Source: Neolewinella persica DSM 23188 (GTDB lineage Bacteria; Bacteroidota; Bacteroidia; Chitinophagales; Saprospiraceae). Taken from it: a stretch of DNA of 64,000 bases. Under the pieces are notes generated by a model. It saw only the letters and a list, made by a program, of their open reading frames with translations, was not told the DNA's origin and ran no database searches. The DNA is taken from NCBI RefSeq assembly GCF_000373105.1, contig NZ_KB890427.1, forward strand, positions 1 to 64,000, in the 5' to 3' direction. Below, one piece after another: positions 1-64,000 of the stretch (position 1 is its first letter; the number at the start of each line of letters is the position of its first letter). The position numbers and the translations under genes were made by a program.

Positions 1-147
1 AAAAGTCCCCACCAGTCGCTTATCAATAGCAGCATCCAAATCTACCCTTATCTGACGGGTGTAACGATCTACTTGACGAAGGAGAAATGGACCTGCTTTT
101 CGCTTTATTGGAGTAGTTGCTTTATCTTGCAGTAACTTTAAAAACAT
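1..147 (-). CDS. Probable IS transposase, N-terminal part only (runs off left edge)
   Basis: A minus-strand reading frame is open from the left edge up to about 210, with an ATG at 145-147. The readable peptide begins MFLKLLQDKATTPIKRKAGP and continues with a basic stretch ending IDKRLVGTF at the edge. The basic, helical character resembles the N-terminus of IS4-type DDE transposases common in Bacteroidota, but no catalytic motif is inside the window, so the family is a guess. An 11-bp perfect inverted repeat (147-157 and 195-205) brackets the region just upstream of the ATG. It could equally be the start of an unrelated gene. Confidence 0.4.
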   Translation of the reverse strand, partial: MFLKLLQDKATTPIKRKAGPFLLRQVDRYTRQIRVDLDAAIDKRLVGTF

Positions 148-205
148 AGGCCTTTTGAGTTTTTCTTGAAGTGTGAGAACTCCTCGAAAATACACAAAAG
201 GCCTA
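147..205. repeat. Perfect 11-bp inverted repeat beside the left-edge ORF start
   Basis: TAGGCCTTTTG at 147-157 is the exact reverse complement of CAAAAGGCCTA at 195-205, giving a hairpin with a 37-nt loop. It would lie in the 5' leader of the minus-strand partial ORF and touch its start codon. Such leader hairpins block read-through transcription in some insertion sequences; that role here is inference. Confidence 0.6.
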
Positions 206-221
206 ATTTTTTGTCATCGCC

Positions 222-286
222 AAAATTCGGGATGACTCATGTTTTTTCAGGTCCGAACTCTCGCAGCGAAAATTCGGGATGTCTCA
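222..286. repeat. 18-bp direct repeat, two copies
   Basis: The string AAAATTCGGGATGACTCA at 222-239 recurs with one mismatch at 269-286, 47 bp apart, in the gap between the left-edge ORF and the DUF1501 gene. It may mark the end of the insertion element or a duplicated regulatory half-site; nothing in the sequence decides between these. Confidence 0.6.
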
Positions 287-312
287 AGTTACCTTTTATC
301 GGTAGCGTTATT

Positions 313-1977
313 TTACCTAAACAGCCCCACCTTCCGGCTGTACATTTGCCCGTCCACCTCAAGGCTGACCACATAGATGCCCGAGGCCCAACCAATATTG
401 TTCAGCGAGAAGCGTTGGGATTGTTGCCCCCCAGCCTGTCTGCCCCGGAAAGGGCTACTCAGCTTACGGCCGGCCACGTCGAAGAAGTGGATGCCCACAT
501 TCGAAGCCCTGGCAAGGGTGTAATCAATCACCACTTCTCCGCCATTAAGGTAGGCGTTCATCTTCAGGCTGGCGGCCTGACCCGGCGTTCGGGTACTTGT
601 TGCCCCCTGGCAGAAGAGACCGAGGTCTTCCATCCGCTCAAAGCTTGCCCCCATGACCTGGTCCACCAAATCAGCAGGAATACAAAGCCAGTTGGTTAGA
701 AGAGTAGCGTAAACGGATCGGAAGTCAACCTTGAACTTTAGGTTAAAGCCGTTATCCACGTCGTTAAGGTCCGGCAGTCCTCCCGTATGTCCGTTGCCAT
801 TCAAGCCCTTGCCAAAGAGCAATACAGGCGCTGCTGAGCCGTGATCAGTTCCATTGGAACCATTCTGGAAAATCCGCCGGCCAAATTCACTAAACGTCAT
901 GGCCATTACCCGGTCATCAATGGCGCCCGCGCTTAGGTCGTCAAAAAACGCTTTTACGTTTTTGCCGAGACTGTTCATCAGGTTGGCATGTGCCATGGGC
1001 TGATTAGCGTGCGTATCGAAACCATTGAGCTCGACCACAAAAAGCCTGGTCCCTAAACCTCCTCTGAGGAGCCTTGCTACCAGTGCCAGTTGATCGCCAA
1101 GGCGATCGTTCTCGTATTCCGCAGTATTTCTCCCCGCGTCGTAGGCCTCGGCCAGCACGCCCGCATACCGGAAGGTAGTGTTGGCAACCGCCCGAACGTA
1201 GCCAAGCTGTTCGCCATAGGTGCATTCAGGAACGCTGGAGACGTCGTATAACTGCCCCGTGCGGGCAATTTCGTACAGCTGTGTCGGATTTTCCGTCGAG
1301 ATCGCGTAGTTGAAGTCCTCTTCATTATTGAACAACAGGTTACCGGGGCCACCGATCTGAATCGCAGGTGGTGTTTCTGGCGGGCTGCTCAGGAAGTCAG
1401 GGTATTGATCGTTAAAGTAGCGACCAAATACGCCACTGGTCACCGTCTCGTCTGAATCAGAGGCCGAGGCCCAGATATCGGAGGAGCGGAAGTGACTAAG
1501 ATTATATTCGGGGTATCCAACGTTTTGTACCGCACGCATTGCTCCACTGTTCCATAACCCACTCAACGGATCAAGCTGCGGGTGGAGGGCGAGGGTGGAA
1601 GTGAGTTCAACCGCTTCGTTACGGGGAATGTGGATATCGGGCCGTAACATCTCATACTTCCCAAAATCGTGGATCGGGATCAGGGTGTTGAGACCGTCGT
1701 TACCGCCCTTTAGCCGGATGAGGACCAGGACGCGGTCCTCATCGTCAGCTGCGCTGAGCGCAGCAGATAACGGCGACGAAGCCATGGCATTGACCGGCAA
1801 TTTATTTAGCAGGAAGCCGGAAGTTCCCAGGATGCCCAGGTTGCGCAGGAAATTGCGCCGGCCATGCTCCTGATCGTGTGCCAGGCCGTCCTTCAGGCTA
1901 TCGCCTTTCCGGAGGCCGGGGTTTGTTTTGTTTGTTTGTCCCATTGGTGGACTATGTTTTTCAGCCCCGAAAGTCAT
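313..1977 (-). CDS. DUF1501 family secreted protein with Tat signal and T9SS type A sorting domain
   Basis: About 554 residues. A twin-arginine signal (GRRNFLRNLG, followed by a hydrophobic stretch) is near the N-terminus. The DUF1501 body follows, with LIRLKGGNDGLNTLIP, a GFDTHANQ motif and FSEFGRRIFQNGS near the middle. The last 80 or so residues form a type IX secretion C-terminal domain ending SGIYVVSLEVDGQMYSRKV. I infer export by Tat and then passage across the outer membrane by T9SS, a combination often seen for this family. The start at 1977 is an ATG; a TTG at 1995 and an ATG at 1944 are alternatives. It is the second gene of an operon with the DUF1800 gene, starting 18 bp after its stop. 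The biochemical function of the family is unknown; it is related to the sulfatase/alkaline phosphatase fold. Confidence 0.9.
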   Translation of the reverse strand: MTFGAEKHSPPMGQTNKTNPGLRKGDSLKDGLAHDQEHGRRNFLRNLGILGTSGFLLNKLPVNAMASSPLSAALSAADDEDRVLVLIRLKGGNDGLNTLIPIHDFGKYEMLRPDIHIPRNEAVELTSTLALHPQLDPLSGLWNSGAMRAVQNVGYPEYNLSHFRSSDIWASASDSDETVTSGVFGRYFNDQYPDFLSSPPETPPAIQIGGPGNLLFNNEEDFNYAISTENPTQLYEIARTGQLYDVSSVPECTYGEQLGYVRAVANTTFRYAGVLAEAYDAGRNTAEYENDRLGDQLALVARLLRGGLGTRLFVVELNGFDTHANQPMAHANLMNSLGKNVKAFFDDLSAGAIDDRVMAMTFSEFGRRIFQNGSNGTDHGSAAPVLLFGKGLNGNGHTGGLPDLNDVDNGFNLKFKVDFRSVYATLLTNWLCIPADLVDQVMGASFERMEDLGLFCQGATSTRTPGQAASLKMNAYLNGGEVVIDYTLARASNVGIHFFDVAGRKLSSPFRGRQAGGQQSQRFSLNNIGWASGIYVVSLEVDGQMYSRKVGLFR

Positions 1978-1995
1978 CGGGGCCGGATGGATCAA

Positions 1996-3432
1996 TTAGG
2001 TGAGCTGGAATTCGGGCAAGCGACCGATGTGTCGCAACAGAATTACGATTTGCCAGGAAGCAGAGTCCCAGTTCAGGTTCCATTCGCCGGTATCGTAGTA
2101 ATTCGAAGGAATTTCCCACTTCAGGGCATCAATCGCATTATCATAGGCTTCCTCAGTCAGTAATCCGCGGGGAATGAAATAATCTACAATGGCCCGGGCA
2201 ATGACCTCTGGCGAGTTACTATCTTCAGTTAATGCTTTGGCAAAATCAGGATAGATCGATTCACTGTTGTTGTGTACCGCCCAGCTAAAACCATCGATGA
2301 ACTGCCAGCGCAGGGTGATCCGGTTAGAGTCTATCCAGGCCCGGTCTCCCTTCCAACCCGCAACGTCTGGCGGCTGGCCGAGATACTGTCCCATATTGGC
2401 AATGCCCCAGAAACCCCAGTTGTTTCGGTTTTCGAAGTCGCCGAAATCCCCCTGGCGTAGAAAGGAAATCATCAACTCCATGGGGCTTTTCAGAAGTACC
2501 CCCATGTTGGCCTCCTCGAAAAAATGAGCACTTGCAAAAAGTTGCTGTAGCACGGGGAGGATCTGGAAGTCCTCGGCGATAAAGGTCTGTGCCATCTCAT
2601 TGATCACTTCCTCGCTTCCCGATTTATTGACGTAAAACTTATAAAGTTTTTCACAGATGTAGCGCGCAATCAGTTCCCCCCGCTGTTCAAACAGGGTCGT
2701 AATCAGGCTGGAATAATTGAAGTTTCCGGTAACCCCAAAGACGGTTTTCTCCGTATCGTCGTACCCCCAATCGGCCCACTCTACACTGCCACAGTAACTC
2801 GTCCAACCATTCCAGCCGGTCAGCGCACGGCTGGCTTCTACAATGTCTTCCTGGGTATAGCCGTTGTTTTCTCCTAGTGTAAACAACTCGAAGAGCTCAC
2901 GGGCGTAATTTTCGTTAGGGTCTTGCTTCGTGTTCTCAAAACCATTGAGAAAAAAGAGCATCGCAGGGGTGATCGTAATGTCCTCCACCAGCTTTTTGAA
3001 GTCGCCGAAGGCGTCGTCCTCAATCACCTTCATGTACTGGTACTGGTAGCTGGCACAGCTGTGGCTCTCGTACAGGGTGACAAAATGATTTTGCCAGAAG
3101 AGCGCCAGTTTTTCCCGAACGCCGAATTGGATGGATTCCTCCATAAAGCCAAAGTACCAGGTAACGTAGGCTTCGAAGACGTCAACCTCGGCGGCTTCAA
3201 AGGCTTCGTAATTCCAGTTGGCCCATTCCGGCGGCGTCCGTTGTTCTCGGGTGGCGGCATCGTTTAGCAGGCGGGCAACGGTCTGGGCGGGACCGTCGAG
3301 CAAAGCCTGTTCGATCTCATCGGGGCGGGCTCCGTAGCCGGCACGGCGATAAAGATGCTGGACTCGGCCAACGTCCCACGGCTGCTCGGCCGAGGGTACG
3401 TAGGCTTCCAGGCCAAGGGTGGCGCAGTTCAT
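1996..3432 (-). CDS. DUF1800 domain-containing protein
   Basis: 478 residues. Matches the DUF1800 family: an early HLYRRAGYG motif, EKLALFWQNHFVT in the first third, NENYARELFELFTLG in the middle, KSPMELMISFLR and QPPDVAGWKGDRAWI toward the C-terminus. DUF1800 and DUF1501 genes are habitual neighbours in Bacteroidota and Planctomycetota, and here they are in the same order and strand with an 18-bp gap, so they are probably co-transcribed and act together in an exported complex of unknown function. Start taken as the ATG at 3430-3432; the preceding TTG codon is in frame. A -7-like TATCTTAG box on the minus strand lies at 3474-3481. No clear signal peptide is visible at this start. Confidence 0.9.
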   Translation of the reverse strand: MNCATLGLEAYVPSAEQPWDVGRVQHLYRRAGYGARPDEIEQALLDGPAQTVARLLNDAATREQRTPPEWANWNYEAFEAAEVDVFEAYVTWYFGFMEESIQFGVREKLALFWQNHFVTLYESHSCASYQYQYMKVIEDDAFGDFKKLVEDITITPAMLFFLNGFENTKQDPNENYARELFELFTLGENNGYTQEDIVEASRALTGWNGWTSYCGSVEWADWGYDDTEKTVFGVTGNFNYSSLITTLFEQRGELIARYICEKLYKFYVNKSGSEEVINEMAQTFIAEDFQILPVLQQLFASAHFFEEANMGVLLKSPMELMISFLRQGDFGDFENRNNWGFWGIANMGQYLGQPPDVAGWKGDRAWIDSNRITLRWQFIDGFSWAVHNNSESIYPDFAKALTEDSNSPEVIARAIVDYFIPRGLLTEEAYDNAIDALKWEIPSNYYDTGEWNLNWDSASWQIVILLRHIGRLPEFQLT

Positions 3433-3566
3433 CAAAGCGGGTATGTTTTATGGGGGGTGATAGTTCGGGGCGTCTAAGATAAGAGGAAAGACGGTAAAAC
3501 AACACTTTTACGTTGGCTTTAACGGATTTACAACAGTTGAACGGTATATCCGAAGCAGCTTTTTTT

Positions 3567-3738
3567 GGCGCGGTCGCAGGTGCAGAGGAGGGTAAAAGGA
3601 CGGGGACTAGCTCACTTTTCCCGAAATAGAAGTGTTTCCTTAAGGGCTATGCCCTTAGAAAGTCGAGGTTGCAAATAAAAAACCTCGGGCCATAGCCCTT
3701 GCTTTCTTATCCCTTTACCTTGCACCTGCGGCCGCGCC
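3567..3738. repeat. Dispersed repeat family: convergent inverted pair with hairpin interior
   Basis: Left arm GGCGCGGTCGCAGGTGCA (from 3567) and right arm ending in its near-exact reverse complement (3718-3738). The similarity extends outward into TTTTT/AAAAA and inward into GGTAAAAGGA, giving arms of about 35-40 bp. The interior carries another inverted repeat (AAGGGCTATG ... CATAGCCCTT). It lies between the DUF1800 and SpoIIM-like genes, which are both on the minus strand. Twenty arms of this family occur in the window. Confidence 0.85.
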
Positions 3739-3884
3739 AAAAAGTGAATGTAAGAATAGTGAATGAGTGATTGGCTACCGCTGTGAAGACTTTTGTACTA
3801 CGCTTGTCTGCTACGATGAGCAAGCGCAACGACGCGAACGTTGCGTACAGCAGCTATTCCCCCACTTAATTATTCAACCATTCA
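3739..3884. other. Gene gap with short inverted words
   Basis: No coding sequence seen. GTGAATGTAAGAATAGTGAA near 3743 and TTCAACCATTCACTATTCC near 3872-3890 form an imperfect inverted repeat that reaches the 3' end of the SpoIIM-like gene, so it may act as a transcription end signal for that gene. Confidence 0.45.
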
Positions 3885-5726
3885 CTATTCCACCTCCATC
3901 CCCCGAATCCGACGCTTAGCACCAAACTGCTCAATATCTTCCAGCAAACTATCCGCCCGCTCGATCTCGCGAAGCGTGTAAAAATTAAGGGCGGAGGAAA
4001 CGGCCCACATGGTGAAAACGATGCCAAACAGGAACCAGTAGGAAATGGCCTGAAGGATGACGTTTACGTTGTCGATGGTGACGGCATCTGCGTAGAAAAC
4101 CCAGTCGAGAAAGGAAAAAACCAAACTGCCAACCGCCGTGTCTAATACCCACATTGCCGGTACGGCCAGCAGTATGACCATGATGAAATTACCGTAACTC
4201 GATACTAGATTGGTGTAGACAAAGGAGAACGTTTCCCGAAAAGTAGCCAGGCCAGAATACCCGGCATAAGCAAAGGTCAGCAGGAAGGGGAGTGTCAGGA
4301 AAACGAAGAGGCCAGCAATGGCTCCGTTGAAGGCAAGGCCCGTAGCGATGGCCACACAAACGAGGTACAAAAAGGCCTCGGACCGCCAGTTCGCCGGAAG
4401 TATTTCGATGTCTGATGCCCGCCAGAAAAGCTCGAAGGAAAGCCGCAACATGCCATAAAACCCCGCAGCTACCAACAGCAGATAAATTGGCCCCCGGGAC
4501 CGGGAGAACGTCGTCGTCAACTCATGGACATTGTGGAAATCTCCAAGAATAGTGCCGTCAAATACGTAGCGCGTTGCGGAAGCTGAGTTATAAAAGAAGA
4601 AAGCCAGCGTAACGAAAACTCCGGTAATGACCGCCAGCCCACCGAAGAGGTAGCCGGGGGATCGCCGAAGCACGGCAAAGCTGGCCGTAAGCGTTTCTCC
4701 TCCTCCCCGGATCTGACGGAGGCTAACGACGTCTTCGCCGTCATCGCGTCGGCGGGCGGGGGCCTCCTCCGTTGCCCGTGGCCGGGCTGCCACCACCCGT
4801 GGATAAACGACGTAATACCAGATGATAAAGGCAAAGCAAAGTAGAATAAAAACAGCGCGGATGGCATCCGGAAGTTCTGTATGTCGGGTCAGGTAGCCCT
4901 CCAGAAAGCCGGCGATGATGAATAGCGGGACGAGTCCCAGCATGATCTTTAGTCCGTCGCGGGAGGAAGCCTTGAAAGCATCGAAGCGCGACAGGGTGCC
5001 CGGGAACAGTAGTCCCTTACCCATGGCCAGGCCGGCTCCGCCAGCCAGTATAATGCTGCTGATCTCCAGCGCGCCGTGAATCCAAATGGTCAGGAAACTC
5101 TCCTGAAACAGTCCTTTAGCATAGAAGAAATACTGGAAGACGCCCACCATTACGCCATTACGAATCAGCTGAACGATGGAACCTACGGCAAAGAAAACAC
5201 CGGAGACAAAGGTCAGCAGTGCTACAGAAATGTTGTGCAGGGTGATTTGCATCGACATTGTAAAGGGCGAGGTCTGCTTATACACCGCCATGGGATCACC
5301 TCCCTGAATGTTGGCCTCCGTCATGTTGATGTAGGCCTCCCCCATGATCGTTTCGGCGAAGGCCGGGTCAATCCGGTAACTGATGATGCCGATCAGCATC
5401 GCCAGTACGAAGGTAACCAAGGCAATGGTCAGCGGCCGCCGCTGGGCATAGACAACGCGGGGCAGTTCATCGGTCCAGAAGGAAAAGAAACGGCTGGTCT
5501 CCCCTTTGCGCCCACGGTAAATCTGCAGGAAGGTGCGTTGGGCGAGGCTGTTGAGGTACACCCGGACGGAGCGGTTGGGGTAAAAGGTCCGGGAATAGGA
5601 CAGATCATCCGTCGTATGGATATAGAGTTGCTTGAGCAATTCCGGGTTTTGCTCATCGCGTTCCAGGGCCCGCTCGTAGCGCTTCCACTTGTCCTTGTTT
5701 TTTTCGATAAAATCGGTTTCCCGCAT
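3885..5726 (-). CDS. SpoIIM (stage II sporulation protein M)-like integral membrane protein
   Basis: 613 residues. The N-terminus (MRETDFIEKNKDKWKRYERA, then a Tyr-rich YSRTFYPNRSV segment) is typical of the SpoIIM/DUF95 family in non-sporulating bacteria. About ten hydrophobic segments follow in two blocks, separated by a charged loop around residues 310-340 (ATEEAPARRRDDGEDV). The first block, residues about 95-300, is the SpoIIM-like domain; the second looks like an additional multi-pass unit. In Bacteroidota such genes often sit near MoxR/RDD/DUF58 genes; here MoxR lies 22 kb away. A TATCTTG box on the minus strand at 5731-5737 is only 4-5 nt upstream of the ATG, suggesting a very short or absent leader. 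Molecular function unknown. Confidence 0.8.
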   Translation of the reverse strand: MRETDFIEKNKDKWKRYERALERDEQNPELLKQLYIHTTDDLSYSRTFYPNRSVRVYLNSLAQRTFLQIYRGRKGETSRFFSFWTDELPRVVYAQRRPLTIALVTFVLAMLIGIISYRIDPAFAETIMGEAYINMTEANIQGGDPMAVYKQTSPFTMSMQITLHNISVALLTFVSGVFFAVGSIVQLIRNGVMVGVFQYFFYAKGLFQESFLTIWIHGALEISSIILAGGAGLAMGKGLLFPGTLSRFDAFKASSRDGLKIMLGLVPLFIIAGFLEGYLTRHTELPDAIRAVFILLCFAFIIWYYVVYPRVVAARPRATEEAPARRRDDGEDVVSLRQIRGGGETLTASFAVLRRSPGYLFGGLAVITGVFVTLAFFFYNSASATRYVFDGTILGDFHNVHELTTTFSRSRGPIYLLLVAAGFYGMLRLSFELFWRASDIEILPANWRSEAFLYLVCVAIATGLAFNGAIAGLFVFLTLPFLLTFAYAGYSGLATFRETFSFVYTNLVSSYGNFIMVILLAVPAMWVLDTAVGSLVFSFLDWVFYADAVTIDNVNVILQAISYWFLFGIVFTMWAVSSALNFYTLREIERADSLLEDIEQFGAKRRIRGMEVE

Positions 5727-5956
5727 GGTGCAAGATAGGGTTTAGGGTTCAGTTTTCAGGAATCAGGTTGCCATTACTGCAGTAGACCAGGTTCAGGGAT
5801 CATTCCCTTCTAGGTACGCCGTCGCGCGTAGCGAGATGGAGGGTTCATAAATGGATCGATCACGGAACAAAGTCGAGGCAAACCGACTGAACCCTGAGTA
5901 ATGAACCCTAAACACTGACTTCTGATTACTGAATGCTGGGCCCTGAACACTGCCTT
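5727..5956. other. Gene gap rich in repeated TTCAG/CTGAA words
   Basis: No gene seen. The stretch is made of recurring short words (GGTTCAGTTTTCAGG, CAGGTTCAGGG, ACTGAACCCTGA, TGAACACTG) that can pair with one another as imperfect hairpins. The same vocabulary recurs at 40270-40325. A -7-like box for the downstream minus-strand gene lies at its left end. Confidence 0.45.
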
Positions 5957-8218
5957 CTACCTTCCCACAAACCAGGCAAATGTCCGGCATTCCTCCACCG
6001 CCTTTTGGTAGAACTTAGTGTCGTAATAAGCATCCTTGAGTAAGCGGAAATAAGTAAAAGGCCGTTGGCCGGGGCTTCCGGCCGCGTAGTGTTGGTTGCG
6101 TTGGGCTTTTGCGGCGAAGAAGGCTGCTTCGGCGGCGGCTTCACGGCCGGGCGCGCGTTCCAGCGCCCGCTCGAAATAGTAGCTTGCCCGGTCCATACTC
6201 ATGCTTTCGCGATTACCCAAGGGGGCATCACGATGAGAAAACACCCAGTCTCTCGTTTGCTTGGCAGCAGCACGGGCACCGCTGCTGCCCGAGCGGAAGT
6301 TATCCGCCAACTGCCAGTTATAGCTGTAATAGCTCATATTGTAATGGGCGAGGCCGATGTTGAAAAAATTTCGCGCGGCAATGGTATCATTGTCTGTGCG
6401 TCGGGCTTCATCCTCCAGTTCCAACAGGCGGGCCAGCAGGTCGGCTTTGGTGTAACGAACGGCGGCGGCAGACGGACGGAAGTTAACCCGGTCCTTAAAC
6501 TGCTTGATAAAAGGGGCGTAGGTTCCGTAGGCTTCTTGTCGGCCCAGGTCTACGCGATTGAAGACTTCTATGGCCGTTTCCCACTGTCCTTTTTGGAGGT
6601 AGTAAGTGCCGAGCAGGTCGTTGATGTCGTCTTCTGGTGTTGGACCGATTCGATCTGCGAGCAGGGCTTTGTCAAAGCGATTACCCAGGAGGCTATCGGC
6701 CATTCCTTCCAGTTCTTTGACGTGGTTGAGCATGGGGTTCATCCGTAGGGCGTCAAAACCATACTGTAGTAGGGCGGCCTTCCCCGTCCGTCCGGTATTA
6801 CGGTAGACTGCTTCAAGTTTGTCGTTGACGAGTGGGCGAAGGTCCGGATATCGTGCACGCAAAGCATCGTTGGCAAGTAAGTCGAAATAATACAGCTCTA
6901 CGGAGTCGTTGATCCGGTTCAGGGCAAGTACGTTGAGTACTTCCCGCAGAATTCTCACCTGATTGGCTAAAGTGTCTTCCAGTGCTTGATCAGCCAGCTT
7001 TTGGTAAGACTGCCGGGCGTAGAAGTAATCCCCAGAGAGCATTTCCAACGTTCCCTTAGCCATAAGCCACAAACTGGGGTTGGCGGTGTTTTTTCGCTCA
7101 ACGGCATTATTGACGAAAGCCTGCAGGGCAATCAGTCGCTTCGCAGCATTGGGCCGCGGCCGGTTTCGTTGTCGTTTATTTGCCTGGGCGTTTGGGTTGA
7201 AGTTGAGCCCCAACAAATCACGTTCCAATTCCAGTAGTTCGCGCATCACCAGTGGTTCGAGGGCGGTATTGGCAGGTTCGAGGGCGTAGATTTTTTCCAT
7301 TTCTTCCAGTATCACTGCCCGGCGGTTCTGGGCACGCATCACGTGGAGCATGGCGCGTTCATGGTCGTTAGCGCAGAGGTTGCTGGCGGCCTGCCATTCG
7401 GCGTCGGAGGTAATCTTGAAGCTCAGGTAGGCACTTTCTCTTTTACTCGGGCATCGTTCGAAAACACGGCTGTAGATGTAAGCAGAACGTGGGTTGTCCC
7501 CCAGGGCTTGTAGCGCACCGGCCCGGTGGCTTTCTACCCAGTCGTATAGGATACTGGGGTTGGCCTCCACCTTCGGCATCAGATAGTCGTACAACTCGAT
7601 AACGTAGGCGTACTCCTTGAGATAATGGGCCAGTCGCAGCAGTTGGTAGCTGTAGCGCAGACGGATGTAGTGGCTCTCGGTGGACTTAAACATATCCAGC
7701 CCATCATTGATCAGCCGTTCCATTGCTACCCGATCGGTCTCCGGTCGTTTGAAATTGGCGGCGACCCGTGAAGTATATGGCTCTACCCGTTTGGCAAAGA
7801 TCAGGTAGGTCAGCACTTCGGTACACCGGTAATCGACCAGGTGCCGGGCGAAGGAATTCTTGCGCAGGGTGGAAGAAAGTGCGGTGGAGGTATTGTCTTT
7901 ATTATCCATCACCCGGAGAATCTCCCGCAAACTGCCCAACGTTTCTCCGTAGATCAGCTTTTTGAGGTCCGCAATCTCCACCTGCTCACAGTACCGCTCG
8001 TGCCATTCGGCGAGGTTGTCCCGTTCCCGGGCAATGGCGTCCGGGTTGCCTTCCAGCCGGTAGCGGTTGGCGAAGGACTGATAGATCGGCCCCAATTTGC
8101 TGTCGTATTCCAACAGGTCCGGATTCAGAAACTGGTAGCCGTAGAAAGCAGGCGTGCAATCGGCTTGCAGCAGAATTGGCAGGAGTAATAACGGGAGCAG
8201 GTAGACTAGGCGCAACAT
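5957..8218 (-). CDS. Large exported tetratricopeptide-type helical repeat protein
   Basis: 753 residues. Start placed at the ATG at 8218 because it exposes a strong signal peptide (MLRLVYLLPLLLLPILLQAD, cleavage near residue 20); the longer frame only adds a TTG-started tail. The rest is alpha-helical, with many short helix pairs typical of TPR/Sel1-like solenoids, for instance AYVIELYDYLMPKVEANP, ESAYLSFKITSDAEWQAA, NDLLGTYYLQKGQWETAIEV and ASYYFERALERAPG. No enzymatic motif was recognised. The family looks restricted to Bacteroidota and is probably periplasmic. A TATCTTG box at 8225-8231 lies 6 nt upstream of the ATG. Function unknown. Confidence 0.75.
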   Translation of the reverse strand: MLRLVYLLPLLLLPILLQADCTPAFYGYQFLNPDLLEYDSKLGPIYQSFANRYRLEGNPDAIARERDNLAEWHERYCEQVEIADLKKLIYGETLGSLREILRVMDNKDNTSTALSSTLRKNSFARHLVDYRCTEVLTYLIFAKRVEPYTSRVAANFKRPETDRVAMERLINDGLDMFKSTESHYIRLRYSYQLLRLAHYLKEYAYVIELYDYLMPKVEANPSILYDWVESHRAGALQALGDNPRSAYIYSRVFERCPSKRESAYLSFKITSDAEWQAASNLCANDHERAMLHVMRAQNRRAVILEEMEKIYALEPANTALEPLVMRELLELERDLLGLNFNPNAQANKRQRNRPRPNAAKRLIALQAFVNNAVERKNTANPSLWLMAKGTLEMLSGDYFYARQSYQKLADQALEDTLANQVRILREVLNVLALNRINDSVELYYFDLLANDALRARYPDLRPLVNDKLEAVYRNTGRTGKAALLQYGFDALRMNPMLNHVKELEGMADSLLGNRFDKALLADRIGPTPEDDINDLLGTYYLQKGQWETAIEVFNRVDLGRQEAYGTYAPFIKQFKDRVNFRPSAAAVRYTKADLLARLLELEDEARRTDNDTIAARNFFNIGLAHYNMSYYSYNWQLADNFRSGSSGARAAAKQTRDWVFSHRDAPLGNRESMSMDRASYYFERALERAPGREAAAEAAFFAAKAQRNQHYAAGSPGQRPFTYFRLLKDAYYDTKFYQKAVEECRTFAWFVGR

Positions 8219-8334
8219 GGGGGGCAAGATAGCTAGTTTAAGAGGAGTGTGAAAAAGTTGCCTTGACAATAAACTTTAGTCTTGAATGGTGGTACACTAA
8301 TGGAAGCTTCTGGAAGTCTTCCTCCTCGTATTAG

Positions 8335-8388
8335 CCGTCCGACAAACTTTTGTCCGGCTTCGCCAGGCCAAAAGAATTTGTCGGACGG
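8335..8388. repeat. Strong intergenic hairpin
   Basis: CCGTCCGACAAACTTTTG at 8335-8352 pairs with CAAAAGAATTTGTCGGACGG at 8369-8388, leaving a short loop. The word CCGTCCGACGG is repeated just downstream (8397-8407), and a weaker outer inverted repeat (CTTCCTCCTCGTATTAG versus TTAGCGACGAAGGAG near 8420-8434) encloses it. It occupies the divergent gap between the TPR protein and the mutase gene; there is no T-run, so a simple terminator is unlikely. Confidence 0.7.
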
Positions 8389-8523
8389 TCGAACCGCCCG
8401 TCCGACGGATGCTTTTTCATTAGCGACGAAGGAGCTAAAATGAGAAAGTCCGTCTGACGGGTTTTGTCCCCCTTTCTAAAGATTTCAACCAGCCCCAACC
8501 AACCACACCGCACTACCACCATC

Positions 8524-11500
8524 ATGGAAAAAATTGCCCCATACAAAGCCACCAACAAGATCCGCGTTTTAACGGCCGGTTCGCTTTTCGACGGCCACGA
8601 CGTGGCCATCAACATCATGCGCCGCATTATCCAACGCAGCGGCGCCGAGGTCATCCACCTGGGCCACAACCGGCCAGTGATGGAGGTGGTCAATGCCGCC
8701 ATTCAGGAAGACGTGCAATGTATCGCACTGACCTCCTACCAGGGTGGCCATATGGAATACTTTAAGTACGCTTACGACCTGTTGCGGGAGAAGAACGCCG
8801 GGCACATCAAGATCTTTGGCGGTGGTGGTGGCACTATCCTTCCTACAGAAATTGAAGAACTGCATGCTCACGGTATCGACCGGGTTTTTTCTCCCGACGA
8901 CGGCCGGTCCATGGGCCTGCAGGGCATGATCAATTACCTGCTGGAAAAGAGTGATTTCCCCGTCGGCAATGCTTTTGATCCTTCCATTGCATCCCGCGTT
9001 CCCGCCCAAGACCACCATACGATTGCGCGTACGATCTCGGCTGCGGAAAATTACCCGAAGGAGAACGCCAGCTGGCTGCCGGAAATGAAGGCAAAAGCCA
9101 AAGAAAACCCTATTCCTGTGCTGGGCATCACGGGTACGGGCGGTGCCGGAAAATCAAGCCTGGTCGACGAACTGGTGCTGCGCTACCTGACCCGCTTCCC
9201 CAAAAAAAAACTGGGCATCATCAGCGTTGATCCCTCAAAGCGGAAAACCGGCGGTGCCCTCCTGGGCGACCGGATCCGGATGAACGCCATCGCCAATGAC
9301 CGGGTGTTTATGCGCTCGCTGGCCACCCGCCAGTATAATGCTGCACTCTCTGCCGACATCGATTCTGCCATCGCGGTGATGAAAACGGCGGGCTTCGACC
9401 TCATTATTCTGGAGACCTCCGGCATTGGCCAGAGCGATTCCGAAATCGTGGACCACGCCGACCTGAGTGTCTACGTAATGACGCCGGAATTCGGTGCGCC
9501 GAGCCAGTTGGAGAAGATCGATATGCTCGATTTTGCCGACCTGATCGTGCTCAATAAATTCGATAAACGCGGTGCCCTCGATGCCATTCGCGCGGTCCGC
9601 AAGCAGTACCAGCGGAATAATGATTTGTGGGACAAGGACCTGGAGACCATGCCCGTTTTCGGTACCATCGCCAGTCAGTTCAATGACCCCGGCGTCAATA
9701 CTTTTTCCAATGCGTTGATGAGCCGTCTTTTCCCGGAGGAAACTGCCGGTAAACTGGACGAGGGTGAAAGCGAAAAGCAGTACATCATCCCGCCGTCACG
9801 CGTGCGCTACCTCTCCGAAATCAGTGAAACGATTCGTCGCTACGACAAGGAGGTGGAGGAGCAAAGTGAGCTGGCCCGGACCCTGTTCGGTATTCAGCGG
9901 ACGATGGAGCATATGGGCGACGACGCGCCGGTGCAAGGAGAGTTAGAAAAAGCAAGAGACGCCGTTAGCCAGGCCCTTACCCCTGAAAACAAAGCCCTGC
10001 TCGACGGCTGGGAAGCCAAGAAAGCCAGCTACCAGGGCGAGCACTTTACCTACGAAGTGCGCGGCCGGGAGATCAAGGTGGAGAACTTCACCGTATCTCT
10101 TAGCCACAATAGAATTCCCAAGGTGGTTCTTCCCAGGTGGAAGGACTACGGTGAGATCGTCCGCTGGACCGGTCAGGAGAACGTACCCGGAGAATTCCCC
10201 TTCACCGCCGGCGTATTTCCCTTCAAGCGGAAGGGCGAAGACCCTACCCGGATGTTTGCCGGAGAGGGCGGGCCGGAACGGACCAATAAGCGCTTCCACT
10301 ACCTCAGTAAGGGCACGCCCGCCAAGCGCCTGTCCACTGCCTTCGACTCGGTCACCCTCTACGGCGAGGACCCGAATGAGCGGCCCGATATTTACGGTAA
10401 AGTCGGTAATTCCGGCGTTAACGTAAGCTCCCTCAACGACGCCAAAAAGCTGTATTCCGGCTTCGACCTTTGCCATCCGAAGACTTCCGTCTCGATGACC
10501 ATCAACGGCCCCGCCGCCATCGTTACTGCCTTCTTTATGAATGCGGCCATCGACCAGCAGTGCGAGCGTTACATCACGGAGCACGGACTGGAAGCCAAAG
10601 TGGAGGCTGCCTTCAAAAAACATTACGACGATAAGGGGATCGAACGCCCCCGCTACAACGGCGAGCTCCCCGACGGCAACGATGGCCTCGGCCTCATGCT
10701 CCTGGGATTGACCGGAGACCAGGTGCTCGACGCTGCCGTCTACGCCGACCTCAAAGCCAAGGCGCTGAAGGCGGTGCGCGGCACCGTCCAGGCCGACATT
10801 CTGAAGGAAGATCAGGCCCAAAATACCTGCATCTTCTCTACCGAATTCTCCCTGAAACTGATGGGAGATATGCAGCAGACGTTCATTGACCAGGGTGTCC
10901 GGAATTTCTACTCCGTCTCGATCTCCGGCTACCATATCGCCGAAGCGGGTGCTAACCCGATCAGCCAGCTGGCCTTCACATTGTCCAACGGTTTCACCTT
11001 CGTGGAATACTACCTCTCGCGGGGGATGGACATCAACGATTTTGCCCCCAACCTGTCCTACTTCTTTTCCAACGGCGTTGACCCAGAATACGCTGTCATT
11101 GGCCGGGTGGCCCGGCGCATCTGGTCCAAGGCAATGAAGTATAAGTATGAGGCCAACGACCGCAGCCAGAAGCTGAAATACCATATTCAAACGAGTGGGC
11201 GGAGCCTGCACGCACAGGAGATCGATTTCAATGACATCCGCACCACCCTGCAGGCGCTCTACGCGATCTACGACAATTGCAACTCGCTGCACACCAATGC
11301 TTACGATGAGGCGATCACCACGCCTACGGAAGACAGCGTCCGCCGGGCCGTGGCCATCCAGATGATCATCAACCACGAACTGGGGTTGGCGAAAAACGAG
11401 AATCCACTACAGGGCAGCTTTATCATCGATGAACTCACCGACCTGGTGGAAGAAGCCGTACTGCTGGAATTTGACCGGATGACGGAGCGTGGAGGCGTCA

Positions 11501-11877
11501 TCGGCGCCATGGAAACCATGTACCAGCGCGGTAAGATCCAGGAAGAAAGCATGCACTACGAGATGCTGAAGCACACGGGCGAATACCCGATCATTGGGGT
11601 AAACACCTTCCTGTCCAGCAAGGGCTCGCCGACGGTAATTCCGGAGGAGGTCATCCGGGCAACGGAAGACGAAAAGCAACTGCAAATTGCCAACCTGAAC
11701 GCTATCCATGAAGCTCACTCGGACAAATCTGCGGAAAGCATCGCCAAACTGAAAACCATGGCCGTTAACAACGAAAACGTCTTCGAAGAACTGCTGGATA
11801 CGGTGAAGCACTGCTCGTTGGGGCAGATCACTAATGCTTTGTTTTCGGTGGGGGGGCAGTATCGGCGGAGTATGTAG
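8524..11877 (+). CDS. icmF: Fused B12-dependent isobutyryl-CoA mutase (IcmF type)
   Basis: 1117 residues from the ATG at 8524, in the order diagnostic of IcmF. First is a cobalamin-binding domain (about residues 10-140) with the DGHD motif whose His ligates cobalt. Next is a MeaB-like G-protein chaperone domain (about 195-430) with Walker [10 protein letters not shown] near residue 205 and NKFD near 343. Last is the large mutase domain (about 540-1090) with [20 protein letters not shown], the IcmF version of the methylmalonyl-CoA mutase signature. Known members interconvert isobutyryl-CoA and n-butyryl-CoA, and some act on isovaleryl-/pivalyl-CoA; GTP hydrolysis protects the cofactor. Substrate preference cannot be settled by eye. 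A 20-residue upstream extension with a non-ATG start is possible but not conserved. A DUF5522 and a BtuF-like gene follow on the same strand. Confidence 0.93.
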
Positions 11878-11881
11878 GGGT

Positions 11882-12043
11882 TCGCCTCTCCCCCGGCCCC
11901 TCTACCCGGGAGAGGGGAGACGTTTCTGCTCGCTTTCGCTCGTGTTGCCATGATGTTGGAAACTTGAGATTAAGCTCTAGAAACATCCTCTTTTCACCTA
12001 TAAACATCAATGCTTGGGCCACCCCTCTCCGGGGGAGAGGCGA
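11882..12043. repeat. Intergenic inverted repeat of 15 bp
   Basis: TCGCCTCTCCCCCGG at 11882-11896 is exactly complementary to CCGGGGGAGAGGCGA at 12029-12043. The left arm continues into its own small hairpin (CCCCTCTACCCGGGAGAGGGG). It fills most of the gap between icmF and the DUF5522 gene, so it would fold in any read-through transcript. CTCTCCC-type REP sequences of this look are widespread in bacteria. Confidence 0.7.
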
Positions 12044-12102
12044 CTTGGGACGTAGTGGCCACCAACCATTGACCAACCTCCCAAGAGGTGTAAAACGTAA
12101 AA

Positions 12103-12300
12103 ATGCCACAACCAAATAAAGATCCACAATCCCCTAAAAAAAAGGAAGACACTGCCACAGTCGCCGTATCCGAAGACTACTACTTCGACGACAACGGCCT
12201 AATGGTGATGACGGCCGCCTTTCACAGCAAGCGCGGTTTTTGCTGCGGCAACGCCTGCCGGCATTGCCCGTATGACCACGTCAACGTTACGGAGAAATGA
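12103..12300 (+). CDS. DUF5522 family small cysteine-rich protein
   Basis: 65 residues. After a charged, Lys/Pro-rich N-terminus comes DYYFDDNGLMVMTAAFHSKR and then a Cys cluster, RGFCCGNACRHCPYDH, which is the DUF5522 hallmark. Four Cys plus His in this spacing suggest a metal site (zinc or iron-sulfur), which is inference. Its stop overlaps the start of the next gene (ATGA-type overlap at 12297-12300), so translation is probably coupled to the BtuF-like protein. Function unknown. Confidence 0.85.
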   Translation: MPQPNKDPQSPKKKEDTATVAVSEDYYFDDNGLMVMTAAFHSKRGFCCGNACRHCPYDHVNVTEK

Positions 12301-13058
12301 TCACGACGACGGACCAATTGGGGACGGTGCTTGAGCTGCCGGGGATACCCCGGCGCATTGTTTGCCTGGTGCCCTCGATCACGGAGTTGTTGGTCGATTT
12401 GGGACTGGAAAGCTCGGTGGTGGGATGCACCAAATTTTGTGTCCGTCCCTCGCACCTGCGTTCCCGCCAAAAGATCGTCGGAGGTACAAAAAACGTGCGT
12501 CTGGAGAAAGTGACGGCGTTGTCTCCAGACCTGATCATCGCCAATAAGGAGGAGAATACGCAGGAGGACGTGGCGTTCCTGGCCGGGCAGTTTCGGGTGT
12601 GGGTCAGCCAGGTGAGCACCGTGGCGGAGGCAAATGAAATGATCACCAGTCTCGGCCGTCTATTCGCCGTGGAAGAACGCGCTGCGGCCATCATTACCGC
12701 CAACCGGAAGGCGCTGGAACAGCACAAATTACCGAGCCCGCAAAAAGCGCTCTACCTGATCTGGCGAGACCCATGGATGAGCGTGGGCGGAGATACTTAC
12801 ATCAGCGATGTGATGCGGGAAATCGGTTATGAAAATGTGGTAAGTGACCAGCTGCGTTATCCTACCCTTTCGGTCGAAGAGATTCGGGCTTTGGCCCCGG
12901 AACAAATCCTCCTTTCTTCCGAACCTTATCCCTTTAAAGCGGAACATTTAACCGAATGGTTGGAAATTTTGCCCCAGGCGAAAGTTGCGTTGGCTGATGG
13001 GGAATTTTTTTCCTGGTATGGGTCTCGGTTGGGGAATTTGGCAGGGCTTCTCTCTTAG
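12297..13058 (+). CDS. Cobalamin-type (BtuF-like) helical-backbone metal receptor, without signal peptide
   Basis: 253 residues. The fold signature of class III periplasmic binding proteins is clear: RRIVCLVPSITELLVDLGL at residues 19-37, VVGCTKFCVRPSHL, VGGTKNVRLEKVTALSPDLI, then a long helix, and YLIWRDPWMSVGGDTYISDV and LLSSEPYPFK in the second lobe. BtuF-like proteins normally deliver B12 or siderophore iron to an ABC importer. Here there is no signal peptide or lipobox: the protein starts MITTTDQLGTVLELPG. It is translationally coupled to the DUF5522 gene and lies just after a B12-dependent mutase, so a cytoplasmic corrinoid-handling role is possible but unproven. No btuC/btuD neighbours are present. 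Confidence 0.85.
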   Translation: MITTTDQLGTVLELPGIPRRIVCLVPSITELLVDLGLESSVVGCTKFCVRPSHLRSRQKIVGGTKNVRLEKVTALSPDLIIANKEENTQEDVAFLAGQFRVWVSQVSTVAEANEMITSLGRLFAVEERAAAIITANRKALEQHKLPSPQKALYLIWRDPWMSVGGDTYISDVMREIGYENVVSDQLRYPTLSVEEIRALAPEQILLSSEPYPFKAEHLTEWLEILPQAKVALADGEFFSWYGSRLGNLAGLLS

Positions 13059-13063
13059 AAGGT

Positions 13064-13090
13064 GGCGGGGCCGCAGGTGCAAGGGAAAGG
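13064..13090 (+). repeat. Dispersed repeat family: single arm
   Basis: GGCGGGGCCGCAGGTGCAAG followed by GGAAAGGATTAAAAG, beginning 5 bp after the stop codon of the BtuF-like gene. It has the same orientation as the left arms of the paired copies; no right arm is nearby. Confidence 0.8.
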
Positions 13091-13177
13091 ATTAAAAGAA
13101 AGAGACATGGGCAGGGATGGACTTTCGTAAAAGATGAAATTAAACAAAAATTATTTCATTAAAATACATATAAACTT

Positions 13178-13209
13178 TTTGTTTGTTATCGTTTTGGCAA
13201 CTATCTTTA
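13178..13209 (+). promoter_or_regulatory. Predicted Bacteroidota-type promoter for the radical SAM gene
   Basis: TTTG at 13178-13181 (-33 element) and TATCTTTA at 13202-13209 (-7 element, consensus TAnnTTTG with one mismatch) are 20 bp apart, the spacing expected for the primary sigma factor of this phylum. The region is AT-rich, unlike its surroundings, and lies 31 bp before the ATG at 13240. Confidence 0.55.
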
Positions 13210-13239
13210 CGTCGTCAAACCTGCCTTTTGGTACCACTT

Positions 13240-14487
13240 ATGAATGAAAGAGTAAAGGAAAAACTAGAGATTCTGTCTGATGCAGCGAAGTACGATGTGT
13301 CCTGTTCATCAAGCGGCAGTAATCGAAAAAACACCAAAGGTGGCTTAGGGAATTCGAATGGAGTGGGTATTTGCCATAGCTATACGGAAGATGGACGTTG
13401 TGTCTCCCTGCTGAAAATATTGCTGACCAATCACTGTATTTTCGACTGCGCGTACTGCGTGAGCCGCCGAAGTAATGATGTCAAACGAGCGGCCTTCACC
13501 GTACAAGAGGTCGTTGACCTGACGATCAATTTTTATCGACGGAATTATATTGAAGGACTGTTCCTGAGTTCTGGTATTTTCAAAGATGTGGATTACACAA
13601 TGGAACGATTGGTCCGTATCGCTAAGGAGCTGCGAACGAAACACAAATTCAATGGCTATATTCATCTTAAGGCAATACCAGGCGCAAGCGATGAACTCAT
13701 CCATGAAGCTGGGCTGTATGCTGACCGGTTGAGTGTGAACCTGGAGATTCCTTCGGAAATGAGTTTGAAAAAAGTAGCGCCTGAGAAGAACTATAAAGAG
13801 GTCTACAAGCCAATGAATTACCTGACGGGGGCCATACAAGGTTTTAAGGAGGAAAAGACGGCCATTCGATCCACGCCTAAATTTGCGCCTGCCGGACAAA
13901 GCACGCAAATGGTCATCGGCGCAACGCCCGAAAATGACCTGACGGTACTTAACCTGGCAGATAATCTTTACCAGCAGCAGCAACTAAAAAGGGTCTACTA
14001 TTCTGGTTACGTGCCGATCAGTTCCGACAACAGGGTGCCCACCCTCAAGCAGCCGCCGGTGATCCGGGAAAACAGGTTGTATCAGGCAGATTGGCTGATG
14101 CGGTTCTATGAATTCAAGGTGGATGAGATCGTGAATGAGGTACATCCGGAGCTTGATCTGGAGCTGGACCCGAAAGCCGCCTATGCGCTTCGCAATCCAC
14201 ACTTATTTCCAATCGATGTTAACAACGCCACCTATCATGAGATTTTGCGAGTGCCAGGGGTAGGGGTTAGATCTGCCAAGAAGATTGTTTCGGCACGAAG
14301 GCACGGAAAACTACGTTTTGATAACCTGAAGAAAATAGGTGTCGTCTTAAAAAGGGCCCGGTTTTTCATTACGTGCGCGGACAAGGAATTTAATCTCCTG
14401 GGCAAAGATCCGCTGGTAATCCGACAAATATTTACTGCTCCCAGTCGACAAAAAGCCGGATTCAACCAGCTTAGTCTGTTTGGCTGA
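13240..14487 (+). CDS. Putative DNA modification/repair radical SAM protein (TIGR03916 type)
   Basis: 415 residues from the ATG at 13240 (MNERVKEKLEILSDAAKYDV). The radical SAM cluster motif is CIFDCAYC (Cys-x3-Cys-x2-Cys) around residue 67, followed by a TIM-barrel-like body (IEGLFLSSGIF, GYIHLKAIPGA, DRLSVNLEIPS). The C-terminus has a helix-hairpin-helix DNA-binding element, VNNATYHEILRVPGVGVRSA. This matches the 'radical SAM linked to uracil-DNA glycosylase' family, predicted to act on damaged or modified DNA. The companion gene begins 26 bp downstream. Neither a reaction nor a substrate is established, and no uracil-DNA glycosylase gene is in the window. Confidence 0.88.
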   Translation: MNERVKEKLEILSDAAKYDVSCSSSGSNRKNTKGGLGNSNGVGICHSYTEDGRCVSLLKILLTNHCIFDCAYCVSRRSNDVKRAAFTVQEVVDLTINFYRRNYIEGLFLSSGIFKDVDYTMERLVRIAKELRTKHKFNGYIHLKAIPGASDELIHEAGLYADRLSVNLEIPSEMSLKKVAPEKNYKEVYKPMNYLTGAIQGFKEEKTAIRSTPKFAPAGQSTQMVIGATPENDLTVLNLADNLYQQQQLKRVYYSGYVPISSDNRVPTLKQPPVIRENRLYQADWLMRFYEFKVDEIVNEVHPELDLELDPKAAYALRNPHLFPIDVNNATYHEILRVPGVGVRSAKKIVSARRHGKLRFDNLKKIGVVLKRARFFITCADKEFNLLGKDPLVIRQIFTAPSRQKAGFNQLSLFG

Positions 14488-14513
14488 TCGTTTGACCTAA
14501 TTTAAAATAGAAA

Positions 14514-15281
14514 ATGGTCTTAACCTACGATGGAACTTTTGAGGGGTTGTTGTCCGCTATTTTCGAGACCTATCGCTTGAAGATTGCGGTAGCTGAGATC
14601 ATCCCTAAGGATGAATGGCAGAACAGCCTGTTTGAGCACCCCACTCACGTGGCAACGAATGAGGAATGGGCAAAGCGGGTCTTGATTGGCGTACAGAAAA
14701 AGAGTTCTAAAAAGGCCACCAAACTACTTTATCATTGTTTCCTTTCGGAACTACCGGGCATCTCCATGCTGATCTTCGATTTTATTAAAAAGTCAGTCAA
14801 CTCTAACATCGACATTACGGATAACTTTGGCGACGACACGGTTTTGCAACTCCACCAAATAAAGAAGAAGATCGGGCGGGAAGTACACCGGATGCACGCC
14901 TTTGTCCGGTTCCAGTGCACGAAAGATGACATTTACTACTCCGTCATCGAGCCTGACTTCAACGTACTTCCATTATTGAACGATCATTTTGAAAAGCGTT
15001 ACCCCGCTCAGGAGTGGTTGATCTATGATGTTAAACGGCACTACGGCATCTTTTACAACAAAGACAAAACCGAATACATCACGTTTGAAGACGATACACA
15101 GCTGCAATACCGGCAGCTGAACGAAAGTGTACTGGACGAATCGGAACCTGAGTACCAGATTCTCTGGAAAAGTTACTTCGACAACGTGAATATCCCGGAG
15201 CGGAGGAACATGAAATTGCATTTGCAGCACGTGCCTAAGCGGTACTGGAAGTATTTGTCGGAGAAGCGGGCGCAGTTTTAA
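14514..15281 (+). CDS. DUF4130 / TIGR03915 family DNA metabolism protein
   Basis: 255 residues. The start MVLTYDGTFEGLLSAIFETY is the family's signature opening, and later segments (KIGREVHRMHAFVRFQ, LNDHFEKRYPAQEWLIYDV, YFDNVNIPERRN, PKRYWKYLSE) fit the DUF4130 domain throughout. The family is the standard partner of the upstream radical SAM protein; in some bacteria it is fused to a uracil-DNA-glycosylase-like domain. Here the protein ends after the DUF4130 part, so that glycosylase module is absent or encoded elsewhere. It is almost certainly co-transcribed with the radical SAM gene. The reaction is unknown; a role in excision or reversal of base damage is the usual prediction. Confidence 0.87.
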   Translation: MVLTYDGTFEGLLSAIFETYRLKIAVAEIIPKDEWQNSLFEHPTHVATNEEWAKRVLIGVQKKSSKKATKLLYHCFLSELPGISMLIFDFIKKSVNSNIDITDNFGDDTVLQLHQIKKKIGREVHRMHAFVRFQCTKDDIYYSVIEPDFNVLPLLNDHFEKRYPAQEWLIYDVKRHYGIFYNKDKTEYITFEDDTQLQYRQLNESVLDESEPEYQILWKSYFDNVNIPERRNMKLHLQHVPKRYWKYLSEKRAQF

Positions 15282-15454
15282 TTTAAATTTGTTGGTTGCC
15301 GTTGCAGAGCAGCACAGAGCGCTACCGGTGAATCGCAATTTGCAAAAACGACTACAGAAAGACGGTGTGCCATCAGCAGTGAAGTTGATTATCAGGGCTG
15401 ATGATCGTCAAACATTAGGGGAAAAGCGAGGTGCCCAGAATCAATTCAGGTGAA

Positions 15455-15477
15455 AAAGTTAGATTAGCCTAACTTTG
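15455..15477 (+). promoter_or_regulatory. DtxR/MntR-like operator overlapping a -7 promoter box
   Basis: The 22-bp interval 15455-15476 has perfect 8-bp arms AAAGTTAG and CTAACTTT around a 6-bp centre. Its middle, TTAGATTAGCCTAACTTT, agrees with the classical DtxR/IdeR box at about 15 of 18 positions. The right arm overlaps TAACTTTG at 15470-15477, an exact TAnnTTTG -7 element, 20 bp before the ATG of the metal-binding-protein gene. Repressor binding would therefore block transcription when the metal (Mn or Fe) is abundant. The regulator gene is not in the window. Confidence 0.7.
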
Positions 15478-15497
15478 CAAAAAGCATAACCTCCACC

Positions 15498-16520
15498 ATG
15501 CGCCTGATTTGTCAATTCCTACTCTTGTTCTGCGGCCTTAACGGCCTGTGCTTCGCCCAGGCCACTCAGGATGAAACCCTCCCCCTGGTAGTAACTTCCG
15601 CTTCCATCTTTGCTGACATGACGGCGATGATCGCCGGCGGCCACGTCCGCATCGAATCGGTGGTACCCATTGGCGGAGACCCGCACATTTACGAACCAAC
15701 GCCGGCCGACGTCCAGCTGGTGGCCCGTGCTAACCTGGTCCTGATCAACGGCCTGACGTTCGAAGGCTGGATGAACGAGCTGATCGAAAACAGCGGGACT
15801 TCCGCTGAGACGATTACCATCACCGAAGGCATCGGATCAATTGCCAGCGAAGAATACGCCAACTCCAGCGATCCACACGCCTGGATGACGGCAGCAAACG
15901 GTCTGATTTACGTTCGTAACATCCGCGATGCCCTCATTGAGTTAGACCCCTTTAACCGTAAGGTCTATGAATTCAACGCCGGCGTGTACCTGCAACAGCT
16001 AGAGGACCTCGACGCCGAAATCTTCCGGCAAATCGCCTCCATCCCCGAAAAAGACCGGATTCTGATTACCAGTCACGATGCCTTTCGGTATTATGGCCGC
16101 CACTACGGTATCCAGGTCGAAGCCGCTCTCGGCACCAGTACCGACGCTGAAGTGCAGACCTCCGACGTGAACCGGTTAACCAACATCATCCGCGACTCTG
16201 GCGTACCGGCCATCTTCGTAGAAAGCACCATCAACCCTAAGCTTATCCGTCAGATTGCAATCGACAACAACGTCATCATCGGCGGCTACCTCTACGCCGA
16301 CTCCCTGGGGGAACCCGATACCGAAGCTGGCACCTACCTGGGGATGCTTAGCTCCAATACCAACACCATCGTGCAGGCCCTGAAAGGAAATACTACCGAC
16401 ATCAAGGATGGTATGGGCCCAAAGGCTGGCCAGCAGCTTATCCTGCTGGGCATTATTCTGGCAGTTATGGCGGGGGCATTTTTCTTTATGGTGCAAAGGA
16501 TTAATCGGGGTGTTGCTTAA
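15498..16520 (+). CDS. Metal (Mn/Zn) ABC transporter substrate-binding protein, membrane-tethered
   Basis: 340 residues, cluster A-I (ZnuA/PsaA/TroA) family. A signal peptide (MRLICQFLLLFCGLNGLCFA) precedes the mature domain. Expected ligands are visible: His in GGDPHIYEPTPADV, His in SDPHAWM, His in ITSHDAFRYYGRHYG, Glu in FVESTINPK and Asp in YADSLGEP. Three His plus Glu and Asp, without a His-rich loop, favour manganese or iron over zinc, as does the DtxR/MntR-like operator upstream. The C-terminus carries a hydrophobic helix (LILLGIILAVMAGAFFFMV), so the protein appears anchored at both synthesis and maturity, which is unusual for this family. The ATPase gene follows after 240 bp. Confidence 0.9.
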   Translation: MRLICQFLLLFCGLNGLCFAQATQDETLPLVVTSASIFADMTAMIAGGHVRIESVVPIGGDPHIYEPTPADVQLVARANLVLINGLTFEGWMNELIENSGTSAETITITEGIGSIASEEYANSSDPHAWMTAANGLIYVRNIRDALIELDPFNRKVYEFNAGVYLQQLEDLDAEIFRQIASIPEKDRILITSHDAFRYYGRHYGIQVEAALGTSTDAEVQTSDVNRLTNIIRDSGVPAIFVESTINPKLIRQIAIDNNVIIGGYLYADSLGEPDTEAGTYLGMLSSNTNTIVQALKGNTTDIKDGMGPKAGQQLILLGIILAVMAGAFFFMVQRINRGVA

Positions 16521-16558
16521 GTAAAACCTAATGATCATCAATTCAAAACGCGAATCAT

Positions 16559-16713
16559 GCGATTTACACCTCCGGGGAGCTCGCGCTATCCGCTTTGCGT
16601 CTGGCTCAACGCCCGGAGGAGAAACCGCCAGGATGACCATGAAACGATTTCTCATCGGAGGCGTGTAACGGGCGAAGCCCCGCTTTACGAGTTCCTCCGA
16701 TGTGTAAATTGCG
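16559..16713. repeat. Imperfect inverted repeat between the two metal-transport genes
   Basis: GCGATTTACACCTCCGG at 16559-16575 and CCGATGTGTAAATTGCG at 16697-16713 are imperfect inverted copies sharing an ATTTACAC core. Several CCTCCG/CGGAGG words lie inside. The gap between the binding protein and the ATPase (about 240 bp) contains no supportable gene; a 63-codon frame in it is made of repeat sequence. The ATG of the ATPase is preceded by AATTAACAATTAACC. Confidence 0.4.
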
Positions 16714-16760
16714 AAGCGGAACCAGATAATTTAAGAATCACCAATTAACAATTAACCATC

Positions 16761-17504
16761 ATGCCCGCCATAACAGTTTCCGACCTCTCCGTAGCCTACG
16801 ACCGCAAACGCGTACTCAGCAATATCTTCCTGGAGATCGAAGAAGGGCATCGGTACGGGATATTGGGCCCCAATGGGTCGGGTAAATCAACTTTGCTGAA
16901 AGCAATTCTGGGCTTAATCGAAGACTACACCGGTACCGTTGAGGTACTGGGGCAGGAGGTGCAGAAAGTCCGCAGGCAAGTGGTCTACGTACCGCAGCGA
17001 AGCGAGATTGATTTCACCTTCCCGGCAACCGTCCGGGACGTAGTGCTGATGGGCCGATATCCCCACAAGAAAGTCTTTCAACGCCTGAACAAAGAAGACC
17101 ACCAGCTGGCCGATGCGGCGCTGGAAGAACTGGACATTGTCAATCTGCAAAACCGGCAGATCGGGGAACTCTCCGGGGGGCAGCAGCAACGGACTTTCCT
17201 GGCCCGGGCCATGGCCCAGCAGGCGGACATTCTTATGCTCGACGAACCCTTCGTTGGGGTGGATATTCCGACCGAAGAGAAGATCATCGCCGTACTCCGA
17301 AAGCTCTCCGAAGCAGGTAAAACCCTGCTAGTGGTCCACCATGACCTCCAGGCAGTACCCGAGTATTTTGACCATGTCATCCTCCTCAACCAACGATTGA
17401 TCGCCCACGGGACAACGGAAGAAGTTTTTACGCCGGAGTTGCTGAAGCAGGCTTTTGGTGGGCAGTTGGCGCTACTACAGCAAGCAGGGGGGTTGGCGAA
17501 GTAG
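16761..17504 (+). CDS. Metal ABC transporter ATP-binding protein (ZnuC/MntB type)
   Basis: 247 residues, a single nucleotide-binding domain. Walker A GPNGSGKST is at about residues 36-44, the Q-loop in VVYVPQRSEIDFTFP (this PQR-x-DFTFP form is typical of Mn/Zn importers), signature LSGGQQQR near 137, Walker B ILMLDEPFVGVD near 157 and the H-loop VHHD near 194. It should energise import of the metal captured by the upstream binding protein. No integral-membrane permease gene (ZnuB/MntC type) follows: after a 200-bp repeat-containing gap the next gene is a HAD phosphatase. The permease must be elsewhere or this set is incomplete. Confidence 0.9.
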   Translation: MPAITVSDLSVAYDRKRVLSNIFLEIEEGHRYGILGPNGSGKSTLLKAILGLIEDYTGTVEVLGQEVQKVRRQVVYVPQRSEIDFTFPATVRDVVLMGRYPHKKVFQRLNKEDHQLADAALEELDIVNLQNRQIGELSGGQQQRTFLARAMAQQADILMLDEPFVGVDIPTEEKIIAVLRKLSEAGKTLLVVHHDLQAVPEYFDHVILLNQRLIAHGTTEEVFTPELLKQAFGGQLALLQQAGGLAK

Positions 17505-17695
17505 CCACCAAGGAGTGGTCAAATTTTAATTGTCCTGGATGAGGCTGCACGCCGAAATCCGGGGTAAAAGATGGGCGATTAGTATTGCGGCGCTGCGCGC
17601 CGCCATAGGTAAGGGGACCCTTTCGCACCCCGGGTAAAAGCCCGCTCCGCGACCTTTCACCGGGGGCGAAAAAAGTTCGACCACTCCGTGGTCAC
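17505..17695. repeat. Intergenic inverted repeat flanking the gap after the metal ATPase gene
   Basis: CCACCAAGGAGTGGTCA (17505-17521) and CGACCACTCCGTGGTCA (17679-17695) share the inverted core GGAGTGGTC/GACCACTCC. Between them are GC-rich words (GGCGGCGCGCAGCGCC type, CCCCGGGTAAAAGC). No coding potential seen. The arms begin directly at the upstream stop codon and end about 20 bp before the next ATG. Confidence 0.55.
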
Positions 17696-17716
17696 TGATT
17701 TATCGATCTTCGCCCC

Positions 17717-18379
17717 ATGAATTTCAGCCCAGTTACTCCACCCAAATGCATCATCTTCGACTGTGACGGCATCCTCGTCGACAGCGAACACATCACCTTT
17801 TCGGTATTGGCAGAAATGAGTAGGGAAGTTGGGGTGAGGCTTTCCGAAGCAGAATTAGAGACTAACTTCCTGGGTAAATCACTCAACAGCATCATCGCTT
17901 TTTTAGAGGCGGAGACTGGGCAGTCGCTGTTAGCCACCTTCGAGCCTGATTTTCGAAAAAGAACTTTCGCCAAATTCAAAACCGACCTTAAGCCGGTGGA
18001 TGGCATCAAGGAATTACTCGACCGGCTTACGGTGCCCGTATGCGTGGCCTCCAGCGGGCCGCCGCACAAGATCCGGATGAACCTGAAGTTGACGGGGCTG
18101 GCTGGGTACTTCGGAGAAAACACCTTCAGCTGCTATGACCTGAAGCGCTGGAAACCCGACCCCGCCGTATTTCTGCACGCCGCAGCGACCATGGGCTATC
18201 CTCCTGCAGAGTGCGTGGTGGTGGAGGACAGCCCGACGGGAATTAAGGGGGCCGTAGACGGTGGGTTCACCGCCTACGGCCTAACTCGCCATGGGAATGA
18301 TCAGATGCTGGCTGCTGCAGGAGCAACGGTTTACCACCATCATGATGAGCTGCATGAATTGCTCTTTCCCTTAAACTGA
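17717..18379 (+). CDS. HAD-superfamily phosphatase (beta-phosphoglucomutase / phosphoglycolate phosphatase-like)
   Basis: 220 residues. All four HAD motifs are visible: FDCDGILVDSE at the N-terminus (nucleophile and general acid Asp), VASSGP (motif II), KRWKPDP (motif III Lys) and VVVEDSPTGI (motif IV). A helical cap lies between residues about 20 and 85. It belongs to the subfamily of small sugar-phosphate phosphatases and beta-phosphoglucomutases (YniC/YqaB/PGMB); the substrate cannot be told from the sequence. It stands alone, convergent with the carbonic anhydrase gene. Confidence 0.85.
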   Translation: MNFSPVTPPKCIIFDCDGILVDSEHITFSVLAEMSREVGVRLSEAELETNFLGKSLNSIIAFLEAETGQSLLATFEPDFRKRTFAKFKTDLKPVDGIKELLDRLTVPVCVASSGPPHKIRMNLKLTGLAGYFGENTFSCYDLKRWKPDPAVFLHAAATMGYPPAECVVVEDSPTGIKGAVDGGFTAYGLTRHGNDQMLAAAGATVYHHHDELHELLFPLN

Positions 18380-18413
18380 CTAGCCAGATCAGGACAGCAA
18401 AGGTCCATTAAGA

Positions 18414-19166
18414 CTACTGCAAAAAATCCACCTTACCGTTATCCATATCGTAAACGGCGCCGACGATTTTGATCTCACCCTTATCTTCCATCTCCTTCAG
18501 GATGGGGCTGTTGAGGCGAATCTGCTCAATAGTGTGCTGGACGTTGCTTTCACAAACCATGTGTACGAACTCATCGTTTTTTGAAGTACGGTCTCCATCG
18601 TAAACGACTTTATCAACGGTCGGTCTGATCTTCGCCAGCATTGGCGTGATGTTGCCCAGTTTTACGTCATCGACGGCGGCTTTCACGGCACCACAGTGCT
18701 CGTGGCCCATTACCAGAATTAGCTTAGAGCCGGAAACTTTGCAGGCAAATTCCATGCTTCCCAGGATGTCTTCGTTGACAAAATTACCGGCAACGCGCGC
18801 AACAAATACATCGCCAATGCCACGATCAAAAACGTCCTCAACGGGTACACGACTGTCTACACAGGAAAGTACAATGGCCTTGGGGAATTGCGCCAGTGTG
18901 CTTTTTCTCACCTGTTCGGAATGGTCCCTGGCGGTCAGGTCGTTTCTCAGGAACCGGTCATTACCTTCTTTAAAGGACTGGATGACCATGTCGGCCGTTA
19001 ATGCATCCTGTTCTTCTTTGGATAATACGTCCTCGACAACTCCCTTCATTGGTTGTGCGCGCTGGGCGGTGACGGTGGCCTCCTGTGGTTTAGGCTCTGC
19101 TGGGCTACAGGAAACGATGGCGATGCTTAGGGCAAGAATGGCCAGGAAATTAAGGGGATATCTCAT
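18414..19166 (-). CDS. Beta-class carbonic anhydrase, predicted lipoprotein
   Basis: 250 residues. The N-terminus is a lipoprotein signal (hydrophobic stretch ending AIVSC, lipobox Cys near residue 20), followed by an unstructured linker and the beta-carbonic anhydrase domain from about residue 65. Zinc ligands are present: Cys in LSCVDSRVP, with Asp and Arg of the CxDxR dyad, and HEHCGAV supplying His and Cys. The enzyme hydrates CO2 to bicarbonate. Beta-class enzymes are usually cytoplasmic, so an exported, lipid-anchored form is less common. Upstream, a palindrome ACTATC-TTTTAT-GATAGT at 19318-19335 might be an operator. Confidence 0.9.
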   Translation of the reverse strand: MRYPLNFLAILALSIAIVSCSPAEPKPQEATVTAQRAQPMKGVVEDVLSKEEQDALTADMVIQSFKEGNDRFLRNDLTARDHSEQVRKSTLAQFPKAIVLSCVDSRVPVEDVFDRGIGDVFVARVAGNFVNEDILGSMEFACKVSGSKLILVMGHEHCGAVKAAVDDVKLGNITPMLAKIRPTVDKVVYDGDRTSKNDEFVHMVCESNVQHTIEQIRLNSPILKEMEDKGEIKIVGAVYDMDNGKVDFLQ

Positions 19167-19317
19167 TGGGAATATTTAAAGTGGTGATTAACGGCATAAG
19201 CACAATCCCGATTGTTTTTAGTGGGGTGTTTACTGCCGTCTGATGCACTCACCTAACTGAATCCCGAAGGATCTGGTTGCCGGAAAAGTACTCATGTGAC
19301 GATAAAATGACAGCTTT

Positions 19318-19344
19318 ACTATCTTTTATGATAGTTTTACTATC
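19318..19344. promoter_or_regulatory. Palindromic ACTATC/GATAGT motif upstream of the carbonic anhydrase gene
   Basis: ACTATC-TTTTAT-GATAGT (19318-19335) is an exact inverted repeat with a 6-bp spacer, and a third ACTATC half-site follows at 19339-19344. It lies about 150 bp upstream of the minus-strand carbonic anhydrase start, in an AT-rich patch. It may be a regulator site; no protein can be assigned. Confidence 0.4.
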
Positions 19345-19421
19345 AATTAGAGAATTGACACATCTTTCCAGGTAAAGGGTAGTCAACAGGGAAATAAAAG
19401 GAGGACCGGTTTCTGTTTATG

Positions 19422-19574
19422 GGCGCGGCCGCAGGATGCAAAATCATGGACGAAAGCAGCAAGGCACTGTTAGGGTTCCGGACCTCCCGGTCCGGATCAC
19501 GTAAGCCGGACCGGGAGGTCCGGAACCTTTTACCTTGCTCTTTTATCCCTTGCCCTTGTACCTGCGGCCCCGCC
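19422..19574. repeat. Dispersed repeat family: convergent inverted pair with GC hairpin interior
   Basis: Left arm GGCGCGGCCGCAGGATGCA (19422) and right arm CCCTTGTACCTGCGGCCCCG running to 19574. The interior contains a long perfect-looking hairpin, GGTTCCGGACCTCCCGGTCC pairing with its complement about 20 bp later (roughly 19475-19527). It lies in the gap between the divergent carbonic anhydrase and glyS genes; nothing coding is seen in the remaining gap sequence. Confidence 0.85.
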
Positions 19575-19656
19575 ACATATGCCAACACTTTGGTGCCAGA
19601 CCTATGGTATTGTAAAAGCCTTACCCGTTGCAACTAAACACTAAAAAGGTACTGTT

Positions 19657-19664
19657 TATCTTTG
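19657..19664 (+). promoter_or_regulatory. Predicted -7 promoter box for glyS
   Basis: TATCTTTG matches the TAnnTTTG consensus exactly. It is 98 bp upstream of the glyS ATG. No TTTG at the ideal -33 spacing is seen. A run of GACTAAC/GACCAATAGAC words (19727-19762) occupies the leader. Confidence 0.45.
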
Positions 19665-19762
19665 CCCGCCCAAATCAGTCTTGAGGTGGCATAATGTTCC
19701 TGACAACAAGGGCGCGCCATCTCACTAAGAGACCAACAGACTAACAGACCAATAGACTAACT

Positions 19763-21337
19763 ATGTCCACGACTTTCGCCGACTTCAAAAAGCTGACCTC
19801 CCACGCCAAAGATTACGGTTTCGTATTCCAAAGCTCTGAAATCTACGACGGCCTCTCCGCCGCTTACGATTATGGTCCCCTTGGCGTATTGCTGAAGAAC
19901 AACCTGAAGGAATACTGGTGGCGCTCGATGGTGCAAATGCACGACAACATCGTCGGCCTTGACGCCAGCATCTTCATGCATCCGAAGACCTGGAAAGCCT
20001 CCGGCCACGTCGATGCTTTCAACGATCCGTTGGTCGACAATAAGGACAGCAAGAAGCGCTACCGCGCCGACGTCTTGATCGAAGACTACATCGATAAAGT
20101 AGAAAGCAAACTCAATAAAGAGATTGCTAAGGCGCAGAAGCGTTTTGGCGAGGCCTTTGACGAGGCCGAGTACCGCAAAACGAACGGCAACGTTCTCCGC
20201 TATCAGGGAGAAATGGACGCCGTGGCCAAGCGCCTCGCAACGGCGATGACCGACGGTAACATGGAAGAACTTGGTCAAATGCTGGTCGATCTTGGCATCA
20301 AGGACCCAGACACTGGCTCGGCCAACTGGACCGACGTGCGCCAGTTCAACCTGATGTTCTCCACCCAGCTCGGTAACATCGCCGGTGAGGAAGGTAAACT
20401 GTACCTCCGCCCGGAAACGGCGCAAGGTATCTTCGTCAACTTCCTCAACGTACAGAAGAGCACGCGCCAAAAGCTGCCCTTCGGTATTGCCCAGATCGGT
20501 AAGGCCTTCCGTAACGAGATTGTAGCCCGGCAGTTCATCTTCCGCATGCGGGAGTTTGAGCAGATGGAGATGCAGTTTTTCATCCAGCCCGGTACCCAGA
20601 TGGAGTGGTACAAGAAGTGGAAGGAGACCCGGATGAAGTGGCACCTTGCCCTCGGCCACCCCGCTGAGAAACTGCGCTTCCACGACCACGATAACCTGGC
20701 CCACTACGCCGACGCTGCCGTGGATATTCAGTTCGACTTCCCCTTCGGTTTTAAAGAACTGGAAGGCATCCACAGCCGGACCGACTTTGACCTGGGCGCC
20801 CACATGGAGCTGTCGGGCAAGAAAATGACTTATCACGATCCGGAGACGAAAGAACATTACGTGCCCTACGTACTGGAAACTTCCATCGGTGCCGACCGCT
20901 TGTTCCTGGCAACAATGAGCCACGCGCTGCGTACCGAGCAGGTTCCTGGCCAGGACGATCCGGCCAACGTTCGGGACGTGATGAAACTGCACCCGGCATT
21001 GGCTCCGATCAAAGCAGCCATTATGCCGCTCGCACGTAACAAACCGGAAATTGTCGAGGTGGCCAAAGGTATTTTCAACGACCTCCGTTTCCATTTCGAC
21101 GTACAGTACGACGACACCGGTGCGATTGGTAAACTCTACCGTCGTCAGGACGCCGTAGGCACACCTTTCTGTATCACCGTTGATTTTGAGACGATCGAGG
21201 AAGGAGAACTCAAAGGCACCGTTACCGTCCGTGACCGTGATACGCTGGAGCAACAACGGATCAAAATCGAAGACCTGGCCGCGTTTATTGGCCCTAAAGT
21301 GGATATGGCTAATTTATTGGCGGCAGCCAATAGTTAG
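19763..21337 (+). CDS. glyS: Glycyl-tRNA synthetase, single-chain dimeric type
   Basis: 524 residues, the alpha2-type class II synthetase (also called GlyQS). The N-terminus FKKLTSHAKDYGFVFQSSEI with YDGLSAAYDYGPLGVLLKNN is characteristic. RPETAQGIFVNF and motif 2 GKAFRNEI (about residue 245) form the active site, and motif 3 is ETSIGADRLFL near residue 372. The C-terminal anticodon-binding domain begins around residue 410 (LAPIKAAIMPL). The protein charges tRNA-Gly with glycine and is essential. It is not fused or clustered with other translation genes here. Confidence 0.96.
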   Translation: MSTTFADFKKLTSHAKDYGFVFQSSEIYDGLSAAYDYGPLGVLLKNNLKEYWWRSMVQMHDNIVGLDASIFMHPKTWKASGHVDAFNDPLVDNKDSKKRYRADVLIEDYIDKVESKLNKEIAKAQKRFGEAFDEAEYRKTNGNVLRYQGEMDAVAKRLATAMTDGNMEELGQMLVDLGIKDPDTGSANWTDVRQFNLMFSTQLGNIAGEEGKLYLRPETAQGIFVNFLNVQKSTRQKLPFGIAQIGKAFRNEIVARQFIFRMREFEQMEMQFFIQPGTQMEWYKKWKETRMKWHLALGHPAEKLRFHDHDNLAHYADAAVDIQFDFPFGFKELEGIHSRTDFDLGAHMELSGKKMTYHDPETKEHYVPYVLETSIGADRLFLATMSHALRTEQVPGQDDPANVRDVMKLHPALAPIKAAIMPLARNKPEIVEVAKGIFNDLRFHFDVQYDDTGAIGKLYRRQDAVGTPFCITVDFETIEEGELKGTVTVRDRDTLEQQRIKIEDLAAFIGPKVDMANLLAAANS

Positions 21338-21386
21338 TTCATGGTTCAATAGTAGTTAGTTCATAGTCTATTACACTATTAACTAA

Positions 21387-21768
21387 CTACTTCTTCCTCG
21401 GAGCATACTGTCCGGGGCGGTGTTCCGTGTAGGTCAATAGCTTACCGGTTTCTACAGATTCAGCCATGAGTTTTTGATGTTGGACGGCAGAGATAAATCC
21501 TTCGTCGAGGGCAAAGTCAAACCATACCTGCGTTTCCGCATTCTCGCCGGCACTGTCGGTGATTTTGGATAGGAAGTGTTTGGGGTACCGCCGTTTTGCG
21601 AAACTCTCCACAAGGTTGGCGCAAACGGAGCGGGAAGAACGTTTTACCTGGTCCGTCAAAGCAAACCGTTCGTGCTTAGGCCATGCCTTGCTCAAGGCCG
21701 CTACTCTTCGTGCCTGAAGACAAGGCCTTTGGATAAACAGCCCAGGTTTTAAATGTGGTGATAGCCAT
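21387..21768 (-). pseudogene. Four helix bundle protein (23S rRNA intervening-sequence type), frameshifted
   Basis: The 3' part (21387-21695) encodes 102 residues clearly of the four-helix-bundle/IVP family: ALTDQVKRSSRSVCANLVES, KRRYPKHFLSKITDSAGENA and ETQVWFDFALDEGFI. It has no ATG start, only a TTG. Upstream, in a different frame, an ATG at 21768 begins MAITTFKTWAVYPKAL, which is the family's usual opening (TFK-x2-VYQKAF type). The two halves therefore belong together but are separated by a frameshift near 21715-21730. Either the gene is decayed, a sequencing error is present, or the TTG start makes a shorter product. It lies between glyS and hflX in low-complexity surroundings. Confidence 0.7.
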
Positions 21769-21976
21769 GGATGGTTGATTTGATGTAAACATCCAGTACT
21801 TTCAATTTATTAGTCGTCATTTAAACGCATACTTACGTTTATACACGAATAAAAGGTAGTCTTTAGTCGCTAGTTCATAGTCTTTGTTCCTGAACTATTG
21901 AACTACCGGCTAAGAACTACTGAACTATGAACTACCGACTATGAACTATTGAGTTAAAGACAATGTACTATTAACA
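21769..21976. other. Low-complexity gene gap with GAACTA/TAGTTC words
   Basis: No gene seen. From 21855 to 21955 the sequence is almost entirely variations on AGTTCATAGTC, GAACTATTGAACTACCGGC and GAACTATGAACTACCGAC, which pair internally as hairpins. The same vocabulary occurs at 21338-21386, on the other side of the frameshifted gene. Confidence 0.5.
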
Positions 21977-23188
21977 ATGGCAAACGAATGGAATGTCGGA
22001 CAAAAAGAGTCCGGCCTGAAGAAAGAAACGGAATATGCGGTCGTAGTCGGCCTGGTTACCCGTCAGCAGACGGAAGAGCAGGTAGCTGAGTACCTGGACG
22101 AGCTGGAGTTCCTGGCCCTCACGGCTGGTGCAATTACCCAAAAGAGAGTTGTCCAAAAACTGGATAGCCCGGACAACCGGACCTTTGTGGGTAGCGGTAA
22201 AGCTAACGAGATTGCCAAGTATGTAGAAGAGCACGAGGAGATCACCATGGTCATCTTCGACGATGATCTCAGCGGCAAGCAAGTCAGTATCCTCGAAGAG
22301 TTGATGAAGGTTAAGATCATTGACCGTTCTTCCCTCATCCTCGATATTTTTGCGGGGCGGGCGCAGACCGCCCAGGCCAAGACGCAGGTCGAACTCGCTC
22401 AGATGCAGTACATGCTTCCACGATTGCGTGGTTTGTGGACACACCTGGAGCGGCAGCGCGGTGGTATTGGTATGCGAGGCCCTGGTGAAACGGAAATTGA
22501 GACGGATCGCCGGATCATCCGCGATAAAATCAGTAAACTGAAGAAAGACCTGGAAAAATTGGATCGCCAGGCAGCTACGCGGCGTAAGGGGCGGGACACC
22601 ATGGTCCGTGTTGCCCTGGTGGGCTACACCAACGTTGGGAAGTCTACCCTAATGAACCTGTTGACGAAAAGCGATGTCTTCGCCGAAGACAAGCTCTTCG
22701 CCACCCTGGACACCACGGTTCGGAAAGTTGCCTACGAAGGCGTACCCTTCCTGTTGACGGACACCGTAGGGTTCATCCGCAAACTACCTCACCACCTGAT
22801 CGAGAGTTTCAAATCTACGCTCGACGAGGTACGGGAGAGCGACATATTGCTCCACGTTGTCGACGTTGCCCACCCCGTCCACGCCGATCAGATCCGGACG
22901 GTACAAACCCTGCTCAAAGAACTGGGCGTGGAGGAAAAGCCTACGGTGCTAGTCTTCAACAAAGTCGACCTGTTCCGCGAACGCAATTACGACCTCTACC
23001 TCGACGAGGAAGGCCGCGATGAAGTAGAAGAAGGTTTGCGTAAGAGCCTGGAAAGTGAATTTGGTCACGAAGCCATGCTGATCTCTGCCCACACAAAAGA
23101 AAACCTGGACGCGCTCCGCCAGCGATTGGTGGAGATGGTTAAGGAGCAGTACCAGACTACTTATCCGTACGTGGCGACGTACTGGTAA
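21977..23188 (+). CDS. hflX: GTPase HflX, ribosome-associated
   Basis: 403 residues. The N-terminal HflX domain shows TRQQTEEQVAEYLDELEFLA, KLDSPDNRTFVGSGKANEI and RSSLILDIFAGRAQTAQAKT. The linker RGPGETEIETDRR precedes a coiled segment. The G domain follows, with G1 GYTNVGKST (about residue 216), G3 DTVGFIRKLPH (about 261) and G4 NKVD (about 328). HflX binds the ribosomal E site and splits or rescues stalled ribosomes, with stress roles. The length is normal, and there is no hfq neighbour as in proteobacteria. Confidence 0.96.
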   Translation: MANEWNVGQKESGLKKETEYAVVVGLVTRQQTEEQVAEYLDELEFLALTAGAITQKRVVQKLDSPDNRTFVGSGKANEIAKYVEEHEEITMVIFDDDLSGKQVSILEELMKVKIIDRSSLILDIFAGRAQTAQAKTQVELAQMQYMLPRLRGLWTHLERQRGGIGMRGPGETEIETDRRIIRDKISKLKKDLEKLDRQAATRRKGRDTMVRVALVGYTNVGKSTLMNLLTKSDVFAEDKLFATLDTTVRKVAYEGVPFLLTDTVGFIRKLPHHLIESFKSTLDEVRESDILLHVVDVAHPVHADQIRTVQTLLKELGVEEKPTVLVFNKVDLFRERNYDLYLDEEGRDEVEEGLRKSLESEFGHEAMLISAHTKENLDALRQRLVEMVKEQYQTTYPYVATYW

Positions 23189-23307
23189 GAGACAATAGAA
23201 AAAGATCTCCAACGGGCTGTAGCAGACGATATAAGACTTCTTCAGGCAGGCGAAATGTGCCTGAACACAGGAGAAGAGCGATCAAAGGGGTACAAGCCAG
23301 ATATAAG

Positions 23308-25836
23308 CTACTCCCCTCCTTCATCAGCCGTCTCCTCCGGAGCCTCCACCAATTCAATTGGCTCAGCAAACAATGCTGCCAGCTCTAGTCGGACACGGTT
23401 TTTGCGATACTCGCTACGCTTAAAGTCGTTCTTAACCGCTCGTTTATCACTTTCCACTGCATAGGATTCGAGCGGGCCTTTAACGGTGTAGTAGAGGTTG
23501 AAAAAGCCATTTCTACGGGCGGGTAGCATGTCCAGGTTACGATCGTGTCGACCAATTTTATTGGCAATCGCTTGTCCGGCATTTACTTTTATGAAGTAAT
23601 CCAGGTAATTGTTGAACGTGTGGCTTCCGCTCAATTCAAGGTTCAGCGCGCTGGACTGTACGAACATGACCGGGATGTACAGCGTCTCGTCGGTGATTTC
23701 GAAGAAATTCTGAAGACGCGTAAAACGGACCTTGTCCAGGTCGCCTGCTTTCAGGGCGAAGGCAAAATTCTCCAGCATCCCGAAATTGTTCAGTTCGCCA
23801 TCGGAAATGTCCATGCCTGCCAGCACCTTGAGTTTTTCGTAGTCGAGTTCTCCTTTCTCATCAAAATAGGCCTGGATCCAGAGCTTGGCGTCCATTTTTC
23901 CTTCAATATTATCGGCTACCAGCACTTCCTGGCCGAAGTTCTCACCTTGAGCAAAGAACTGGTTGACGTCGATCCCGATACCACTTATCCGGCCTTCCAC
24001 ACGTTGCAATTCCTGAAAATAGACTTCACCGTCTACCTTAAGCTGTCCCTCCATGGCATCGGTAATGCCCCGGACGTCTAATTGTCGGGGCGTGAAGATG
24101 AGTTGTCCGCTGAAATTCTCTCCTTTAATTTCTCCGTAGTTCCATTCTTCTACGTTTGCATCGAATCGACCGCGAAGCAGGTCGGTTATTTGTGCTCGGC
24201 GGACCATTGTTTTAGCGCGCAGGCTATCGGTTGTACCAGCGGCTTCGGCAATTTCCTGCTCTTCTTCCGTTGGGCCGGCCAGCTTCAGCAGTTCGTCGAT
24301 GTCGAATGATTTACCGGTCAGCCGGGCGTCGAAGTTGAGTTCGGCGTCATTGGTGTTTAGGGAATCGGCGAACAGAACGGGAATCAGGTTCGTGGCTTTG
24401 CCGGTGAAGCTTATCTCGGTTTCGGCCCCCTCGAAGGCAAAATTGGTCAGCTCCATCTCGTTGTCTCGCAGTTCCAGAGTGCCCGAAGGGAAAGATAGTT
24501 GCCGCTCGTTAATGGTCAGCTCTCCACCGTCGAAGGTGAGGCGGCCAGCGGCCGCCACCTGGCCCATGCGCCGTGGGCGCAGCATGTCTTCGTAACGTCC
24601 GGTGAGCCGGAGGCCCTGGATACGAACGTATCCATCGCCGTCGGTCACCGGCCCTTCGCCAAGGATGGCGGGCAAGGTGCCCAAAGGGAATGCTCCGTCG
24701 GCGGAGAAATCGATGCGTGGGTCATCGAGGTTCTCGATGCTGAGTTTCAGGGAGAAGGGCTGGTTACGAAACGTCCCCTTCAGTTCTTCAATGGCAAAAG
24801 ACTGAACGCCGCCAGTTGGGCCGTCCAGGTACGCAAAACGGGCCTTTAGGTCGAGGTCCTTGGCACCGACGTTGATGCGTGGGCTACCGACCCGGCCATT
24901 GGTAAAGGTCAGCCGGCCATCCATTTTGGGATACTTGCGTTTGGTCCAGGGGCCGGTAATGCTTCCGGAAAGGGACAGCTCCCCCCGGGTTTCCAACTCA
25001 TTCAGGGTGCCAGCGTAGGCTGGAGGGATGAGGGCGAGAACATCTTCGAGGCTGCCCGACTCACTTTCTAACCGCAGGTTAGTCAGAAGTCCGTCTTTGG
25101 TCGAGGTGAGGTCACCAACCACACTAATTTCGAGATCGCCGGATTCGATCCGGAGTGGCGCAAGGGTGTACTTGTTTTCCTCGTTATTGATGTTTGTTTT
25201 TGACTCCAGCCGAAGTCTTGTTTCGTTAAGGTAGCGGACCCCTTCCTGGTCGAGGTGGTAGATGTCCAGCAGGCCTTCGGCGGCAAGCAGGTAATCTTTG
25301 GCGCCAAAGTCACCGCTGAAAGTGGCCTGGTCAACATTTCCGGCAATATCGATTTGGAGTTGGGCGTCGCGGTAGGTAAACACTACTCCATTCAATTGCG
25401 CGTCGGCAATAGCAAACTCGGTAGGTTCCCCCTCCGGCACTTCTTCTCCGACGGGGGTGTACCCAGCCAGTTGGTAGTTGGTGTTGCCGTCGATGTCGGT
25501 GATGAGGTTGAGCTTGCCATCGGAAATAGCAATCTCTTCTACCCGGATCTTACCGAACAAGCTGCCCAGGTCCAGCAGGCAACTTAATTGCTCGGCCACC
25601 AGCAGGTCACTGCCGTCGCTGCCGCGAACCTGTACGTCTTGCAGATTGACGGATAAGCTGGGGAAACTACGCCAGAAAGCAACATCGTACTCCGCTACTT
25701 TTATTTCCGTGGGAAATTTCTTGCTCAGGGAGTTGACGACCGCCCGGGCGATTGGACCGCCGAAAAAACTGACGGCGATGAGCGGAACCACTACAAGAAT
25801 GAGCAGGACAATACCGGTAATTTTCAGCGCACGCAT
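23308..25836 (-). CDS. AsmA family protein (inner-membrane-anchored, large periplasmic)
   Basis: 842 residues. The N-terminal membrane anchor is MRALKITGIVLLILVVVPLI. A typical AsmA start follows (KFPTEIKVAEYDVAFWRSFP, LSVNLQDVQV, IRVEEIAISDGKLNLI) and a long beta-rich body. The AsmA_2-like C-terminal region (about residues 590-800) has NIEGKMDAKLWIQAYFDEKG, LKVLAGMDISDGELNNFGM and TLYIPVMFVQSSALNLELSG. Proteins of this superfamily are thought to bridge inner and outer membranes and move lipids or help outer-membrane assembly. The acidic C-tail (APEETADEGGE) is unremarkable. Single-gene unit, convergent with hflX. Confidence 0.87.
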   Translation of the reverse strand: MRALKITGIVLLILVVVPLIAVSFFGGPIARAVVNSLSKKFPTEIKVAEYDVAFWRSFPSLSVNLQDVQVRGSDGSDLLVAEQLSCLLDLGSLFGKIRVEEIAISDGKLNLITDIDGNTNYQLAGYTPVGEEVPEGEPTEFAIADAQLNGVVFTYRDAQLQIDIAGNVDQATFSGDFGAKDYLLAAEGLLDIYHLDQEGVRYLNETRLRLESKTNINNEENKYTLAPLRIESGDLEISVVGDLTSTKDGLLTNLRLESESGSLEDVLALIPPAYAGTLNELETRGELSLSGSITGPWTKRKYPKMDGRLTFTNGRVGSPRINVGAKDLDLKARFAYLDGPTGGVQSFAIEELKGTFRNQPFSLKLSIENLDDPRIDFSADGAFPLGTLPAILGEGPVTDGDGYVRIQGLRLTGRYEDMLRPRRMGQVAAAGRLTFDGGELTINERQLSFPSGTLELRDNEMELTNFAFEGAETEISFTGKATNLIPVLFADSLNTNDAELNFDARLTGKSFDIDELLKLAGPTEEEQEIAEAAGTTDSLRAKTMVRRAQITDLLRGRFDANVEEWNYGEIKGENFSGQLIFTPRQLDVRGITDAMEGQLKVDGEVYFQELQRVEGRISGIGIDVNQFFAQGENFGQEVLVADNIEGKMDAKLWIQAYFDEKGELDYEKLKVLAGMDISDGELNNFGMLENFAFALKAGDLDKVRFTRLQNFFEITDETLYIPVMFVQSSALNLELSGSHTFNNYLDYFIKVNAGQAIANKIGRHDRNLDMLPARRNGFFNLYYTVKGPLESYAVESDKRAVKNDFKRSEYRKNRVRLELAALFAEPIELVEAPEETADEGGE

Positions 25837-25930
25837 GGGAGGTGGAGGTTGGCTTTTGAATGGGTTTGGCGCTTAAAGATGGGACTGTTTTCTCACTTAA
25901 GGGGAAAGCGGAAAATAGCTGGCTTGCTGA

Positions 25931-25986
25931 AAATCACTCGACAGCCAAGGCTCGACAAAGGAGCGGACCCGGCTGCCGAGTGATTT
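25931..25986. repeat. Intergenic hairpin between AsmA and hydrolase genes
   Basis: AAATCACTCGACAGCC (25931-25946) pairs with GGCTGCCGAGTGATTT (25971-25986), one mismatch in 16. GC-rich palindromic words (CCCGCCCGGCCG, CGGCGGACGGG) follow immediately. Both flanking genes run on the minus strand, so it may end the AsmA transcript or be a REP-like repeat. Confidence 0.65.
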
Positions 25987-26052
25987 CGTGATTTTTTGAC
26001 CCGCCCGGCCGACAAGTCAGGCCAGGGGCCGCCTCGGCGGACGGGCTAAAGC

Positions 26053-26835
26053 TTACTTATACCAATCAGCAACAACTACTTCAATAGTTTTGTCCCCTTC
26101 CTCAACGAGCCGGGCAAATTCCTTAGTGTCCATGAAGGAGCCGTCCTGGTTGCGGTAGTGGTATGGGTAAACTTTTTCGGGCTTGAAATCCAGCACTGCA
26201 TCAGCAGCTGCGGCCATTTCCATCGTATAGGGCTGGTTCATGCAAACGAAGGCGACGTCGATGTCCTGGAGGGCACGCATTTCTTCCACGTCTTCGGTGT
26301 CTCCGGAGAAATAGTAGCGTTGGCCGCCCATATCGATGACGTAGCCATTGAATTTGCCGGGTGGGTGGAAGCTGTCTTCGGCCTTGGGCAGGTTGTAGGC
26401 AGCTACAGCATTGACGGTGATGTCGCCACGGGCGGCATCCTCACCGTTGGCGAGAGTGGTTACTTTTTCAAAGCCCATTTCTCCCGCTTTTTCGGTGACG
26501 GCAGCTGGGCCGAAGAGTTCAGCACCGCTGAGGTCCAGGGCAGACAGGACTTCCTCGTTGAAGTGATCGCCGTGGGTGTGGGTGATCACCACCATGTCTG
26601 GCGCACCGAAGCTGGTGAATTTTTCCGGCTTGTCGTAGGGGTCTACGAAGATGGTCAGCCCATCGTACTCCAGCACCACGGCAGCATGGAAGATCGGGGT
26701 CATGACGACCTCTTTCTTGTTTTCCATTACTGGTGTTTCGGTGGGAGCTTCGGCGGTAGCCGTTGAGGTGTTGCTGCTGTCGCCGCAGGCGGTGAAGAGC
26801 AGGAGGAGGAGCAGGGTAGAAAAAGTTACGCGCAT
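26053..26835 (-). CDS. MBL-fold metal-dependent hydrolase, lipoprotein
   Basis: 260 residues from the ATG at 26835, which exposes a lipoprotein signal (MRVTFSTLLLLLLFTACG, lipobox Cys). A longer in-frame extension to 26958 is Pro/Arg-rich and runs through a copy of the dispersed repeat, so it is rejected. The metallo-beta-lactamase fold is shown by VITHTHGDHFNEE (HxHxDH), YYFSGDTEDVEEM and VYPYHYRNQDG, which fits the UPF0173/YtkL-type hydrolases; residues 45-65 are a Thr/Glu linker. It probably binds two zinc ions in the periplasm. Substrate unknown. Confidence 0.85.
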   Translation of the reverse strand: MRVTFSTLLLLLLFTACGDSSNTSTATAEAPTETPVMENKKEVVMTPIFHAAVVLEYDGLTIFVDPYDKPEKFTSFGAPDMVVITHTHGDHFNEEVLSALDLSGAELFGPAAVTEKAGEMGFEKVTTLANGEDAARGDITVNAVAAYNLPKAEDSFHPPGKFNGYVIDMGGQRYYFSGDTEDVEEMRALQDIDVAFVCMNQPYTMEMAAAADAVLDFKPEKVYPYHYRNQDGSFMDTKEFARLVEEGDKTIEVVVADWYK

Positions 26836-26909
26836 CGTGTATTGTTGGTTTGCTGGTTTAACGACGATGGGGGGAATAGGTTCGCTAGGGGCGGCAGGTG
26901 CTTCATTTG

Positions 26910-27055
26910 GGCGGGGGCGCAGGTGCCGGGGAAGTTGAAGGGCAAGGGGTGGTAGCACCAGCTCATTTTAGAGCTGTCCGGCACACGTGTACCTCCGGCT
27001 TCAGCCGGATTGGTCCCTGCTCCTTCTACTCATTCCCATGCACCCGCGTCCCCGC
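26910..27055. repeat. Dispersed repeat family: convergent inverted pair
   Basis: Left arm GGCGGGGGCGCAGGTGCCGG (26910-26931) and right arm CCCATGCACCCGCGTCCCCG ending at 27055. The interior has a small CCGGCTTCAGCCGG hairpin. It lies in the roughly 410-bp gap between the MBL hydrolase and MoxR genes, both on the minus strand. The rest of the gap holds no supportable gene; its right end is made of CTACTTCACTAC/GACTACTTGACTAA words. Confidence 0.8.
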
Positions 27056-27245
27056 AAAAAAACGCGCATGGTTACCACCAATGGTCATTACGTTTGCCCA
27101 AGTGAGCCACCTGCGCCAGAATTGAAAACGAGCTTCGGTTATTGTCCAAAGTTACGGGCAAAGGTCAACTATTCCGTAAGAACGAAGTGAGCACTCCCAT
27201 GCGGTAGCACTACTTCACTACAAGACGATCTGACTACTTGACTAA

Positions 27246-28238
27246 TTAAGGTACCTCCACCACATTAAGCACCCGCCCAATAATGTCTTCCTGGCGAATA
27301 TTCTCAGCTTCCGCCTCGTAGGTAAGGCCGATGCGGTGGCGCAGGACGTCTTCACAAACGGCGCGGACGTCTTCCGGTGTCACGTAGCCACGGCGTTCGA
27401 GGAAGGCATGGGCTTTGGCTGCCTTGGCCAGGTTTATGCTGGCGCGAGGACTGCCGCCAAAGCTGATCAGCGGCTTGAGGTCGCCAAGTCGGTAAGCATC
27501 GGGTTCGCGGGTGGCGAAGACGATGTCGATGATGTAGCGTTCGATCTTGTCGTCCATATAAATCTTGCGGACACTTTCGCGTGCGTGCAAGATCTCGGCA
27601 GTGGTAGCAACGGCGTTGATTTTGGCAAAGCCTTTTTCAAGGTTGCGCCGCATGATCTCCCGCTCATCTTCCCGGGTGGGATAGCCGATGGTGCACTTGA
27701 GCATGAAACGGTCTGTCTGCGCCTCGGGCAATGGGTAAGTACCTTCTTGCTCTATGGGGTTCTGGGTGGCCAGAACGAGGAAGGGCTCTTCGAGCTTAAA
27801 AGTTTTGTCACCGATGGTGACCTGGCGCTCCTGCATGGCTTCAAGGAGGGCCGATTGCACCTTGGCGGGGGCACGGTTGATTTCGTCAGCGAGGACGAAG
27901 TTGGCAAAAACGGGGCCTTTACGGACGGTGAAATCGTTGACACTCTGGTTGTAGATCATCGTACCGACGATGTCGGCCGGCAGCAGATCAGGGGTGAACT
28001 GGATCCGGCTGAAATCTGCAGAGATGGTCTGCGCCAGGGTATTGATCGCCAGCGTTTTTGCAAGTCCCGGCAGGCCTTCGAGCAGGATATGGCCTTTGCT
28101 GAGCAAGCCCAATAGTAGGCGGTCGATCATGTATTGCTGGCCAACGATGACCTTGGCGGTCTCCTGACGGATACGTTCGACGACTTCGCTGTCAATCTTG
28201 ATTTGTTCGTTTAGGGCTTCAATGTCGATGCTGGCCAT
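27246..28238 (-). CDS. MoxR family AAA+ ATPase
   Basis: 330 residues. Walker A LEGLPGLAKTLA, TPDLLPADIVGTMIYNQ, Walker B VLADEINRAPAKVQSALLEA and sensor 1 ATQNPIEQEGTYPLPEAQTD place it firmly in the MoxR family. The C-terminal lid includes SFGGSPRASINLAKAAKA. MoxR ATPases act as chaperones that insert cofactors or activate von Willebrand-factor-type proteins, usually encoded next to DUF58 and VWA genes. None of those partners is adjacent here: downstream lies a repeat and the MBL hydrolase. A TATCTTAG box on the minus strand about 38 nt upstream of the ATG is a candidate promoter. Confidence 0.93.
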   Translation of the reverse strand: MASIDIEALNEQIKIDSEVVERIRQETAKVIVGQQYMIDRLLLGLLSKGHILLEGLPGLAKTLAINTLAQTISADFSRIQFTPDLLPADIVGTMIYNQSVNDFTVRKGPVFANFVLADEINRAPAKVQSALLEAMQERQVTIGDKTFKLEEPFLVLATQNPIEQEGTYPLPEAQTDRFMLKCTIGYPTREDEREIMRRNLEKGFAKINAVATTAEILHARESVRKIYMDDKIERYIIDIVFATREPDAYRLGDLKPLISFGGSPRASINLAKAAKAHAFLERRGYVTPEDVRAVCEDVLRHRIGLTYEAEAENIRQEDIIGRVLNVVEVP

Positions 28239-28889
28239 GCTTGTTTTTGGAGTTTTGGTCCGGTCGTTCGGGGCCGCTAAGATAATCAGGCGCGGGAAAT
28301 AGTGAAGGGGAGAATGTCAGAAGCGGATTATGGGCGAAAGGAAGAAGGGAGGAAAGGGGAACTTAATAAATAGATAAGGGACAGCTGCAAGTGCCGTTCG
28401 TGGTACATTACTTGCTATTCCCCAGCGGGAAAAAGAGTAGTAACTTAAGGCCATTAGACCGACTGAAGCCCGGCACAGCAACCACGAGCGCCGGTTAACA
28501 CGGCTTCAGCTCCTACCGCTTTGGGCAGCATCTACTTTAGTTTGAGAGGTTTCACACTACTGGACATTTTTGTTTAGCCACCTTTATTCCGATGACTACG
28601 TTTAAGAAATTGTTGCAAGGGTTACAGTAGTTGCAGGGGGGCAACACCTGCAACTAATGCAACTTTGTCTCCGAAAAGCAGCCTTCAATCAGCGGTTTTA
28701 GAAAAATGTCCAGTGGTATGGATAGGTTCATACCATGGAGAGTTGGCTACTAAATACCTATTTTACTTTTCCCTTCCTTTTTACCAAAATATTCCATCAA
28801 AAGGTGCAACCCTGCTGCTGTCCTTGCGTCATTACAATCAAACACAGTAACCAAGAACCATTGTGGGAGCACAGCCAATCATACAAACC
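28239..28889. other. 650-bp gene gap containing a 13-bp inverted repeat
   Basis: No supportable gene. ACTGGACATTTTT at 28559-28571 is exactly inverted at 28702-28714 (AAAAATGTCCAGT), enclosing about 130 bp that include TTGCAGGGGGGCAACACCTGCAAC. A CCGGCTTCAGC-type GC patch lies near 28480-28520. The right third is AT-rich and presumably carries the promoter of the sigma factor operon; no confident -33/-7 pair was found. Confidence 0.5.
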
Positions 28890-29453
28890 ATGCCAACAGC
28901 TGCCGACTATCGCGACACGCACCGCGAATTAGTGCTGGGTTGCCAGCGCAGGGACCGCACGGCGCAAAGAGCGTTGTATGGCCACTACGCCAAACCAATG
29001 TATAACCTATGCCTGAGAATGCTCAGGCATGCCCATGACGCGGAAGATGTTTTGCAAGTGGCCTTCGTGGATATTTTTGGTAAGATTGAGACGTTTAATT
29101 TTGACGCTTCGATCAGTGCCTGGATAAAGCGTATTGTTGTCAACCGCTGTATCGACCATCTGAAGAAGCGGCGGTTGCTAACAACTGATCTGGACCCCAA
29201 TCGCCATGATTCTGTTGATGAAGCGACGAATGCCGAACCTGCTCCGGAGGCCCTGAAATTAAGTGTGGAGCAGATCAAACGCGCCACCTTACAATTAAGT
29301 GAAGGTTACCGGGTGGTACTTTCTCTTTACCTCTTCGAAGGATATGACCACGAAGAGATCTCGAATATTCTTGGCATCAGTGTCGGGACGAGCAAATCAC
29401 AGTACAGTCGGGCACGTAAGCGCCTGGCTGCATTATTAAACGATCAAAAATAA
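28890..29453 (+). CDS. ECF-type RNA polymerase sigma-70 factor
   Basis: 187 residues from the ATG at 28890 (a GTG at 28863 is the in-frame alternative). The sigma-2 region spans about residues 25-95 (YGHYAKPMYNLCLRMLRHAH, DAEDVLQVAFVDIF, ISAWIKRIVVNRCIDHLKKR). The sigma-4 region spans about 125-180 (LSEGYRVVLSLYLFEGYDHE, ISNILGISVGTSKSQYSRAR). There is no sigma-3, as expected for extracytoplasmic-function sigma factors. The next gene, 8 bp downstream, is a single-pass membrane protein likely to be its anti-sigma factor. Confidence 0.93.
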   Translation: MPTAADYRDTHRELVLGCQRRDRTAQRALYGHYAKPMYNLCLRMLRHAHDAEDVLQVAFVDIFGKIETFNFDASISAWIKRIVVNRCIDHLKKRRLLTTDLDPNRHDSVDEATNAEPAPEALKLSVEQIKRATLQLSEGYRVVLSLYLFEGYDHEEISNILGISVGTSKSQYSRARKRLAALLNDQK

Positions 29454-29461
29454 TCCTCCCC

Positions 29462-30181
29462 ATGTCTACCGATAAGCTAGAGGATTTTATCCTCAATAAC
29501 CGAGCGGCCTTTGATGACGAAACTCCCGGTGAAGACCTGTGGAGCAAGATCGAAAGCGCCATTGATTCCTCAGGTAATGGTAAGGATCCGTTGGAGACCT
29601 TCATCGCCAAGAATCGCAATGCCTTCGATGACAGCACCCCACCACCGAGAATCGAGGGTCTGGTCTTCGCCGCTATGGACGGAGACGAAGTCAGACAAGT
29701 CTCCGGCGCTACCCCAATGCCGCCGCTGCGCGCCATCTTAGGCGGGCGTGGTCGACGTATGCGGGTTCTGGGTGTGGCTGCGGCCATGCTGTTGCTCATC
29801 GCTGCGGCCTTCACCATTGGTACCCAGAATGGTTACCGGAGTGCGGAAGAAGATCAGATGGCGGCAGAACTCCGTCAGATCAGTCCGGAACTGGCCGAAA
29901 CTGAAAACTACTACCGTGGCGAAATCGCTACCCAGGCTACGAAAGTAAAACTGGTGAGTAACGACCCACAACTGCAAAAAGACCTGGCCGAAATTGATGA
30001 GGCCACCGAAGAAATCCGGGCATCCCTGCTCGAAGTACCCGTATCCCAACGTGCAGTCCTCATTGATCGCCTCATTGAGACTTACCGCACGAAGCTTGAC
30101 ATCTTGTTGCGCATTCAGCAGCACCTGCCTTCCAACGATTCTACTTCTACTACTACTCAACAAACTACCAATGATTCTTAA
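29462..30181 (+). CDS. Putative anti-sigma factor, single-pass membrane protein with duplicated N-terminal motif
   Basis: 239 residues. The cytoplasmic N-terminal half contains two copies of one motif: LEDFILNNRAAFDDETPGED at residue 5 and LETFIAKNRNAFDDSTPPP about 40 residues later. A single membrane helix follows near residues 100-118 (VLGVAAAMLLLIAAAFTIG), then a periplasmic helical region and a Ser/Thr-rich tail. Position directly after an ECF sigma gene and this topology argue for an anti-sigma role, with the duplicated motif as a sigma-binding element; this is inference. The stop overlaps the start of the next gene by 11 bp. Confidence 0.7.
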   Translation: MSTDKLEDFILNNRAAFDDETPGEDLWSKIESAIDSSGNGKDPLETFIAKNRNAFDDSTPPPRIEGLVFAAMDGDEVRQVSGATPMPPLRAILGGRGRRMRVLGVAAAMLLLIAAAFTIGTQNGYRSAEEDQMAAELRQISPELAETENYYRGEIATQATKVKLVSNDPQLQKDLAEIDEATEEIRASLLEVPVSQRAVLIDRLIETYRTKLDILLRIQQHLPSNDSTSTTTQQTTNDS

Positions 30182-31352
30182 ATCCATAAAACCATTTCTG
30201 GCAGCAACGGCCTTTCTGTTGTTGCTCCCCGCCTTGCAGGCGGCCGATGCTCCTTTTTTGCTAAAGCAAGATTACGAGAAAACGTATACCGAAACTTTTC
30301 AGGTTGATGGCGATGGAGAAGTCCGCCTGGCGAATCGTTACGGTGAGATCAAGGTGGAAACCTGGGATCGTAATGAGGTTAAAATTGACGTTCGGGTAAA
30401 GGTTTCTGCCGCTGACCAAGAAGATGCTGACCGCACTTTCGACCGCATTGAAGTCAACTTTAGTGGTGGCTCCAACAGCGCTACGGCTATAACGAATATT
30501 GGTACTAGCGGGCGTAACTCCAAGGGCTTCATCGAATCAATTCTAAACGGAGAATGGCCGTCCCTCGGCAGAGGTAGTTCCAACTCTAATGACTTCAAGG
30601 TTTACTACCGCGTCAAAATGCCCGCCTCGGCCAGTCTGGAAACCGAAGCTAAGTACTGCGACGTCAGCCTTCCTGACTTGTCGGGCAACACCAACATCAG
30701 TGTTGGTTATGGCAACCTGGTGGCTGGTGACCTGACCGGCCGTAACGAAGTAAGCGTCAGCTACGGCTCCGCCCGCATCGACGAGATGGGCGAAAACAGC
30801 ACCTTTCGGGTACGTTACTGCGATGGCAACGAAATCCGGAAAGCATCAGAACTACGCTATGATGGTCGTTACAGCGAAACCCGTATCGGCACCGTTGGCC
30901 GCCTTACCATCGACGCCGGTTACGAAGAACTAGAGGTGGAAAGTGCCCGTGAGCTGCGCCTCGATGGCAACTATAATGACCTTGAAGTCGGCACCGTAGA
31001 CCGTATTTACCTCGACGGCAATTACTGCGACGTATCCATCGGTAAGGTGGTGAAAGAAATTGAGGTGGACGCTTCTTACGGCGACCTCGAAATCGATCAA
31101 CTCAAGGCCGGGTTCGAGCGCGTCTATATCCGGGTTAACTACATTGACGTAGAAATTGATGTGGATTCCGATGCTGGCTATGAATTCGAACTTCGGACGC
31201 GTTACGGAGATATTTCCTACGACTCCAGCCGGGCGAAGAACGTAAACAGCAACAAGAGCGGATCTTCCCGCTCAGCAACCGGTAACATGCCGGGCATTGG
31301 AAAAGGATCGATTAATATCTCGACCAGTTACGGAGATATTGAGCTCGATTAA
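30171..31352 (+). CDS. Exported DUF4097-like beta-repeat protein of the sigma factor operon
   Basis: 393 residues from the ATG at 30171, which exposes a signal peptide (MILKSIKPFLAATAFLLLLP, cleaved after LQA). The mature protein is a regular beta-strand repeat resembling DUF4097/DUF2807-type putative adhesins: VRLANRYGEIKVETWDRNEV, DVSLPDLSGNTNISVGYGNL, VSVSYGSARIDEM, LTIDAGYEELEVES, IYLDGNYCDVSIG and IEVDASYGDLEIDQL recur about every 20 residues, probably forming a right-handed beta helix. Translation overlaps the anti-sigma gene, so sigma, anti-sigma and this protein form one operon. It is a likely envelope-stress output or sensor, which is inference. A rho-independent terminator follows. 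Confidence 0.8.
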   Translation: MILKSIKPFLAATAFLLLLPALQAADAPFLLKQDYEKTYTETFQVDGDGEVRLANRYGEIKVETWDRNEVKIDVRVKVSAADQEDADRTFDRIEVNFSGGSNSATAITNIGTSGRNSKGFIESILNGEWPSLGRGSSNSNDFKVYYRVKMPASASLETEAKYCDVSLPDLSGNTNISVGYGNLVAGDLTGRNEVSVSYGSARIDEMGENSTFRVRYCDGNEIRKASELRYDGRYSETRIGTVGRLTIDAGYEELEVESARELRLDGNYNDLEVGTVDRIYLDGNYCDVSIGKVVKEIEVDASYGDLEIDQLKAGFERVYIRVNYIDVEIDVDSDAGYEFELRTRYGDISYDSSRAKNVNSNKSGSSRSATGNMPGIGKGSINISTSYGDIELD

Positions 31353-31380
31353 AGCTTGTATTACTAGTCTCAAATGGTGA

Positions 31381-31410
31381 GGGCGTCCCGGAATTGGGGG
31401 CGCCCTTTTT
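31381..31410 (+). terminator. Rho-independent terminator of the sigma factor operon
   Basis: GGGCGTCCC pairs with GGGGGCGCCC across a GGAATT loop and is followed by TTTTT, 29 bp after the stop of the DUF4097-like gene. Confidence 0.75.
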
Positions 31411-31438
31411 ACGTAGGCCCGGTTTTTTACCCAAATAT

Positions 31439-31462
31439 GGCGCGGCCGCTGGTGCAAGGGGA
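31439..31462 (+). repeat. Dispersed repeat family: single arm beside the tandem array
   Basis: GGCGCGGCCGCTGGTGCAAG followed by GGGAGG, with one change from the usual core (CTGG for CAGG). It stands between the terminator and the 31-bp tandem repeat; no convergent partner is near. Confidence 0.8.
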
Positions 31463-31512
31463 GGGATGAAGGAGCAGGTTGCAGAGGTTGCAGAGGTTGC
31501 AGGAGGTGCAAC

Positions 31513-32090
31513 GGGAGCGCAGCGACCCTGCAACTCCTGCAACGGGAGCGCAGCGACCCTGCAACCCCTGCAACGGGAGCGCAGCGACCCTGCAACCCCT
31601 GCAACAGGAGCGCAGCGCCCCTGCAACTCCTGCAACGGGAGCGCAGCGACCCTGCAACCCCTGCAACGGGAGCGCAGCGACCCTGCAACCCCTGCAACGG
31701 GAGCGCAGCGACCCTGCAACCCCTGCAACAGGAGCGCAGCGCCCCTGCAACTCCTGCAACGGGAGCGCAGCGACCCTGCAACCCCTGCAACAGGAGCGCA
31801 GCGACCCTGTAACCCCTGCAACAGGAGCGCAGCGACCCTGCAACTCCTGCAACGGGAGCGCAGCGACCCTGCAACCCCTGCAACAGGAGCGCAGCGACCC
31901 TGCAACCCCTGCAACGGGAGCGTAGCGACCCTGCAACTCCTGCAACGGGAGCGCAGCGACCCTGCAACTCCTGCAACGGGAGCGCAGCGACCCTGCAACT
32001 CCTGCAACAGGAGCGCAGCGACCCTGCAACTCCTGCAACAGAAGCGCAGCGACCCTGCAACTCCTGCAACAGGAGCGCAGCGACTCGTAC
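31513..32090. repeat. 31-bp tandem repeat, 19 contiguous copies
   Basis: The word GGGAGCGCAGCGA (variants: A for the first G, GTAGC once, CGCCC for CGACC) recurs at exactly 31-bp steps from 31513 to 32071, 19 copies, with no insertions or deletions. Each unit is this 13-bp word plus two CCCTGCAAC/CTCCTGCAAC words. Because 31 is not divisible by 3, all three frames cycle through the same 31-codon unit and stay open on both strands, which creates spurious long ORFs. The degenerate start (GTTGCAGAGGTTGCAGAGG) is at about 31478. It lies between a terminator and the promoter of the next gene. Confidence 0.95.
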
Positions 32091-32095
32091 CTTTG
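32088..32095 (+). promoter_or_regulatory. Predicted -7 box directly at the end of the tandem array
   Basis: TACCTTTG is an exact TAnnTTTG match, beginning within a few bases of the last 31-bp repeat and 53 bp before the ATG at 32148. The -33 position falls inside the last repeat unit, so array length or sequence could affect this promoter. Confidence 0.55.
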
Positions 32096-32147
32096 CAAAA
32101 TGAACCGGTAGCTCCGGAAAACCTTTCTACTAAGAAAACAATCAACC

Positions 32148-32639
32148 ATGCGTTACCTAAGCTTATTACTTATTCTGAGTCTTTCTCTGACATCTTGTGG
32201 AGAAGACACCGCCGCTGCCGAAAAAGCAACGATGGATGCTGCCCGCGCCTCTCAGCAAACCGCCTATGATGCCATGATGGAAGGCCATGATCGGGTGATG
32301 CCGCTAATGGGCAAAATCACCGCTGCGCAACGTTCCATTAAGGAAGCACTCAATAGTGAAGGCCTGGAGGCCAGCAAAAAAGAAGTGTTGGAAGCCGCCA
32401 ACGAGCAACTGGAAGATGCCAACGACGCCATGATGAGTTGGATGCAGGACCTCAAGCCGCTTGACGAACTCCGAGAAAGTATGGACAACGATGCCATCAT
32501 CAACTACATCAGAAAGGAGGCCGGTGAAATCGCTAAGGTGGAATCTTCTATGAACGCCGCGCTCGGCGCGGCCGCGAACGTGGTGGAAGACCACGGGCAC
32601 AGCCATGAAGGGGGAGACCATAGCGGGCACAATCATTAG
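32148..32639 (+). CDS. Small helical lipoprotein with His-rich C-terminus
   Basis: 163 residues. Lipoprotein signal MRYLSLLLILSLSLTSCG with lipobox Cys at residue 17. The mature part is alpha-helical, Ala/Met/Glu-rich (AYDAMMEGHDRVMPLMGKIT, LEDANDAMMSWMQDLKPLDE), similar to Bacteroidota proteins mislabelled 'viral A-type inclusion protein'. The C-terminal tail HGHSHEGGDHSGHNH is a strong metal-binding sequence, suggesting periplasmic zinc/copper/nickel buffering, which is inference. The gene stands alone behind the tandem array. Confidence 0.75.
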   Translation: MRYLSLLLILSLSLTSCGEDTAAAEKATMDAARASQQTAYDAMMEGHDRVMPLMGKITAAQRSIKEALNSEGLEASKKEVLEAANEQLEDANDAMMSWMQDLKPLDELRESMDNDAIINYIRKEAGEIAKVESSMNAALGAAANVVEDHGHSHEGGDHSGHNH

Positions 32640-32675
32640 TCTTGTAGTTTAGTAGTCCTGTAGTCTACCGCATAT

Positions 32676-32745
32676 GGATGCTCGCTGCGCTCGTTTATAT
32701 GGTGAAACTGTCTATGAATAGTACCCACGAGCGTAGTGAGCATCC
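32676..32745. repeat. Intergenic inverted repeat of 19 bp
   Basis: GGATGCTCGCTGCGCTCGT (32676-32694) and ACGAGCGTAGTGAGCATCC (32727-32745) are inverted copies with two mismatches. The outer flanks GTAGTTTAGTAGTCCTG and GACTACCAGACTAC extend the symmetry. It sits between the convergent His-rich lipoprotein and tdk genes and probably acts as a bidirectional transcription end. Confidence 0.7.
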
Positions 32746-32795
32746 CCTTGCGGAGCCTACTATACCACCAGACCATAAGACTACCAGACTACTTA

Positions 32796-33380
32796 TTACT
32801 TAAGTTCCAGAATATTCCCCATCCCATAGCACCTGCGACAACGTGCTTCGTAAAGGTCCGTTTCCCCAAGAACAACGGTGTCCTGGTTCTGCGTTAGACG
32901 ATAGGAATGACTGGCCAGGTTCCCGCAGTGGGAGCAAATGGCGTGGACCTTGGTAATGTATTCGGCAACGGCCAGCAGGCTGCAGATGGGCCCGAAAGGC
33001 TTCCCCCGGAAATCCATGTCGAGACCAGCAATGATGACGCGCTTCCCTCTATTGGCTAGTTCCTGCACGTGGGAGACTACCGCGGGCTCAAAAAACTGCG
33101 CTTCGTCCAGGCCGATTACCGTCACGTCGTCCGGAATTTGTAAGATTTTACTGGTATCGATAATCGGGGTGGCGAGCAGGGAATTGCTGTCGTGGGAGAC
33201 GACTTTGGTTTCTCCGTACCGGGTGTCAATCTTGGGTTTGAATATCTCGACGCGCTGGCCCGCAATGCGGGCACGCTTTAACCGGCGGATCAATTCTTCG
33301 GTCTTACCGGAAAACATACTTCCACAGATGACTTCTATCCATCCACTGCGCTGACCACTGAAATGAGGTTCGAGAAACAT
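32796..33380 (-). CDS. tdk: Thymidine kinase
   Basis: 194 residues, type II thymidine kinase of normal length. P-loop [11 protein letters not shown] near residue 20, Walker-B-like GLDEAQFF near 90, lasso-domain [17 protein letters not shown], and a C-terminal zinc ribbon with ICSHCG and ARCRRCY. It phosphorylates thymidine to dTMP with ATP in nucleotide salvage. Single gene, with low-complexity gaps on both sides. Confidence 0.96.
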
Positions 33381-33462
33381 TTTTTAGTACTTTACTTCGT
33401 TGGTATTGTGGTCTGTTGAAATAGGTGATATGGTAATTGTTAAAAGAACCAAGCTACTCCTG

Positions 33463-33470
33463 TATCTTCG
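33463..33470 (+). promoter_or_regulatory. Candidate -7 box before the Pro-rich protein / PhoD pair
   Basis: TATCTTCG (one mismatch to TAnnTTTG) lies 70 bp upstream of the ATG at 33540, with a TTG 23 bp further upstream. The leader between them consists of GGACTAACAGACCAATACTA-type words like those before glyS. Confidence 0.35.
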
Positions 33471-33539
33471 CCCAAATGTAATACAAGCTCAACGGACTAA
33501 CAGACCAATACTACCAATAGACCAAAATACCAACTACTC

Positions 33540-34223
33540 ATGTCTCAGTCTTCCTCCGATCGCCTCATCAGTCGTATCAATGCCTTACATAAAAGCCTGC
33601 AGTTGGATGCGGGAGGAAAACTTTCCGCAATGGAACGCGATCTGATGCTGGGGTACCTGCGAGAGTTGTATGAACTATACGCTACGCATGGTGAGGCTCC
33701 TGCAAAAGTGGTGGCTGCGCCACCATCTGCTCCACCGCCAGCTCCTACACCTCCCCCTGCTCCTGCGCCCGCGCCTCCTCCGCCTCCGGTTGTGGAAGTG
33801 CCCAAGCCGACACCTCCACCACCGCCCCCACCGGCACCCGTGGTGGAGACGCCTAAGCCAGCACCTCCACCGCCGCCACCAGCGTCGGCCCCAACGCCAG
33901 CTCCGGCCATCAATACCTCTCTTAGTTCGGATTTAAGGGACTTGTTTTCTGAAGACGATCTCGCCAGTCCTTTCGGCCGTCAGCCTTTAGCTGATCTTAC
34001 CCGATCTCTGACGATCAACAACCGGGTACTGTTCAGTAAGGATCTGTTTGGAGACGATAATGACCTGTTGAACACCACCCTGAGGACCCTGAATTCATCA
34101 GGTTCCATGGCTGCCGCTCAGCCAGTAATGGTCAGCCTGGCTCGCCGGTTTGAATGGGCGGATGAGAGCAAAAAAGAAACCGCCAGGGAATTCATCGAAT
34201 TAGTTCGTCGTCGTTATGCTTAA
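33540..34223 (+). CDS. Hypothetical protein with proline-rich central linker
   Basis: 227 residues in three parts. A helical N-terminus (residues 1-55, LISRINALHKSLQLDAGG, LMLGYLRELYELYATHG) leads into a linker of about 70 residues made almost only of Pro, Ala and Val (PPPAPTPPPAPAPAPPPPP). A conserved-looking C-terminal domain follows from about residue 125 (LRDLFSEDDLASPFGRQPLA, LTINNRVLFSKDLFGDDND, FIELVRRRYA). There is no signal peptide. The C-terminal pattern of a disordered spacer followed by a small helical domain is common in Bacteroidota cytoplasmic proteins. It overlaps the next gene by 8 bp. Function unknown. Confidence 0.75.
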   Translation: MSQSSSDRLISRINALHKSLQLDAGGKLSAMERDLMLGYLRELYELYATHGEAPAKVVAAPPSAPPPAPTPPPAPAPAPPPPPVVEVPKPTPPPPPPPAPVVETPKPAPPPPPPASAPTPAPAINTSLSSDLRDLFSEDDLASPFGRQPLADLTRSLTINNRVLFSKDLFGDDNDLLNTTLRTLNSSGSMAAAQPVMVSLARRFEWADESKKETAREFIELVRRRYA

Positions 34224-35694
34224 GACCAGCCTGAAAATTGTTCTGGCCATAGTCCTGGCCTTTGTTGCTTTCTTATTTTACACGGCTGGTGTTTCCCAAG
34301 ATGTTCGCCCGGATGTGCTACAGATGGAGCATGCAGCTCCTCCAGAAGTATTGACCATCGCCTTTGGTAGTTGTAACCGGCAGAAAAGTCCACAGGACTT
34401 CTGGCCCACCATCGGCAAACATCAACCCGACGTCTGGCTCTGGTTAGGCGATAATGTTTATTCCGATACCGATGACATGGGCCGGATGAAGGCCGATTAC
34501 GACCAACAAAAAAATGCGCCTGAATACACGGCATTTCTGCGTGATGTCCCGCAGGTTTTTGGTATTTGGGATGACCACGACTACGGCCTTAACGATGGCG
34601 GTAAGGAGTGGACTCATAAGGACAAAGCCAAGGAGCAACTGCTGGACTTTCTGGATGTCCCGGCCGGAAATCCCGTGCGAAAACACACTGGCGTCTACCA
34701 GAGTTATACCGTTGGGGAGGGAGACCGAAGCGTAAAAATCATACTTTTGGACACGCGTTACTTTCGGGACGCCGTGGTTCCACCCACACAAAAAGGACAC
34801 CGGTATGGAAAGAACGAAACCGGGGACATCCTGGGAAATGAGCAATGGGCCTGGCTGGAACAAGAACTGACTGATAGTCCCGCAGCGGCTCACGTGATCG
34901 CAAGTAGTATTCAGGTTTTACCCCAGGAGCACGGCTACGAGAAGTGGGAGAATTTCCCTTCTGCCCGGCGGAGATTACTTGCCTTACTGGCGGCAACCAA
35001 GCCAAACATGCCGCTACTGCTCAGCGGAGACCGCCACCTGGCTGAAATTAGTGAGGTGAAAGAAGGGAATTATCCCATTTATGAAGTGACCGCCAGTGGT
35101 TTGACACATTCTTACGAAGCTGCGGATGAACCGAACAGCCACCGAATCAGTTCCTTGATCGGGGTGAAGAACTACGGTTTACTCCATTATGTCTGGAAAA
35201 CGGATGGACCGGAACTCCTCGCGGAAGTACGTGGCATCGACGACGACAAAGTACTGGCCAGCCTAAGCTTGAAACAAGACCTAATGGCTGCCGACAAGCA
35301 AGCCCTTAATCAACTAATTTACGCTAACGACCAAATGCCCGATCAACTCAAACCATGCCCCCAAAGCCCCAACTGTGTAAGTACCCAGACGGACCAGGCA
35401 GATAAGAAACGTGCCCCCATCGCCTATACCGGTAGCCTTGCCGAAGCGAAGGCTCGTCTTAAAAAGGCCGTAGACGGCATGAAGCGGACGAGGCTTAAAA
35501 CGGAGTCGGAGAACTACCTGCATTATACCTTCAAGACCTGGCCAATTCCCTTCATTGATGATGTGGAATTCCTCTTCGACGAAGAGGCTAAGTTGATCCA
35601 TTACCGCAGCGCGAGCCGGGTGGGACACAGCGACCTTGGCACTAATTCTAAACGGATGGCTAAGGTGGTGGCGGCTTATGAGGGAGTTGACTAG
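34216..35694 (+). CDS. PhoD-like metallophosphatase fused to DUF1499
   Basis: 492 residues. An N-terminal membrane anchor or uncleaved signal (LKIVLAIVLAFVAFLFYTAG) is followed by a PhoD-type phosphatase domain, residues about 45-360: IAFGSCNRQKSPQDFW, DVWLWLGDNVYSDTDD, FGIWDDHDYGLNDGG, IILLDTRYFRD and LLLSGDRHLAEISE carry the metal ligands. From about residue 375 a separate DUF1499 domain begins (LKPCPQSPNCVSTQTDQ, LHYTFKTWPIPFIDDVEFLF, YRSASRVGHSDLGTNSKRM). DUF1499 is normally a stand-alone protein, so this is an unusual fusion. Probable substrates are phosphodiesters or phosphomonoesters in the periplasm. It overlaps the upstream Pro-rich gene. Confidence 0.88.
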   Translation: MLKTSLKIVLAIVLAFVAFLFYTAGVSQDVRPDVLQMEHAAPPEVLTIAFGSCNRQKSPQDFWPTIGKHQPDVWLWLGDNVYSDTDDMGRMKADYDQQKNAPEYTAFLRDVPQVFGIWDDHDYGLNDGGKEWTHKDKAKEQLLDFLDVPAGNPVRKHTGVYQSYTVGEGDRSVKIILLDTRYFRDAVVPPTQKGHRYGKNETGDILGNEQWAWLEQELTDSPAAAHVIASSIQVLPQEHGYEKWENFPSARRRLLALLAATKPNMPLLLSGDRHLAEISEVKEGNYPIYEVTASGLTHSYEAADEPNSHRISSLIGVKNYGLLHYVWKTDGPELLAEVRGIDDDKVLASLSLKQDLMAADKQALNQLIYANDQMPDQLKPCPQSPNCVSTQTDQADKKRAPIAYTGSLAEAKARLKKAVDGMKRTRLKTESENYLHYTFKTWPIPFIDDVEFLFDEEAKLIHYRSASRVGHSDLGTNSKRMAKVVAAYEGVD

Positions 35695-35697
35695 TAT

Positions 35698-35727
35698 TTT
35701 GGTCTATTGGTCTATTGGTCTATTAGG
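35698..35727. repeat. Tandem GGTCTATT words after the PhoD fusion gene
   Basis: GGTCTATT occurs three times in a row directly after the stop of the PhoD-DUF1499 gene. It is the complement of the CAATAGACC word seen in other gene gaps (19740s, 33510s, 61160s). Confidence 0.6.
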
Positions 35728-35777
35728 ACAGTTATCTCTCTCGTTATTCTACTTCTGAGGTCTACTGCTAAAACACT

Positions 35778-36188
35778 TTGTTCTTGTCTGACAAATTCCA
35801 TAATAAAGAGCGGCTGAAGTCCCGCAAAGAGATCGGCCGGCTATTTGGCAGAGATGGGCGCGCGGTCAAATCCTATCCCATTCGGCTGGCCTATGCGGAG
35901 ACGGAAGAAATGCGGGGAACCTTCCCTTTTCAGGCGGCCTTCGTCGTCCCAAAACGCCGGTTCAAAAAAGCAGTCGACCGCAACCTGATCAAGCGTCGAA
36001 TGCGAGAGGCTTATCGTTTGCACAAACACCTGATTGGAGCACACACCGAACAGGGCGTTGTGCCCGAACAACAATATTCTCTGCTTTTTATCTACACAGG
36101 AAATGAGGAGATGCCGTTTAAGTACATTGAGCGGAAGATGAAGAGAGTGTTAGGAGATTTACAAGCGACGTTGGAGGTGAAAAGGTAA
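35778..36188 (+). CDS. rnpA: Ribonuclease P protein component
   Basis: About 136 residues. The RNase P protein signature is clear: AFVVPKRRFKKAVDRNLIKR followed by RMREAYRLHK (the RNR motif), with a preceding KFHNKERLKSRKEIGRLF. It binds the M1 RNA and helps cleave 5' leaders from tRNA precursors. No ATG exists at the N-terminus; a TTG at 35778 or the next TTG at 35784 must be used. The usual neighbour rpmH is absent, and there is no yidC/yidD, so this copy lies outside the classical cluster, as is common in this phylum. Confidence 0.92.
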   Translation: MFLSDKFHNKERLKSRKEIGRLFGRDGRAVKSYPIRLAYAETEEMRGTFPFQAAFVVPKRRFKKAVDRNLIKRRMREAYRLHKHLIGAHTEQGVVPEQQYSLLFIYTGNEEMPFKYIERKMKRVLGDLQATLEVKR

Positions 36189-36214
36189 ACTTCAGGCAAA
36201 TACTCAGACATACT

Positions 36215-36685
36215 CTAAAGTGCGATGGCCATTTTAACGTTGCAGCGAGCATACGGACTATTTCTCCCGTCAACGTCCTCAAAGCCAAGTTTTTGATATA
36301 ACCGAAGGGCCGAAGCTAGTTTATCGTTGCTCTCCAGGTATACCGAAGTTGCCCCCAGCTCTTTCGCGAGATGCAATAAAGCCTGGCCGAGCAGCAAGCC
36401 GAAGCCACGCCCCTGAACCTTGGGTGAAATACACATTTTAGCCAACTCGTAGTCGTAAGTGCTATGCTCCATTTTTAACAGTCCTCCTGTGCCAACGGGC
36501 TCACCGTCGTACTCCGCAATCAGGATATGTCCATCTTGATCCAGAAAATATCCCTGTGGGTCCCGCAAAGAAGCATAGTCGGAGTCTTCCATCGTGAAGT
36601 TTTCGCTGATCCAGGCCTCGTTGAGGTCGAACCAGGCTTTAGCGTGTGCGGGGGTGTAGGGGACGAATTGTAAGCGATTGGCCAT
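36215..36685 (-). CDS. GNAT family N-acetyltransferase
   Basis: 156 residues. The acetyl-CoA-binding motif A is LAKMCISPKVQGRGFGLLLG (Q-x-x-G-x-G), preceded by HILIAEYDGEPVGTGGLL and followed by SVYLESNDKLASALRLYQKL and GFEDVD, the normal order for GNAT enzymes. The N-terminus is FVPYTPAHAKAWFDLNEAWI. Acceptor substrate unknown; close to MarR-linked or YsnE-type acetyltransferases. Convergent with rnpA. Confidence 0.9.
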   Translation of the reverse strand: MANRLQFVPYTPAHAKAWFDLNEAWISENFTMEDSDYASLRDPQGYFLDQDGHILIAEYDGEPVGTGGLLKMEHSTYDYELAKMCISPKVQGRGFGLLLGQALLHLAKELGATSVYLESNDKLASALRLYQKLGFEDVDGRNSPYARCNVKMAIAL

Positions 36686-36853
36686 AGAAAGGGGTGTTTT
36701 GGGGAAGTAAACATTAGGCGATACGACAGCAAACTAAGTAGTGTAGGCGGCGATATTCAAGTCCACCTATAGGATTTACGGTAGTCCACCGATTTAGGGA
36801 AAGACTGATACATCGTCGGGAAGTATTGGTATGTCATGGCCTGCAACCATCCC

Positions 36854-36861
36854 TAAATTTG
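36854..36861 (+). promoter_or_regulatory. Predicted -7 box of the thioredoxin gene
   Basis: TAAATTTG is an exact TAnnTTTG match, 33 bp upstream of the ATG. A TTGG at 36826 is a weak -33 candidate with a spacing longer than ideal (25 bp). Confidence 0.5.
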
Positions 36862-36894
36862 CTTACGTAATCAATAACCTCAAAATCAATTACG

Positions 36895-37209
36895 ATGAAA
36901 GCTATTCAATCAAATAAGCAATTCAATGACTTGGTCGCCAGTGGCAAACCATTTGTTCTTGACTTTTATGCCGACTGGTGCGGCCCCTGTCAGGCGCTGC
37001 TCCCAACGGTAGAGAAATTAGCGGACGAATTTGCCGGTAAGGTGGAAATTGTAAAAGTCAATATTGATAAGCAGAGAGACCTGGCACAAAAGTTTCAGGT
37101 AAGGAGCATTCCTTCTTTGTTCTTTATGGAAAGCAATAAGATCAAAAGCAGCCTGAAAGGCATGGCTTCTGAAACGGAACTGCGGAAGCGGATTACTGCG
37201 TTGGCTTAA
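36895..37209 (+). CDS. Thioredoxin
   Basis: 104 residues, a complete thioredoxin fold: VLDFYADWCGPCQALLPTVE with the WCGPC active site, VEIVKVNIDKQRDLAQKF, the cis-Pro segment VRSIPSLFF and a C-terminal helix. Cytoplasmic (no signal). It keeps protein thiols reduced. Its own promoter and terminator bound it, so it is monocistronic. Several trx paralogues are usual in this phylum, so a symbol such as trxA is not assigned. Confidence 0.94.
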   Translation: MKAIQSNKQFNDLVASGKPFVLDFYADWCGPCQALLPTVEKLADEFAGKVEIVKVNIDKQRDLAQKFQVRSIPSLFFMESNKIKSSLKGMASETELRKRITALA

Positions 37210-37244
37210 GGTCCCTTTTATCGGTCATTATTCTAAATAATTAG

Positions 37245-37274
37245 GGCGCTATCCGGTGGGTAGCGCCTTTTTTT
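37245..37274 (+). terminator. Rho-independent terminator of the thioredoxin gene
   Basis: GGCGCTA (37245-37251) pairs with TAGCGCC (37261-37267) over a 9-nt loop and is followed by seven T. It overlaps the 3' end of the minus-strand barrel remnant. Confidence 0.9.
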
Positions 37275-37542
37275 GTGATTGAATTCGCCGCCTTAGCTGT
37301 AACCGGAATGGCCCGGCAAATTGATCACCATGAGAATCAACTTCCACTCCAAGGGCCCGGGTCTTTGACAGTTGATATGACAGACCTATGTTGAGAGATA
37401 GGTCAAAGTCGAAAATGGTATTGCTTCGAAAACGTTCTACAATAGATCCCGAAGGAATCACGAGATCATGGAGTGGCAGTACATGAAAGGTATTACCATC
37501 AGTAACCGAGCGGTCAATAAGCAGAAAGAGGTTCGCTCCCAT
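37249..37542 (-). pseudogene. C-terminal remnant of an outer-membrane beta-barrel gene
   Basis: 97 codons. The last 45 (IFDFDLSLNIGLSYQLSKTR, ALGVEVDSHGDQFAGPFRLQ, LRRRI) align by eye with the end of the barrel protein at 39426-40214 (FNLELVVSLGVIYEVTEQWS, VALEVNGQHDFARGLVGLQV, RRML): the same strand-turn-strand pattern and basic terminus. There is no signal peptide and the barrel is far too short, so this looks like the tail of a deleted paralogue. Its 3' end overlaps the thioredoxin terminator. It could alternatively be a non-coding frame. Confidence 0.5.
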
Positions 37543-37586
37543 TTAACCCTTTCCCTCCTTTAGCTCTTTCTTACTTTATCCCCCCC

Positions 37587-39299
37587 TTAGTACCGCCAGC
37601 TACTCAAATCCGCCCCCTCCGGCGCCAACACCCCCACCGTCTTAGCCCACTTCGGGATAAACATCCGGTGGTACCGCAGCCGGCTGATGGCATTAGGTTG
37701 AGTCGGGTCCCCGTTCCAGCAGTGCTCGGCACGGTCGCCGTAAGCCACTTCGCCGTTGTAGTAAGGAGTAGTGGTGGATTCCAGGAATTCCTCTGCGAGG
37801 TAGACCGCATTATTGAGATAATAATTATCCATGTCTCCGCAGTAAATATTGACCTTGCCGGCCAATTTTGGCCCGAGGGTAGCCCAATCGCGTTTCATGA
37901 TCCAGGCCAGGTCAAAGTTTTCTTTCCAGTAGCTGGCTACGGCTGGGTTGATCTTGCCCGTAGTTTTGTCCCAGATGCGTTGCGGGTAGCCATCATCACC
38001 GACTGGAGAGTACACCGCTTCCCAGATGTCCCACTGCTGCCCGCTGCGGCTTTTGCTGCCCAGCGCTTTCTCCCGCATATTCATCTGGCGCAGGGTGGTG
38101 GAGACGTGGCCGAGGCTGTCTCTCCGCCCGGGCCGGTCCGTTTTTTTGAACCCATTACCCACGTGGTAGGCATAGTCATCTTCGTAGAGATTAACGACGG
38201 TATACGCCCGGAAGTCGATCGGATCTGGGCAGGCGGCATAGCAGGTGCCGTAGTCGTCGGGGTAAAGCACCTGGGCGGCCAGGGCTTCCCAACCACCGGT
38301 ACTTCCGCCGTAGAGGAAACGTGCCCAGCCTTCTCCAATACCTCGAAATTTTTCCTCGATGTAGGGAATGAGCTCGTAGGTGATGGCATCTCCATAGGGC
38401 CCCAGGTTTTCGGAATTTACGGCGTAGCTGTCGTCGTAGTACTGGTTGGCATGTTGGATCTCGATGGCAATCACGCGGGGGAAATTCGGACCCGACCAGG
38501 CTTTGTAAAAATCGTACGCCTCCTGCTGAACGGTTCGGTTGTAGCAAGCCATACCGAAACGGGCGCTGTATTCGCAGGGCATCGACTCATCGGGTGGGGT
38601 CGTGCGGAAACCACCGAAGTCGGACGGGAAATGCCCATGGTTAACGGCCAGCGGGTACTTTACGTCGGGGTGCTTATCCCAGTCTTTAGGCAGCAGCACG
38701 TGGGCACCTAAGTACATATCGCGGCCCCAGAACTCACTCAATAGCTTAGAGCGGATCTTGATGTGCTTAATCCACTCGGTATCCTTCGCTGGCTCGATGG
38801 CGGGAATCTCTTGGTCGAAAGCCAAATCAATTACTTCTCCAGGTTTTCCACTCACGGTCACCTGAGTCGGGGTACTGATCAGGTTGCCGGGCGCGCGGTT
38901 CCATTGTTGTCCTTCTCCGCGGTCCATGGGGAGTTTTACTACGTGCCCGTCGGCGCGGTTGAAGGTCTCGTATATATGCAGTAATACTTGTGCATAATAC
39001 GTGCCGGCAGGTAATTCGGCCGGGCTGGCGATGGGGTAGCTGTCGTGGCCAGCTGAGCCCACCAGTTGCTTTTTTCCGGGCTGCCAGTCTTCTACGTCAG
39101 CGCCGATCACAATCTGCGTATTTGCACCGTCGGTGATTTGAAATCTTGGTTCCGCGTCGTTATTAGTGGAGAGCAAAACCAGCAGTCTGCCATCGAGCGG
39201 CTTATCCGCCATATTCTTTGGCAGGGTCACCGCGAAGCGGGCCTGGCCGAAGCAAAAAGAGGAAAGAGAAAGGGCGAAAAGGAGTAGTAGCAGACGCAT
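37587..39299 (-). CDS. Putative secreted esterase (alpha/beta hydrolase)
   Basis: 570 residues from the ATG at 39299, exposing a signal peptide (MRLLLLLFALSLSSFCFGQ). The upstream extension to 39374 passes through a copy of the dispersed repeat and is rejected. An N-terminal beta domain (VTLPKNMADKPLDGRLLVLL) is followed by an esterase-like alpha/beta hydrolase domain: YPLAVNHGHFPSDFGGFRTT, nucleophile elbow FLYGGSTGGWEALA (G-x-S-x-G), CGDMDNYYLNNAVYL and a late GDRAEHCWNG carrying the likely catalytic His. It resembles the esterase D/enterochelin-esterase-type hydrolases of Bacteroidota. Substrate unknown; probably periplasmic or secreted. A TATCTTGA box is about 20 nt upstream. Confidence 0.82.
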   Translation of the reverse strand: MRLLLLLFALSLSSFCFGQARFAVTLPKNMADKPLDGRLLVLLSTNNDAEPRFQITDGANTQIVIGADVEDWQPGKKQLVGSAGHDSYPIASPAELPAGTYYAQVLLHIYETFNRADGHVVKLPMDRGEGQQWNRAPGNLISTPTQVTVSGKPGEVIDLAFDQEIPAIEPAKDTEWIKHIKIRSKLLSEFWGRDMYLGAHVLLPKDWDKHPDVKYPLAVNHGHFPSDFGGFRTTPPDESMPCEYSARFGMACYNRTVQQEAYDFYKAWSGPNFPRVIAIEIQHANQYYDDSYAVNSENLGPYGDAITYELIPYIEEKFRGIGEGWARFLYGGSTGGWEALAAQVLYPDDYGTCYAACPDPIDFRAYTVVNLYEDDYAYHVGNGFKKTDRPGRRDSLGHVSTTLRQMNMREKALGSKSRSGQQWDIWEAVYSPVGDDGYPQRIWDKTTGKINPAVASYWKENFDLAWIMKRDWATLGPKLAGKVNIYCGDMDNYYLNNAVYLAEEFLESTTTPYYNGEVAYGDRAEHCWNGDPTQPNAISRLRYHRMFIPKWAKTVGVLAPEGADLSSWRY

Positions 39300-39335
39300 A
39301 ATGGATGGTTTTGGTCTGCTCAAGATAAAGCATTT

Positions 39336-39357
39336 GGCGCGGGCGCGGGTGCAAAGG
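39336..39357 (+). repeat. Dispersed repeat family: single arm upstream of the esterase gene
   Basis: GGCGCGGGCGCGGGTGCAAA followed by GGAAAGGTTGAAAGGGCAA. It lies 37 bp upstream of the esterase start codon. An oppositely oriented arm at 41202 could be its partner, which would place the barrel and agmatinase genes between arms. Confidence 0.8.
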
Positions 39358-39425
39358 AAAGGTTGAAAGGGCAATGAGAAGCCCCGTGCGGAGCCCTTTG
39401 GGCAAGAGCGTACACACGTCTTTAC

Positions 39426-40214
39426 TTACAGCATCCGCCTGACCTGTAAACCCACCAAACCCCGGGCAAAATCATGCTGCCCATTCACTTCCAGCGCAAC
39501 GGACCATTGCTCGGTTACTTCATAAATCACGCCCAGGCTGACGACCAGTTCCAGATTAAAAGAACTATTAACCTGGTTGACGCCGGCATTCGGCGAATCA
39601 AGTAAAACGCTTAAGTCTTCGCTGTGTACCCGGTTATTTACCTGGCGTTCCGTCCGGTTGTGCAGCAGTAATACTCCACCACCTACGTAAGGATGTACCC
39701 GGAACTTTTTGAGCAGGTGGTAATGCATGGATGTTTCCAGGCCAATGTTTTGCGAGCGGACGTCGGCTACCTCATACAATACCGTGGTTGAAGAGGAAAC
39801 CACCCCGCCGAAGTCTTCATTTGTTTCTGTCGGAAGACTAGTGTAGCCACCACTACTGTAGTATAGCCCGCCAGCGAAATCGAATGCGGCCAAACGACGA
39901 TGTACTTTCACATTTGCTGCGTACCAGAAGTCTGCCTCCGCTGGCTTGATCCTAAGACCAGTCGCACCGCCACGGTTAAACAGCCTGTCAACTCCCCCGA
40001 TCATCACCGTATCGAAGCTTGATCTTGGCCGTTGGCTGATCGGAACATTCTCAGGGATAAATTCAAACTGGGCGTTTTCAGTAATGACCGTTTTGTCCAG
40101 ATCTGGTGAAAAACTGGCACTGATTTCCCAGCCATTTTTTCCGGCTGATTTATTACGCTGTGCACCAAGGTTAGCGGCAGCAATGCTCAGGATCAGGAGG
40201 AGGTAAATTCGCAT
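39426..40214 (-). CDS. Outer-membrane beta-barrel protein
   Basis: 262 residues. Signal peptide MRIYLLLILSIAAANLGAQ, then alternating hydrophobic/polar strands (FWYAANVKVHRRLAAFDFAG, SQNIGLETSMHYHLLKKFRV, HPYVGGGVLLLHNRTERQ, LELVVSLGVIYEVTEQWSVA) of an OmpA/PorT-like barrel of roughly eight strands, ending in a basic LQVRRML. Function unknown. The truncated ORF at 37249-37542 seems to be a related remnant. Confidence 0.78.
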   Translation of the reverse strand: MRIYLLLILSIAAANLGAQRNKSAGKNGWEISASFSPDLDKTVITENAQFEFIPENVPISQRPRSSFDTVMIGGVDRLFNRGGATGLRIKPAEADFWYAANVKVHRRLAAFDFAGGLYYSSGGYTSLPTETNEDFGGVVSSSTTVLYEVADVRSQNIGLETSMHYHLLKKFRVHPYVGGGVLLLHNRTERQVNNRVHSEDLSVLLDSPNAGVNQVNSSFNLELVVSLGVIYEVTEQWSVALEVNGQHDFARGLVGLQVRRML

Positions 40215-40326
40215 TTTGTTGTAGGGTTAAGTTGGAAGTAAAATGATACTGATCACGGCCTTAGTATCCTATCAGACATTTTAACCATCCACTGAAAACT
40301 GAATCCTGCCGACTGAAAACTAAACC
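40215..40326. other. Gap with ACTGAAAACTGAATCC words
   Basis: No gene. ACTGAAAACTGAATCCTGCC and ACTGAAAACTAAACCCTAA occur in tandem directly before the stop of the agmatinase gene, the same word family as in 5740-5955. Confidence 0.45.
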
Positions 40327-41103
40327 CTAACTCCCCATCCGCCCCAAAACTTCCTTCATCAGTTTAGCCGCCAAAAACGCCGTCATCCCCTGGTGGTCCC
40401 GATCAGGGTTGTATTCCACGATGTCGGCACCGACGATGTTGGCGTCGAGGTTCTGAATTAGGGAGATGACTTCCCGTGAGGTTAATCCACCCGGCTCATG
40501 ATGAGACACCCCCGGCGCAAAGGCCGGGTCAATCCCGTCGAGGTCAAGCGTCAGGTACAGCGGGTTATTGAACTTCGGAATGGCCTTCAGGTCCAGGTTC
40601 CGCATCTCATGGATTTCGACGCCGAACCGTTCTGCCTGTGCTGCCTGGTGCGGGTTCAGGGTTCGGATGCCAACTTGTACCAAACGTACGGCCAGCCCGC
40701 TTTCCATAATTCGGGCAAAGGGGCAGGCGTGGGAGTATTTATCACCCTCAAATTCGTCGTACAAGTCGCTGTGCGCATCGATCTGCAGAATATCTAGCTT
40801 GGGATAATGTGCCGCGTGTGCCTTGATGATCTGGTAAGTGATGGAATGATCTCCCCCCAGCGTAAACACTTTATTGCCACCCGCCAGGTGCCTGGCGGTA
40901 ATCCCTTCAATGCTGAAGTAATCCGTGATCGGAAAATCACCGGCATCGGTAAGGCCAAGGCTGCCCAGTTCCACTCCCAGTTCTGAGGAGAGGTTCATGG
41001 AGCCGGAATGCAGGGCTTCCCGAATGAGCGCCGGTGCCTTCGCCGGGCCTTGTTGGTAAGAGGACTTTTCGTCCCAGTTGATTCCCTGGAGGATGATGGG
41101 CAT
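40327..41103 (-). CDS. speB: Agmatinase / arginase family ureohydrolase
   Basis: 258 residues. All ureohydrolase manganese motifs are present: FTLGGDHSITYQII, LQIDAHSDLYDEFEGDKYSH and YLTLDLDGIDPAFAPGVSHH, with EPGGLTSRE giving the conserved Glu. The family hydrolyses agmatine to putrescine and urea, or arginine or formiminoglutamate; the short N-terminus and PGVSHHEPGG form favour agmatinase, so the symbol is tentative. It would feed polyamine synthesis in the cytoplasm. No arginine decarboxylase neighbour is seen. Confidence 0.87.
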   Translation of the reverse strand: MPIILQGINWDEKSSYQQGPAKAPALIREALHSGSMNLSSELGVELGSLGLTDAGDFPITDYFSIEGITARHLAGGNKVFTLGGDHSITYQIIKAHAAHYPKLDILQIDAHSDLYDEFEGDKYSHACPFARIMESGLAVRLVQVGIRTLNPHQAAQAERFGVEIHEMRNLDLKAIPKFNNPLYLTLDLDGIDPAFAPGVSHHEPGGLTSREVISLIQNLDANIVGADIVEYNPDRDHQGMTAFLAAKLMKEVLGRMGS

Positions 41104-41201
41104 GGTGAATGAGTGAATAAAAGAATGGGTGAAGGAGGGAATATACCACCCTTAGCTTCGATCTGTGAGCATGTCTGGTCGAAGCTTGCCCATCCATTTA
41201 A

Positions 41202-41222
41202 CTTGTACCTGCGTTCGCGCCC
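41202..41222 (-). repeat. Dispersed repeat family: single arm, reverse orientation
   Basis: CTTGTACCTGCGTTCGCGCC is the reverse-complement form of the core with a T/A change. It lies in the gap between the divergent agmatinase and small membrane protein genes. Confidence 0.7.
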
Positions 41223-41284
41223 TTTCTAAACGGAAAGTGCGTTTGCGGATATTGATTGAGTACGATGGTTCCCCCATCAAACTT

Positions 41285-41292
41285 TACCTTTG
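41285..41292 (+). promoter_or_regulatory. Predicted -7 box only 4 nt before the start codon
   Basis: TACCTTTG (exact TAnnTTTG) ends 4 nt before the ATG at 41297. If it is the true -7 element the transcript would start at about the A of the ATG, i.e. be leaderless. Confidence 0.5.
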
Positions 41293-41296
41293 CCAA

Positions 41297-41470
41297 ATGC
41301 CAAAACAATCCACCCGCCACAGCTACAAAAGCCGCCGCGAGCGCAACGACGCCGCCGGTCGCCGGGCCAAGCAAATCCTGTTCTTCGCAATTTTGCTTGG
41401 CCTGATCCTGATCCTGCGTAATTGGCGGGAGCACTGGGCTTACCTGGAGACCTATTTCAACGGCCTCTGA
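41297..41470 (+). CDS. Small single-pass membrane protein
   Basis: 57 residues from the ATG at 41297 (a 101-codon frame from 41165 is an extension through repeat sequence). A very basic N-terminus (KQSTRHSYKSRRERNDAAGR) is followed by one membrane helix (ILFFAILLGLILILRNW) and a short tail. The stop codon overlaps the ATG of the next gene by one base, so it is translationally coupled to the GT39-like protein and may be an accessory subunit. No family recognised. Confidence 0.65.
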   Translation: MPKQSTRHSYKSRRERNDAAGRRAKQILFFAILLGLILILRNWREHWAYLETYFNGL

Positions 41471-43062
41471 TGCAACTGCCATTTTCCACCCGCTGGTTAT
41501 TACCGTTGGCGCTGTTCCTGGGCCTGGCGCTGCGCGTACCGGGGTGGTTTACTCAAGACATGAAGGACGACTGGGTAACCTTCGAGCCAGATGAGGGCCA
41601 GCATGTCCACATCGCCATCACCCGCTACAATGACCTGCAAAGTGGTCCGGACATCGGTGATTATAAAAACCCGCCCTGGAACGTCCGTGGCTACGGTCAC
41701 CTCATGGCCTACGTAGCTTACGGCTGGTATTCGCTGGCCGACCGGCCGCCAGGGTACCACGATTTTATTTTACTTGGCCGTCAGCTGTCCACCGTATTCT
41801 CTTTATTATTGATCGTTGTGGTCTGGGCTATGGGCCGCGCCAGCGGCCTGAGTCCTCCCATGGCCGGCGTAGCCGCCCTGTTAATGGCGGCTTGCGACGT
41901 CAACGCTACTTACAGCCATTATTGCCTGCCAGCTTCCGGTTATATTTTCTGGAGCTACCTGGCTGTTTTAGGCAGTATTCGATTTGCCCGCTCAGCGGCA
42001 GACGACAAACGAGACATCGTCAGCCTACTCTTATTGGCGCTGGGTACCGCCGGAGCCATGGCTTTTAAATTTGACGTGTTGCCCTTTGCCTGGGGCGGAC
42101 TTTTTCTCCTCTATCTCGCCATCACCCGCCGCATTTCCTGGTGGTACGTGGTGCTCGGGATCGCCTTGGTGGCTGGCTTCATCGCCTCCTTCGTCTACGG
42201 CTGGTCGTGGAACAATATTCAGTCGACCTTCCGAACCCTGAGCAAGCTCAACCGGGAAGGCGTTCCGGTTGATGACCACTTTCGGGACAACCTCATTGTT
42301 TACCCTGCCGGCGTCATTGCAGGTATCGGCTTACCCGTTTTTGGTCTTGCATTGTATGGCTTGCGCAAGCTTTTTCGGGGCGGGGACGCAGGAGCAAATG
42401 AAGAAACTGAAAAGCAGGGTTGGGCGAAGCCTCGTCGTTGGCTCCTGCTTTACCTCTTCGGCTGGTTAGCCACGGAGTTCCTCGTTCGCTGGTCGGTGGA
42501 TACTGCCTTCATTCGCCGGGTCAACATCTTTATGCCGGCAGTGTGTTTGCTGGCGGCTTACGGCCTGCAATGGTTTAAAAACCGCCCGTGGCTGCCTGCG
42601 GCAGTCCTTGCCTACACCCTGGCTTTTGCCGTCGTGGGCCAGAGTAACCACTGGTTTGATTCCCGCTACGCCATGCGCGAGTTCGTGAACAACGAACTCC
42701 CCGCCGACGCTAAAGTCGCCGTTTCCGGCTATGTCCAGCATAAAAACCTGCGTCGTACCCGTTTCTTTATGGACATTGACTGGGATTACGCCATCCTCCA
42801 CGAAACGTATTTCAGCCGCTACTACAAGAGTATGACTACTCCTTTCGGCCTCCCGGCCTGTTGCGAGGAGGTGTACAACTGCAATAAAGTCGAAGAGTGT
42901 GAGCTGATGCAGCAACTGCTTACCGGCCAGGCAGACGACGCGCGGCTGCTGCGCGCCTTCCGGCCGCGCAACATCTTTCCCGAACGCGTCCTCTACGCCC
43001 ACTTTTTTGGCAATTTTGAAACCTTCCTGGGGCAAACCTTAGTCTACGAACGGGTGAGGTAG
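41470..43062 (+). CDS. GT39 / ArnT-like membrane glycosyltransferase
   Basis: 530 residues from the ATG at 41470. It has about ten to eleven membrane helices, starting at TRWLLPLALFLGLALRVPGW. The first periplasmic loop has the conserved acidic pair in TFEPDEGQHVHIA, characteristic of dolichol/undecaprenyl-phosphate-sugar protein mannosyltransferases and ArnT enzymes. Later helices (GVAALLMAACDVNATYSHYC, FDVLPFAWGGLFLLYLAIT, RVNIFMPAVCLLAAYGLQWF) fit the GT-C fold. It presumably transfers a sugar from a lipid carrier outside the inner membrane; acceptor unknown. A copy of the dispersed repeat is translated in frame in the loop near residue 305 (GGDAGANEETEKQG). Confidence 0.82.
   Translation: MQLPFSTRWLLPLALFLGLALRVPGWFTQDMKDDWVTFEPDEGQHVHIAITRYNDLQSGPDIGDYKNPPWNVRGYGHLMAYVAYGWYSLADRPPGYHDFILLGRQLSTVFSLLLIVVVWAMGRASGLSPPMAGVAALLMAACDVNATYSHYCLPASGYIFWSYLAVLGSIRFARSAADDKRDIVSLLLLALGTAGAMAFKFDVLPFAWGGLFLLYLAITRRISWWYVVLGIALVAGFIASFVYGWSWNNIQSTFRTLSKLNREGVPVDDHFRDNLIVYPAGVIAGIGLPVFGLALYGLRKLFRGGDAGANEETEKQGWAKPRRWLLLYLFGWLATEFLVRWSVDTAFIRRVNIFMPAVCLLAAYGLQWFKNRPWLPAAVLAYTLAFAVVGQSNHWFDSRYAMREFVNNELPADAKVAVSGYVQHKNLRRTRFFMDIDWDYAILHETYFSRYYKSMTTPFGLPACCEEVYNCNKVEECELMQQLLTGQADDARLLRAFRPRNIFPERVLYAHFFGNFETFLGQTLVYERVR
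42377..42400 (+). repeat. Dispersed repeat family: degenerate copy inside the glycosyltransferase gene
   Basis: GGGGCGGGGACGCAGGAGCA followed by AATGAAGAAACTGAAAAG keeps the core and polypurine tail (AGG-AGCA for AGGTGCA). It is read as FRGGDAGANEETEKQ in a hydrophilic loop between membrane helices, where an insertion would be tolerated. Confidence 0.55.
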
Positions 43063-43076
43063 CCTTTGGCCACAAT

Positions 43077-43134
43077 AAAAAAGCCCCCGAACATCCACTC
43101 CTGCACAAGGCAATGAAGAAGATATTCGAGGGCT
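43077..43134 (-). terminator. Rho-independent terminator of the YceI gene
   Basis: Read on the minus strand, AGCCCTCGAA pairs with TTCGGGGGCT (one G-U pair) over a loop of about 33 nt and is followed by six T. It begins 33 nt after the YceI stop codon. Confidence 0.75.
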
Positions 43135-43167
43135 AACGATCGTCTCTTAAGACGATACTTAATTCAC

Positions 43168-43833
43168 TTACTTGCCAGCAACAAGCTCGATCTGGAGACC
43201 GAGGTTGTCATTGATGATGTCATCCTTAATGATACCAGCAATGCCACTGTTGTTGTAGTTCACGCCCCATTCGGTGCGGTCGATGGTGAACTTAGGCGTG
43301 GAAGCCTTCAGCATGCCACCTTCCATGCTAACCATAGCTGGAATAGTGATGCTGCGTTCCTGGCCTTTCATCATCAGGTTACCGGTGATGTTGTGGGTGT
43401 GGCCCGAATCAGCCTCAGCAGGTTGTACCTGGGTAATGGTGAACTCGGCCATTGGGTACTTTTCGGTATCGAAAAAGTCAGGGCTCTGCAGGTGACCAAT
43501 CAGCTTGGCCTTCTTCTCGGCTTCCGGGATGTCGGTATTCTCCATCTTGCGCAGGTCGATAGAAAACTTACCACCTACGATGTTGTCATTCGCGACCATC
43601 AATTGGCCAGTTGTAACCGGTACGGTACCAACGTGGCCGTAAGCGATCTTCGCTCCTTCCCAGTTGACGATGCTTGCAGCAGGGTCAACGTTGTACTGAG
43701 CGGAGGCTACCAGCTCGGTGGTAGTTTCAGCAGCGGCGTCTACGGCATCCATAGATTCAACGGCAGTACCTTCTGGGCCGCCACAGGCGACAAAAAGAGA
43801 GGAAATAGCAATTAGTGCAAAAAAGCGTTTCAT
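43168..43833 (-). CDS. YceI family lipoprotein
   Basis: 221 residues. Lipoprotein signal MKRFFALIAISSLFVACGG, then an Ala/Glu/Thr linker, then a YceI-like lipocalin fold: YNVDPAASIVNWEGAKIAYG, GGKFSIDLRKMENTDIPEAE, LIGHLQSPDFFDTEKYPMAE and FTIDRTEWGVNYNN. YceI proteins bind isoprenoid-type lipids (polyprenyl, coenzyme Q) in the periplasm. Monocistronic, with a terminator directly downstream and an inverted repeat upstream. Confidence 0.92.
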   Translation of the reverse strand: MKRFFALIAISSLFVACGGPEGTAVESMDAVDAAAETTTELVASAQYNVDPAASIVNWEGAKIAYGHVGTVPVTTGQLMVANDNIVGGKFSIDLRKMENTDIPEAEKKAKLIGHLQSPDFFDTEKYPMAEFTITQVQPAEADSGHTHNITGNLMMKGQERSITIPAMVSMEGGMLKASTPKFTIDRTEWGVNYNNSGIAGIIKDDIINDNLGLQIELVAGK

Positions 43834-43845
43834 ATTACTTGAATT

Positions 43846-43917
43846 TATTGGCCAGGAGACTGTGTTTAATCCTGGCCTAGTTGGTTATAACAGGTACTAT
43901 AACGCTTCTGGCCAATA
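43846..43917. repeat. TATTGGCCAG inverted repeat upstream of the YceI gene
   Basis: TATTGGCCAG (43846-43855) and CTGGCCAATA (43908-43917) are exact inverted copies with a further CCTGGCC between them. They lie 12-85 bp upstream of the YceI start, in the probable promoter region, so a regulator-binding or looping function is possible. Confidence 0.5.
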
Positions 43918-44057
43918 GTTGTTAGTTGAAAAACAGGTTTTTGTAAAATTAATTGTACCTACACGTAAGTGAGGTCTGGCAGCATTGTCTCATTGTGGCT
44001 TCGTCGGGTAGCCATTGATAAGATTCTTTGCCTTGCTTGCAACACGTAAGCTTTAGC

Positions 44058-45473
44058 CTACTTATCCCATTTAGTATGGAAAGTTCCTTTCTGGTCGATA
44101 CGCTCGTAGGTGTGCGAACCGAAGTAATCCCGCTGGGCCTGTACCATGTTCAGCGGGAGGCGTTCTGAGCGGAAAGCATCGAAGTACTGGAGCGCGGAAG
44201 CCATGCACATGGTGGAAATGCCCCGTTCATTAGTGAGGTGCATAACTTCTACAATGGCCTCGCGGCAACCGTGCAATTCGTCCCGAAATTGACGGGTGGA
44301 AATCATGTTCTTGAGCTTCGGATGGTTGCTGAATGCACCGCGGATTTGCTCCAGAAGGGAAGCGCGGATGATACAGCCACCACGCCAGATCCGTGCAATA
44401 CCTTCCATGTCCAGGTCGTAGTTGAGTTCCTCGCTGGCCTCTGCCAACAGGTGCATGCCCTGGGCATAACAGATGACGAAGCTGAAATACAAGCTTTGCT
44501 CTACTGCTTTGGCCAGTCCGTCTCCCTTCAGCAGGACTTCATGGGGATGTACAACATTGTAAAGCGTAGACATGTCCTGACGGAATTCCTTAAACGCGGA
44601 AATACCGCGCATGGTAACCGCCGAATCGATGGTTGGGGTTGGAACGCCGAGGTCCATCGCCGTTTGGCTGGTCCACTTACCGGTACCTTTTTGCTTTGCT
44701 TTGTCGAGGATAACGTCGAGAAGATGACCGTCCAGTTCATCATCGCGTTGTTTGAGAATGTCGGCGCTGATCTCGACCAGATAGCTGTTGAGGCGGCCCT
44801 TGTTCCACTTGTCAAAGAGTGCGCTCATTTCGTCGTTACTCATGCCACCGACGCGCTTTAGGATGTCGTAAGCTTCGGCGATCAGTTGCATGAGGCCGTA
44901 CTCAATGCCGTTGTGCACGGTCTTTACGTAGTGACCAGAGCTGCTTTCGCCGATGTAAGTGACACAGGGATCACCGTCTACTTTTGCGGCAACGGTTTCC
45001 AGGATGGGCTTGACGACCTCCCAGGCAGACTTATCACCGCCAGGCATAATACTGGGCCCACGGCGGGCACCTTCCGCACCCCCGGAAACGCCCGTTCCCA
45101 AGAAGCGGATATTTTTTGTTTTCAGGAACTCATAGCGGCGGTTGGTATCGTCATAATGACTGTTTCCACCGTCGATGATGATGTCGTCTTCATCCAGTAG
45201 AGGCAACAGTCCTTCAATGACTTTGTCCACGATCTTACCGGCTGGAACCAGGAGCATTATTTTCCGGGGTTTGCTCAGCAGGCTGACAAATTCTTTCTGG
45301 GTGTGCACCCCTTTCACGTTCATCCCTTCGCCTTCTTCATTCAGCGCTTTTACGGATTCTTCGTTGATGTCGGTACCTAATGCTGCAAAGCCGTCATCGG
45401 CTACATTGAGGAGGAAATTACGCCCCATGACGCCTAGGCCGATCATGCCGAAGTCGTAGAGTTGATGAGTCAT
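44058..45473 (-). CDS. gnd: 6-phosphogluconate dehydrogenase, decarboxylating
   Basis: 471 residues, full length. NADP-binding GMIGLGVMGRNFLLN is at the N-terminus; substrate-binding and catalytic motifs are IIDGGNSHYDDTNRR, GTGVSGGAEGARRGPSIMPG and HYVKTVHNGIEYGLMQLIAE; the all-helical C-terminal domain ends FGSHTYERIDQKGTFHTKWD. It oxidises 6-phosphogluconate to ribulose 5-phosphate and CO2 in the oxidative pentose phosphate pathway. Unlike many Bacteroidota, no zwf or pgl gene follows. Confidence 0.97.
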   Translation of the reverse strand: MTHQLYDFGMIGLGVMGRNFLLNVADDGFAALGTDINEESVKALNEEGEGMNVKGVHTQKEFVSLLSKPRKIMLLVPAGKIVDKVIEGLLPLLDEDDIIIDGGNSHYDDTNRRYEFLKTKNIRFLGTGVSGGAEGARRGPSIMPGGDKSAWEVVKPILETVAAKVDGDPCVTYIGESSSGHYVKTVHNGIEYGLMQLIAEAYDILKRVGGMSNDEMSALFDKWNKGRLNSYLVEISADILKQRDDELDGHLLDVILDKAKQKGTGKWTSQTAMDLGVPTPTIDSAVTMRGISAFKEFRQDMSTLYNVVHPHEVLLKGDGLAKAVEQSLYFSFVICYAQGMHLLAEASEELNYDLDMEGIARIWRGGCIIRASLLEQIRGAFSNHPKLKNMISTRQFRDELHGCREAIVEVMHLTNERGISTMCMASALQYFDAFRSERLPLNMVQAQRDYFGSHTYERIDQKGTFHTKWDK

Positions 45474-45559
45474 CGTGGTAAATTTTGGATGGTGATGTTG
45501 TTGGTGGAATTACTTTCCTTAGATGTAAAGGTAAGCCTTTGCTAAAGGTTCACTTTTGT

Positions 45560-45655
45560 GGCGCGGACGCGGGTGCAAGGTAAGGTACTTTAAGCGCAGG
45601 GAGCATACCTAAACCTTCAATGCCCTTAACCTTCCCTTGCACCTGCGGCCCCGCC
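45560..45655. repeat. Dispersed repeat family: shortest convergent inverted pair
   Basis: Left arm GGCGCGGACGCGGGTGCAAG then GTAAGG (45560-45585), right arm CCCTTGCACCTGCGGCCCCG to 45655. Only about 48 bp lie between the arms. It fills the gap between gnd and the membrane protein gene, both on the minus strand. Confidence 0.85.
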
Positions 45656-45680
45656 CCGAAAGCACCTTCCTTTTTACGAC

Positions 45681-47039
45681 TCAACGCACAAACAGAATTT
45701 CGGCCTTTTTATCCCAGTACAGACTATCTGGGTAAGACAGCGTGTACTCCTCAAAACGCAAGGTGTACCGGCCCCGCGGCAGGTCATAGACCGGAAGATC
45801 GTACAATAGGCCCTGTTGCTCCCGCACAGGATGCTCATAAAATTGCCACGGTACGTCTGCCAGTAAACTGTCGTTAAGGTAAAGCCGGTGAATGGCCCGC
45901 TGGGCCACCAGCAAGCTGTCATTGTTGACGGACCGGTTGCGGGCACTCCACATATTTATCGGCCCGTCGATAGCAAAACTTCCCTTCAGTGCCGGAGCTA
46001 AATCCGGGAATAAATGGATAATGGTGCGATCGTTTTGTACACCCAGGTAGGGGACGAAAATCTCCAGGTAATCCCGTTCCGCGTACCGACTGGCCAGGCT
46101 GGGGAGGGAATGACTTATTTCTTCAACGGCTACATTGTCGAGATAGACGGCTTCATTAACTACGCTGTTAATCGTCTTGCTGGTAGGGTAAAAAGGATTC
46201 CGGATGATGGTCACCGAGGTCGCCAGCATGGTCCCGAAAATGATCAGCCACAGCCGCTTCACCAGCTTCCGACCAAAAGGGTGGTCGATCATATTATAGT
46301 AGAAGGGCCGGTAGAACCGCGCCAGCGTAATCCAGCCCATCAACCGGTAAAATGGGAAGTAGATGCGTTGTAACCAACGCTTCTTTTTGAACCAGCCGAG
46401 GCTGGTGAAATCAATCAGGTAAATGACGCCCAAAAATAAGCTGAAGAGGTTGGTCCCCGCAACAACCGCCTTCTTCCAGGAGGCCGCGTCTGGATTGTTG
46501 GCACCTAAGATGGTGGCCATGCCAAATGTAGCTCCTGCTATTACCAGGGTGAACGCGCCCACACTAAGCACACTGAAGAAAATAAGAAAAGCAAAGGAGA
46601 AGGCTACGCTGCACTGCACCTCCAGGCGTTCGATATAATCATCAAAAGACCCCAACTGGCTGTGGAGCCAACTGTTGAATTTTGGCTGATAGTCGAGTAC
46701 ATCGTAGTCAAAATCTCCGGAAACGGAACGCAGGCCGATGGCTCCAATCCAGAAGCCTCTCAGGACCAGGTGGATGATGAAAATGATGAGGAGAGCGTAG
46801 TAGGCGATGATGAAAATAAAATATCCTCCGGCAACAACGACAAAAAGCCCCCCTCCCGTCAGATAGTTCTTGGCAAGTAAGGGCTGAACATCCATGATGG
46901 GCCCGTAGGCGCCCAACATCAGGAAGATGACCACACCGCTGATGATGAGCTCCAGCTGCCAGCTTTCCTGCTGGAGATTGTCCAGCCAGTTCTTCAAACC
47001 CCCTGTCTCCGGTTCTGATTGATTTTTGTACTCCGCCAT
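45681..47039 (-). CDS. Multi-pass membrane protein of unknown function
   Basis: 452 residues from the ATG at 47039. About six hydrophobic helices lie in the first 300 residues (LELIISGVVIFLMLGAYGPI, LFVVVAGGYFIFIIAYYALL, FAFLIFFSVLSVGAFTLVIA, LFSLFLGVIYLIDFTSLGWF, LWLIIFGTMLATSVTII). The C-terminal 150-residue soluble beta-rich domain is probably periplasmic (DYLEIFVPYLGVQNDRTIIH, YTLRFEEYTLSYPDSLYWD). It starts close to the divergent type B sorting-domain gene, about 94 bp apart. No family name recognised. Confidence 0.75.
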   Translation of the reverse strand: MAEYKNQSEPETGGLKNWLDNLQQESWQLELIISGVVIFLMLGAYGPIMDVQPLLAKNYLTGGGLFVVVAGGYFIFIIAYYALLIIFIIHLVLRGFWIGAIGLRSVSGDFDYDVLDYQPKFNSWLHSQLGSFDDYIERLEVQCSVAFSFAFLIFFSVLSVGAFTLVIAGATFGMATILGANNPDAASWKKAVVAGTNLFSLFLGVIYLIDFTSLGWFKKKRWLQRIYFPFYRLMGWITLARFYRPFYYNMIDHPFGRKLVKRLWLIIFGTMLATSVTIIRNPFYPTSKTINSVVNEAVYLDNVAVEEISHSLPSLASRYAERDYLEIFVPYLGVQNDRTIIHLFPDLAPALKGSFAIDGPINMWSARNRSVNNDSLLVAQRAIHRLYLNDSLLADVPWQFYEHPVREQQGLLYDLPVYDLPRGRYTLRFEEYTLSYPDSLYWDKKAEILFVR

Positions 47040-47132
47040 GCCGTAAGATAATACGGTGGCGCGAAAATTATCACGACATAAGTGTAACATCTGCCCGTGG
47101 AACGGACATCAAAGAACAAACATCCCTTGCCC

Positions 47133-48746
47133 ATGCTCAGGTGGTCCATCCTTTTCTGGTTTTGTTCCTTGCTTTCCGGCGTTCTCGCTGGGCAGGACTT
47201 CCCGCCGACGACCACAGTATGCACCGAAGGTCCTTTCACCTTCATGAGTCCGTTGACGGATGGTCAGGTCTACCTCTACCAGTGGGAGCGCAGCTTTGAT
47301 GGTGGAACAAGCTGGAATGCTACAGGAACTGGTGACGCTACATTAACAATCAACAGCCCCGCCTCCGGCATCAGTTATCGCCTTGCGTATGCCCTCAGTC
47401 CGGCTTGCCTGGCCGATGCTGCCTGCCGGCAGACGACCTCCGCCACCCGACTTTCGGTCGTTATTCCCTCCTTTAGCCAGGGGCTCACCCGCTGCCAGGG
47501 AGATACCGTTTTTGTGGGCTCAACGCCACTAACAACCGGCGGGAACCATCGTACGGTACTGAAAACTGCAGACGGTACTTGCGACAGCATCGTCAGTACA
47601 TTCCTTAACATACTACCTGCCTACGAAGAACTTTACCTCATCGACCTTTGCCTTGGAGAGCAATTTCGAGGGCGTAGCATTTTGGCAGATACGACCTTCA
47701 CGGAGCATTTCATGACCGTAGCGGGGTGCGACAGCAGTGAGACCTACGAAGTCTCCGTTGCCTTTGCCACCCGGCCGGTCATCTCCGGCCCTGATCGGAT
47801 CTGCGCTGGCAACAATGCCAGCTTAGAGGTTAACGGCGCGTTCGCTTCCTACGCCTGGAGTACGGGGAATGACGGCGACGATGCGCCAGTCTCCGCCCCC
47901 GGAACTTACACCCTTACCCTGACCGACTTCAACGGTTGTACCCTGGAACTAAGCCACAACCTGGCGGTAACAGAACTGGTAATTGAGCAGGCAAACCCCA
48001 CCTCCCCGGCCTGCCCGGGCGGTAGCTCGGGTACCTTAGCACTTGTCGCCTCCGGTGATACCGATCTGTTGTATTCCATCGACGGTGGACAAAGTTTCCA
48101 GCAGGACACCATCTTTACGAATCTCCCCGCGGGCAACTATGAACTGATGGTGGAAAACGCCGATGGCTGTAACGTGACGGGTTCTGCTTCCTTAACGGAA
48201 CCTCCCCCACTCAATATTACTTCATCGTTGCCGCCTGAAACCACCATAGAACGAGGAGACTCTTTACCCCTTTCCTTGACGACCGATTTTGAAGTAGTTG
48301 AATACCGTTGGAACGGTACTTCGTTTCTTTCCTGCGACGACTGCCCCAACCCAATGGCTTTCCCGATGGCCGATACTCAGTTCAAGGTAGAAGCAATTGC
48401 AGTTGGGGGCTGTTCGGTGACCGACAGTACTATGGTATTTGTAAAAGACAACCGGCGCTTTTTTGCTCCTACGGCCTTCAGCCCCAATGGCGACGATCAT
48501 AACGACCGGTGGCAAATATTTGCCGGACCCCGTACGGAGGCCGTAGTTGGCCTCCAAATTGCTGACCGCTGGGGCGGCATCCGGTTCCAACAGCAAACAA
48601 CAGAACTACCACCTTCTGAGGCTGGATGGGATGGCACCGACGGAACGCAGCCTTTACCTCCGGGCACCTACATTTATTCCGCCACCCTCCGCTACACCGA
48701 CGGCACCAGCCAGTTGGTTCGGGGGCAAATCACCCTCATGCGCTAA
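47133..48746 (+). CDS. Secreted protein with T9SS type B (gliding motility-associated) sorting domain
   Basis: 537 residues from the ATG at 47133 with signal peptide MLRWSILFWFCSLLSGVLAG; a GTG start 36 nt upstream would bury it. Ig/PKD-like adhesive domains follow (ACLADAACRQTTSATRLSVV, ISGPDRICAGNNASLEVNG, YAWSTGNDGDDAPVSAPGTY, LLYSIDGGQSFQQDTIFTNL). The C-terminal type B domain is AFSPNGDDHNDRWQIFAGP with WDGTDGTQPLPPGTYIYSAT. It is exported by Sec and then T9SS, and likely surface-attached or secreted as an adhesin. The next gene also has a sorting domain. Confidence 0.9.
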   Translation: MLRWSILFWFCSLLSGVLAGQDFPPTTTVCTEGPFTFMSPLTDGQVYLYQWERSFDGGTSWNATGTGDATLTINSPASGISYRLAYALSPACLADAACRQTTSATRLSVVIPSFSQGLTRCQGDTVFVGSTPLTTGGNHRTVLKTADGTCDSIVSTFLNILPAYEELYLIDLCLGEQFRGRSILADTTFTEHFMTVAGCDSSETYEVSVAFATRPVISGPDRICAGNNASLEVNGAFASYAWSTGNDGDDAPVSAPGTYTLTLTDFNGCTLELSHNLAVTELVIEQANPTSPACPGGSSGTLALVASGDTDLLYSIDGGQSFQQDTIFTNLPAGNYELMVENADGCNVTGSASLTEPPPLNITSSLPPETTIERGDSLPLSLTTDFEVVEYRWNGTSFLSCDDCPNPMAFPMADTQFKVEAIAVGGCSVTDSTMVFVKDNRRFFAPTAFSPNGDDHNDRWQIFAGPRTEAVVGLQIADRWGGIRFQQQTTELPPSEAGWDGTDGTQPLPPGTYIYSATLRYTDGTSQLVRGQITLMR

Positions 48747-48802
48747 CCATTTATTTATTTTTATCATCCCAAAGATTATCAACCCATGCTTCTTTATACC
48801 TC

Positions 48803-48824
48803 CCCCCGCACCCGCGTCCGCGCC
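48803..48824 (-). repeat. Dispersed repeat family: single arm, reverse orientation
   Basis: CCCCCGCACCCGCGTCCGCG followed by CC. It lies just before the ATG at 48834. If translation began at the earlier ATG (48786), the arm would be read as TSPRTRVRAL ahead of the signal peptide. Confidence 0.8.
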
Positions 48825-48833
48825 CTGAAAAAA

Positions 48834-49319
48834 ATGCTCCGGGCTGGCTTGGTGATTTATTTCGCCTTTGTCCTGAGTTCGGTTCTTACCGCTCAGGAAT
48901 TGAGTCGTAGTGTGGTCGGTTCCGCCGGCAGCTACTTCTCTGCGGTTAACGTAGGAAACATCCACTTTACCGTCGGTGAAATCGCGATTGACCGGACGAC
49001 GAACGGTCTTATTCTCGAACGTGGATTTCACCACGGCATCTACGAATTATTGAGTACTTCCGTGTGGTCTTCCCCCGAGATAAACCTGGACATTACGGTG
49101 TTCCCTAATCCTACTGCCGATTTAGTCAACCTCAGGGGAGACTGGAAACACGATGATCAACTAAGGGTGACCGATCTACTTGGCCGACACTTAGTGGAGC
49201 GCGTACTGCCCCTGGAACGCGCGGAAGTTTCGTTGGCAACCTACCCTTCAGGCACCTACTTTTTTACGATCCTGCGGGAGGGGCGGCCATTGAAAAGCTT
49301 GCGGGTAATCCGGAGATAA
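48834..49319 (+). CDS. Small secreted protein with T9SS type A sorting domain
   Basis: 161 residues from the ATG at 48834; the alternative ATG at 48786 adds 16 basic residues made of repeat sequence. Signal peptide MLRAGLVIYFAFVLSSVLTA with cleavage before QELSRSVV. The short mature part (SYFSAVNVGNIHFTVGEIAI) is typical of Bacteroidota proteins that are little more than a beta domain. The type A sorting domain follows: VFPNPTADLVNLRGDW, then YPSGTYFFTI and the basic end LKSLRVIRR. It is secreted or surface anchored by T9SS, and has the same direction as the type B protein 87 bp upstream. Confidence 0.83.
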   Translation: MLRAGLVIYFAFVLSSVLTAQELSRSVVGSAGSYFSAVNVGNIHFTVGEIAIDRTTNGLILERGFHHGIYELLSTSVWSSPEINLDITVFPNPTADLVNLRGDWKHDDQLRVTDLLGRHLVERVLPLERAEVSLATYPSGTYFFTILREGRPLKSLRVIRR

Positions 49320-49383
49320 TAAAAATTAATAGTCTCAACACAAATCTCTAATCCCTCGAAATTTCAATTGCGAAACACGTTTG

Positions 49384-49418
49384 AAGGCCCTCCGGACATT
49401 GGTTCGGGGGGGCTTTTT
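49384..49418 (+). terminator. Rho-independent terminator after the T9SS genes
   Basis: AAGGCCCTCCGGAC pairs with GTTCGGGGGGGCTT (one mismatch, G-U pairs) over a short ATTG loop, followed by TTTTTATT. Confidence 0.7.
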
Positions 49419-49441
49419 ATTGGTCTTGATACTGCCTGGGA

Positions 49442-49471
49442 GGCGGGGCCGCAGGTGCGAGGAAAGGTTAA
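49442..49471 (+). repeat. Dispersed repeat family: single arm
   Basis: GGCGGGGCCGCAGGTGCGAG followed by GAAAGGTTAA and GGCAAGG. It lies between the terminator and the tail-fiber-like gene; a longer reading frame from 49381 runs through it, but the signal peptide starts only at 49573. Confidence 0.8.
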
Positions 49472-49572
49472 TGGCAAGGTTTTTTGCCGGGTTAAACATT
49501 TTTCGCGAAAAGTGTAACGCATGGGGTCCACCTGGCATGAAAGGGAAAGACATCATCCCAAATATATTATCC

Positions 49573-52395
49573 ATGAGACACGCTATCCTCTTATTCTTAC
49601 TCTTCCTAACCAGTGCGGGGCTTTACGCCCAGGCACCCAGTGGTTTTCGCTTTCAGGCGGTAGCCCGTGATGCGGCCAATGACGTAATGGCTACCGACAA
49701 TATAGCCGTACGCGTCAGTTTACTGCGCGGCGGTCCTTCCGGTGCCGTAGATTATTCAGAACGCCACGAGGTAACGACCACCGACCTTGGTGTATTCGAC
49801 CTCCACATCGGTAATGGTAGTGCCCTCTCTGGCGACATCAACACGATCGACTGGGGAACAGACAGCTACTTCCTCAAAATCGACATCGACCCGATGGGTG
49901 GTGACAGCTACGTTAACCTGGGGGCCAGTCAACTCCTCTCTGTCCCCTATGCGCTCTACGCCAAGGAGAGCGGGTCTGGCAATGGCGGTGACCCCACCGA
50001 TGAATTACAAAATCTGATCTACGACCCCGTCACACAAACGTTAACGCTAACGGACGGTAACTCCGTAACCCTGCAAATTGGCGGCGGTGGTGGTGGAACG
50101 GATGACCAAACCATTTCGCTATCCGGCACGACCCTCAGTATCGAAGGCGGAAACGCCGTAGACCTTTCCGTCCTCCAGGACGGCGTTGATGATGCGGATG
50201 CTGATCCAACAAATGAAATTCAGAACCTCAGTTTCAACATTGCCACCAACGAATTAAGCATTGCCGGGGGTAACTCCATTACTATTCCCAGTGGTGGCAC
50301 CGATGCGGATGCTGACCCAACGAATGAAATCCAGACCATTACCATTTCCGGAGACCAGCTTTCTCTGAGCGATGGCGGCGGTACGGTTACAATTCCTTCT
50401 GGCGGTGGCGGCACGGACAACCAAACCCTAACCTTTAACGTAGCCACCAACGAACTCACCATTAGCGGTGGTAACACCATTACCATCCCCTCCGGCGGCA
50501 CTGATGCTGATGCGGATCCGATGAACGAAATTCAGACCATTACCCTTTCTGGCTCCACCATTAGTCTTTCCAACGGCGGGGGCTCACTGGACCTTACGCC
50601 ACTAATTTCTGCAATTGATACGGACGATGCGGATGCCGATGCGACCAACGAATTACAGAGCCTCAGCTTTAATGCAGGCACCAATGAATTAAGCCTGAGC
50701 GACGGCGGCGGTACCGTAACACTCCCCAGCGGTGGTACCGATGCGGATGCTGACCCGACGAACGAAATTCAGACCATAACTAAGGCAGGCAGTACCGTGA
50801 CCCTTTCCGACGGTGGTGGTTCTTTCACTGATGAAGTGGACGATGCCGACGCAGACCCTAACAACGAACTGCAAACACTTACTAAGGTCGGTCCCACCGT
50901 TACCTTGTCTAACGGCGGCGGCGCTTTCCAGGACCAAGTGGACGACGCCGATGCCGACCCTACCAACGAAATCCAGACCCTTAGCCTCTCCGGTAACAAC
51001 CTGAGTTTAAGCAACGGTGGCGGCAACGTTAACCTGCCTGGCGGTGGCAGTACTACATTGGACCTGCCCTACTTCGACGAGGTGTCAGAACCATCCGGCG
51101 GTGCCTTCCATGTCCATAATATTAGTACCAACGCCAGTTTCGGTCTAGTGGGATCAACGGGTTCCTCAACAATCCCGGGTAACCGGGCTGGGGTGATGGG
51201 CTTTTCGACACTTGCTCATGGAGTATACGGTCGTTCGGAGAACAGCTTCTATGCCGGGGTGCAGGGCGTCTCTAATTCTGCGGAAGGGGTAGGCGTACAG
51301 GGCTACGGCTTTGGCGGCGGCGTTGGTGGCCACTTTTACACTACCTCCTCTGGAGTTGCAGCCCTCACTACTGGACGGGGCAACGTTGGTATCGGTATCG
51401 ATGAGCCGGAGGAGAAAATGCACGTAGGAGGAAACCTGCTCGTACAATCCAACCTCGGAAATCTTGAAATCGGCTATCCTGGCACCGGCGCCCGCTGGTC
51501 ATTCAGTACCATTGGTACGGGCTCGGACCTTCAGCTGCGGTCCAAGCCCAGCGGCTCCAACACTTATATCACCCGGTTCCGGTTCCGGCAGGATGGAGAA
51601 TTTCAGGTAGGAAGCATTAGCAGTGTCAGCGCCTGGTCCCACGTACTGGCCAACAGTACCATTTTTAAACCGCAGCTGAAACTGGAAGAAGTGGGTAACG
51701 ATTATGCCCGCCTGGAGCTGACGAATAATGCTGCCGGTGGTGCCTTCTGGCATGTGGCCGGCTTGCCTTCCGCAACGACCTCCTCGGCTCGCCTTAACTT
51801 CTATTTCCGCAACGCTTCCGGCGCTGCGGATCGGATGACGATCACTGGAGACGGTGAGGTCGGCATCAACGGTACGCCAACCGCTCGTCTGCACGTTCAC
51901 CAACGTAGCCAAACGGTAGGCACCGGCCTTCGCTTCAGTGATAATACGGCGAATCAGGATTGGGACGTTACCCACGGTTTTGCCCTTCGTTTTCATTACG
52001 GTGGCTCGCTACGCGGCTTTATTAATGCGAACACAGGTGCTTACACCCAGTCTTCTGATGAAACCCTGAAAACCAACGTTGCCGTAATTGGCTCAGTAAT
52101 GGATAAGGTACGCCTGTTACGCCCAACCACCTATGAATACAAGTCAAGCCAAGAGCAAGAAACTACTATTGGTTTCCTGGCCCAGGAGGTACTTCCGATC
52201 TTTCCTGAACTGGTGTCGTACTCCAAAGAAGATAAACTGTATGGGGTTAACTACGCCGGCTTTAGCGTCATTGCCCTTAAGGCAGTGCAGGAGCAGCAAG
52301 AAATAATCGATCAGCAGGCAACGAAAATCAATAGCCTCGAGACTCGTTTGGCCCGCCTTGAAGCACTCCTCATCAGGGAGCAGCCACGGGATTAG
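49573..52395 (+). CDS. Repeat-rich surface protein with S74 (tail fiber, intramolecular chaperone) domain
   Basis: 940 residues from the ATG at 49573, which exposes the signal peptide MRHAILLFLLFLTSAGLYAQ. Residues about 20-140 are the common Bacteroidota N-terminal domain (FRFQAVARDAANDVMATDNI, SYVNLGASQLLSVPYALYAK). Next come at least seven acidic repeats of the form DADADPTNEIQ followed by LSLSGNNLSLSNGGG-type strands (about residues 200-500), likely a triple beta fiber. A glycine-rich region and a C-terminal peptidase S74-type chaperone domain (SSDETLKTNVAVIGSVMDKV, TIGFLAQEVLPIFPELVS, LYGVNYAGFSVIALKA) end the protein, with a final coiled coil (IDQQATKINSLETRLARLEA). It is probably a trimeric fiber assembled and auto-cleaved by S74. 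Confidence 0.88.
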   Translation: MRHAILLFLLFLTSAGLYAQAPSGFRFQAVARDAANDVMATDNIAVRVSLLRGGPSGAVDYSERHEVTTTDLGVFDLHIGNGSALSGDINTIDWGTDSYFLKIDIDPMGGDSYVNLGASQLLSVPYALYAKESGSGNGGDPTDELQNLIYDPVTQTLTLTDGNSVTLQIGGGGGGTDDQTISLSGTTLSIEGGNAVDLSVLQDGVDDADADPTNEIQNLSFNIATNELSIAGGNSITIPSGGTDADADPTNEIQTITISGDQLSLSDGGGTVTIPSGGGGTDNQTLTFNVATNELTISGGNTITIPSGGTDADADPMNEIQTITLSGSTISLSNGGGSLDLTPLISAIDTDDADADATNELQSLSFNAGTNELSLSDGGGTVTLPSGGTDADADPTNEIQTITKAGSTVTLSDGGGSFTDEVDDADADPNNELQTLTKVGPTVTLSNGGGAFQDQVDDADADPTNEIQTLSLSGNNLSLSNGGGNVNLPGGGSTTLDLPYFDEVSEPSGGAFHVHNISTNASFGLVGSTGSSTIPGNRAGVMGFSTLAHGVYGRSENSFYAGVQGVSNSAEGVGVQGYGFGGGVGGHFYTTSSGVAALTTGRGNVGIGIDEPEEKMHVGGNLLVQSNLGNLEIGYPGTGARWSFSTIGTGSDLQLRSKPSGSNTYITRFRFRQDGEFQVGSISSVSAWSHVLANSTIFKPQLKLEEVGNDYARLELTNNAAGGAFWHVAGLPSATTSSARLNFYFRNASGAADRMTITGDGEVGINGTPTARLHVHQRSQTVGTGLRFSDNTANQDWDVTHGFALRFHYGGSLRGFINANTGAYTQSSDETLKTNVAVIGSVMDKVRLLRPTTYEYKSSQEQETTIGFLAQEVLPIFPELVSYSKEDKLYGVNYAGFSVIALKAVQEQQEIIDQQATKINSLETRLARLEALLIREQPRD

Positions 52396-52432
52396 CGCGA
52401 TGAGCGATAAAGAATTTTGTGAAGTAGGTTCG

Positions 52433-52475
52433 ACGGCACCATCCGGCTCCAGAGCTGGAGGTGCCGTATTTTTTT
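52433..52475 (+). terminator. Rho-independent terminator of the tail-fiber-like gene
   Basis: ACGGCACC ... GGTGCCGT closes a two-step stem with inner CTCCAG/CTGGAG, followed by ATTTTTTT. It abuts the left arm of the next dispersed repeat. Confidence 0.85.
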
Positions 52476-52743
52476 GCGCGGTCGCAGGTGCAGGACTCGG
52501 GCAAGGGGGGGCTGGGAGTGGGTAGGATGGCACTTTTTTAGAAAGTGCTTTGACTCTTGTAGTAGCCCGTACTTCTACGGAAGTACGAGGATGGGACTTG
52601 CTGAAAGTACTTTGAATGCTGTAGTAACCCGTACTTCTACGGAAGTACACCCTGCACTTTTCGGAAGTACACCAACCCCGCCGCATTCATCAAGTGCTTC
52701 CCCGCCTTCTCTTTTACCGTACCCCCGCACCCGCGTCCGCGCC
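52475..52743. repeat. Dispersed repeat family: longest convergent inverted pair with internal palindromes
   Basis: Left arm TGCGCGGTCGCAGGTGCA (52475) and right arm CCCCCGCACCCGCGTCCGCG to 52743. The interior carries two copies (52569-52586 and 52631-52648) of the near-palindrome GTACTTCTACGGAAGTAC inside a longer GTAGTAACCC-type duplicate, plus a third TTCGGAAGTAC half. It fills the gap between the tail-fiber-like and MFS genes, and no gene is seen there. Confidence 0.85.
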
Positions 52744-52749
52744 CAAAAG

Positions 52750-53967
52750 TCACTCCCGTAATCCATACTCCACCCAAACCAATACTACACATAATAAACC
52801 GTAGCCGATAAGGCCAATCAATAGGTTTTGGATGCCAAACCCCAGCCCGAAACTAAAAATAACTGGTGCTGAAGCCGAGGCCAGTACCACAAGAAAACGG
52901 ACGGTACTTTTGATGCTGCCCAGGAACCGTGGCCCGTACCGGTCGGCCCAAAGTGAGGGCCAAATGACGGATTCCATCCCCGCAGTAATGCCCGTGAGCA
53001 CAAAGAATACCGGAATGGAGTACTTCCCTTCGATGACCGTAAGGCACAGCAGGCCCAATAATACGGGGAGGTAAACGAACCGGAGCATCCGCCCCGGTCC
53101 GAAACGGTCGGAGATGCCACCGGCAGAGAGTAGACAAAAAACCTTGCTCAGGCCATAGGCACTCAGGCCCAAGGCCATCCACGTGGCAGTGTAGCCGCGT
53201 TCGACGGCAATAAATGACTGGTTGAAAACTAGCCCGGTAAACACGAAAGGAATGAAAACGAAAGCAGGAATAAGCAATTGAAACCTGCGGTCGTGTAGTA
53301 CCTGCGATCGTGTCCACGATACTTGTTCGGTTTTATCGGAAGCAGTGACAAGGTGCTCTGCCGCTACGGTATCCGCTCGCTGAAAGTTATCGTTTCGCCG
53401 AATGAGGAGCCAGATGGCCGGTATGAAGACGACCAGCAAGACGGCTGCAGCGACCAACCAGACGGTGGTGTAACCATGACGTACCATGAGCCATACTACG
53501 GCCGGAGGTAAAACGACTTCCGCAACGGAAATACCAATGATGGAAGCGGAAAGTGCTTTACCCCGCCCTTCGTTGAAATACCGGCCAATGACCGTTGACC
53601 CAATCAACGTCATCACCCCCTGACCGCCCAACCTGACAACAAGTAGCGCCGCCACCAATCCGTAAATATTGGAGGTAAGGCCAAGGGTGACCGAGCCGAA
53701 GATGAGCGCAATTGCAGTGACGGTACTGACGTAGCGGACCTTGAGGCGGTCTACCTGGGTGCCAATGAACGGCAAAGCAAAGGCCGCCGCCAGGGTGACC
53801 CCGGAGTAAATTCCAGCAAAAGTACCATCGCCCCAGGCCATCCTTGCCGTCATGTCGGCTACGAAAAGGCTGATGAAAAAGGTTTGGCCCACGGCACTGA
53901 AAAAGAAGTGCAGGAAACCGAAAGTCAGATAGCGGGGGTGCCGACGCAGGAGATCTAGGATGGTCAT
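52750..53967 (-). CDS. Major facilitator superfamily transporter
   Basis: 405 residues, 12 predicted membrane helices, e.g. YLTFGFLHFFFSAVGQTFFI, GIYSGVTLAAAFALPFIGTQ, IYGLVAALLVVRLGGQGVMT, FVFIPFVFTGLVFNQSFI, SIPVFFVLTGITAGMESVI. A conserved DR-x-KVRYVS loop after helix 2 (TQVDRLKVRYVST) fits MFS motif A. It resembles the oxalate/formate-like or sugar-type MFS proteins, but no substrate can be named. The stop lies 6 bp from the right arm of the dispersed repeat. Confidence 0.9.
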   Translation of the reverse strand: MTILDLLRRHPRYLTFGFLHFFFSAVGQTFFISLFVADMTARMAWGDGTFAGIYSGVTLAAAFALPFIGTQVDRLKVRYVSTVTAIALIFGSVTLGLTSNIYGLVAALLVVRLGGQGVMTLIGSTVIGRYFNEGRGKALSASIIGISVAEVVLPPAVVWLMVRHGYTTVWLVAAAVLLVVFIPAIWLLIRRNDNFQRADTVAAEHLVTASDKTEQVSWTRSQVLHDRRFQLLIPAFVFIPFVFTGLVFNQSFIAVERGYTATWMALGLSAYGLSKVFCLLSAGGISDRFGPGRMLRFVYLPVLLGLLCLTVIEGKYSIPVFFVLTGITAGMESVIWPSLWADRYGPRFLGSIKSTVRFLVVLASASAPVIFSFGLGFGIQNLLIGLIGYGLLCVVLVWVEYGLRE

Positions 53968-54213
53968 GGAGAAGCAACGCCTGAACGGGCGGGAAGTCGA
54001 AACGAAATGTTAAAATTCAGGGTACATGTGCGGAATAGACCGGTTTTTCGGTCTGATCAGAAGAAACAGCCTGAGGTTTTGGCTGCAAGCCCAAAACGAT
54101 CGATTTCGTTAGGGGCGCCTTAGGGCTTTCAGCTTTCAATGCGCGGAGCACGCGGAGGAGCGAATGTCATAAGTCGCAGCTGAGACCTTAAGCTTTACCC
54201 TAAACTCATTCTC
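53968..54213. other. Divergent gap between the MFS transporter and barrel protein genes
   Basis: No gene seen. AGACCG-GTTTTT-CGGTCT near 54039-54058 is a small perfect hairpin. The rest contains a GGGGCGCC patch and CGCGGAGCACGCGGAGGAGCG. No clear TAnnTTTG box was found. Confidence 0.4.
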
Positions 54214-54912
54214 ATGAAATACCTCACGCTATGTTTTTTCTTTTTCCCATTAATGATTGGAGCGCAATGCTACGGCTCTTTTGAAGTGTTCGGAGGGACC
54301 GGAATTTCTGGGACACCCACAGGCATGGAGAGTGGCCTCTTCAAATCTGGCCCGGTCATAGCAAGTCGCTTCGGTTTTGGGGCCAGTATCCTAGTGGGGC
54401 AGCGAACCTTGTTGCGTACCAGTTTGCAGTTCAGTCAATATGGCGAAAGGCTAAGGTTCGACAATCTTCGTTGGGGAACCCAACACGATGGTTCTGGAGG
54501 GTTTGACCCTAACCAACCTTCGGGAGAACCGGAGGAAGATTGGCGAACAAGGAACCGGCACCTGAACGTAGAGGGGGTTATTGCACTACGTCACGAAATT
54601 CCTGCGCGGGGCCTTTGGCGTCCGTTTGTGGAAGGAGGGGTTGGCCTGAGCAAATATGGGGGCACAGCAATAAAAACCGTTTTTACAGAAACAACGAAAG
54701 ACTATGACACCATCGATTCTTTCCGAAATTCGACGGTAGTCGGCCGCCTGGGAGGTGGTTTTGATTACCATTTCAATGATAGTGTCGGGATGTACGCTAT
54801 GCCGGTATTGCAGTACCACCTGTTGTCAATGAGCCGGAAGGAATTTACCGCTGTCCGCCCCTGGCAGGCTACAATAGAGGTTGGCATCCGCGTATTCGTC
54901 GATCCGAAATAA
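54214..54912 (+). CDS. Outer-membrane beta-barrel (porin-like) protein
   Basis: 232 residues. Signal peptide MKYLTLCFFFFPLMIGAQ, then barrel strands: SRFGFGASILVGQRTLLRTS, LNVEGVIALRHEIPARGLWR, PFVEGGVGLSKYG, VGRLGGGFDYHFNDSVGMYA and ATIEVGIRVFV, about eight strands. Similar in type to the barrel at 39426-40214 but not close in sequence. Function unknown; it may be a structural or receptor protein. Confidence 0.75.
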   Translation: MKYLTLCFFFFPLMIGAQCYGSFEVFGGTGISGTPTGMESGLFKSGPVIASRFGFGASILVGQRTLLRTSLQFSQYGERLRFDNLRWGTQHDGSGGFDPNQPSGEPEEDWRTRNRHLNVEGVIALRHEIPARGLWRPFVEGGVGLSKYGGTAIKTVFTETTKDYDTIDSFRNSTVVGRLGGGFDYHFNDSVGMYAMPVLQYHLLSMSRKEFTAVRPWQATIEVGIRVFVDPK

Positions 54913-55036
54913 TCAAGGAAAATCAGGTTTCCGAAACATTGCTGGTCAAAAAACCCTTTATTGCACCTGTGCTTCTCTGGCTGCGCCTGATCGGTTGTTG
55001 GCCTTTGCTCAAACAATTAGCGCTAAAGCTGCGACC

Positions 55037-55861
55037 ATGCAAGATTTCAAAAATAAGGTAATCGTGATCACCGGAGCCGGTTCCGGCATAGGCCAGGAAT
55101 TAGCCATGCAATTTGCCGCCAAAGGGGCAATCCTTGCCCTGAACGACCTCAAAGAAGAAACATTGGCCGAGACATGGGACATTATACCGGAAGAATCGCG
55201 TGGCTATATGGAAGCCTTCGATGTTGGTGATCGTACTGCCGTGGAGAACTTTGCTGCCAGCGCAAGGAAGGCATTGGGCCGGATAGACGTGGTGGTTAAT
55301 AATGCTGGTTTTACCCTGGCGATTAATCCCATAATTCACAGCGAGATCGAGGACTACGAAAAAGTGATTCGCGTTAATTTGTGGGGCGTTATCTACGGCT
55401 CGCTTGCTTTTATGCCCCACCTTCGGGAACAGCCAGAAAGCTGCCTGGTCAATATCAGCAGCGTTTTTGGTCTGATGGGTTTTCCAGGGCAGGCGCCTTA
55501 CAATGTCAGTAAATTCGGCGTACGTGGGTTCACGGAAACACTCCGGGTGGAAATGCGGGGAACGGGCTTGCAGGTAGTATGCGTACATCCTGGTGGCATC
55601 AAAACCAACATCGCCCGTAACGCTGAAGGCGGCGATGATGCCGCTAATGCGCGGTTCGTCAAAACATTCGATAAGAACGCTAAAACAACGGCTGCCGAGG
55701 CTGCGGCCGTTATCATCAACGGAATCGAACGAGGTAAAAACCGAATCCCCATCGGTGCTGACGCCCGCTTTATCGACAAGATCACCCGCCTGATGCCCGC
55801 GAGCTACGAACGGATACTGAGCAGAAATCTTGACCGGGTAAAGTTTTTGCGGGAACGCTGA
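55037..55861 (+). CDS. Short-chain dehydrogenase/reductase
   Basis: 274 residues from the ATG at 55037 (a frame from 54881 is longer but lacks homologous content). NAD(P)-binding VIVITGAGSGIGQELAM, NNAGFT, and the catalytic triad in VNISSVFGLMGFPGQAPYNV (Ser and Tyr) and SKFGVRG (Lys), the classical Ser-x11-Tyr-x3-Lys spacing. The tail KITRLMPASYERILSRNLDR is typical of this SDR branch. An Asp-rich segment after strand 2 is not clear enough to decide NAD versus NADP. Convergent with the DJ-1 gene 9 bp away. Confidence 0.92.
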   Translation: MQDFKNKVIVITGAGSGIGQELAMQFAAKGAILALNDLKEETLAETWDIIPEESRGYMEAFDVGDRTAVENFAASARKALGRIDVVVNNAGFTLAINPIIHSEIEDYEKVIRVNLWGVIYGSLAFMPHLREQPESCLVNISSVFGLMGFPGQAPYNVSKFGVRGFTETLRVEMRGTGLQVVCVHPGGIKTNIARNAEGGDDAANARFVKTFDKNAKTTAAEAAAVIINGIERGKNRIPIGADARFIDKITRLMPASYERILSRNLDRVKFLRER

Positions 55862-55870
55862 TCGCACACG

Positions 55871-56950
55871 TTATAGCCGCTTCATCAAGCGATCAGGCTC
55901 GTAGGAGCGACGATAACCAATTACCCGCCCATCTGCACTCCGCTCAAAGGTGACTGTGTCACCTCCCACATCCTTGAATACGTCCTTCGCTTCGAAATAA
56001 AGAGGAAAGCGTAATTCCCGAAAGATGGCCTCCAATCCCCTGTCGCGTGCGTTGTACCGGATTTGTAATTCCGGTAAGTTCCAGTGCTCATAAATACCTA
56101 CGTACTCAGACAATACTGCTTCCGCAGGAATCTGGCGGTACGGATCGTCAGACGACAACAATAGCCCGTCTGCCGGTTGCCAGTTGTCGTATTCCATATT
56201 ATAGGCCGTAGCCCGGGCAGCATTATACCCTTTGAGTTTTGCTACCAGGTGAAGGGCACCGTCAATGCCGGCACTGATGCCTGCCGTGGAGATTACGTTG
56301 CCATTATCGACGTAGCGAACATCACGTAGCACCTTAATTTTTGGATAGCTTTCTTCCAGGTAGTCCAGTGTGTTGTGGAAGGTGGTAGCGGTTTTACCGT
56401 CCAGTATGCCGGCTTCTGCGAGGATAAGGGCACCGGTACAGACGGAGAAATGTAGTTGGGTGTTCTCCTGATGGCGAATCCAGTTGGTGACGGCGGTATC
56501 CTGGCTGGTGTTGAATCCGTTACCTCCAAATACGGCGATGATGTCGGCTTCGGGAGCATCCTCCAGGCTGTAATCAGGGAGGACCTTCAATACACCTTGG
56601 GAAATGATCGGATCCAGGCTCTTCGAAACGGTGAAGACTTTAAAACCGGCGTAGGTGAGTACTTCCAGTGGGCCGGCAAAGTCCAGGACTTCTACACCGG
56701 ATTGGAGGTAGAAGGCGATAGTAGTAGGGGCTTCAGGCTGAGGCTCCAACGAGTCTTGGTGAACCAGCGTCATGGAGCAGTGCGGACATTTTCCTGCCTC
56801 CCCAAACTTCAATTCGTCACAAACACTATTGCAGGGAGGGCAGACGTAAGCTAGGTTATTTTTCAGTGTTTCTGCCATTGGTGATTGGGCGAGGACGCAG
56901 GTGCAAAGGAAGAAGGTAAAGAGCAAGATTTGGATACGGAGCATAAGCAT
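55871..56950 (-). CDS. Exported DJ-1/PfpI family protein with N-terminal metal-binding and C-terminal accessory domains
   Basis: 359 residues. Signal peptide MLMLRIQILLFTFFLCTCVL (cleaved near AQ). Next is a short zinc-ribbon-like domain, residues about 33-65, with YVCPPCNSVCDELKF and GKCPHCSMTLV (two CxxC pairs). The DJ-1/PfpI domain, residues about 75-260, has GVEVLDFAGPLEVLTYAGF and nucleophile elbow FSVCTGALILAEAGILDG, as in GlxA/AraC-type amidase-like domains. A C-terminal domain of about 90 residues (QIRYNARDRGLEAIFRELRF) ends the protein. Part of the signal peptide is encoded by a copy of the dispersed repeat. Possible roles are stress or metal-related protein/metabolite repair; no DNA-binding domain is present. 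Confidence 0.82.
   Translation of the reverse strand: MLMLRIQILLFTFFLCTCVLAQSPMAETLKNNLAYVCPPCNSVCDELKFGEAGKCPHCSMTLVHQDSLEPQPEAPTTIAFYLQSGVEVLDFAGPLEVLTYAGFKVFTVSKSLDPIISQGVLKVLPDYSLEDAPEADIIAVFGGNGFNTSQDTAVTNWIRHQENTQLHFSVCTGALILAEAGILDGKTATTFHNTLDYLEESYPKIKVLRDVRYVDNGNVISTAGISAGIDGALHLVAKLKGYNAARATAYNMEYDNWQPADGLLLSSDDPYRQIPAEAVLSEYVGIYEHWNLPELQIRYNARDRGLEAIFRELRFPLYFEAKDVFKDVGGDTVTFERSADGRVIGYRRSYEPDRLMKRL
56887..56920 (+). repeat. Dispersed repeat family: arm inside the DJ-1 signal peptide coding region
   Basis: GGGCGAGGACGCAGGTGCAA followed by AGGAAGAAGGTAAA, with a single A in the core (GGCGAGG). Read on the minus strand it encodes the residues around LFTFFLCTCVLAQ, the hydrophobic core of the signal peptide. 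Confidence 0.75.
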
Positions 56951-57154
56951 TTTTTGTGGAGGTGAAGTTAGGCTTAGTGTACCCTAAGGTTGCCCATAGA
57001 GTATTCGGTTAGGGGGTAAAATTAAACCCACAGACAGCTATTTATCCGGTTTGTTGGTGGAGGGTTATGATTGCAGCCCCCTTTTTTGCACTTTTGTCTT
57101 AAGCCGATTTTTATTTTCCCTTTTTCGGGCTCCCTAACTGATAACCGCCCATAC

Positions 57155-58264
57155 ATGAAACCATCCCAACTAAATGCCTACGCCCGGCTGCTCGTCAACT
57201 ATTGTGTGAGCTTACAACCAGGTGAACGGTTGTTCGTAAATTCCACAACTCAAGCAGCCCCCCTGGTAGCTGAAATACGCCGTGAGGTACTCAAGGCCGG
57301 TGGCCATTTGGAGTATGCCCTGTCGGTTCAGGGAGACGGAGCTGCCATGCGGGAACTAGGCAGCGAAGATCAATTCGGCTATGTGCCCACCCTTTATCGT
57401 AAGGCCATCGAGGACTTCGAAGCCTACATAAATATCCGTGCCCCCTTTAATCTGCGCTCCCCGCCAGCATCTCCGGCCCAGCAAGCCGCCCAGCGGGCGG
57501 CCATGAAGCCGGTGATGAAAACGTACTTTGAACGAACGGCCGATCGTCGCCTCAAACGAAGCCTTTGCGTTTTTCCGTGTACCGCATTAGCTGAAGAGGC
57601 AGGAATGAGCCTGGAAGAGTATACCGCATTTGTGGCCAAAGCCACTAAGATTGATCAGCCGGACCCCAAAGCTGCATGGCTGGAGGTTCGAAGTCGGCAG
57701 CAGGCCGTAGTGGACCACCTCAACAGTTGTACTACTTTCCGCTACGTGAACACGAAAACGGACATCACCTTTACCACCAACGGACGCACCTGGATCAATA
57801 GTGACGGGCAGACGAACATGCCAAGTGGTGAAGTGTACACCAGCCCGGAGGAAGACTCTGCAAACGGGTACATTTTCTTTGATTATCCCGCTATCCGTAA
57901 TGGGCAAACAGTACAGGGCGTAACCTTGAAGGTGAAAAATGGAGAGATCATCGAATGGCACGCCGAAAGCGGTCAGGAAGTACTGGATGAAACCTTCGAT
58001 ATCCCGGGTACCCGCCGTTTTGGCGAAGCAGCTGTAGGAACTAATTACACTATCGACCGGTTCAGTAAAAACATCCTTTTTGATGAGAAGATCGGCGGTA
58101 CCGTGCACATGGCTATCGGACAGAGCTACGCCCAGGCTGGTGGTAAGAACGAAAGCACCGTGCATTGGGACATGATCGCCGATATGAAGCAAGGGGGAAT
58201 TATTTACGCCGACGGGCGTGAAATCTACAGGGATGGACGTTTTAATATTGAATTATGGCCATGA
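57155..58264 (+). CDS. M29 family aminopeptidase
   Basis: 369 residues from the ATG at 57155. Matches the thermophilic-aminopeptidase (AmpS/PepS/AmpT) family: N-terminal LVNYCVSLQPGERLFVNST, then the metal-binding C-terminal half with MPSGEVYTSPEEDSANGYIF (Glu ligand), RRFGEAAVGTNYTID (Glu), GTVHMAIGQSYAQAGGKNES (His, Tyr) and VHWDMIADM (His, Asp). It removes N-terminal residues from peptides using two metal ions (Co, Zn or Mn). Cytoplasmic. Monocistronic. Confidence 0.92.
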   Translation: MKPSQLNAYARLLVNYCVSLQPGERLFVNSTTQAAPLVAEIRREVLKAGGHLEYALSVQGDGAAMRELGSEDQFGYVPTLYRKAIEDFEAYINIRAPFNLRSPPASPAQQAAQRAAMKPVMKTYFERTADRRLKRSLCVFPCTALAEEAGMSLEEYTAFVAKATKIDQPDPKAAWLEVRSRQQAVVDHLNSCTTFRYVNTKTDITFTTNGRTWINSDGQTNMPSGEVYTSPEEDSANGYIFFDYPAIRNGQTVQGVTLKVKNGEIIEWHAESGQEVLDETFDIPGTRRFGEAAVGTNYTIDRFSKNILFDEKIGGTVHMAIGQSYAQAGGKNESTVHWDMIADMKQGGIIYADGREIYRDGRFNIELWP

Positions 58265-58459
58265 GGTCAACCTTTACAGGAACAAGTCGTCTTTATTAGT
58301 AATCGTCAGGGAATTCAGAACAAAAACGGTCTGTTTCGGCCGATGACAGAATTTCCTAACAAGCACTTAACGACAGATTACCTACCTTGTGCCACAGTCT
58401 TAGCGTCAGCCCTATTTAAGAATACCGGGAACATTTATAATTGAAATTAACCTCAAACC
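58265..58459. other. Gap before the lysine-tailed protein gene
   Basis: No gene seen. GGGAATTCAGAACAAAAACGG and GACAGAATTTCC words suggest weak hairpins. The immediate upstream region of the GTG start is AT-rich (AACATTTATAATTGAAATTAA) and probably holds the promoter, but no exact -7 box is present. Confidence 0.35.
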
Positions 58460-59287
58460 GTGAACGAGAACATCGCCTTTCTAGAATTGAAATATGGGAA
58501 CATCTACGGAGGCTACCCAAATTTTTACGCCATCAGTGAAATCGCACTGCTCGTCTTTGAGCGGGGCTCTAACAAAATCTTCCTCGAAAGCTGGATCAAT
58601 CAGGCTAACGTAGACATCGTAGATGTTTACGCCGAGACGGACGAACTTGGCCACACAACCCGCCGGGTGCGGGAAGTGCTCAACATGCGCAGCAACCGTC
58701 GGTTCCGCTACGAAGAAGACTTCCGCCTTGAAGAAGAAGAACTGCAGTATGCATTCCGTAATCTGCGGTCCACTAAAATGGCCGTTCGGAACTTTTTGCT
58801 GAAAAACCTGCGCAAATACCGTTTTGATGACCTTATCGTCTTTGATGGTCGTCGGGATATTTTTCTTTGTGAGCGTTCCGGCGTCGACTTCAGTTACGTC
58901 AACATCATCGACATCCAGAAGGACCTGAACCGGGAAACCGACTACCTCTTCAGCCTCAACAAACTGGCGAAGGTGATCGACTTTCATACCGATCGCTCGT
59001 ACCTGCGCTCTAATAATCTCGAGTACTGGTTGCACCCGATTGCTGCCCGGCAGATTGTCCCAGGTACCGCGGCCTTTGATGCGGCACGCCTGCTGATGGT
59101 CTTTAACGAGTACACCGAAGTGCATGATGACTTCATGATCAAGGCAGCCATTTTGCTGAATAAGATTCAGAAGCGGAAGGATGAGGAAAAGGCGCTCAAG
59201 GAAGCAAATCCAGAACCCGAACCAGCGCCATCAGAGGAAAAAAAGAAACCTAAGGCTAAGAAAAAGGCTGCTAAGGAAGAAGAGTAA
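58460..59287 (+). CDS. Hypothetical protein, possibly a degenerate exonuclease-fold domain with Lys-rich tail
   Basis: 275 residues, GTG start. The body (1-235) reads FLELKYGNIYGGYPNFYAIS, EIALLVFERGSNKIFLES, LIVFDGRRDIFLCERSGVDF, NIIDIQKDLNRETDYLFSLN and AFDAARLLMVFNEYTEVHDD. This order of strands resembles a DEDD-type 3'-5' exonuclease fold, but the first acidic pair (DxE) appears as ELK, so catalysis would be lost; the resemblance is only visual. The last 50 residues are Lys/Glu/Pro/Ala-rich (PAPSEEKKKPKAKKKAAK), a possible nucleic-acid-binding tail. Unknown function. Confidence 0.7.
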   Translation: MNENIAFLELKYGNIYGGYPNFYAISEIALLVFERGSNKIFLESWINQANVDIVDVYAETDELGHTTRRVREVLNMRSNRRFRYEEDFRLEEEELQYAFRNLRSTKMAVRNFLLKNLRKYRFDDLIVFDGRRDIFLCERSGVDFSYVNIIDIQKDLNRETDYLFSLNKLAKVIDFHTDRSYLRSNNLEYWLHPIAARQIVPGTAAFDAARLLMVFNEYTEVHDDFMIKAAILLNKIQKRKDEEKALKEANPEPEPAPSEEKKKPKAKKKAAKEEE

Positions 59288-59361
59288 TTTTTCGTCAAAA
59301 AATCAATGGTTCACAGTAGTCGATAGTGCACAATAGTGCCTGTCGACTACTGAACCAATGA

Positions 59362-61158
59362 TTATTTGACGAGTAACTGTTCTTCGTACATTTTCCGAAA
59401 CCCATCACTCTGTTCCAGCAGTTCTTCCAAGGCGCCCTCCGCTTTTACCCGGCCATCTTCCATATAGTAAATGTAATCGAAGAAGCGTAAGAGATGGAGC
59501 CGGTGCAGCGTGGAGACGATGGTTTTGTCGGGAAAGGCCTTGAAAAGACGTTCATAAACCATGATCTCTGTCTGTGGGTCGAGGCTGCTGGTTGGTTCAT
59601 CGAGCAACAAAAGAGTTGAAGTGTCAGCTGCCAGCAGGCCTCGGGCGATGCTGAAGCGCTGACGCTGCCCACCACTGAGGTTAGCGCCGCCTTCGGCCAG
59701 GAAGGTATCTATGCCGTCTTCAGCCTGATTGATCACGTCTTCCAGTACAGAAATATAGATGGCTTGATCGAGTTCTTCTGGTTGGCGTTCCAGCCCAACG
59801 GTAAGGTTGTTACGGATGGTCTCCTCGAAAATTTCCGGGCTTTGCGGAATTAAGGTAGTTTGCTCAAACAGTTGAGCGGGAGATTCAGGCGCGGCCGCAG
59901 GTGCAGGGGAAGTGTGATTAAACAGCAGGCGCATCTCTTCCGGCGGGTACAGCCCGCGAAGGGTGTAAAGCGTCGTTGTTTTACCGCTCCCGCTGGGCCC
60001 GATAAGGGCAATACGTTTGCCCCGATCCAGTTGTAGGTTAACGTCGAATATCCCGGCACCATCCTCAGCATAACGGAAGTTTAGCCCCTCTACCCGCAGC
60101 TTCTCCCACACTCTTCGGATGGGGCTGTTCGCGACAGGAGGTGCATGCTCAGCATAGGCGGTGTAAATGGGCTCAATCGCCGCCAAATCAGACCTGAATT
60201 TTATGATCTGATTGTACTGCATAGTCATACCACTAAGCATGTTCGTAAATTGGGTGATGTAACCAATCAGTGTTACCAGCCCACCCACTAAAAATACTTC
60301 GCCCGGGATGTAATTGAGGTAAATATAGCCCGTTACCAATACGGCATACATCAGACCTGACAGTACCGTAACGGAAAACCACTTGGCTTCATTCATCTTG
60401 GTATTACGGAGAAATGGGGGCCAAATGTTTTCTATCCGTTGGCGAATTCTTTCGGCCGTCCGGCGACCCAGCCGCAAAGTGGTAACGGTAATGATGTTAC
60501 TGAGGTTATCAGACAGGCTGGCCTGAAGCTCGTTTTCCCGATCATTAGTTTCCATGTTGGCCCTGATGATGGGCTCGTCAAAGGCCAGCACGGCCAGCAA
60601 AATAATGACCCCAAACACCGCTGCAATGGCGCCGAATAATGGAGAAAACCACATGATGGCTCCGATGGCAATCAGGATGCGGGCAACTGTCTGGAAGTAG
60701 GCAAAGCCGTAGTCAAAGAACGTTTTCAGCGCCTCGTAGGCCTTTCGGGCCCGGTTGATGGTGTCGCCACTGTGGTGCTCCCGATGCCAGGCCAGGGGCA
60801 GGTGGATTATTTTGTCATAGCTTTCCATCAATAGCCGTTGACTCAGGTCGAAGGCCATTCGCCGTTCCAGCAACCGGGCCGGCCACTGAAGGGTCCAGAA
60901 TGCAAGGGTGATGGCCAGGTAAATTGACACATAAATCAACGTTCCCTGCATTGGATCCCCTTCCCCTTTTTGCAGGAAATTGATGTACAGGCCATAGATG
61001 ATTGGGGGGATCGACACCAAAATGTTCACACCAGTAAACATGAGGTATATGAGCACATACTTCCCGCGCATGCCTTTGGCATATCGCCAGGCGAAACTGA
61101 GCAGGTATTTGTACGGGTTTTCCCGGACTAGATTACTGATGGTGGAGAGGTAAGACAT
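59362..61158 (-). CDS. ABC exporter, fused membrane and ATPase domains
   Basis: 598 residues. An ABC_membrane domain with about six helices (residues about 15-330) is followed by a nucleotide-binding domain (about 365-590). Walker A LIGPSGSGKTTTLY, Q-loop TTLIPQSPEIFE, signature NLSGGQRQRFSIARGLL and Walker B LLLLDEPTSSLDPQ are intact. It is a homodimeric exporter of unknown substrate. Between Walker A and the Q-loop, where family members have a short ID-G-x loop, the residues NHTSPAPAAAPESP are encoded by a copy of the dispersed repeat (59888-59912). The gap on the 3' side has CAGTAGTCGATAG/CTGTCGACTACTG inverted words that may end transcription. Confidence 0.92.
   Translation of the reverse strand: MSYLSTISNLVRENPYKYLLSFAWRYAKGMRGKYVLIYLMFTGVNILVSIPPIIYGLYINFLQKGEGDPMQGTLIYVSIYLAITLAFWTLQWPARLLERRMAFDLSQRLLMESYDKIIHLPLAWHREHHSGDTINRARKAYEALKTFFDYGFAYFQTVARILIAIGAIMWFSPLFGAIAAVFGVIILLAVLAFDEPIIRANMETNDRENELQASLSDNLSNIITVTTLRLGRRTAERIRQRIENIWPPFLRNTKMNEAKWFSVTVLSGLMYAVLVTGYIYLNYIPGEVFLVGGLVTLIGYITQFTNMLSGMTMQYNQIIKFRSDLAAIEPIYTAYAEHAPPVANSPIRRVWEKLRVEGLNFRYAEDGAGIFDVNLQLDRGKRIALIGPSGSGKTTTLYTLRGLYPPEEMRLLFNHTSPAPAAAPESPAQLFEQTTLIPQSPEIFEETIRNNLTVGLERQPEELDQAIYISVLEDVINQAEDGIDTFLAEGGANLSGGQRQRFSIARGLLAADTSTLLLLDEPTSSLDPQTEIMVYERLFKAFPDKTIVSTLHRLHLLRFFDYIYYMEDGRVKAEGALEELLEQSDGFRKMYEEQLLVK
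59888..59912 (+). repeat. Dispersed repeat family: arm translated inside the ABC exporter
   Basis: GGCGCGGCCGCAGGTGCAGG followed by GGAAG. Read on the minus strand it gives SPAPAAAP in a loop between Walker A and the Q-loop of the ATPase domain. The reading frame is preserved and all catalytic motifs are intact. Confidence 0.85.
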
Positions 61159-61193
61159 TTTGGTCTATTGGTCAGTTGGGCTTCTGGGAAATA

Positions 61194-61227
61194 GGAAGCC
61201 CGACCCACGCTTGCGAATCGGGCTTCC
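61194..61227. repeat. Perfect 10-bp hairpin
   Basis: GGAAGCCCGA (61194-61203) pairs with TCGGGCTTCC (61218-61227) over a 14-nt loop, in the gap between YqeY and the ABC exporter, both minus strand. Neighbouring words GGTCTATTGGTCAGTTGG belong to the recurring gap vocabulary. Confidence 0.6.
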
Positions 61228-61315
61228 GGAATTTGCGTTTATTAATCTATTCTGGAATAGTCATTGGGCGAGAGTTCCAAAATGCGGTAGCTCCTAATAG
61301 CACCAATAGTACCAA

Positions 61316-61762
61316 TTAACCAAGCTTAGCCTTCACCATTGATGCAATCGTTTTACCATCGGCGCGGCCGGCAGCTTCCTTATTAGCCATGCCCATTACG
61401 CGGCCCATGTCCTTCATGGAACTGGCACCGGTTTTGGAGATGATGCCTTCGATCATGGCAGCCAGGTCTTCGTCAGACAGCTGTTCAGGAAGGTATTTGC
61501 TGATGACTTCAATTTCCTCCCGTTCGGTAACGGCGAGGTCCTCGCGATTTTGCTTTGTGTAGATGTCTAAACTGTCTTGCCGGCTTTTGACCAGCTTCTG
61601 CAGCATAGAGATTTCGCCAGCCTCGTCCAGGGTAGTACCTGTACCGTCGGTTTTCTGTAGCATGATTGCACTCTTGATGGCACGGATGCCACGCAAGCTT
61701 ACTTTGTCTTTTGCCTTCATGGCCGTTTTCATGTCGGCGGTGATGCGCTCTTCTAGCGTCAT
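61316..61762 (-). CDS. GatB/YqeY domain-containing protein
   Basis: 148 residues, the standard YqeY length and composition: LEERITADMKTAMKAKDKVS, LRGIRAIKSAIMLQKTDG, ISMLQKLVKSRQDSLDIYTK, YLPEQLSDEDLAAMIEGII and DMGRVMGMANKEAAGRADGK. The domain resembles the tRNA-binding tail of the GatB amidotransferase subunit; stand-alone YqeY is thought to interact with tRNA. Cytoplasmic. Possibly upstream in the same transcript as the ABC exporter. Confidence 0.92.
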   Translation of the reverse strand: MTLEERITADMKTAMKAKDKVSLRGIRAIKSAIMLQKTDGTGTTLDEAGEISMLQKLVKSRQDSLDIYTKQNREDLAVTEREEIEVISKYLPEQLSDEDLAAMIEGIISKTGASSMKDMGRVMGMANKEAAGRADGKTIASMVKAKLG

Positions 61763-61840
61763 GGTAGGGGGAGTTTTATTACTTAGTGGTAACGCTTTTA
61801 CTACCGTTGAAGGTTGCGAAGGGAGTGAATGGGAGAATTA

Positions 61841-61909
61841 GTGAAGGAGAGAATGGCTGCCGCACGAGCAGAGCGAGCGTCTTTGTGCGACAGCCATTCT
61901 CCCCTTCAC
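61841..61909. repeat. 17-bp intergenic inverted repeat between YqeY and hisIE
   Basis: GAGAATGGCTGCCGCAC (61849-61865) and GTGCGACAGCCATTCTC (61885-61901) are inverted copies with one mismatch; flanking GTGAAGGA/CCCTTCAC extend it. It is just upstream of the YqeY gene and downstream of hisIE on the minus strand, a candidate hisIE terminator. Confidence 0.65.
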
Positions 61910-61921
61910 CCAATCGATCAA

Positions 61922-62536
61922 TCACTTATGTCGTGAGCGCAGCACCTCCCGGACATCTTCCAGCGAATAGCCCTTAGCGGCCAGTAGCACGATATAGTGG
62001 TACATAAGGTCGGCAGCCTCTCCCAGGAAGAGGTCCCGGTCGTTGTCTTTTGCTTCGATCACGAGTTCAACGGCTTCTTCTCCAACTTTCTGAGCGACCT
62101 TATTGATGCCCCGGGCAAGCAGTTGGCTCGTATAGCTTTTTTCGCTGGGGTTGTCTCGTCGGTGCTGGATGGTACGCTCCAGGTGATCAAGAAACTCTCC
62201 CCGGTTAGCCTTGTTCCAGCAGGTATCGGCGCCGGTGTGGCAAGTGGGGCCGTCTGGCCGCGCCTGGATGAGGAGACTATCATTGTCACAGTCGGCGGAT
62301 ACGCTAACGAGGTGGAGGTAGTTTTTGCTGCTCTCTCCTTTAGTCCAAAGGCGTTGCTTGGACCGGCTGAAGAAAGTGACTTTACCTGTTTCCAGGGTTT
62401 TGTCAAGCGCTTCCCGGTTCATATAGCCCTGCATCAGGACTACGCGTGTGGCAGCATCCTGAATGATGGCGGGCAGGAGGCCGTCGGGGGATTTGTCGAA
62501 GGCTAGTTGGTCTAGATTGTCCGGTGAAACGGTCAT
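61922..62536 (-). CDS. hisIE: Bifunctional phosphoribosyl-AMP cyclohydrolase / phosphoribosyl-ATP pyrophosphohydrolase
   Basis: 204 residues from the ATG at 62536. The HisI half (residues about 15-105) has VVLMQGYMNREALDKTLETG, VTFFSRSKQRLWTKGESSKN, SADCDNDSLLIQ (metal Asp/Cys) and GPTCHTGADTCW. The HisE half (about 115-200) has LERTIQHRRDNPSEKSYTSQ, LLARGINKVAQKVGEEAVEL and DLFLGEAADLMYHYIVLLAA. It catalyses steps 2 and 3 of histidine synthesis. No other his gene is near, so the pathway is split in this genome or the rest lies outside the window. Confidence 0.95.
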   Translation of the reverse strand: MTVSPDNLDQLAFDKSPDGLLPAIIQDAATRVVLMQGYMNREALDKTLETGKVTFFSRSKQRLWTKGESSKNYLHLVSVSADCDNDSLLIQARPDGPTCHTGADTCWNKANRGEFLDHLERTIQHRRDNPSEKSYTSQLLARGINKVAQKVGEEAVELVIEAKDNDRDLFLGEAADLMYHYIVLLAAKGYSLEDVREVLRSRHK

Positions 62537-62554
62537 ATTGCGGTAAATTGGCTG

Positions 62555-62562
62555 CAAATTTA
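62555..62562 (-). promoter_or_regulatory. Predicted -7 box of hisIE
   Basis: On the minus strand TAAATTTG is an exact TAnnTTTG match ending 18 nt before the hisIE ATG. It overlaps the leader of the divergent small gene. Confidence 0.5.
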
Positions 62563-62567
62563 CCTAA

Positions 62568-62856
62568 ATGCTTATGGAAAACCCGGTTAATACGGAAGAT
62601 GACTTACAACTGTCTACCGAAGATCTGGAGAATCTCAAGAAAGCTGGCAAATGGGGTAAATTCATTTCTATTGTCGTCGCCCTCAACGCTGCTGTATTTG
62701 GGGGCGTTTTATTCACCGGGACCATTATTTCCGGAGGTTATGCCGGTCAAAGCTCTAGGGTTTATCTATTTACTTACTCTGCTTCGTTTTGACATTGCTT
62801 GCAGGCTTGGGTATCAAGTGGCCATATTCTTGAGGGCGGGGCCGCAGGTGCGATGA
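62568..62856 (+). pseudogene. Small membrane protein gene, apparently frameshifted (DUF5362-like)
   Basis: The 74-codon frame from 62568 starts MLMENPVNTEDDLQLSTEDL, then ENLKKAGKWGKFISIV, which resembles the start of small DUF5362-type membrane proteins, and ends at 62792. The next frame, +1 relative, continues with hydrophobic FIYLLTLLRFDI and VAIFLRAG until a stop at 62856, as expected for the second helix of that family. A frameshift around 62745-62765 would split one gene. Its 3' end runs into a single arm of the dispersed repeat (62835-62855) and the transposase region. The family match is weak, so it could also be an intact 74-codon gene. Confidence 0.4.
62835..62855 (+). repeat. Dispersed repeat family: single arm next to a transposase
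   Basis: GGCGGGGCCGCAGGTGCGAT followed by G. About 115 bp before the transposase start. The intervening sequence has a GAGGGGAT-GA-ATCCCCTC hairpin near 62892. Confidence 0.75.
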
Positions 62857-62970
62857 TTGGTTTTTGGGAGCAGGGGCTAGACAACGAATACGAGGGGATG
62901 AATCCCCTCGCTAAGTCGGACGACCCTCCGGGCTACGGTGTACACACAAGTTTACACGTAGCTTTGTAAT

Positions 62971-64000
62971 ATGGAATCTGCCCGAACTTTTTTTCCCATT
63001 GGTCGTCATAGTTTTCAACCCGGGTTAAAGAATAACCAACGCTATCGAAATTCTTTTGGGGACTTACGTTTGTCACGCCGCTATAAACGAATGGTTGCTT
63101 CAATGCAATCGCGTCGTACCGGAAAAGCTTATCATTTAGGTACTTCCCGTACTGAACGAGCCGCTATTTATCGCTTTTTATCTAATGATCGGGTGACTTT
63201 GGCAGAACTCATCCGCCATTCCACCCAATTAGATACTGAGCGGGTAACGGGCCGTGATGTTCTTTGTCTTCTGAATGCCTGCAGTATCAGTTTGGGGCTT
63301 AGTTCCCGCAATGAGGTACGCTTGGCCTGGGCCGATGAGTGTGGAGTTATTAATAATAATCGGACGGCTGGATTTAATGTCATGCCTTCTTTGCTGCTTG
63401 ATCGTAATAGCGGTGATTGTCTTGGCATGGGGGATCTACTTATATACAGCCGAGCTATAGCTTCTTCGAATAAGGATGAGCGAGATGTCCAGCGTAAATT
63501 GCGAGAAGCCCTCGATATAGAACACAAGGAATCTGCGAGTTGGTTGTACTCGGCACGTAACACGGCCATGCAACTGGAAGCGGCGATGCGTTGCACTTTC
63601 GTTATGGACCAGGGAGGCGACCAATACGAAGTATTACAGCACCTGTTGGCTCAAACAGGGGCCGAGTTCATTGTTCGTTCTAAGATCGACCGTCAAGCCA
63701 AAGACTTAGAGCAAGAGCGGTACGGAAAAATGAGTTATCACCTTAGTGAACAACCTATATGGGACGAGCGACTCACTCCGATACGCGCTCTTAATCATTA
63801 CAGTAAATCAAGTGGTGAAATGGTTGTTCGCACAGCTCGTGCCGCACAGCTGGAGCTTCGAGCAATAAAGGTGAAACTTGACAAACCAAGACAGCTCAAG
63901 AAACATACCCCTTTAATAGATCAACCGCTTTATCTTGTTGAAGTAAGAGAAAATGAAAGTACAGTACCGGCGGGCGAAAAGCCGATCCACTGGAAGTTAC
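62971..64000 (+). CDS. Tn5/IS4-type transposase, C-terminus beyond right edge
   Basis: The frame is open from the ATG at 62971 to the window end, at least 343 residues (family size about 450-480). The N-terminal DNA-binding domain matches IS50 transposase in order: FGDLRLSRRYKRMVASM, GTSRTERAAIYRFLSNDRVT and LAELIRHSTQLDTE. Then come VLCLLNACSISLGLSSRNE, FVMDQGGDQYEVLQHL (second catalytic Asp), FIVRSKIDR and GEKPIHWKL. Where Tn5 has the first catalytic Asp (ED-TTSLSY), this protein has N in LLNACSISL, and the following Thr pair is also gone, so activity is doubtful. The third catalytic residue (Glu) lies outside the window. Confidence 0.85.
   Translation, partial: MESARTFFPIGRHSFQPGLKNNQRYRNSFGDLRLSRRYKRMVASMQSRRTGKAYHLGTSRTERAAIYRFLSNDRVTLAELIRHSTQLDTERVTGRDVLCLLNACSISLGLSSRNEVRLAWADECGVINNNRTAGFNVMPSLLLDRNSGDCLGMGDLLIYSRAIASSNKDERDVQRKLREALDIEHKESASWLYSARNTAMQLEAAMRCTFVMDQGGDQYEVLQHLLAQTGAEFIVRSKIDRQAKDLEQERYGKMSYHLSEQPIWDERLTPIRALNHYSKSSGEMVVRTARAAQLELRAIKVKLDKPRQLKKHTPLIDQPLYLVEVRENESTVPAGEKPIHWKL

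What the first reader, a model, noticed from the sequence alone, without database searches (positions are those of the whole stretch)
3567..62855. A very abundant, apparently undescribed dispersed repeat family with convergent arms
Core GGCGCGGNCGCAGGTGCA plus a polypurine tail (AAGGGAAAGGTTAAAGGG-like), some 20-45 bp in all, was found about 20 times in 64 kb. Pairs: 3567/3738, 19422/19574, 26910/27055, 45560/45655, 52475/52743. Singles: 13064, 31439, 39336, 41202 (reverse), 42377, 48803 (reverse), 49442, 56887, 59888, 62835. All five pairs have the same polarity (core outward, tail inward). Interiors differ in sequence (about 50-230 bp) but most contain their own hairpin. That is MITE- or REP-like architecture with non-conserved cargo. 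At this density a whole genome would hold over a thousand copies. No mobilising protein is seen next to a copy except the Tn5-like gene at the right edge.
Basis: seen in the sequence. Interest (0 to 1): 0.88.

Follow-up and report, generated by a model that had tools for sequence, protein, structure and literature searches.

The report
Uptake-signal-like motif studding Neolewinella genomes
A marine bacterium carries about 1,800 copies of a short oriented DNA motif, placed much like the tags by which some other bacteria recognise and take up DNA of their own kind; sister species carry different versions of it.

Summary
In detail: 21 core sites in the window against 0.3 expected, 1811 in the 7.08 Mb genome against 6 for the reversed pattern; of 49 neighbours 61-460 bp apart, 44 are convergent. 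The MITE/REP-with-cargo reading is poorly supported: no pair interior is shared whole, 83 of 249 sites lie inside called genes, and 10 of 13 motif-bearing genes with a G014 orthologue have the motif there too, at or near the same place. Sites are spaced more evenly than random, and same-strand sites avoid each other within about 3 kb. The motif is confined to the genus Neolewinella and has "dialects": G010 has 11 copies but carries 1072 of a different motif with similar spacing; G001 and G006 use mainly a third form. This resembles DNA uptake sequences (DUS/USS) of Neisseriaceae and Pasteurellaceae; it would be the first in Bacteroidota that my searches found, in bacteria without clear type IV pilus ATPases. 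Open points: uptake is untested; how sites arise (substitution or insertion) is mixed in my alignments; a Riemerella-type outer-membrane uptake pair is missing from the 11 main- or third-form genomes tested. A chromosomal, non-uptake role is the main rival.

The parts
3567..3612 (+). motif site, left arm of convergent pair (172 bp)
   Evidence: E=1.2e-7
3693..3738 (-). motif site, right arm of pair
   Evidence: E=2.8e-9
12423..12468 (-). motif site inside periplasmic-binding-protein gene 12297-13058
   Evidence: E=8e-4
13064..13109 (+). solo motif site just after stop of 12297-13058
19422..19467 (+). motif site (one extra base in core), left arm of pair
   Evidence: E=0.019
19529..19574 (-). 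motif site, right arm of pair
26910..26955 (+). motif site, left arm of pair
27011..27056 (-). motif site, right arm of pair
31439..31484 (+). solo motif site, intergenic
39336..39381 (+). solo motif site, intergenic
41176..41221 (-). solo motif site, intergenic
42379..42424 (+). motif site inside called gene 41506-43062 (read as GGDAGAN)
45560..45605 (+). motif site, left arm of abutting pair (96 bp)
45610..45655 (-). motif site, right arm of abutting pair
48779..48824 (-). motif site at 5' end of called gene 48786-49319
49442..49487 (+). solo motif site, intergenic
52475..52520 (+). motif site, left arm of pair
52698..52743 (-). motif site, right arm of pair
56888..56933 (+). motif site whose reverse strand reads as a signal-peptide end (LCTCVLAQ) of DJ-1/PfpI gene 55871-56950
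59888..59933 (+). motif site (read as SPAPAAAP) inside ABC transporter gene 59362-61158, within the ABC_tran match
62835..62880 (+). solo motif site near the transposase-like gene at the window edge

Best explanation
The motif most likely is a DNA uptake sequence of Neolewinella, working like the DUS of Neisseriaceae and the USS of Pasteurellaceae. A surface receptor would prefer DNA holding the ~46-bp motif (T-tract, 18-bp core, purine stretch, GCARG box). DNA would be taken up, pass through ComEC as a single strand, be handled by DprA and RecA and recombine with the homologous locus. Because DNA with a better motif gets in more often, motif copies accumulate wherever genes tolerate them (intergenic DNA, signal peptides, linkers, permissive loops). 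Each lineage's motif follows its receptor, giving dialects. Shown here: abundance, genus limit, dialects, sites inside genes, sites at or near the same place in orthologues, even spacing, same-strand avoidance, ComEC and DprA, no clear type IV pilus ATPase. Inferred: receptor, uptake preference, drive. Unsettled: whether sites arise by substitution alone.
For: Copies 1811 in own genome vs 6 control. Taking for each of 21 genus genomes the commonest of three motif forms, counts run from 333 (G015) to 1811. G010 has 11 of the main form but 1072 of GGCTNNCAAAGTAGCARTG, which has 0-5 in each of 36 other genomes, 0-3 within the genus; G001 and G006 have 716 and 822 of GGGCGSCGGRGCGCRGGW (controls 4 and 42). 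83 of 249 own sites and 31 of 59 G010 sites are inside called genes. Of 87 own genes with a G014 orthologue-like hit, 13 carry the motif in own, 10 of them also in G014 in the same orientation (one displaced by about ten codons), none only in G014. Unit spacing CV 0.565 vs simulated mean 0.908, minimum 0.746 of 500. Neighbours 460-2000 bp apart are opposite in 52 of 60 (0 of 2000 label shuffles reach it); same-strand neighbours <2 kb are 3 and 4 where an exponential gives 24.0 and 32.0. Same-strand neighbours <3 kb: own 18 vs 82.3 shuffled, G014 9 vs 26.2, G010 3 vs 12.7 (the shuffle means are raised by the close convergent pairs). ComEC in 16 of 16, DprA in 6 of 6. Known USS/DUS traits: even distribution, 65%/35% in ORFs, dialects (passages of PMC7811141, PMC1939737, PMC3630211).
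Against: No transformation or uptake was shown for any Neolewinella. ComEC and DprA are near-universal and say little (controls). USS are reported to arise by point mutation, not insertion (PMC7811141); here, of 13 comparisons with orthologues lacking the core (5 or more mismatches) only 4 are gap-free at the core, and own is longer in 8, equal in 2, shorter in 3. The Riemerella-type outer-membrane pair (channel and DUF5689 protein) is absent from all 11 main- or third-form Neolewinella tested and present in G010, which could mean the others lack an uptake gate. Other genera with the pair show no comparable motif in the samples examined (G021, G023, G033, 100 kb each). Three of the larger motif-free stretches hold ordinary genes, not obvious mobile elements (10 proteins). 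Units are fewer in low-GC windows (1 in 4 windows <0.46, 11 in 12 windows 0.46-0.49, versus 1.38-1.64 per window above), but the motif is GC-rich, so this is weak support. The excess of convergent pairs is not explained. In H. influenzae, USS orientation did not affect uptake (PMC1939737).
Confidence: 0.65

Rival explanations
1. Chromosome-organising or recombination punctuation: an intracellular protein binds the oriented sites every few kb (loop anchors, nucleoid sites, or a Chi-like directional signal).
For: Even spacing, same-strand avoidance over ~3 kb and convergent pairs, sites shared by orthologous genes.
Against: Replacement by a different motif at over a thousand sites in a sister species is hard for an essential binding protein. 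No large-scale strand bias in the sample: 167 + and 182 -. Chi sites, from general knowledge, are 5-8 bp and strand-biased.
Confidence: 0.18
2. Old mobile element (MITE, REP/BIME or RPE-like palindrome) whose copies have mostly decayed to single arms.
For: Palindromic 92-97 bp pairs; at L035 two arms flank a partial Y1 gene; own proteins are longer by 3 to 14 codons at the site in 8 of 13 comparisons with motif-less orthologues.
Against: No shared interiors; length differences vary and do not fit one element size, and 4 of 13 comparisons are gap-free at the core; even spacing and same-strand avoidance; Y1 loci not enriched: 7 arms at E<1e-3 in 23.2 kb, about background.
Confidence: 0.12
3. Transcriptional element (terminator, attenuator or regulator site).
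For: 166 of 249 sites are intergenic; the site at 52475 follows a terminator-like hairpin and T-run (sequence).
Against: Sites per kb are highest in divergent gaps (1.42), then tandem (0.90), lowest in convergent ones (0.69); 83 of 249 are inside genes, 33 sense and 50 antisense.
Confidence: 0.05

Closest known systems
Uptake signal sequence (USS), Pasteurellaceae
   Same: Over a thousand dispersed copies, many in genes, even spacing, subtypes (passages of PMC1939737, PMC7811141, PMC3630211); a core with T-rich or A-rich flanks (recalled)
   Different: Different phylum, unrelated and longer motif (~46 bp with an 18-bp core), wider spacing (~4 kb vs ~1 kb), same-strand avoidance, no clear type IV pilus ATPase; point-mutation origin not established here; uptake not shown
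DNA uptake sequence (DUS) dialects, Neisseriaceae
   Same: Dialects among related species, core-genome sites, coding and intergenic sites (passages of PMC3630211)
   Different: Dialects here include a different core (G010); pairs are mostly 92-460 bp and tail-to-tail; the DUS receptor ComP is a type IV minor pilin (PMC12616744, passage), and no clear pilus ATPase was found here
REP/BIME with RAYT
   Same: Dispersed singles and inverted pairs, variable spacers (family features recalled)
   Different: No association with Y1 transposase loci, many sites inside genes, interiors not shared
Chi sites
   Same: Oriented, one per few kb; GCAGGTG resembles E. coli Chi (recalled)
   Different: Much longer motif, balanced strands with alternation, species dialects

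Membership tests
DNA uptake sequence (DUS/USS) | Experimentally biases uptake or transformation | not testable with these tools
   needs cells
DNA uptake sequence (DUS/USS) | Hundreds to thousands of genomic copies far above expectation | tested here: met
   1811 vs 6 control
DNA uptake sequence (DUS/USS) | Arises by point mutation, not insertion | tested here: inconclusive
   13 comparisons in 7 genes with orthologues lacking the core: 4 gap-free at the core (C3:82270 G010, C1:269321 G014, C1:187414 G014 and G013), 9 with a gap there; own longer in 8 of 13
DNA uptake sequence (DUS/USS) | Coding and intergenic sites, even spacing | tested here: met
   83 of 249 in called genes; CV 0.565 vs 0.908 simulated
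DNA uptake sequence (DUS/USS) | Lineage dialects | tested here: met
   three forms in one genus
DNA uptake sequence (DUS/USS) | Under-represented in newly acquired DNA | tested here: inconclusive
   fewer units in the 16 lowest-GC windows of 207, but three motif-free stretches hold ordinary genes
DNA uptake sequence (DUS/USS) | Competence machinery with type IV pilus | tested here: not met
   ComEC and DprA present; T2SSE/PilB/PilT family: short weak matches only (best 24.9 bits, about 83 of 370 positions; 3 of 8 genomes just reach the cut-off of 24.9). Riemerella transforms without a recognisable pilus (PMC8459023)
REP/RAYT | RAYT gene flanked by or linked to repeats | tested here: not met
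   7 Y1 loci, arms at background density; one (L035) has arms on both sides
MITE | Copies share an interior | tested here: not met
   0 of 44 pair interiors shared whole in 1.262 Mb
MITE | Target-site duplication | not tested
   flanks of 41 pairs were printed but no test was made

The most novel reading that the evidence does not exclude
Neolewinella has a DNA-uptake-sequence system that evolved independently in Bacteroidota, works without a type IV pilus, and reads its motif directionally: DNA is drawn in from one side of the site, so a second same-strand site within about 3 kb adds nothing while an opposite-strand site does. In one lineage (G010) the whole specificity differs, together with presence of the outer-membrane channel/DUF5689 pair.
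Probability: 0.33. Interest if true: 0.95.

Novelty: new variant of a known kind. Interest (0 to 1): 0.85.

Why it matters
Uptake sequences are a classic case of self-recognition in bacterial gene exchange, and a passage of PMC3630211 calls Neisseria and the Pasteurellaceae unique in requiring them. A third origin, in a phylum whose outer-membrane DNA gate is barely known and with different specificities inside one genus, would allow a test of whether receptor change drives motif turnover, give a bait for finding a Bacteroidota receptor, and offer a practical tag for transforming these marine bacteria. The same-strand avoidance is a quantitative signature that can be looked for in Haemophilus and Neisseria and would bear on the polarity of uptake.

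Tried and rejected
Composite-cassette reading: dropped because interiors are unshared and several kb-scale convergent neighbours both lie inside one host gene (for example C2:30845/32843 and C2:76565/77918). RAYT link: 7 Y1 loci, no enrichment. Hairpin constraint within pairs: arms of a pair are hardly more alike than arms of different pairs (9.82 vs 8.98 of 25 tail positions; core positions 4 and 7 agree in 24 and 17 of 44 vs 21.8 and 14.9 expected). Terminator reading: convergent gaps are the poorest. A replacement for the channel/DUF5689 pair in main-form species: two weak hits looked at (own C20, G006 C2) sit in a TonB-receptor-like gene beside a hydrolase-like gene (my reading of the sequences, no family search), so no receptor is named. 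Motif-free stretches as mobile islands: not supported by Pfam for 10 proteins. Core-versus-flank identity in orthologues (175/198 vs 1229/1853) is biased, because both sites were chosen for matching the consensus. On checking, I dropped my first claim that substitution origin was shown and lowered the main confidence from 0.70 to 0.65, the novel case from 0.35 to 0.33, and raised the mobile rival from 0.08 to 0.12 and the chromosomal one from 0.17 to 0.18. Paper searches for earlier reports of uptake sequences in Bacteroidetes/Bacteroidota or Lewinella; the listings showed none, but searches list papers that hold the words and that I did not open except PMC8459023. The library lacks most subscription papers and holds no preprints.
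Full report
1. Observation. The core is in the window 21 times (<=3 mismatches) against 0.30 expected. The window is part of a 7.08 Mb, 84-contig genome with 1811 sites at <=2 mismatches and 6 for the reversed pattern. Of 59 relatives searched, the 20 of the same genus have 11 to 1550 hits (reversed controls up to 31) and the 39 of other genera at most 25.

2. Anatomy. Per-position counts of 146 sites show a T-tract at -6 to -2, the core GGCGSGGNCGCAGGTGCA with most positions near invariant but position 4 C or G and position 7 free, then a purine-rich stretch; an arm profile was built from 237 sites (sites were pre-selected for the core, which exaggerates its sharpness). A box GCARG starts 14-18 nt after the core (140 matches over 349 sites). 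The cluster of shortest pairs, 92-97 bp core to core, is two arms abutting tail to tail. Of 349 sites in the 1.262 Mb sample, 162 match the pattern perfectly, 120 with one mismatch, 67 with two.

3. Not cargo. Of 44 short convergent pairs, 31 interiors have no other match in the sample, 13 hold fragments of other dispersed repeats, none is shared whole. With my own simple gene caller, 83 of 249 sites (E<=0.05, 862 kb) lie inside called genes. They are read as GAAAGA, LARTRVQG, SAPAAAPK and the like, and about 15 form the end of a signal-peptide-like N-terminus such as LLLCTCGPAQ. The site at 59888 lies within the ABC_tran match of an ABC transporter. Some in-gene sites, e.g. one in a protein that I read as SusC-like, coincide with naturally similar peptides, so single cases should not be over-read.

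4. Inheritance and origin. Of own genes in 862 kb, 87 have an orthologue-like hit in 394 kb of G014. 13 of these carry the motif in own, 10 of the 13 also in G014 in the same orientation and at or near the same place, and none in G014 only. One of the ten (C2:35596) is displaced by about ten codons, and some align poorly around the site; two of the three misses are N-terminal sites probably outside the aligned part, one of which has a G014 site just beside it. In 37 conserved gene neighbourhoods intergenic sites are less stable: 1 occupied in both, 3 only in own, 5 only in G014. Origin is unsettled. I compared nine in-gene sites with G014, G013 and G010. Thirteen comparisons, in seven genes, are with orthologues lacking the core: four are gap-free at the core (a sulfatase-like gene with G014 and G013, C1:269321 with G014, C3:82270 with G010), nine have a gap there; over a wider stretch own is longer by 3 to 14 codons in eight, equal in two, shorter in three. 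Seven of the 13 are with G010, a distant member. The varied lengths do not fit one inserted unit, but sites seem to favour loops that change length. In an FtsX-like gene (my reading; C2:46265) the G013 orthologue keeps the site with 22 of 24 bases equal and no length change, while the rest is 63% identical.

5. Spacing and strand. Collapsed units are more even than random (CV 0.565; simulation with the same coding/intergenic split 0.908, minimum 0.746 of 500). Neighbours at 460-2000 bp are opposite in 52 of 60 cases and at 2-4 kb in 69 of 96 (0 of 2000 label shuffles reach either); at 4-8 kb 65 of 114 (167 of 2000 do) and beyond 8 kb 11 of 20 (781 of 2000 do). Same-strand neighbours closer than 2 kb number 3 on + and 4 on - where an exponential with the same mean gives 24.0 and 32.0. 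Same-strand neighbours below 3 kb: 18 against a shuffle mean of 82.3 (minimum 60 of 1000) in own, 9 vs 26.2 (minimum 17) in G014, 3 vs 12.7 (minimum 5) in G010, whose motif is different; the shuffle means are raised by the close convergent pairs. In G014 the 460-2000 bp neighbours are 19 opposite, 1 same, in G010 6 opposite, 1 same.

6. Dialects. G010 has 11 main-form sites but its commonest over-represented word is CAAAGTAGCARTG; GGCTNNCAAAGTAGCARTG, with a T-tract upstream, occurs 1072 times there and 0-5 times in each of 36 other genomes (0-3 in the genus). 31 of its 59 sites in 200 kb are inside called genes, e.g. in GFKVAVIVNDMSEVN, which I read as a conserved NTPase segment. G001 (22 main-form sites) and G006 (102) carry GGGCGSCGGRGCGCRGGW 716 and 822 times (controls 4 and 42); seven other species have 186-312 copies of this form besides the main one, while in others it hardly exceeds the control (G011 119 vs 114). 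Taking the commonest form in each of the 21 genus genomes, counts run from 333 (G015) to 1811 (own). In 100-kb samples of G021, G023 and G033 no comparable word stood out, though G021 has some moderately enriched ones (CGGCCTGCA).

7. Machinery. ComEC (16 of 16) and DprA (6 of 6) are present; both are widespread. The pilus/secretion ATPase family gives only short weak matches in 8 genomes, three just reaching the cut-off. Riemerella transforms without a recognisable pilus and needs, besides ComEC, DprA, ComF and RecA, a DUF5689 surface protein encoded beside an outer-membrane protein, a helix-hairpin-helix protein and a DUF1343 protein (PMC8459023, passages and section 19). The DUF5689/channel pair is in G010 (C115) and, strongly in four and weakly in two, in 6 of 6 other-genus genomes, but in none of 11 Neolewinella with the main or third motif form (nine further Neolewinella not tested). 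This links motif type to outer-membrane genes in one contrast only and can also be read against uptake in the main-form species.

8. Interpretation. Abundance, tolerated sites in genes, even spacing, core-gene positions and dialects are published traits of DUS/USS (passages of PMC1939737, PMC7811141, PMC3630211, PMC12616744). Point-mutation origin, another such trait, is not settled here. I found no report of uptake sequences in Bacteroidota or Lewinella in the searches named under Tried and rejected. I therefore propose an uptake sequence, 0.65, with an intracellular chromosome-organising site as the main rival. The same-strand avoidance suggests that whatever reads the motif works to one side over about 3 kb; this is inference.

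Noticed in passing
own genome C2:106890-107318; window 26910-27056 and 52475-52743 interiors: Other dispersed short repeats exist in this genome (35 matching pieces for the C2 interior) and sometimes lie between two motif sites.
   Followed up: no
own genome C1:1-200000 and G014 sample: AATCGAGAATC, AACCCGACAAC (own) and ACTCCCGACTC (G014) are also over-represented words.
   Followed up: no
window 62971-64000: Transposase-like gene cut by the window end; Tnp_DNA_bind match of 23.5 bits, just under the cut-off of 24.
   Followed up: partly
G010 C115:5673-10592 (L349): Two-gene module (TonB-receptor-like channel and DUF5689 protein) resembling the Riemerella transformation operon, found in 6 of 6 other-genus genomes and missing in 11 of 12 Neolewinella tested.
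   Followed up: partly
own genome, about 15 genes, e.g. window 55871-56950: The motif's reverse strand supplies the end of signal-peptide-like N-termini.
   Followed up: partly
L035 (own C28), 1135-2012: Two convergent motif sites about 880 bp apart flank a partial Y1 transposase match and short repeats.
   Followed up: partly
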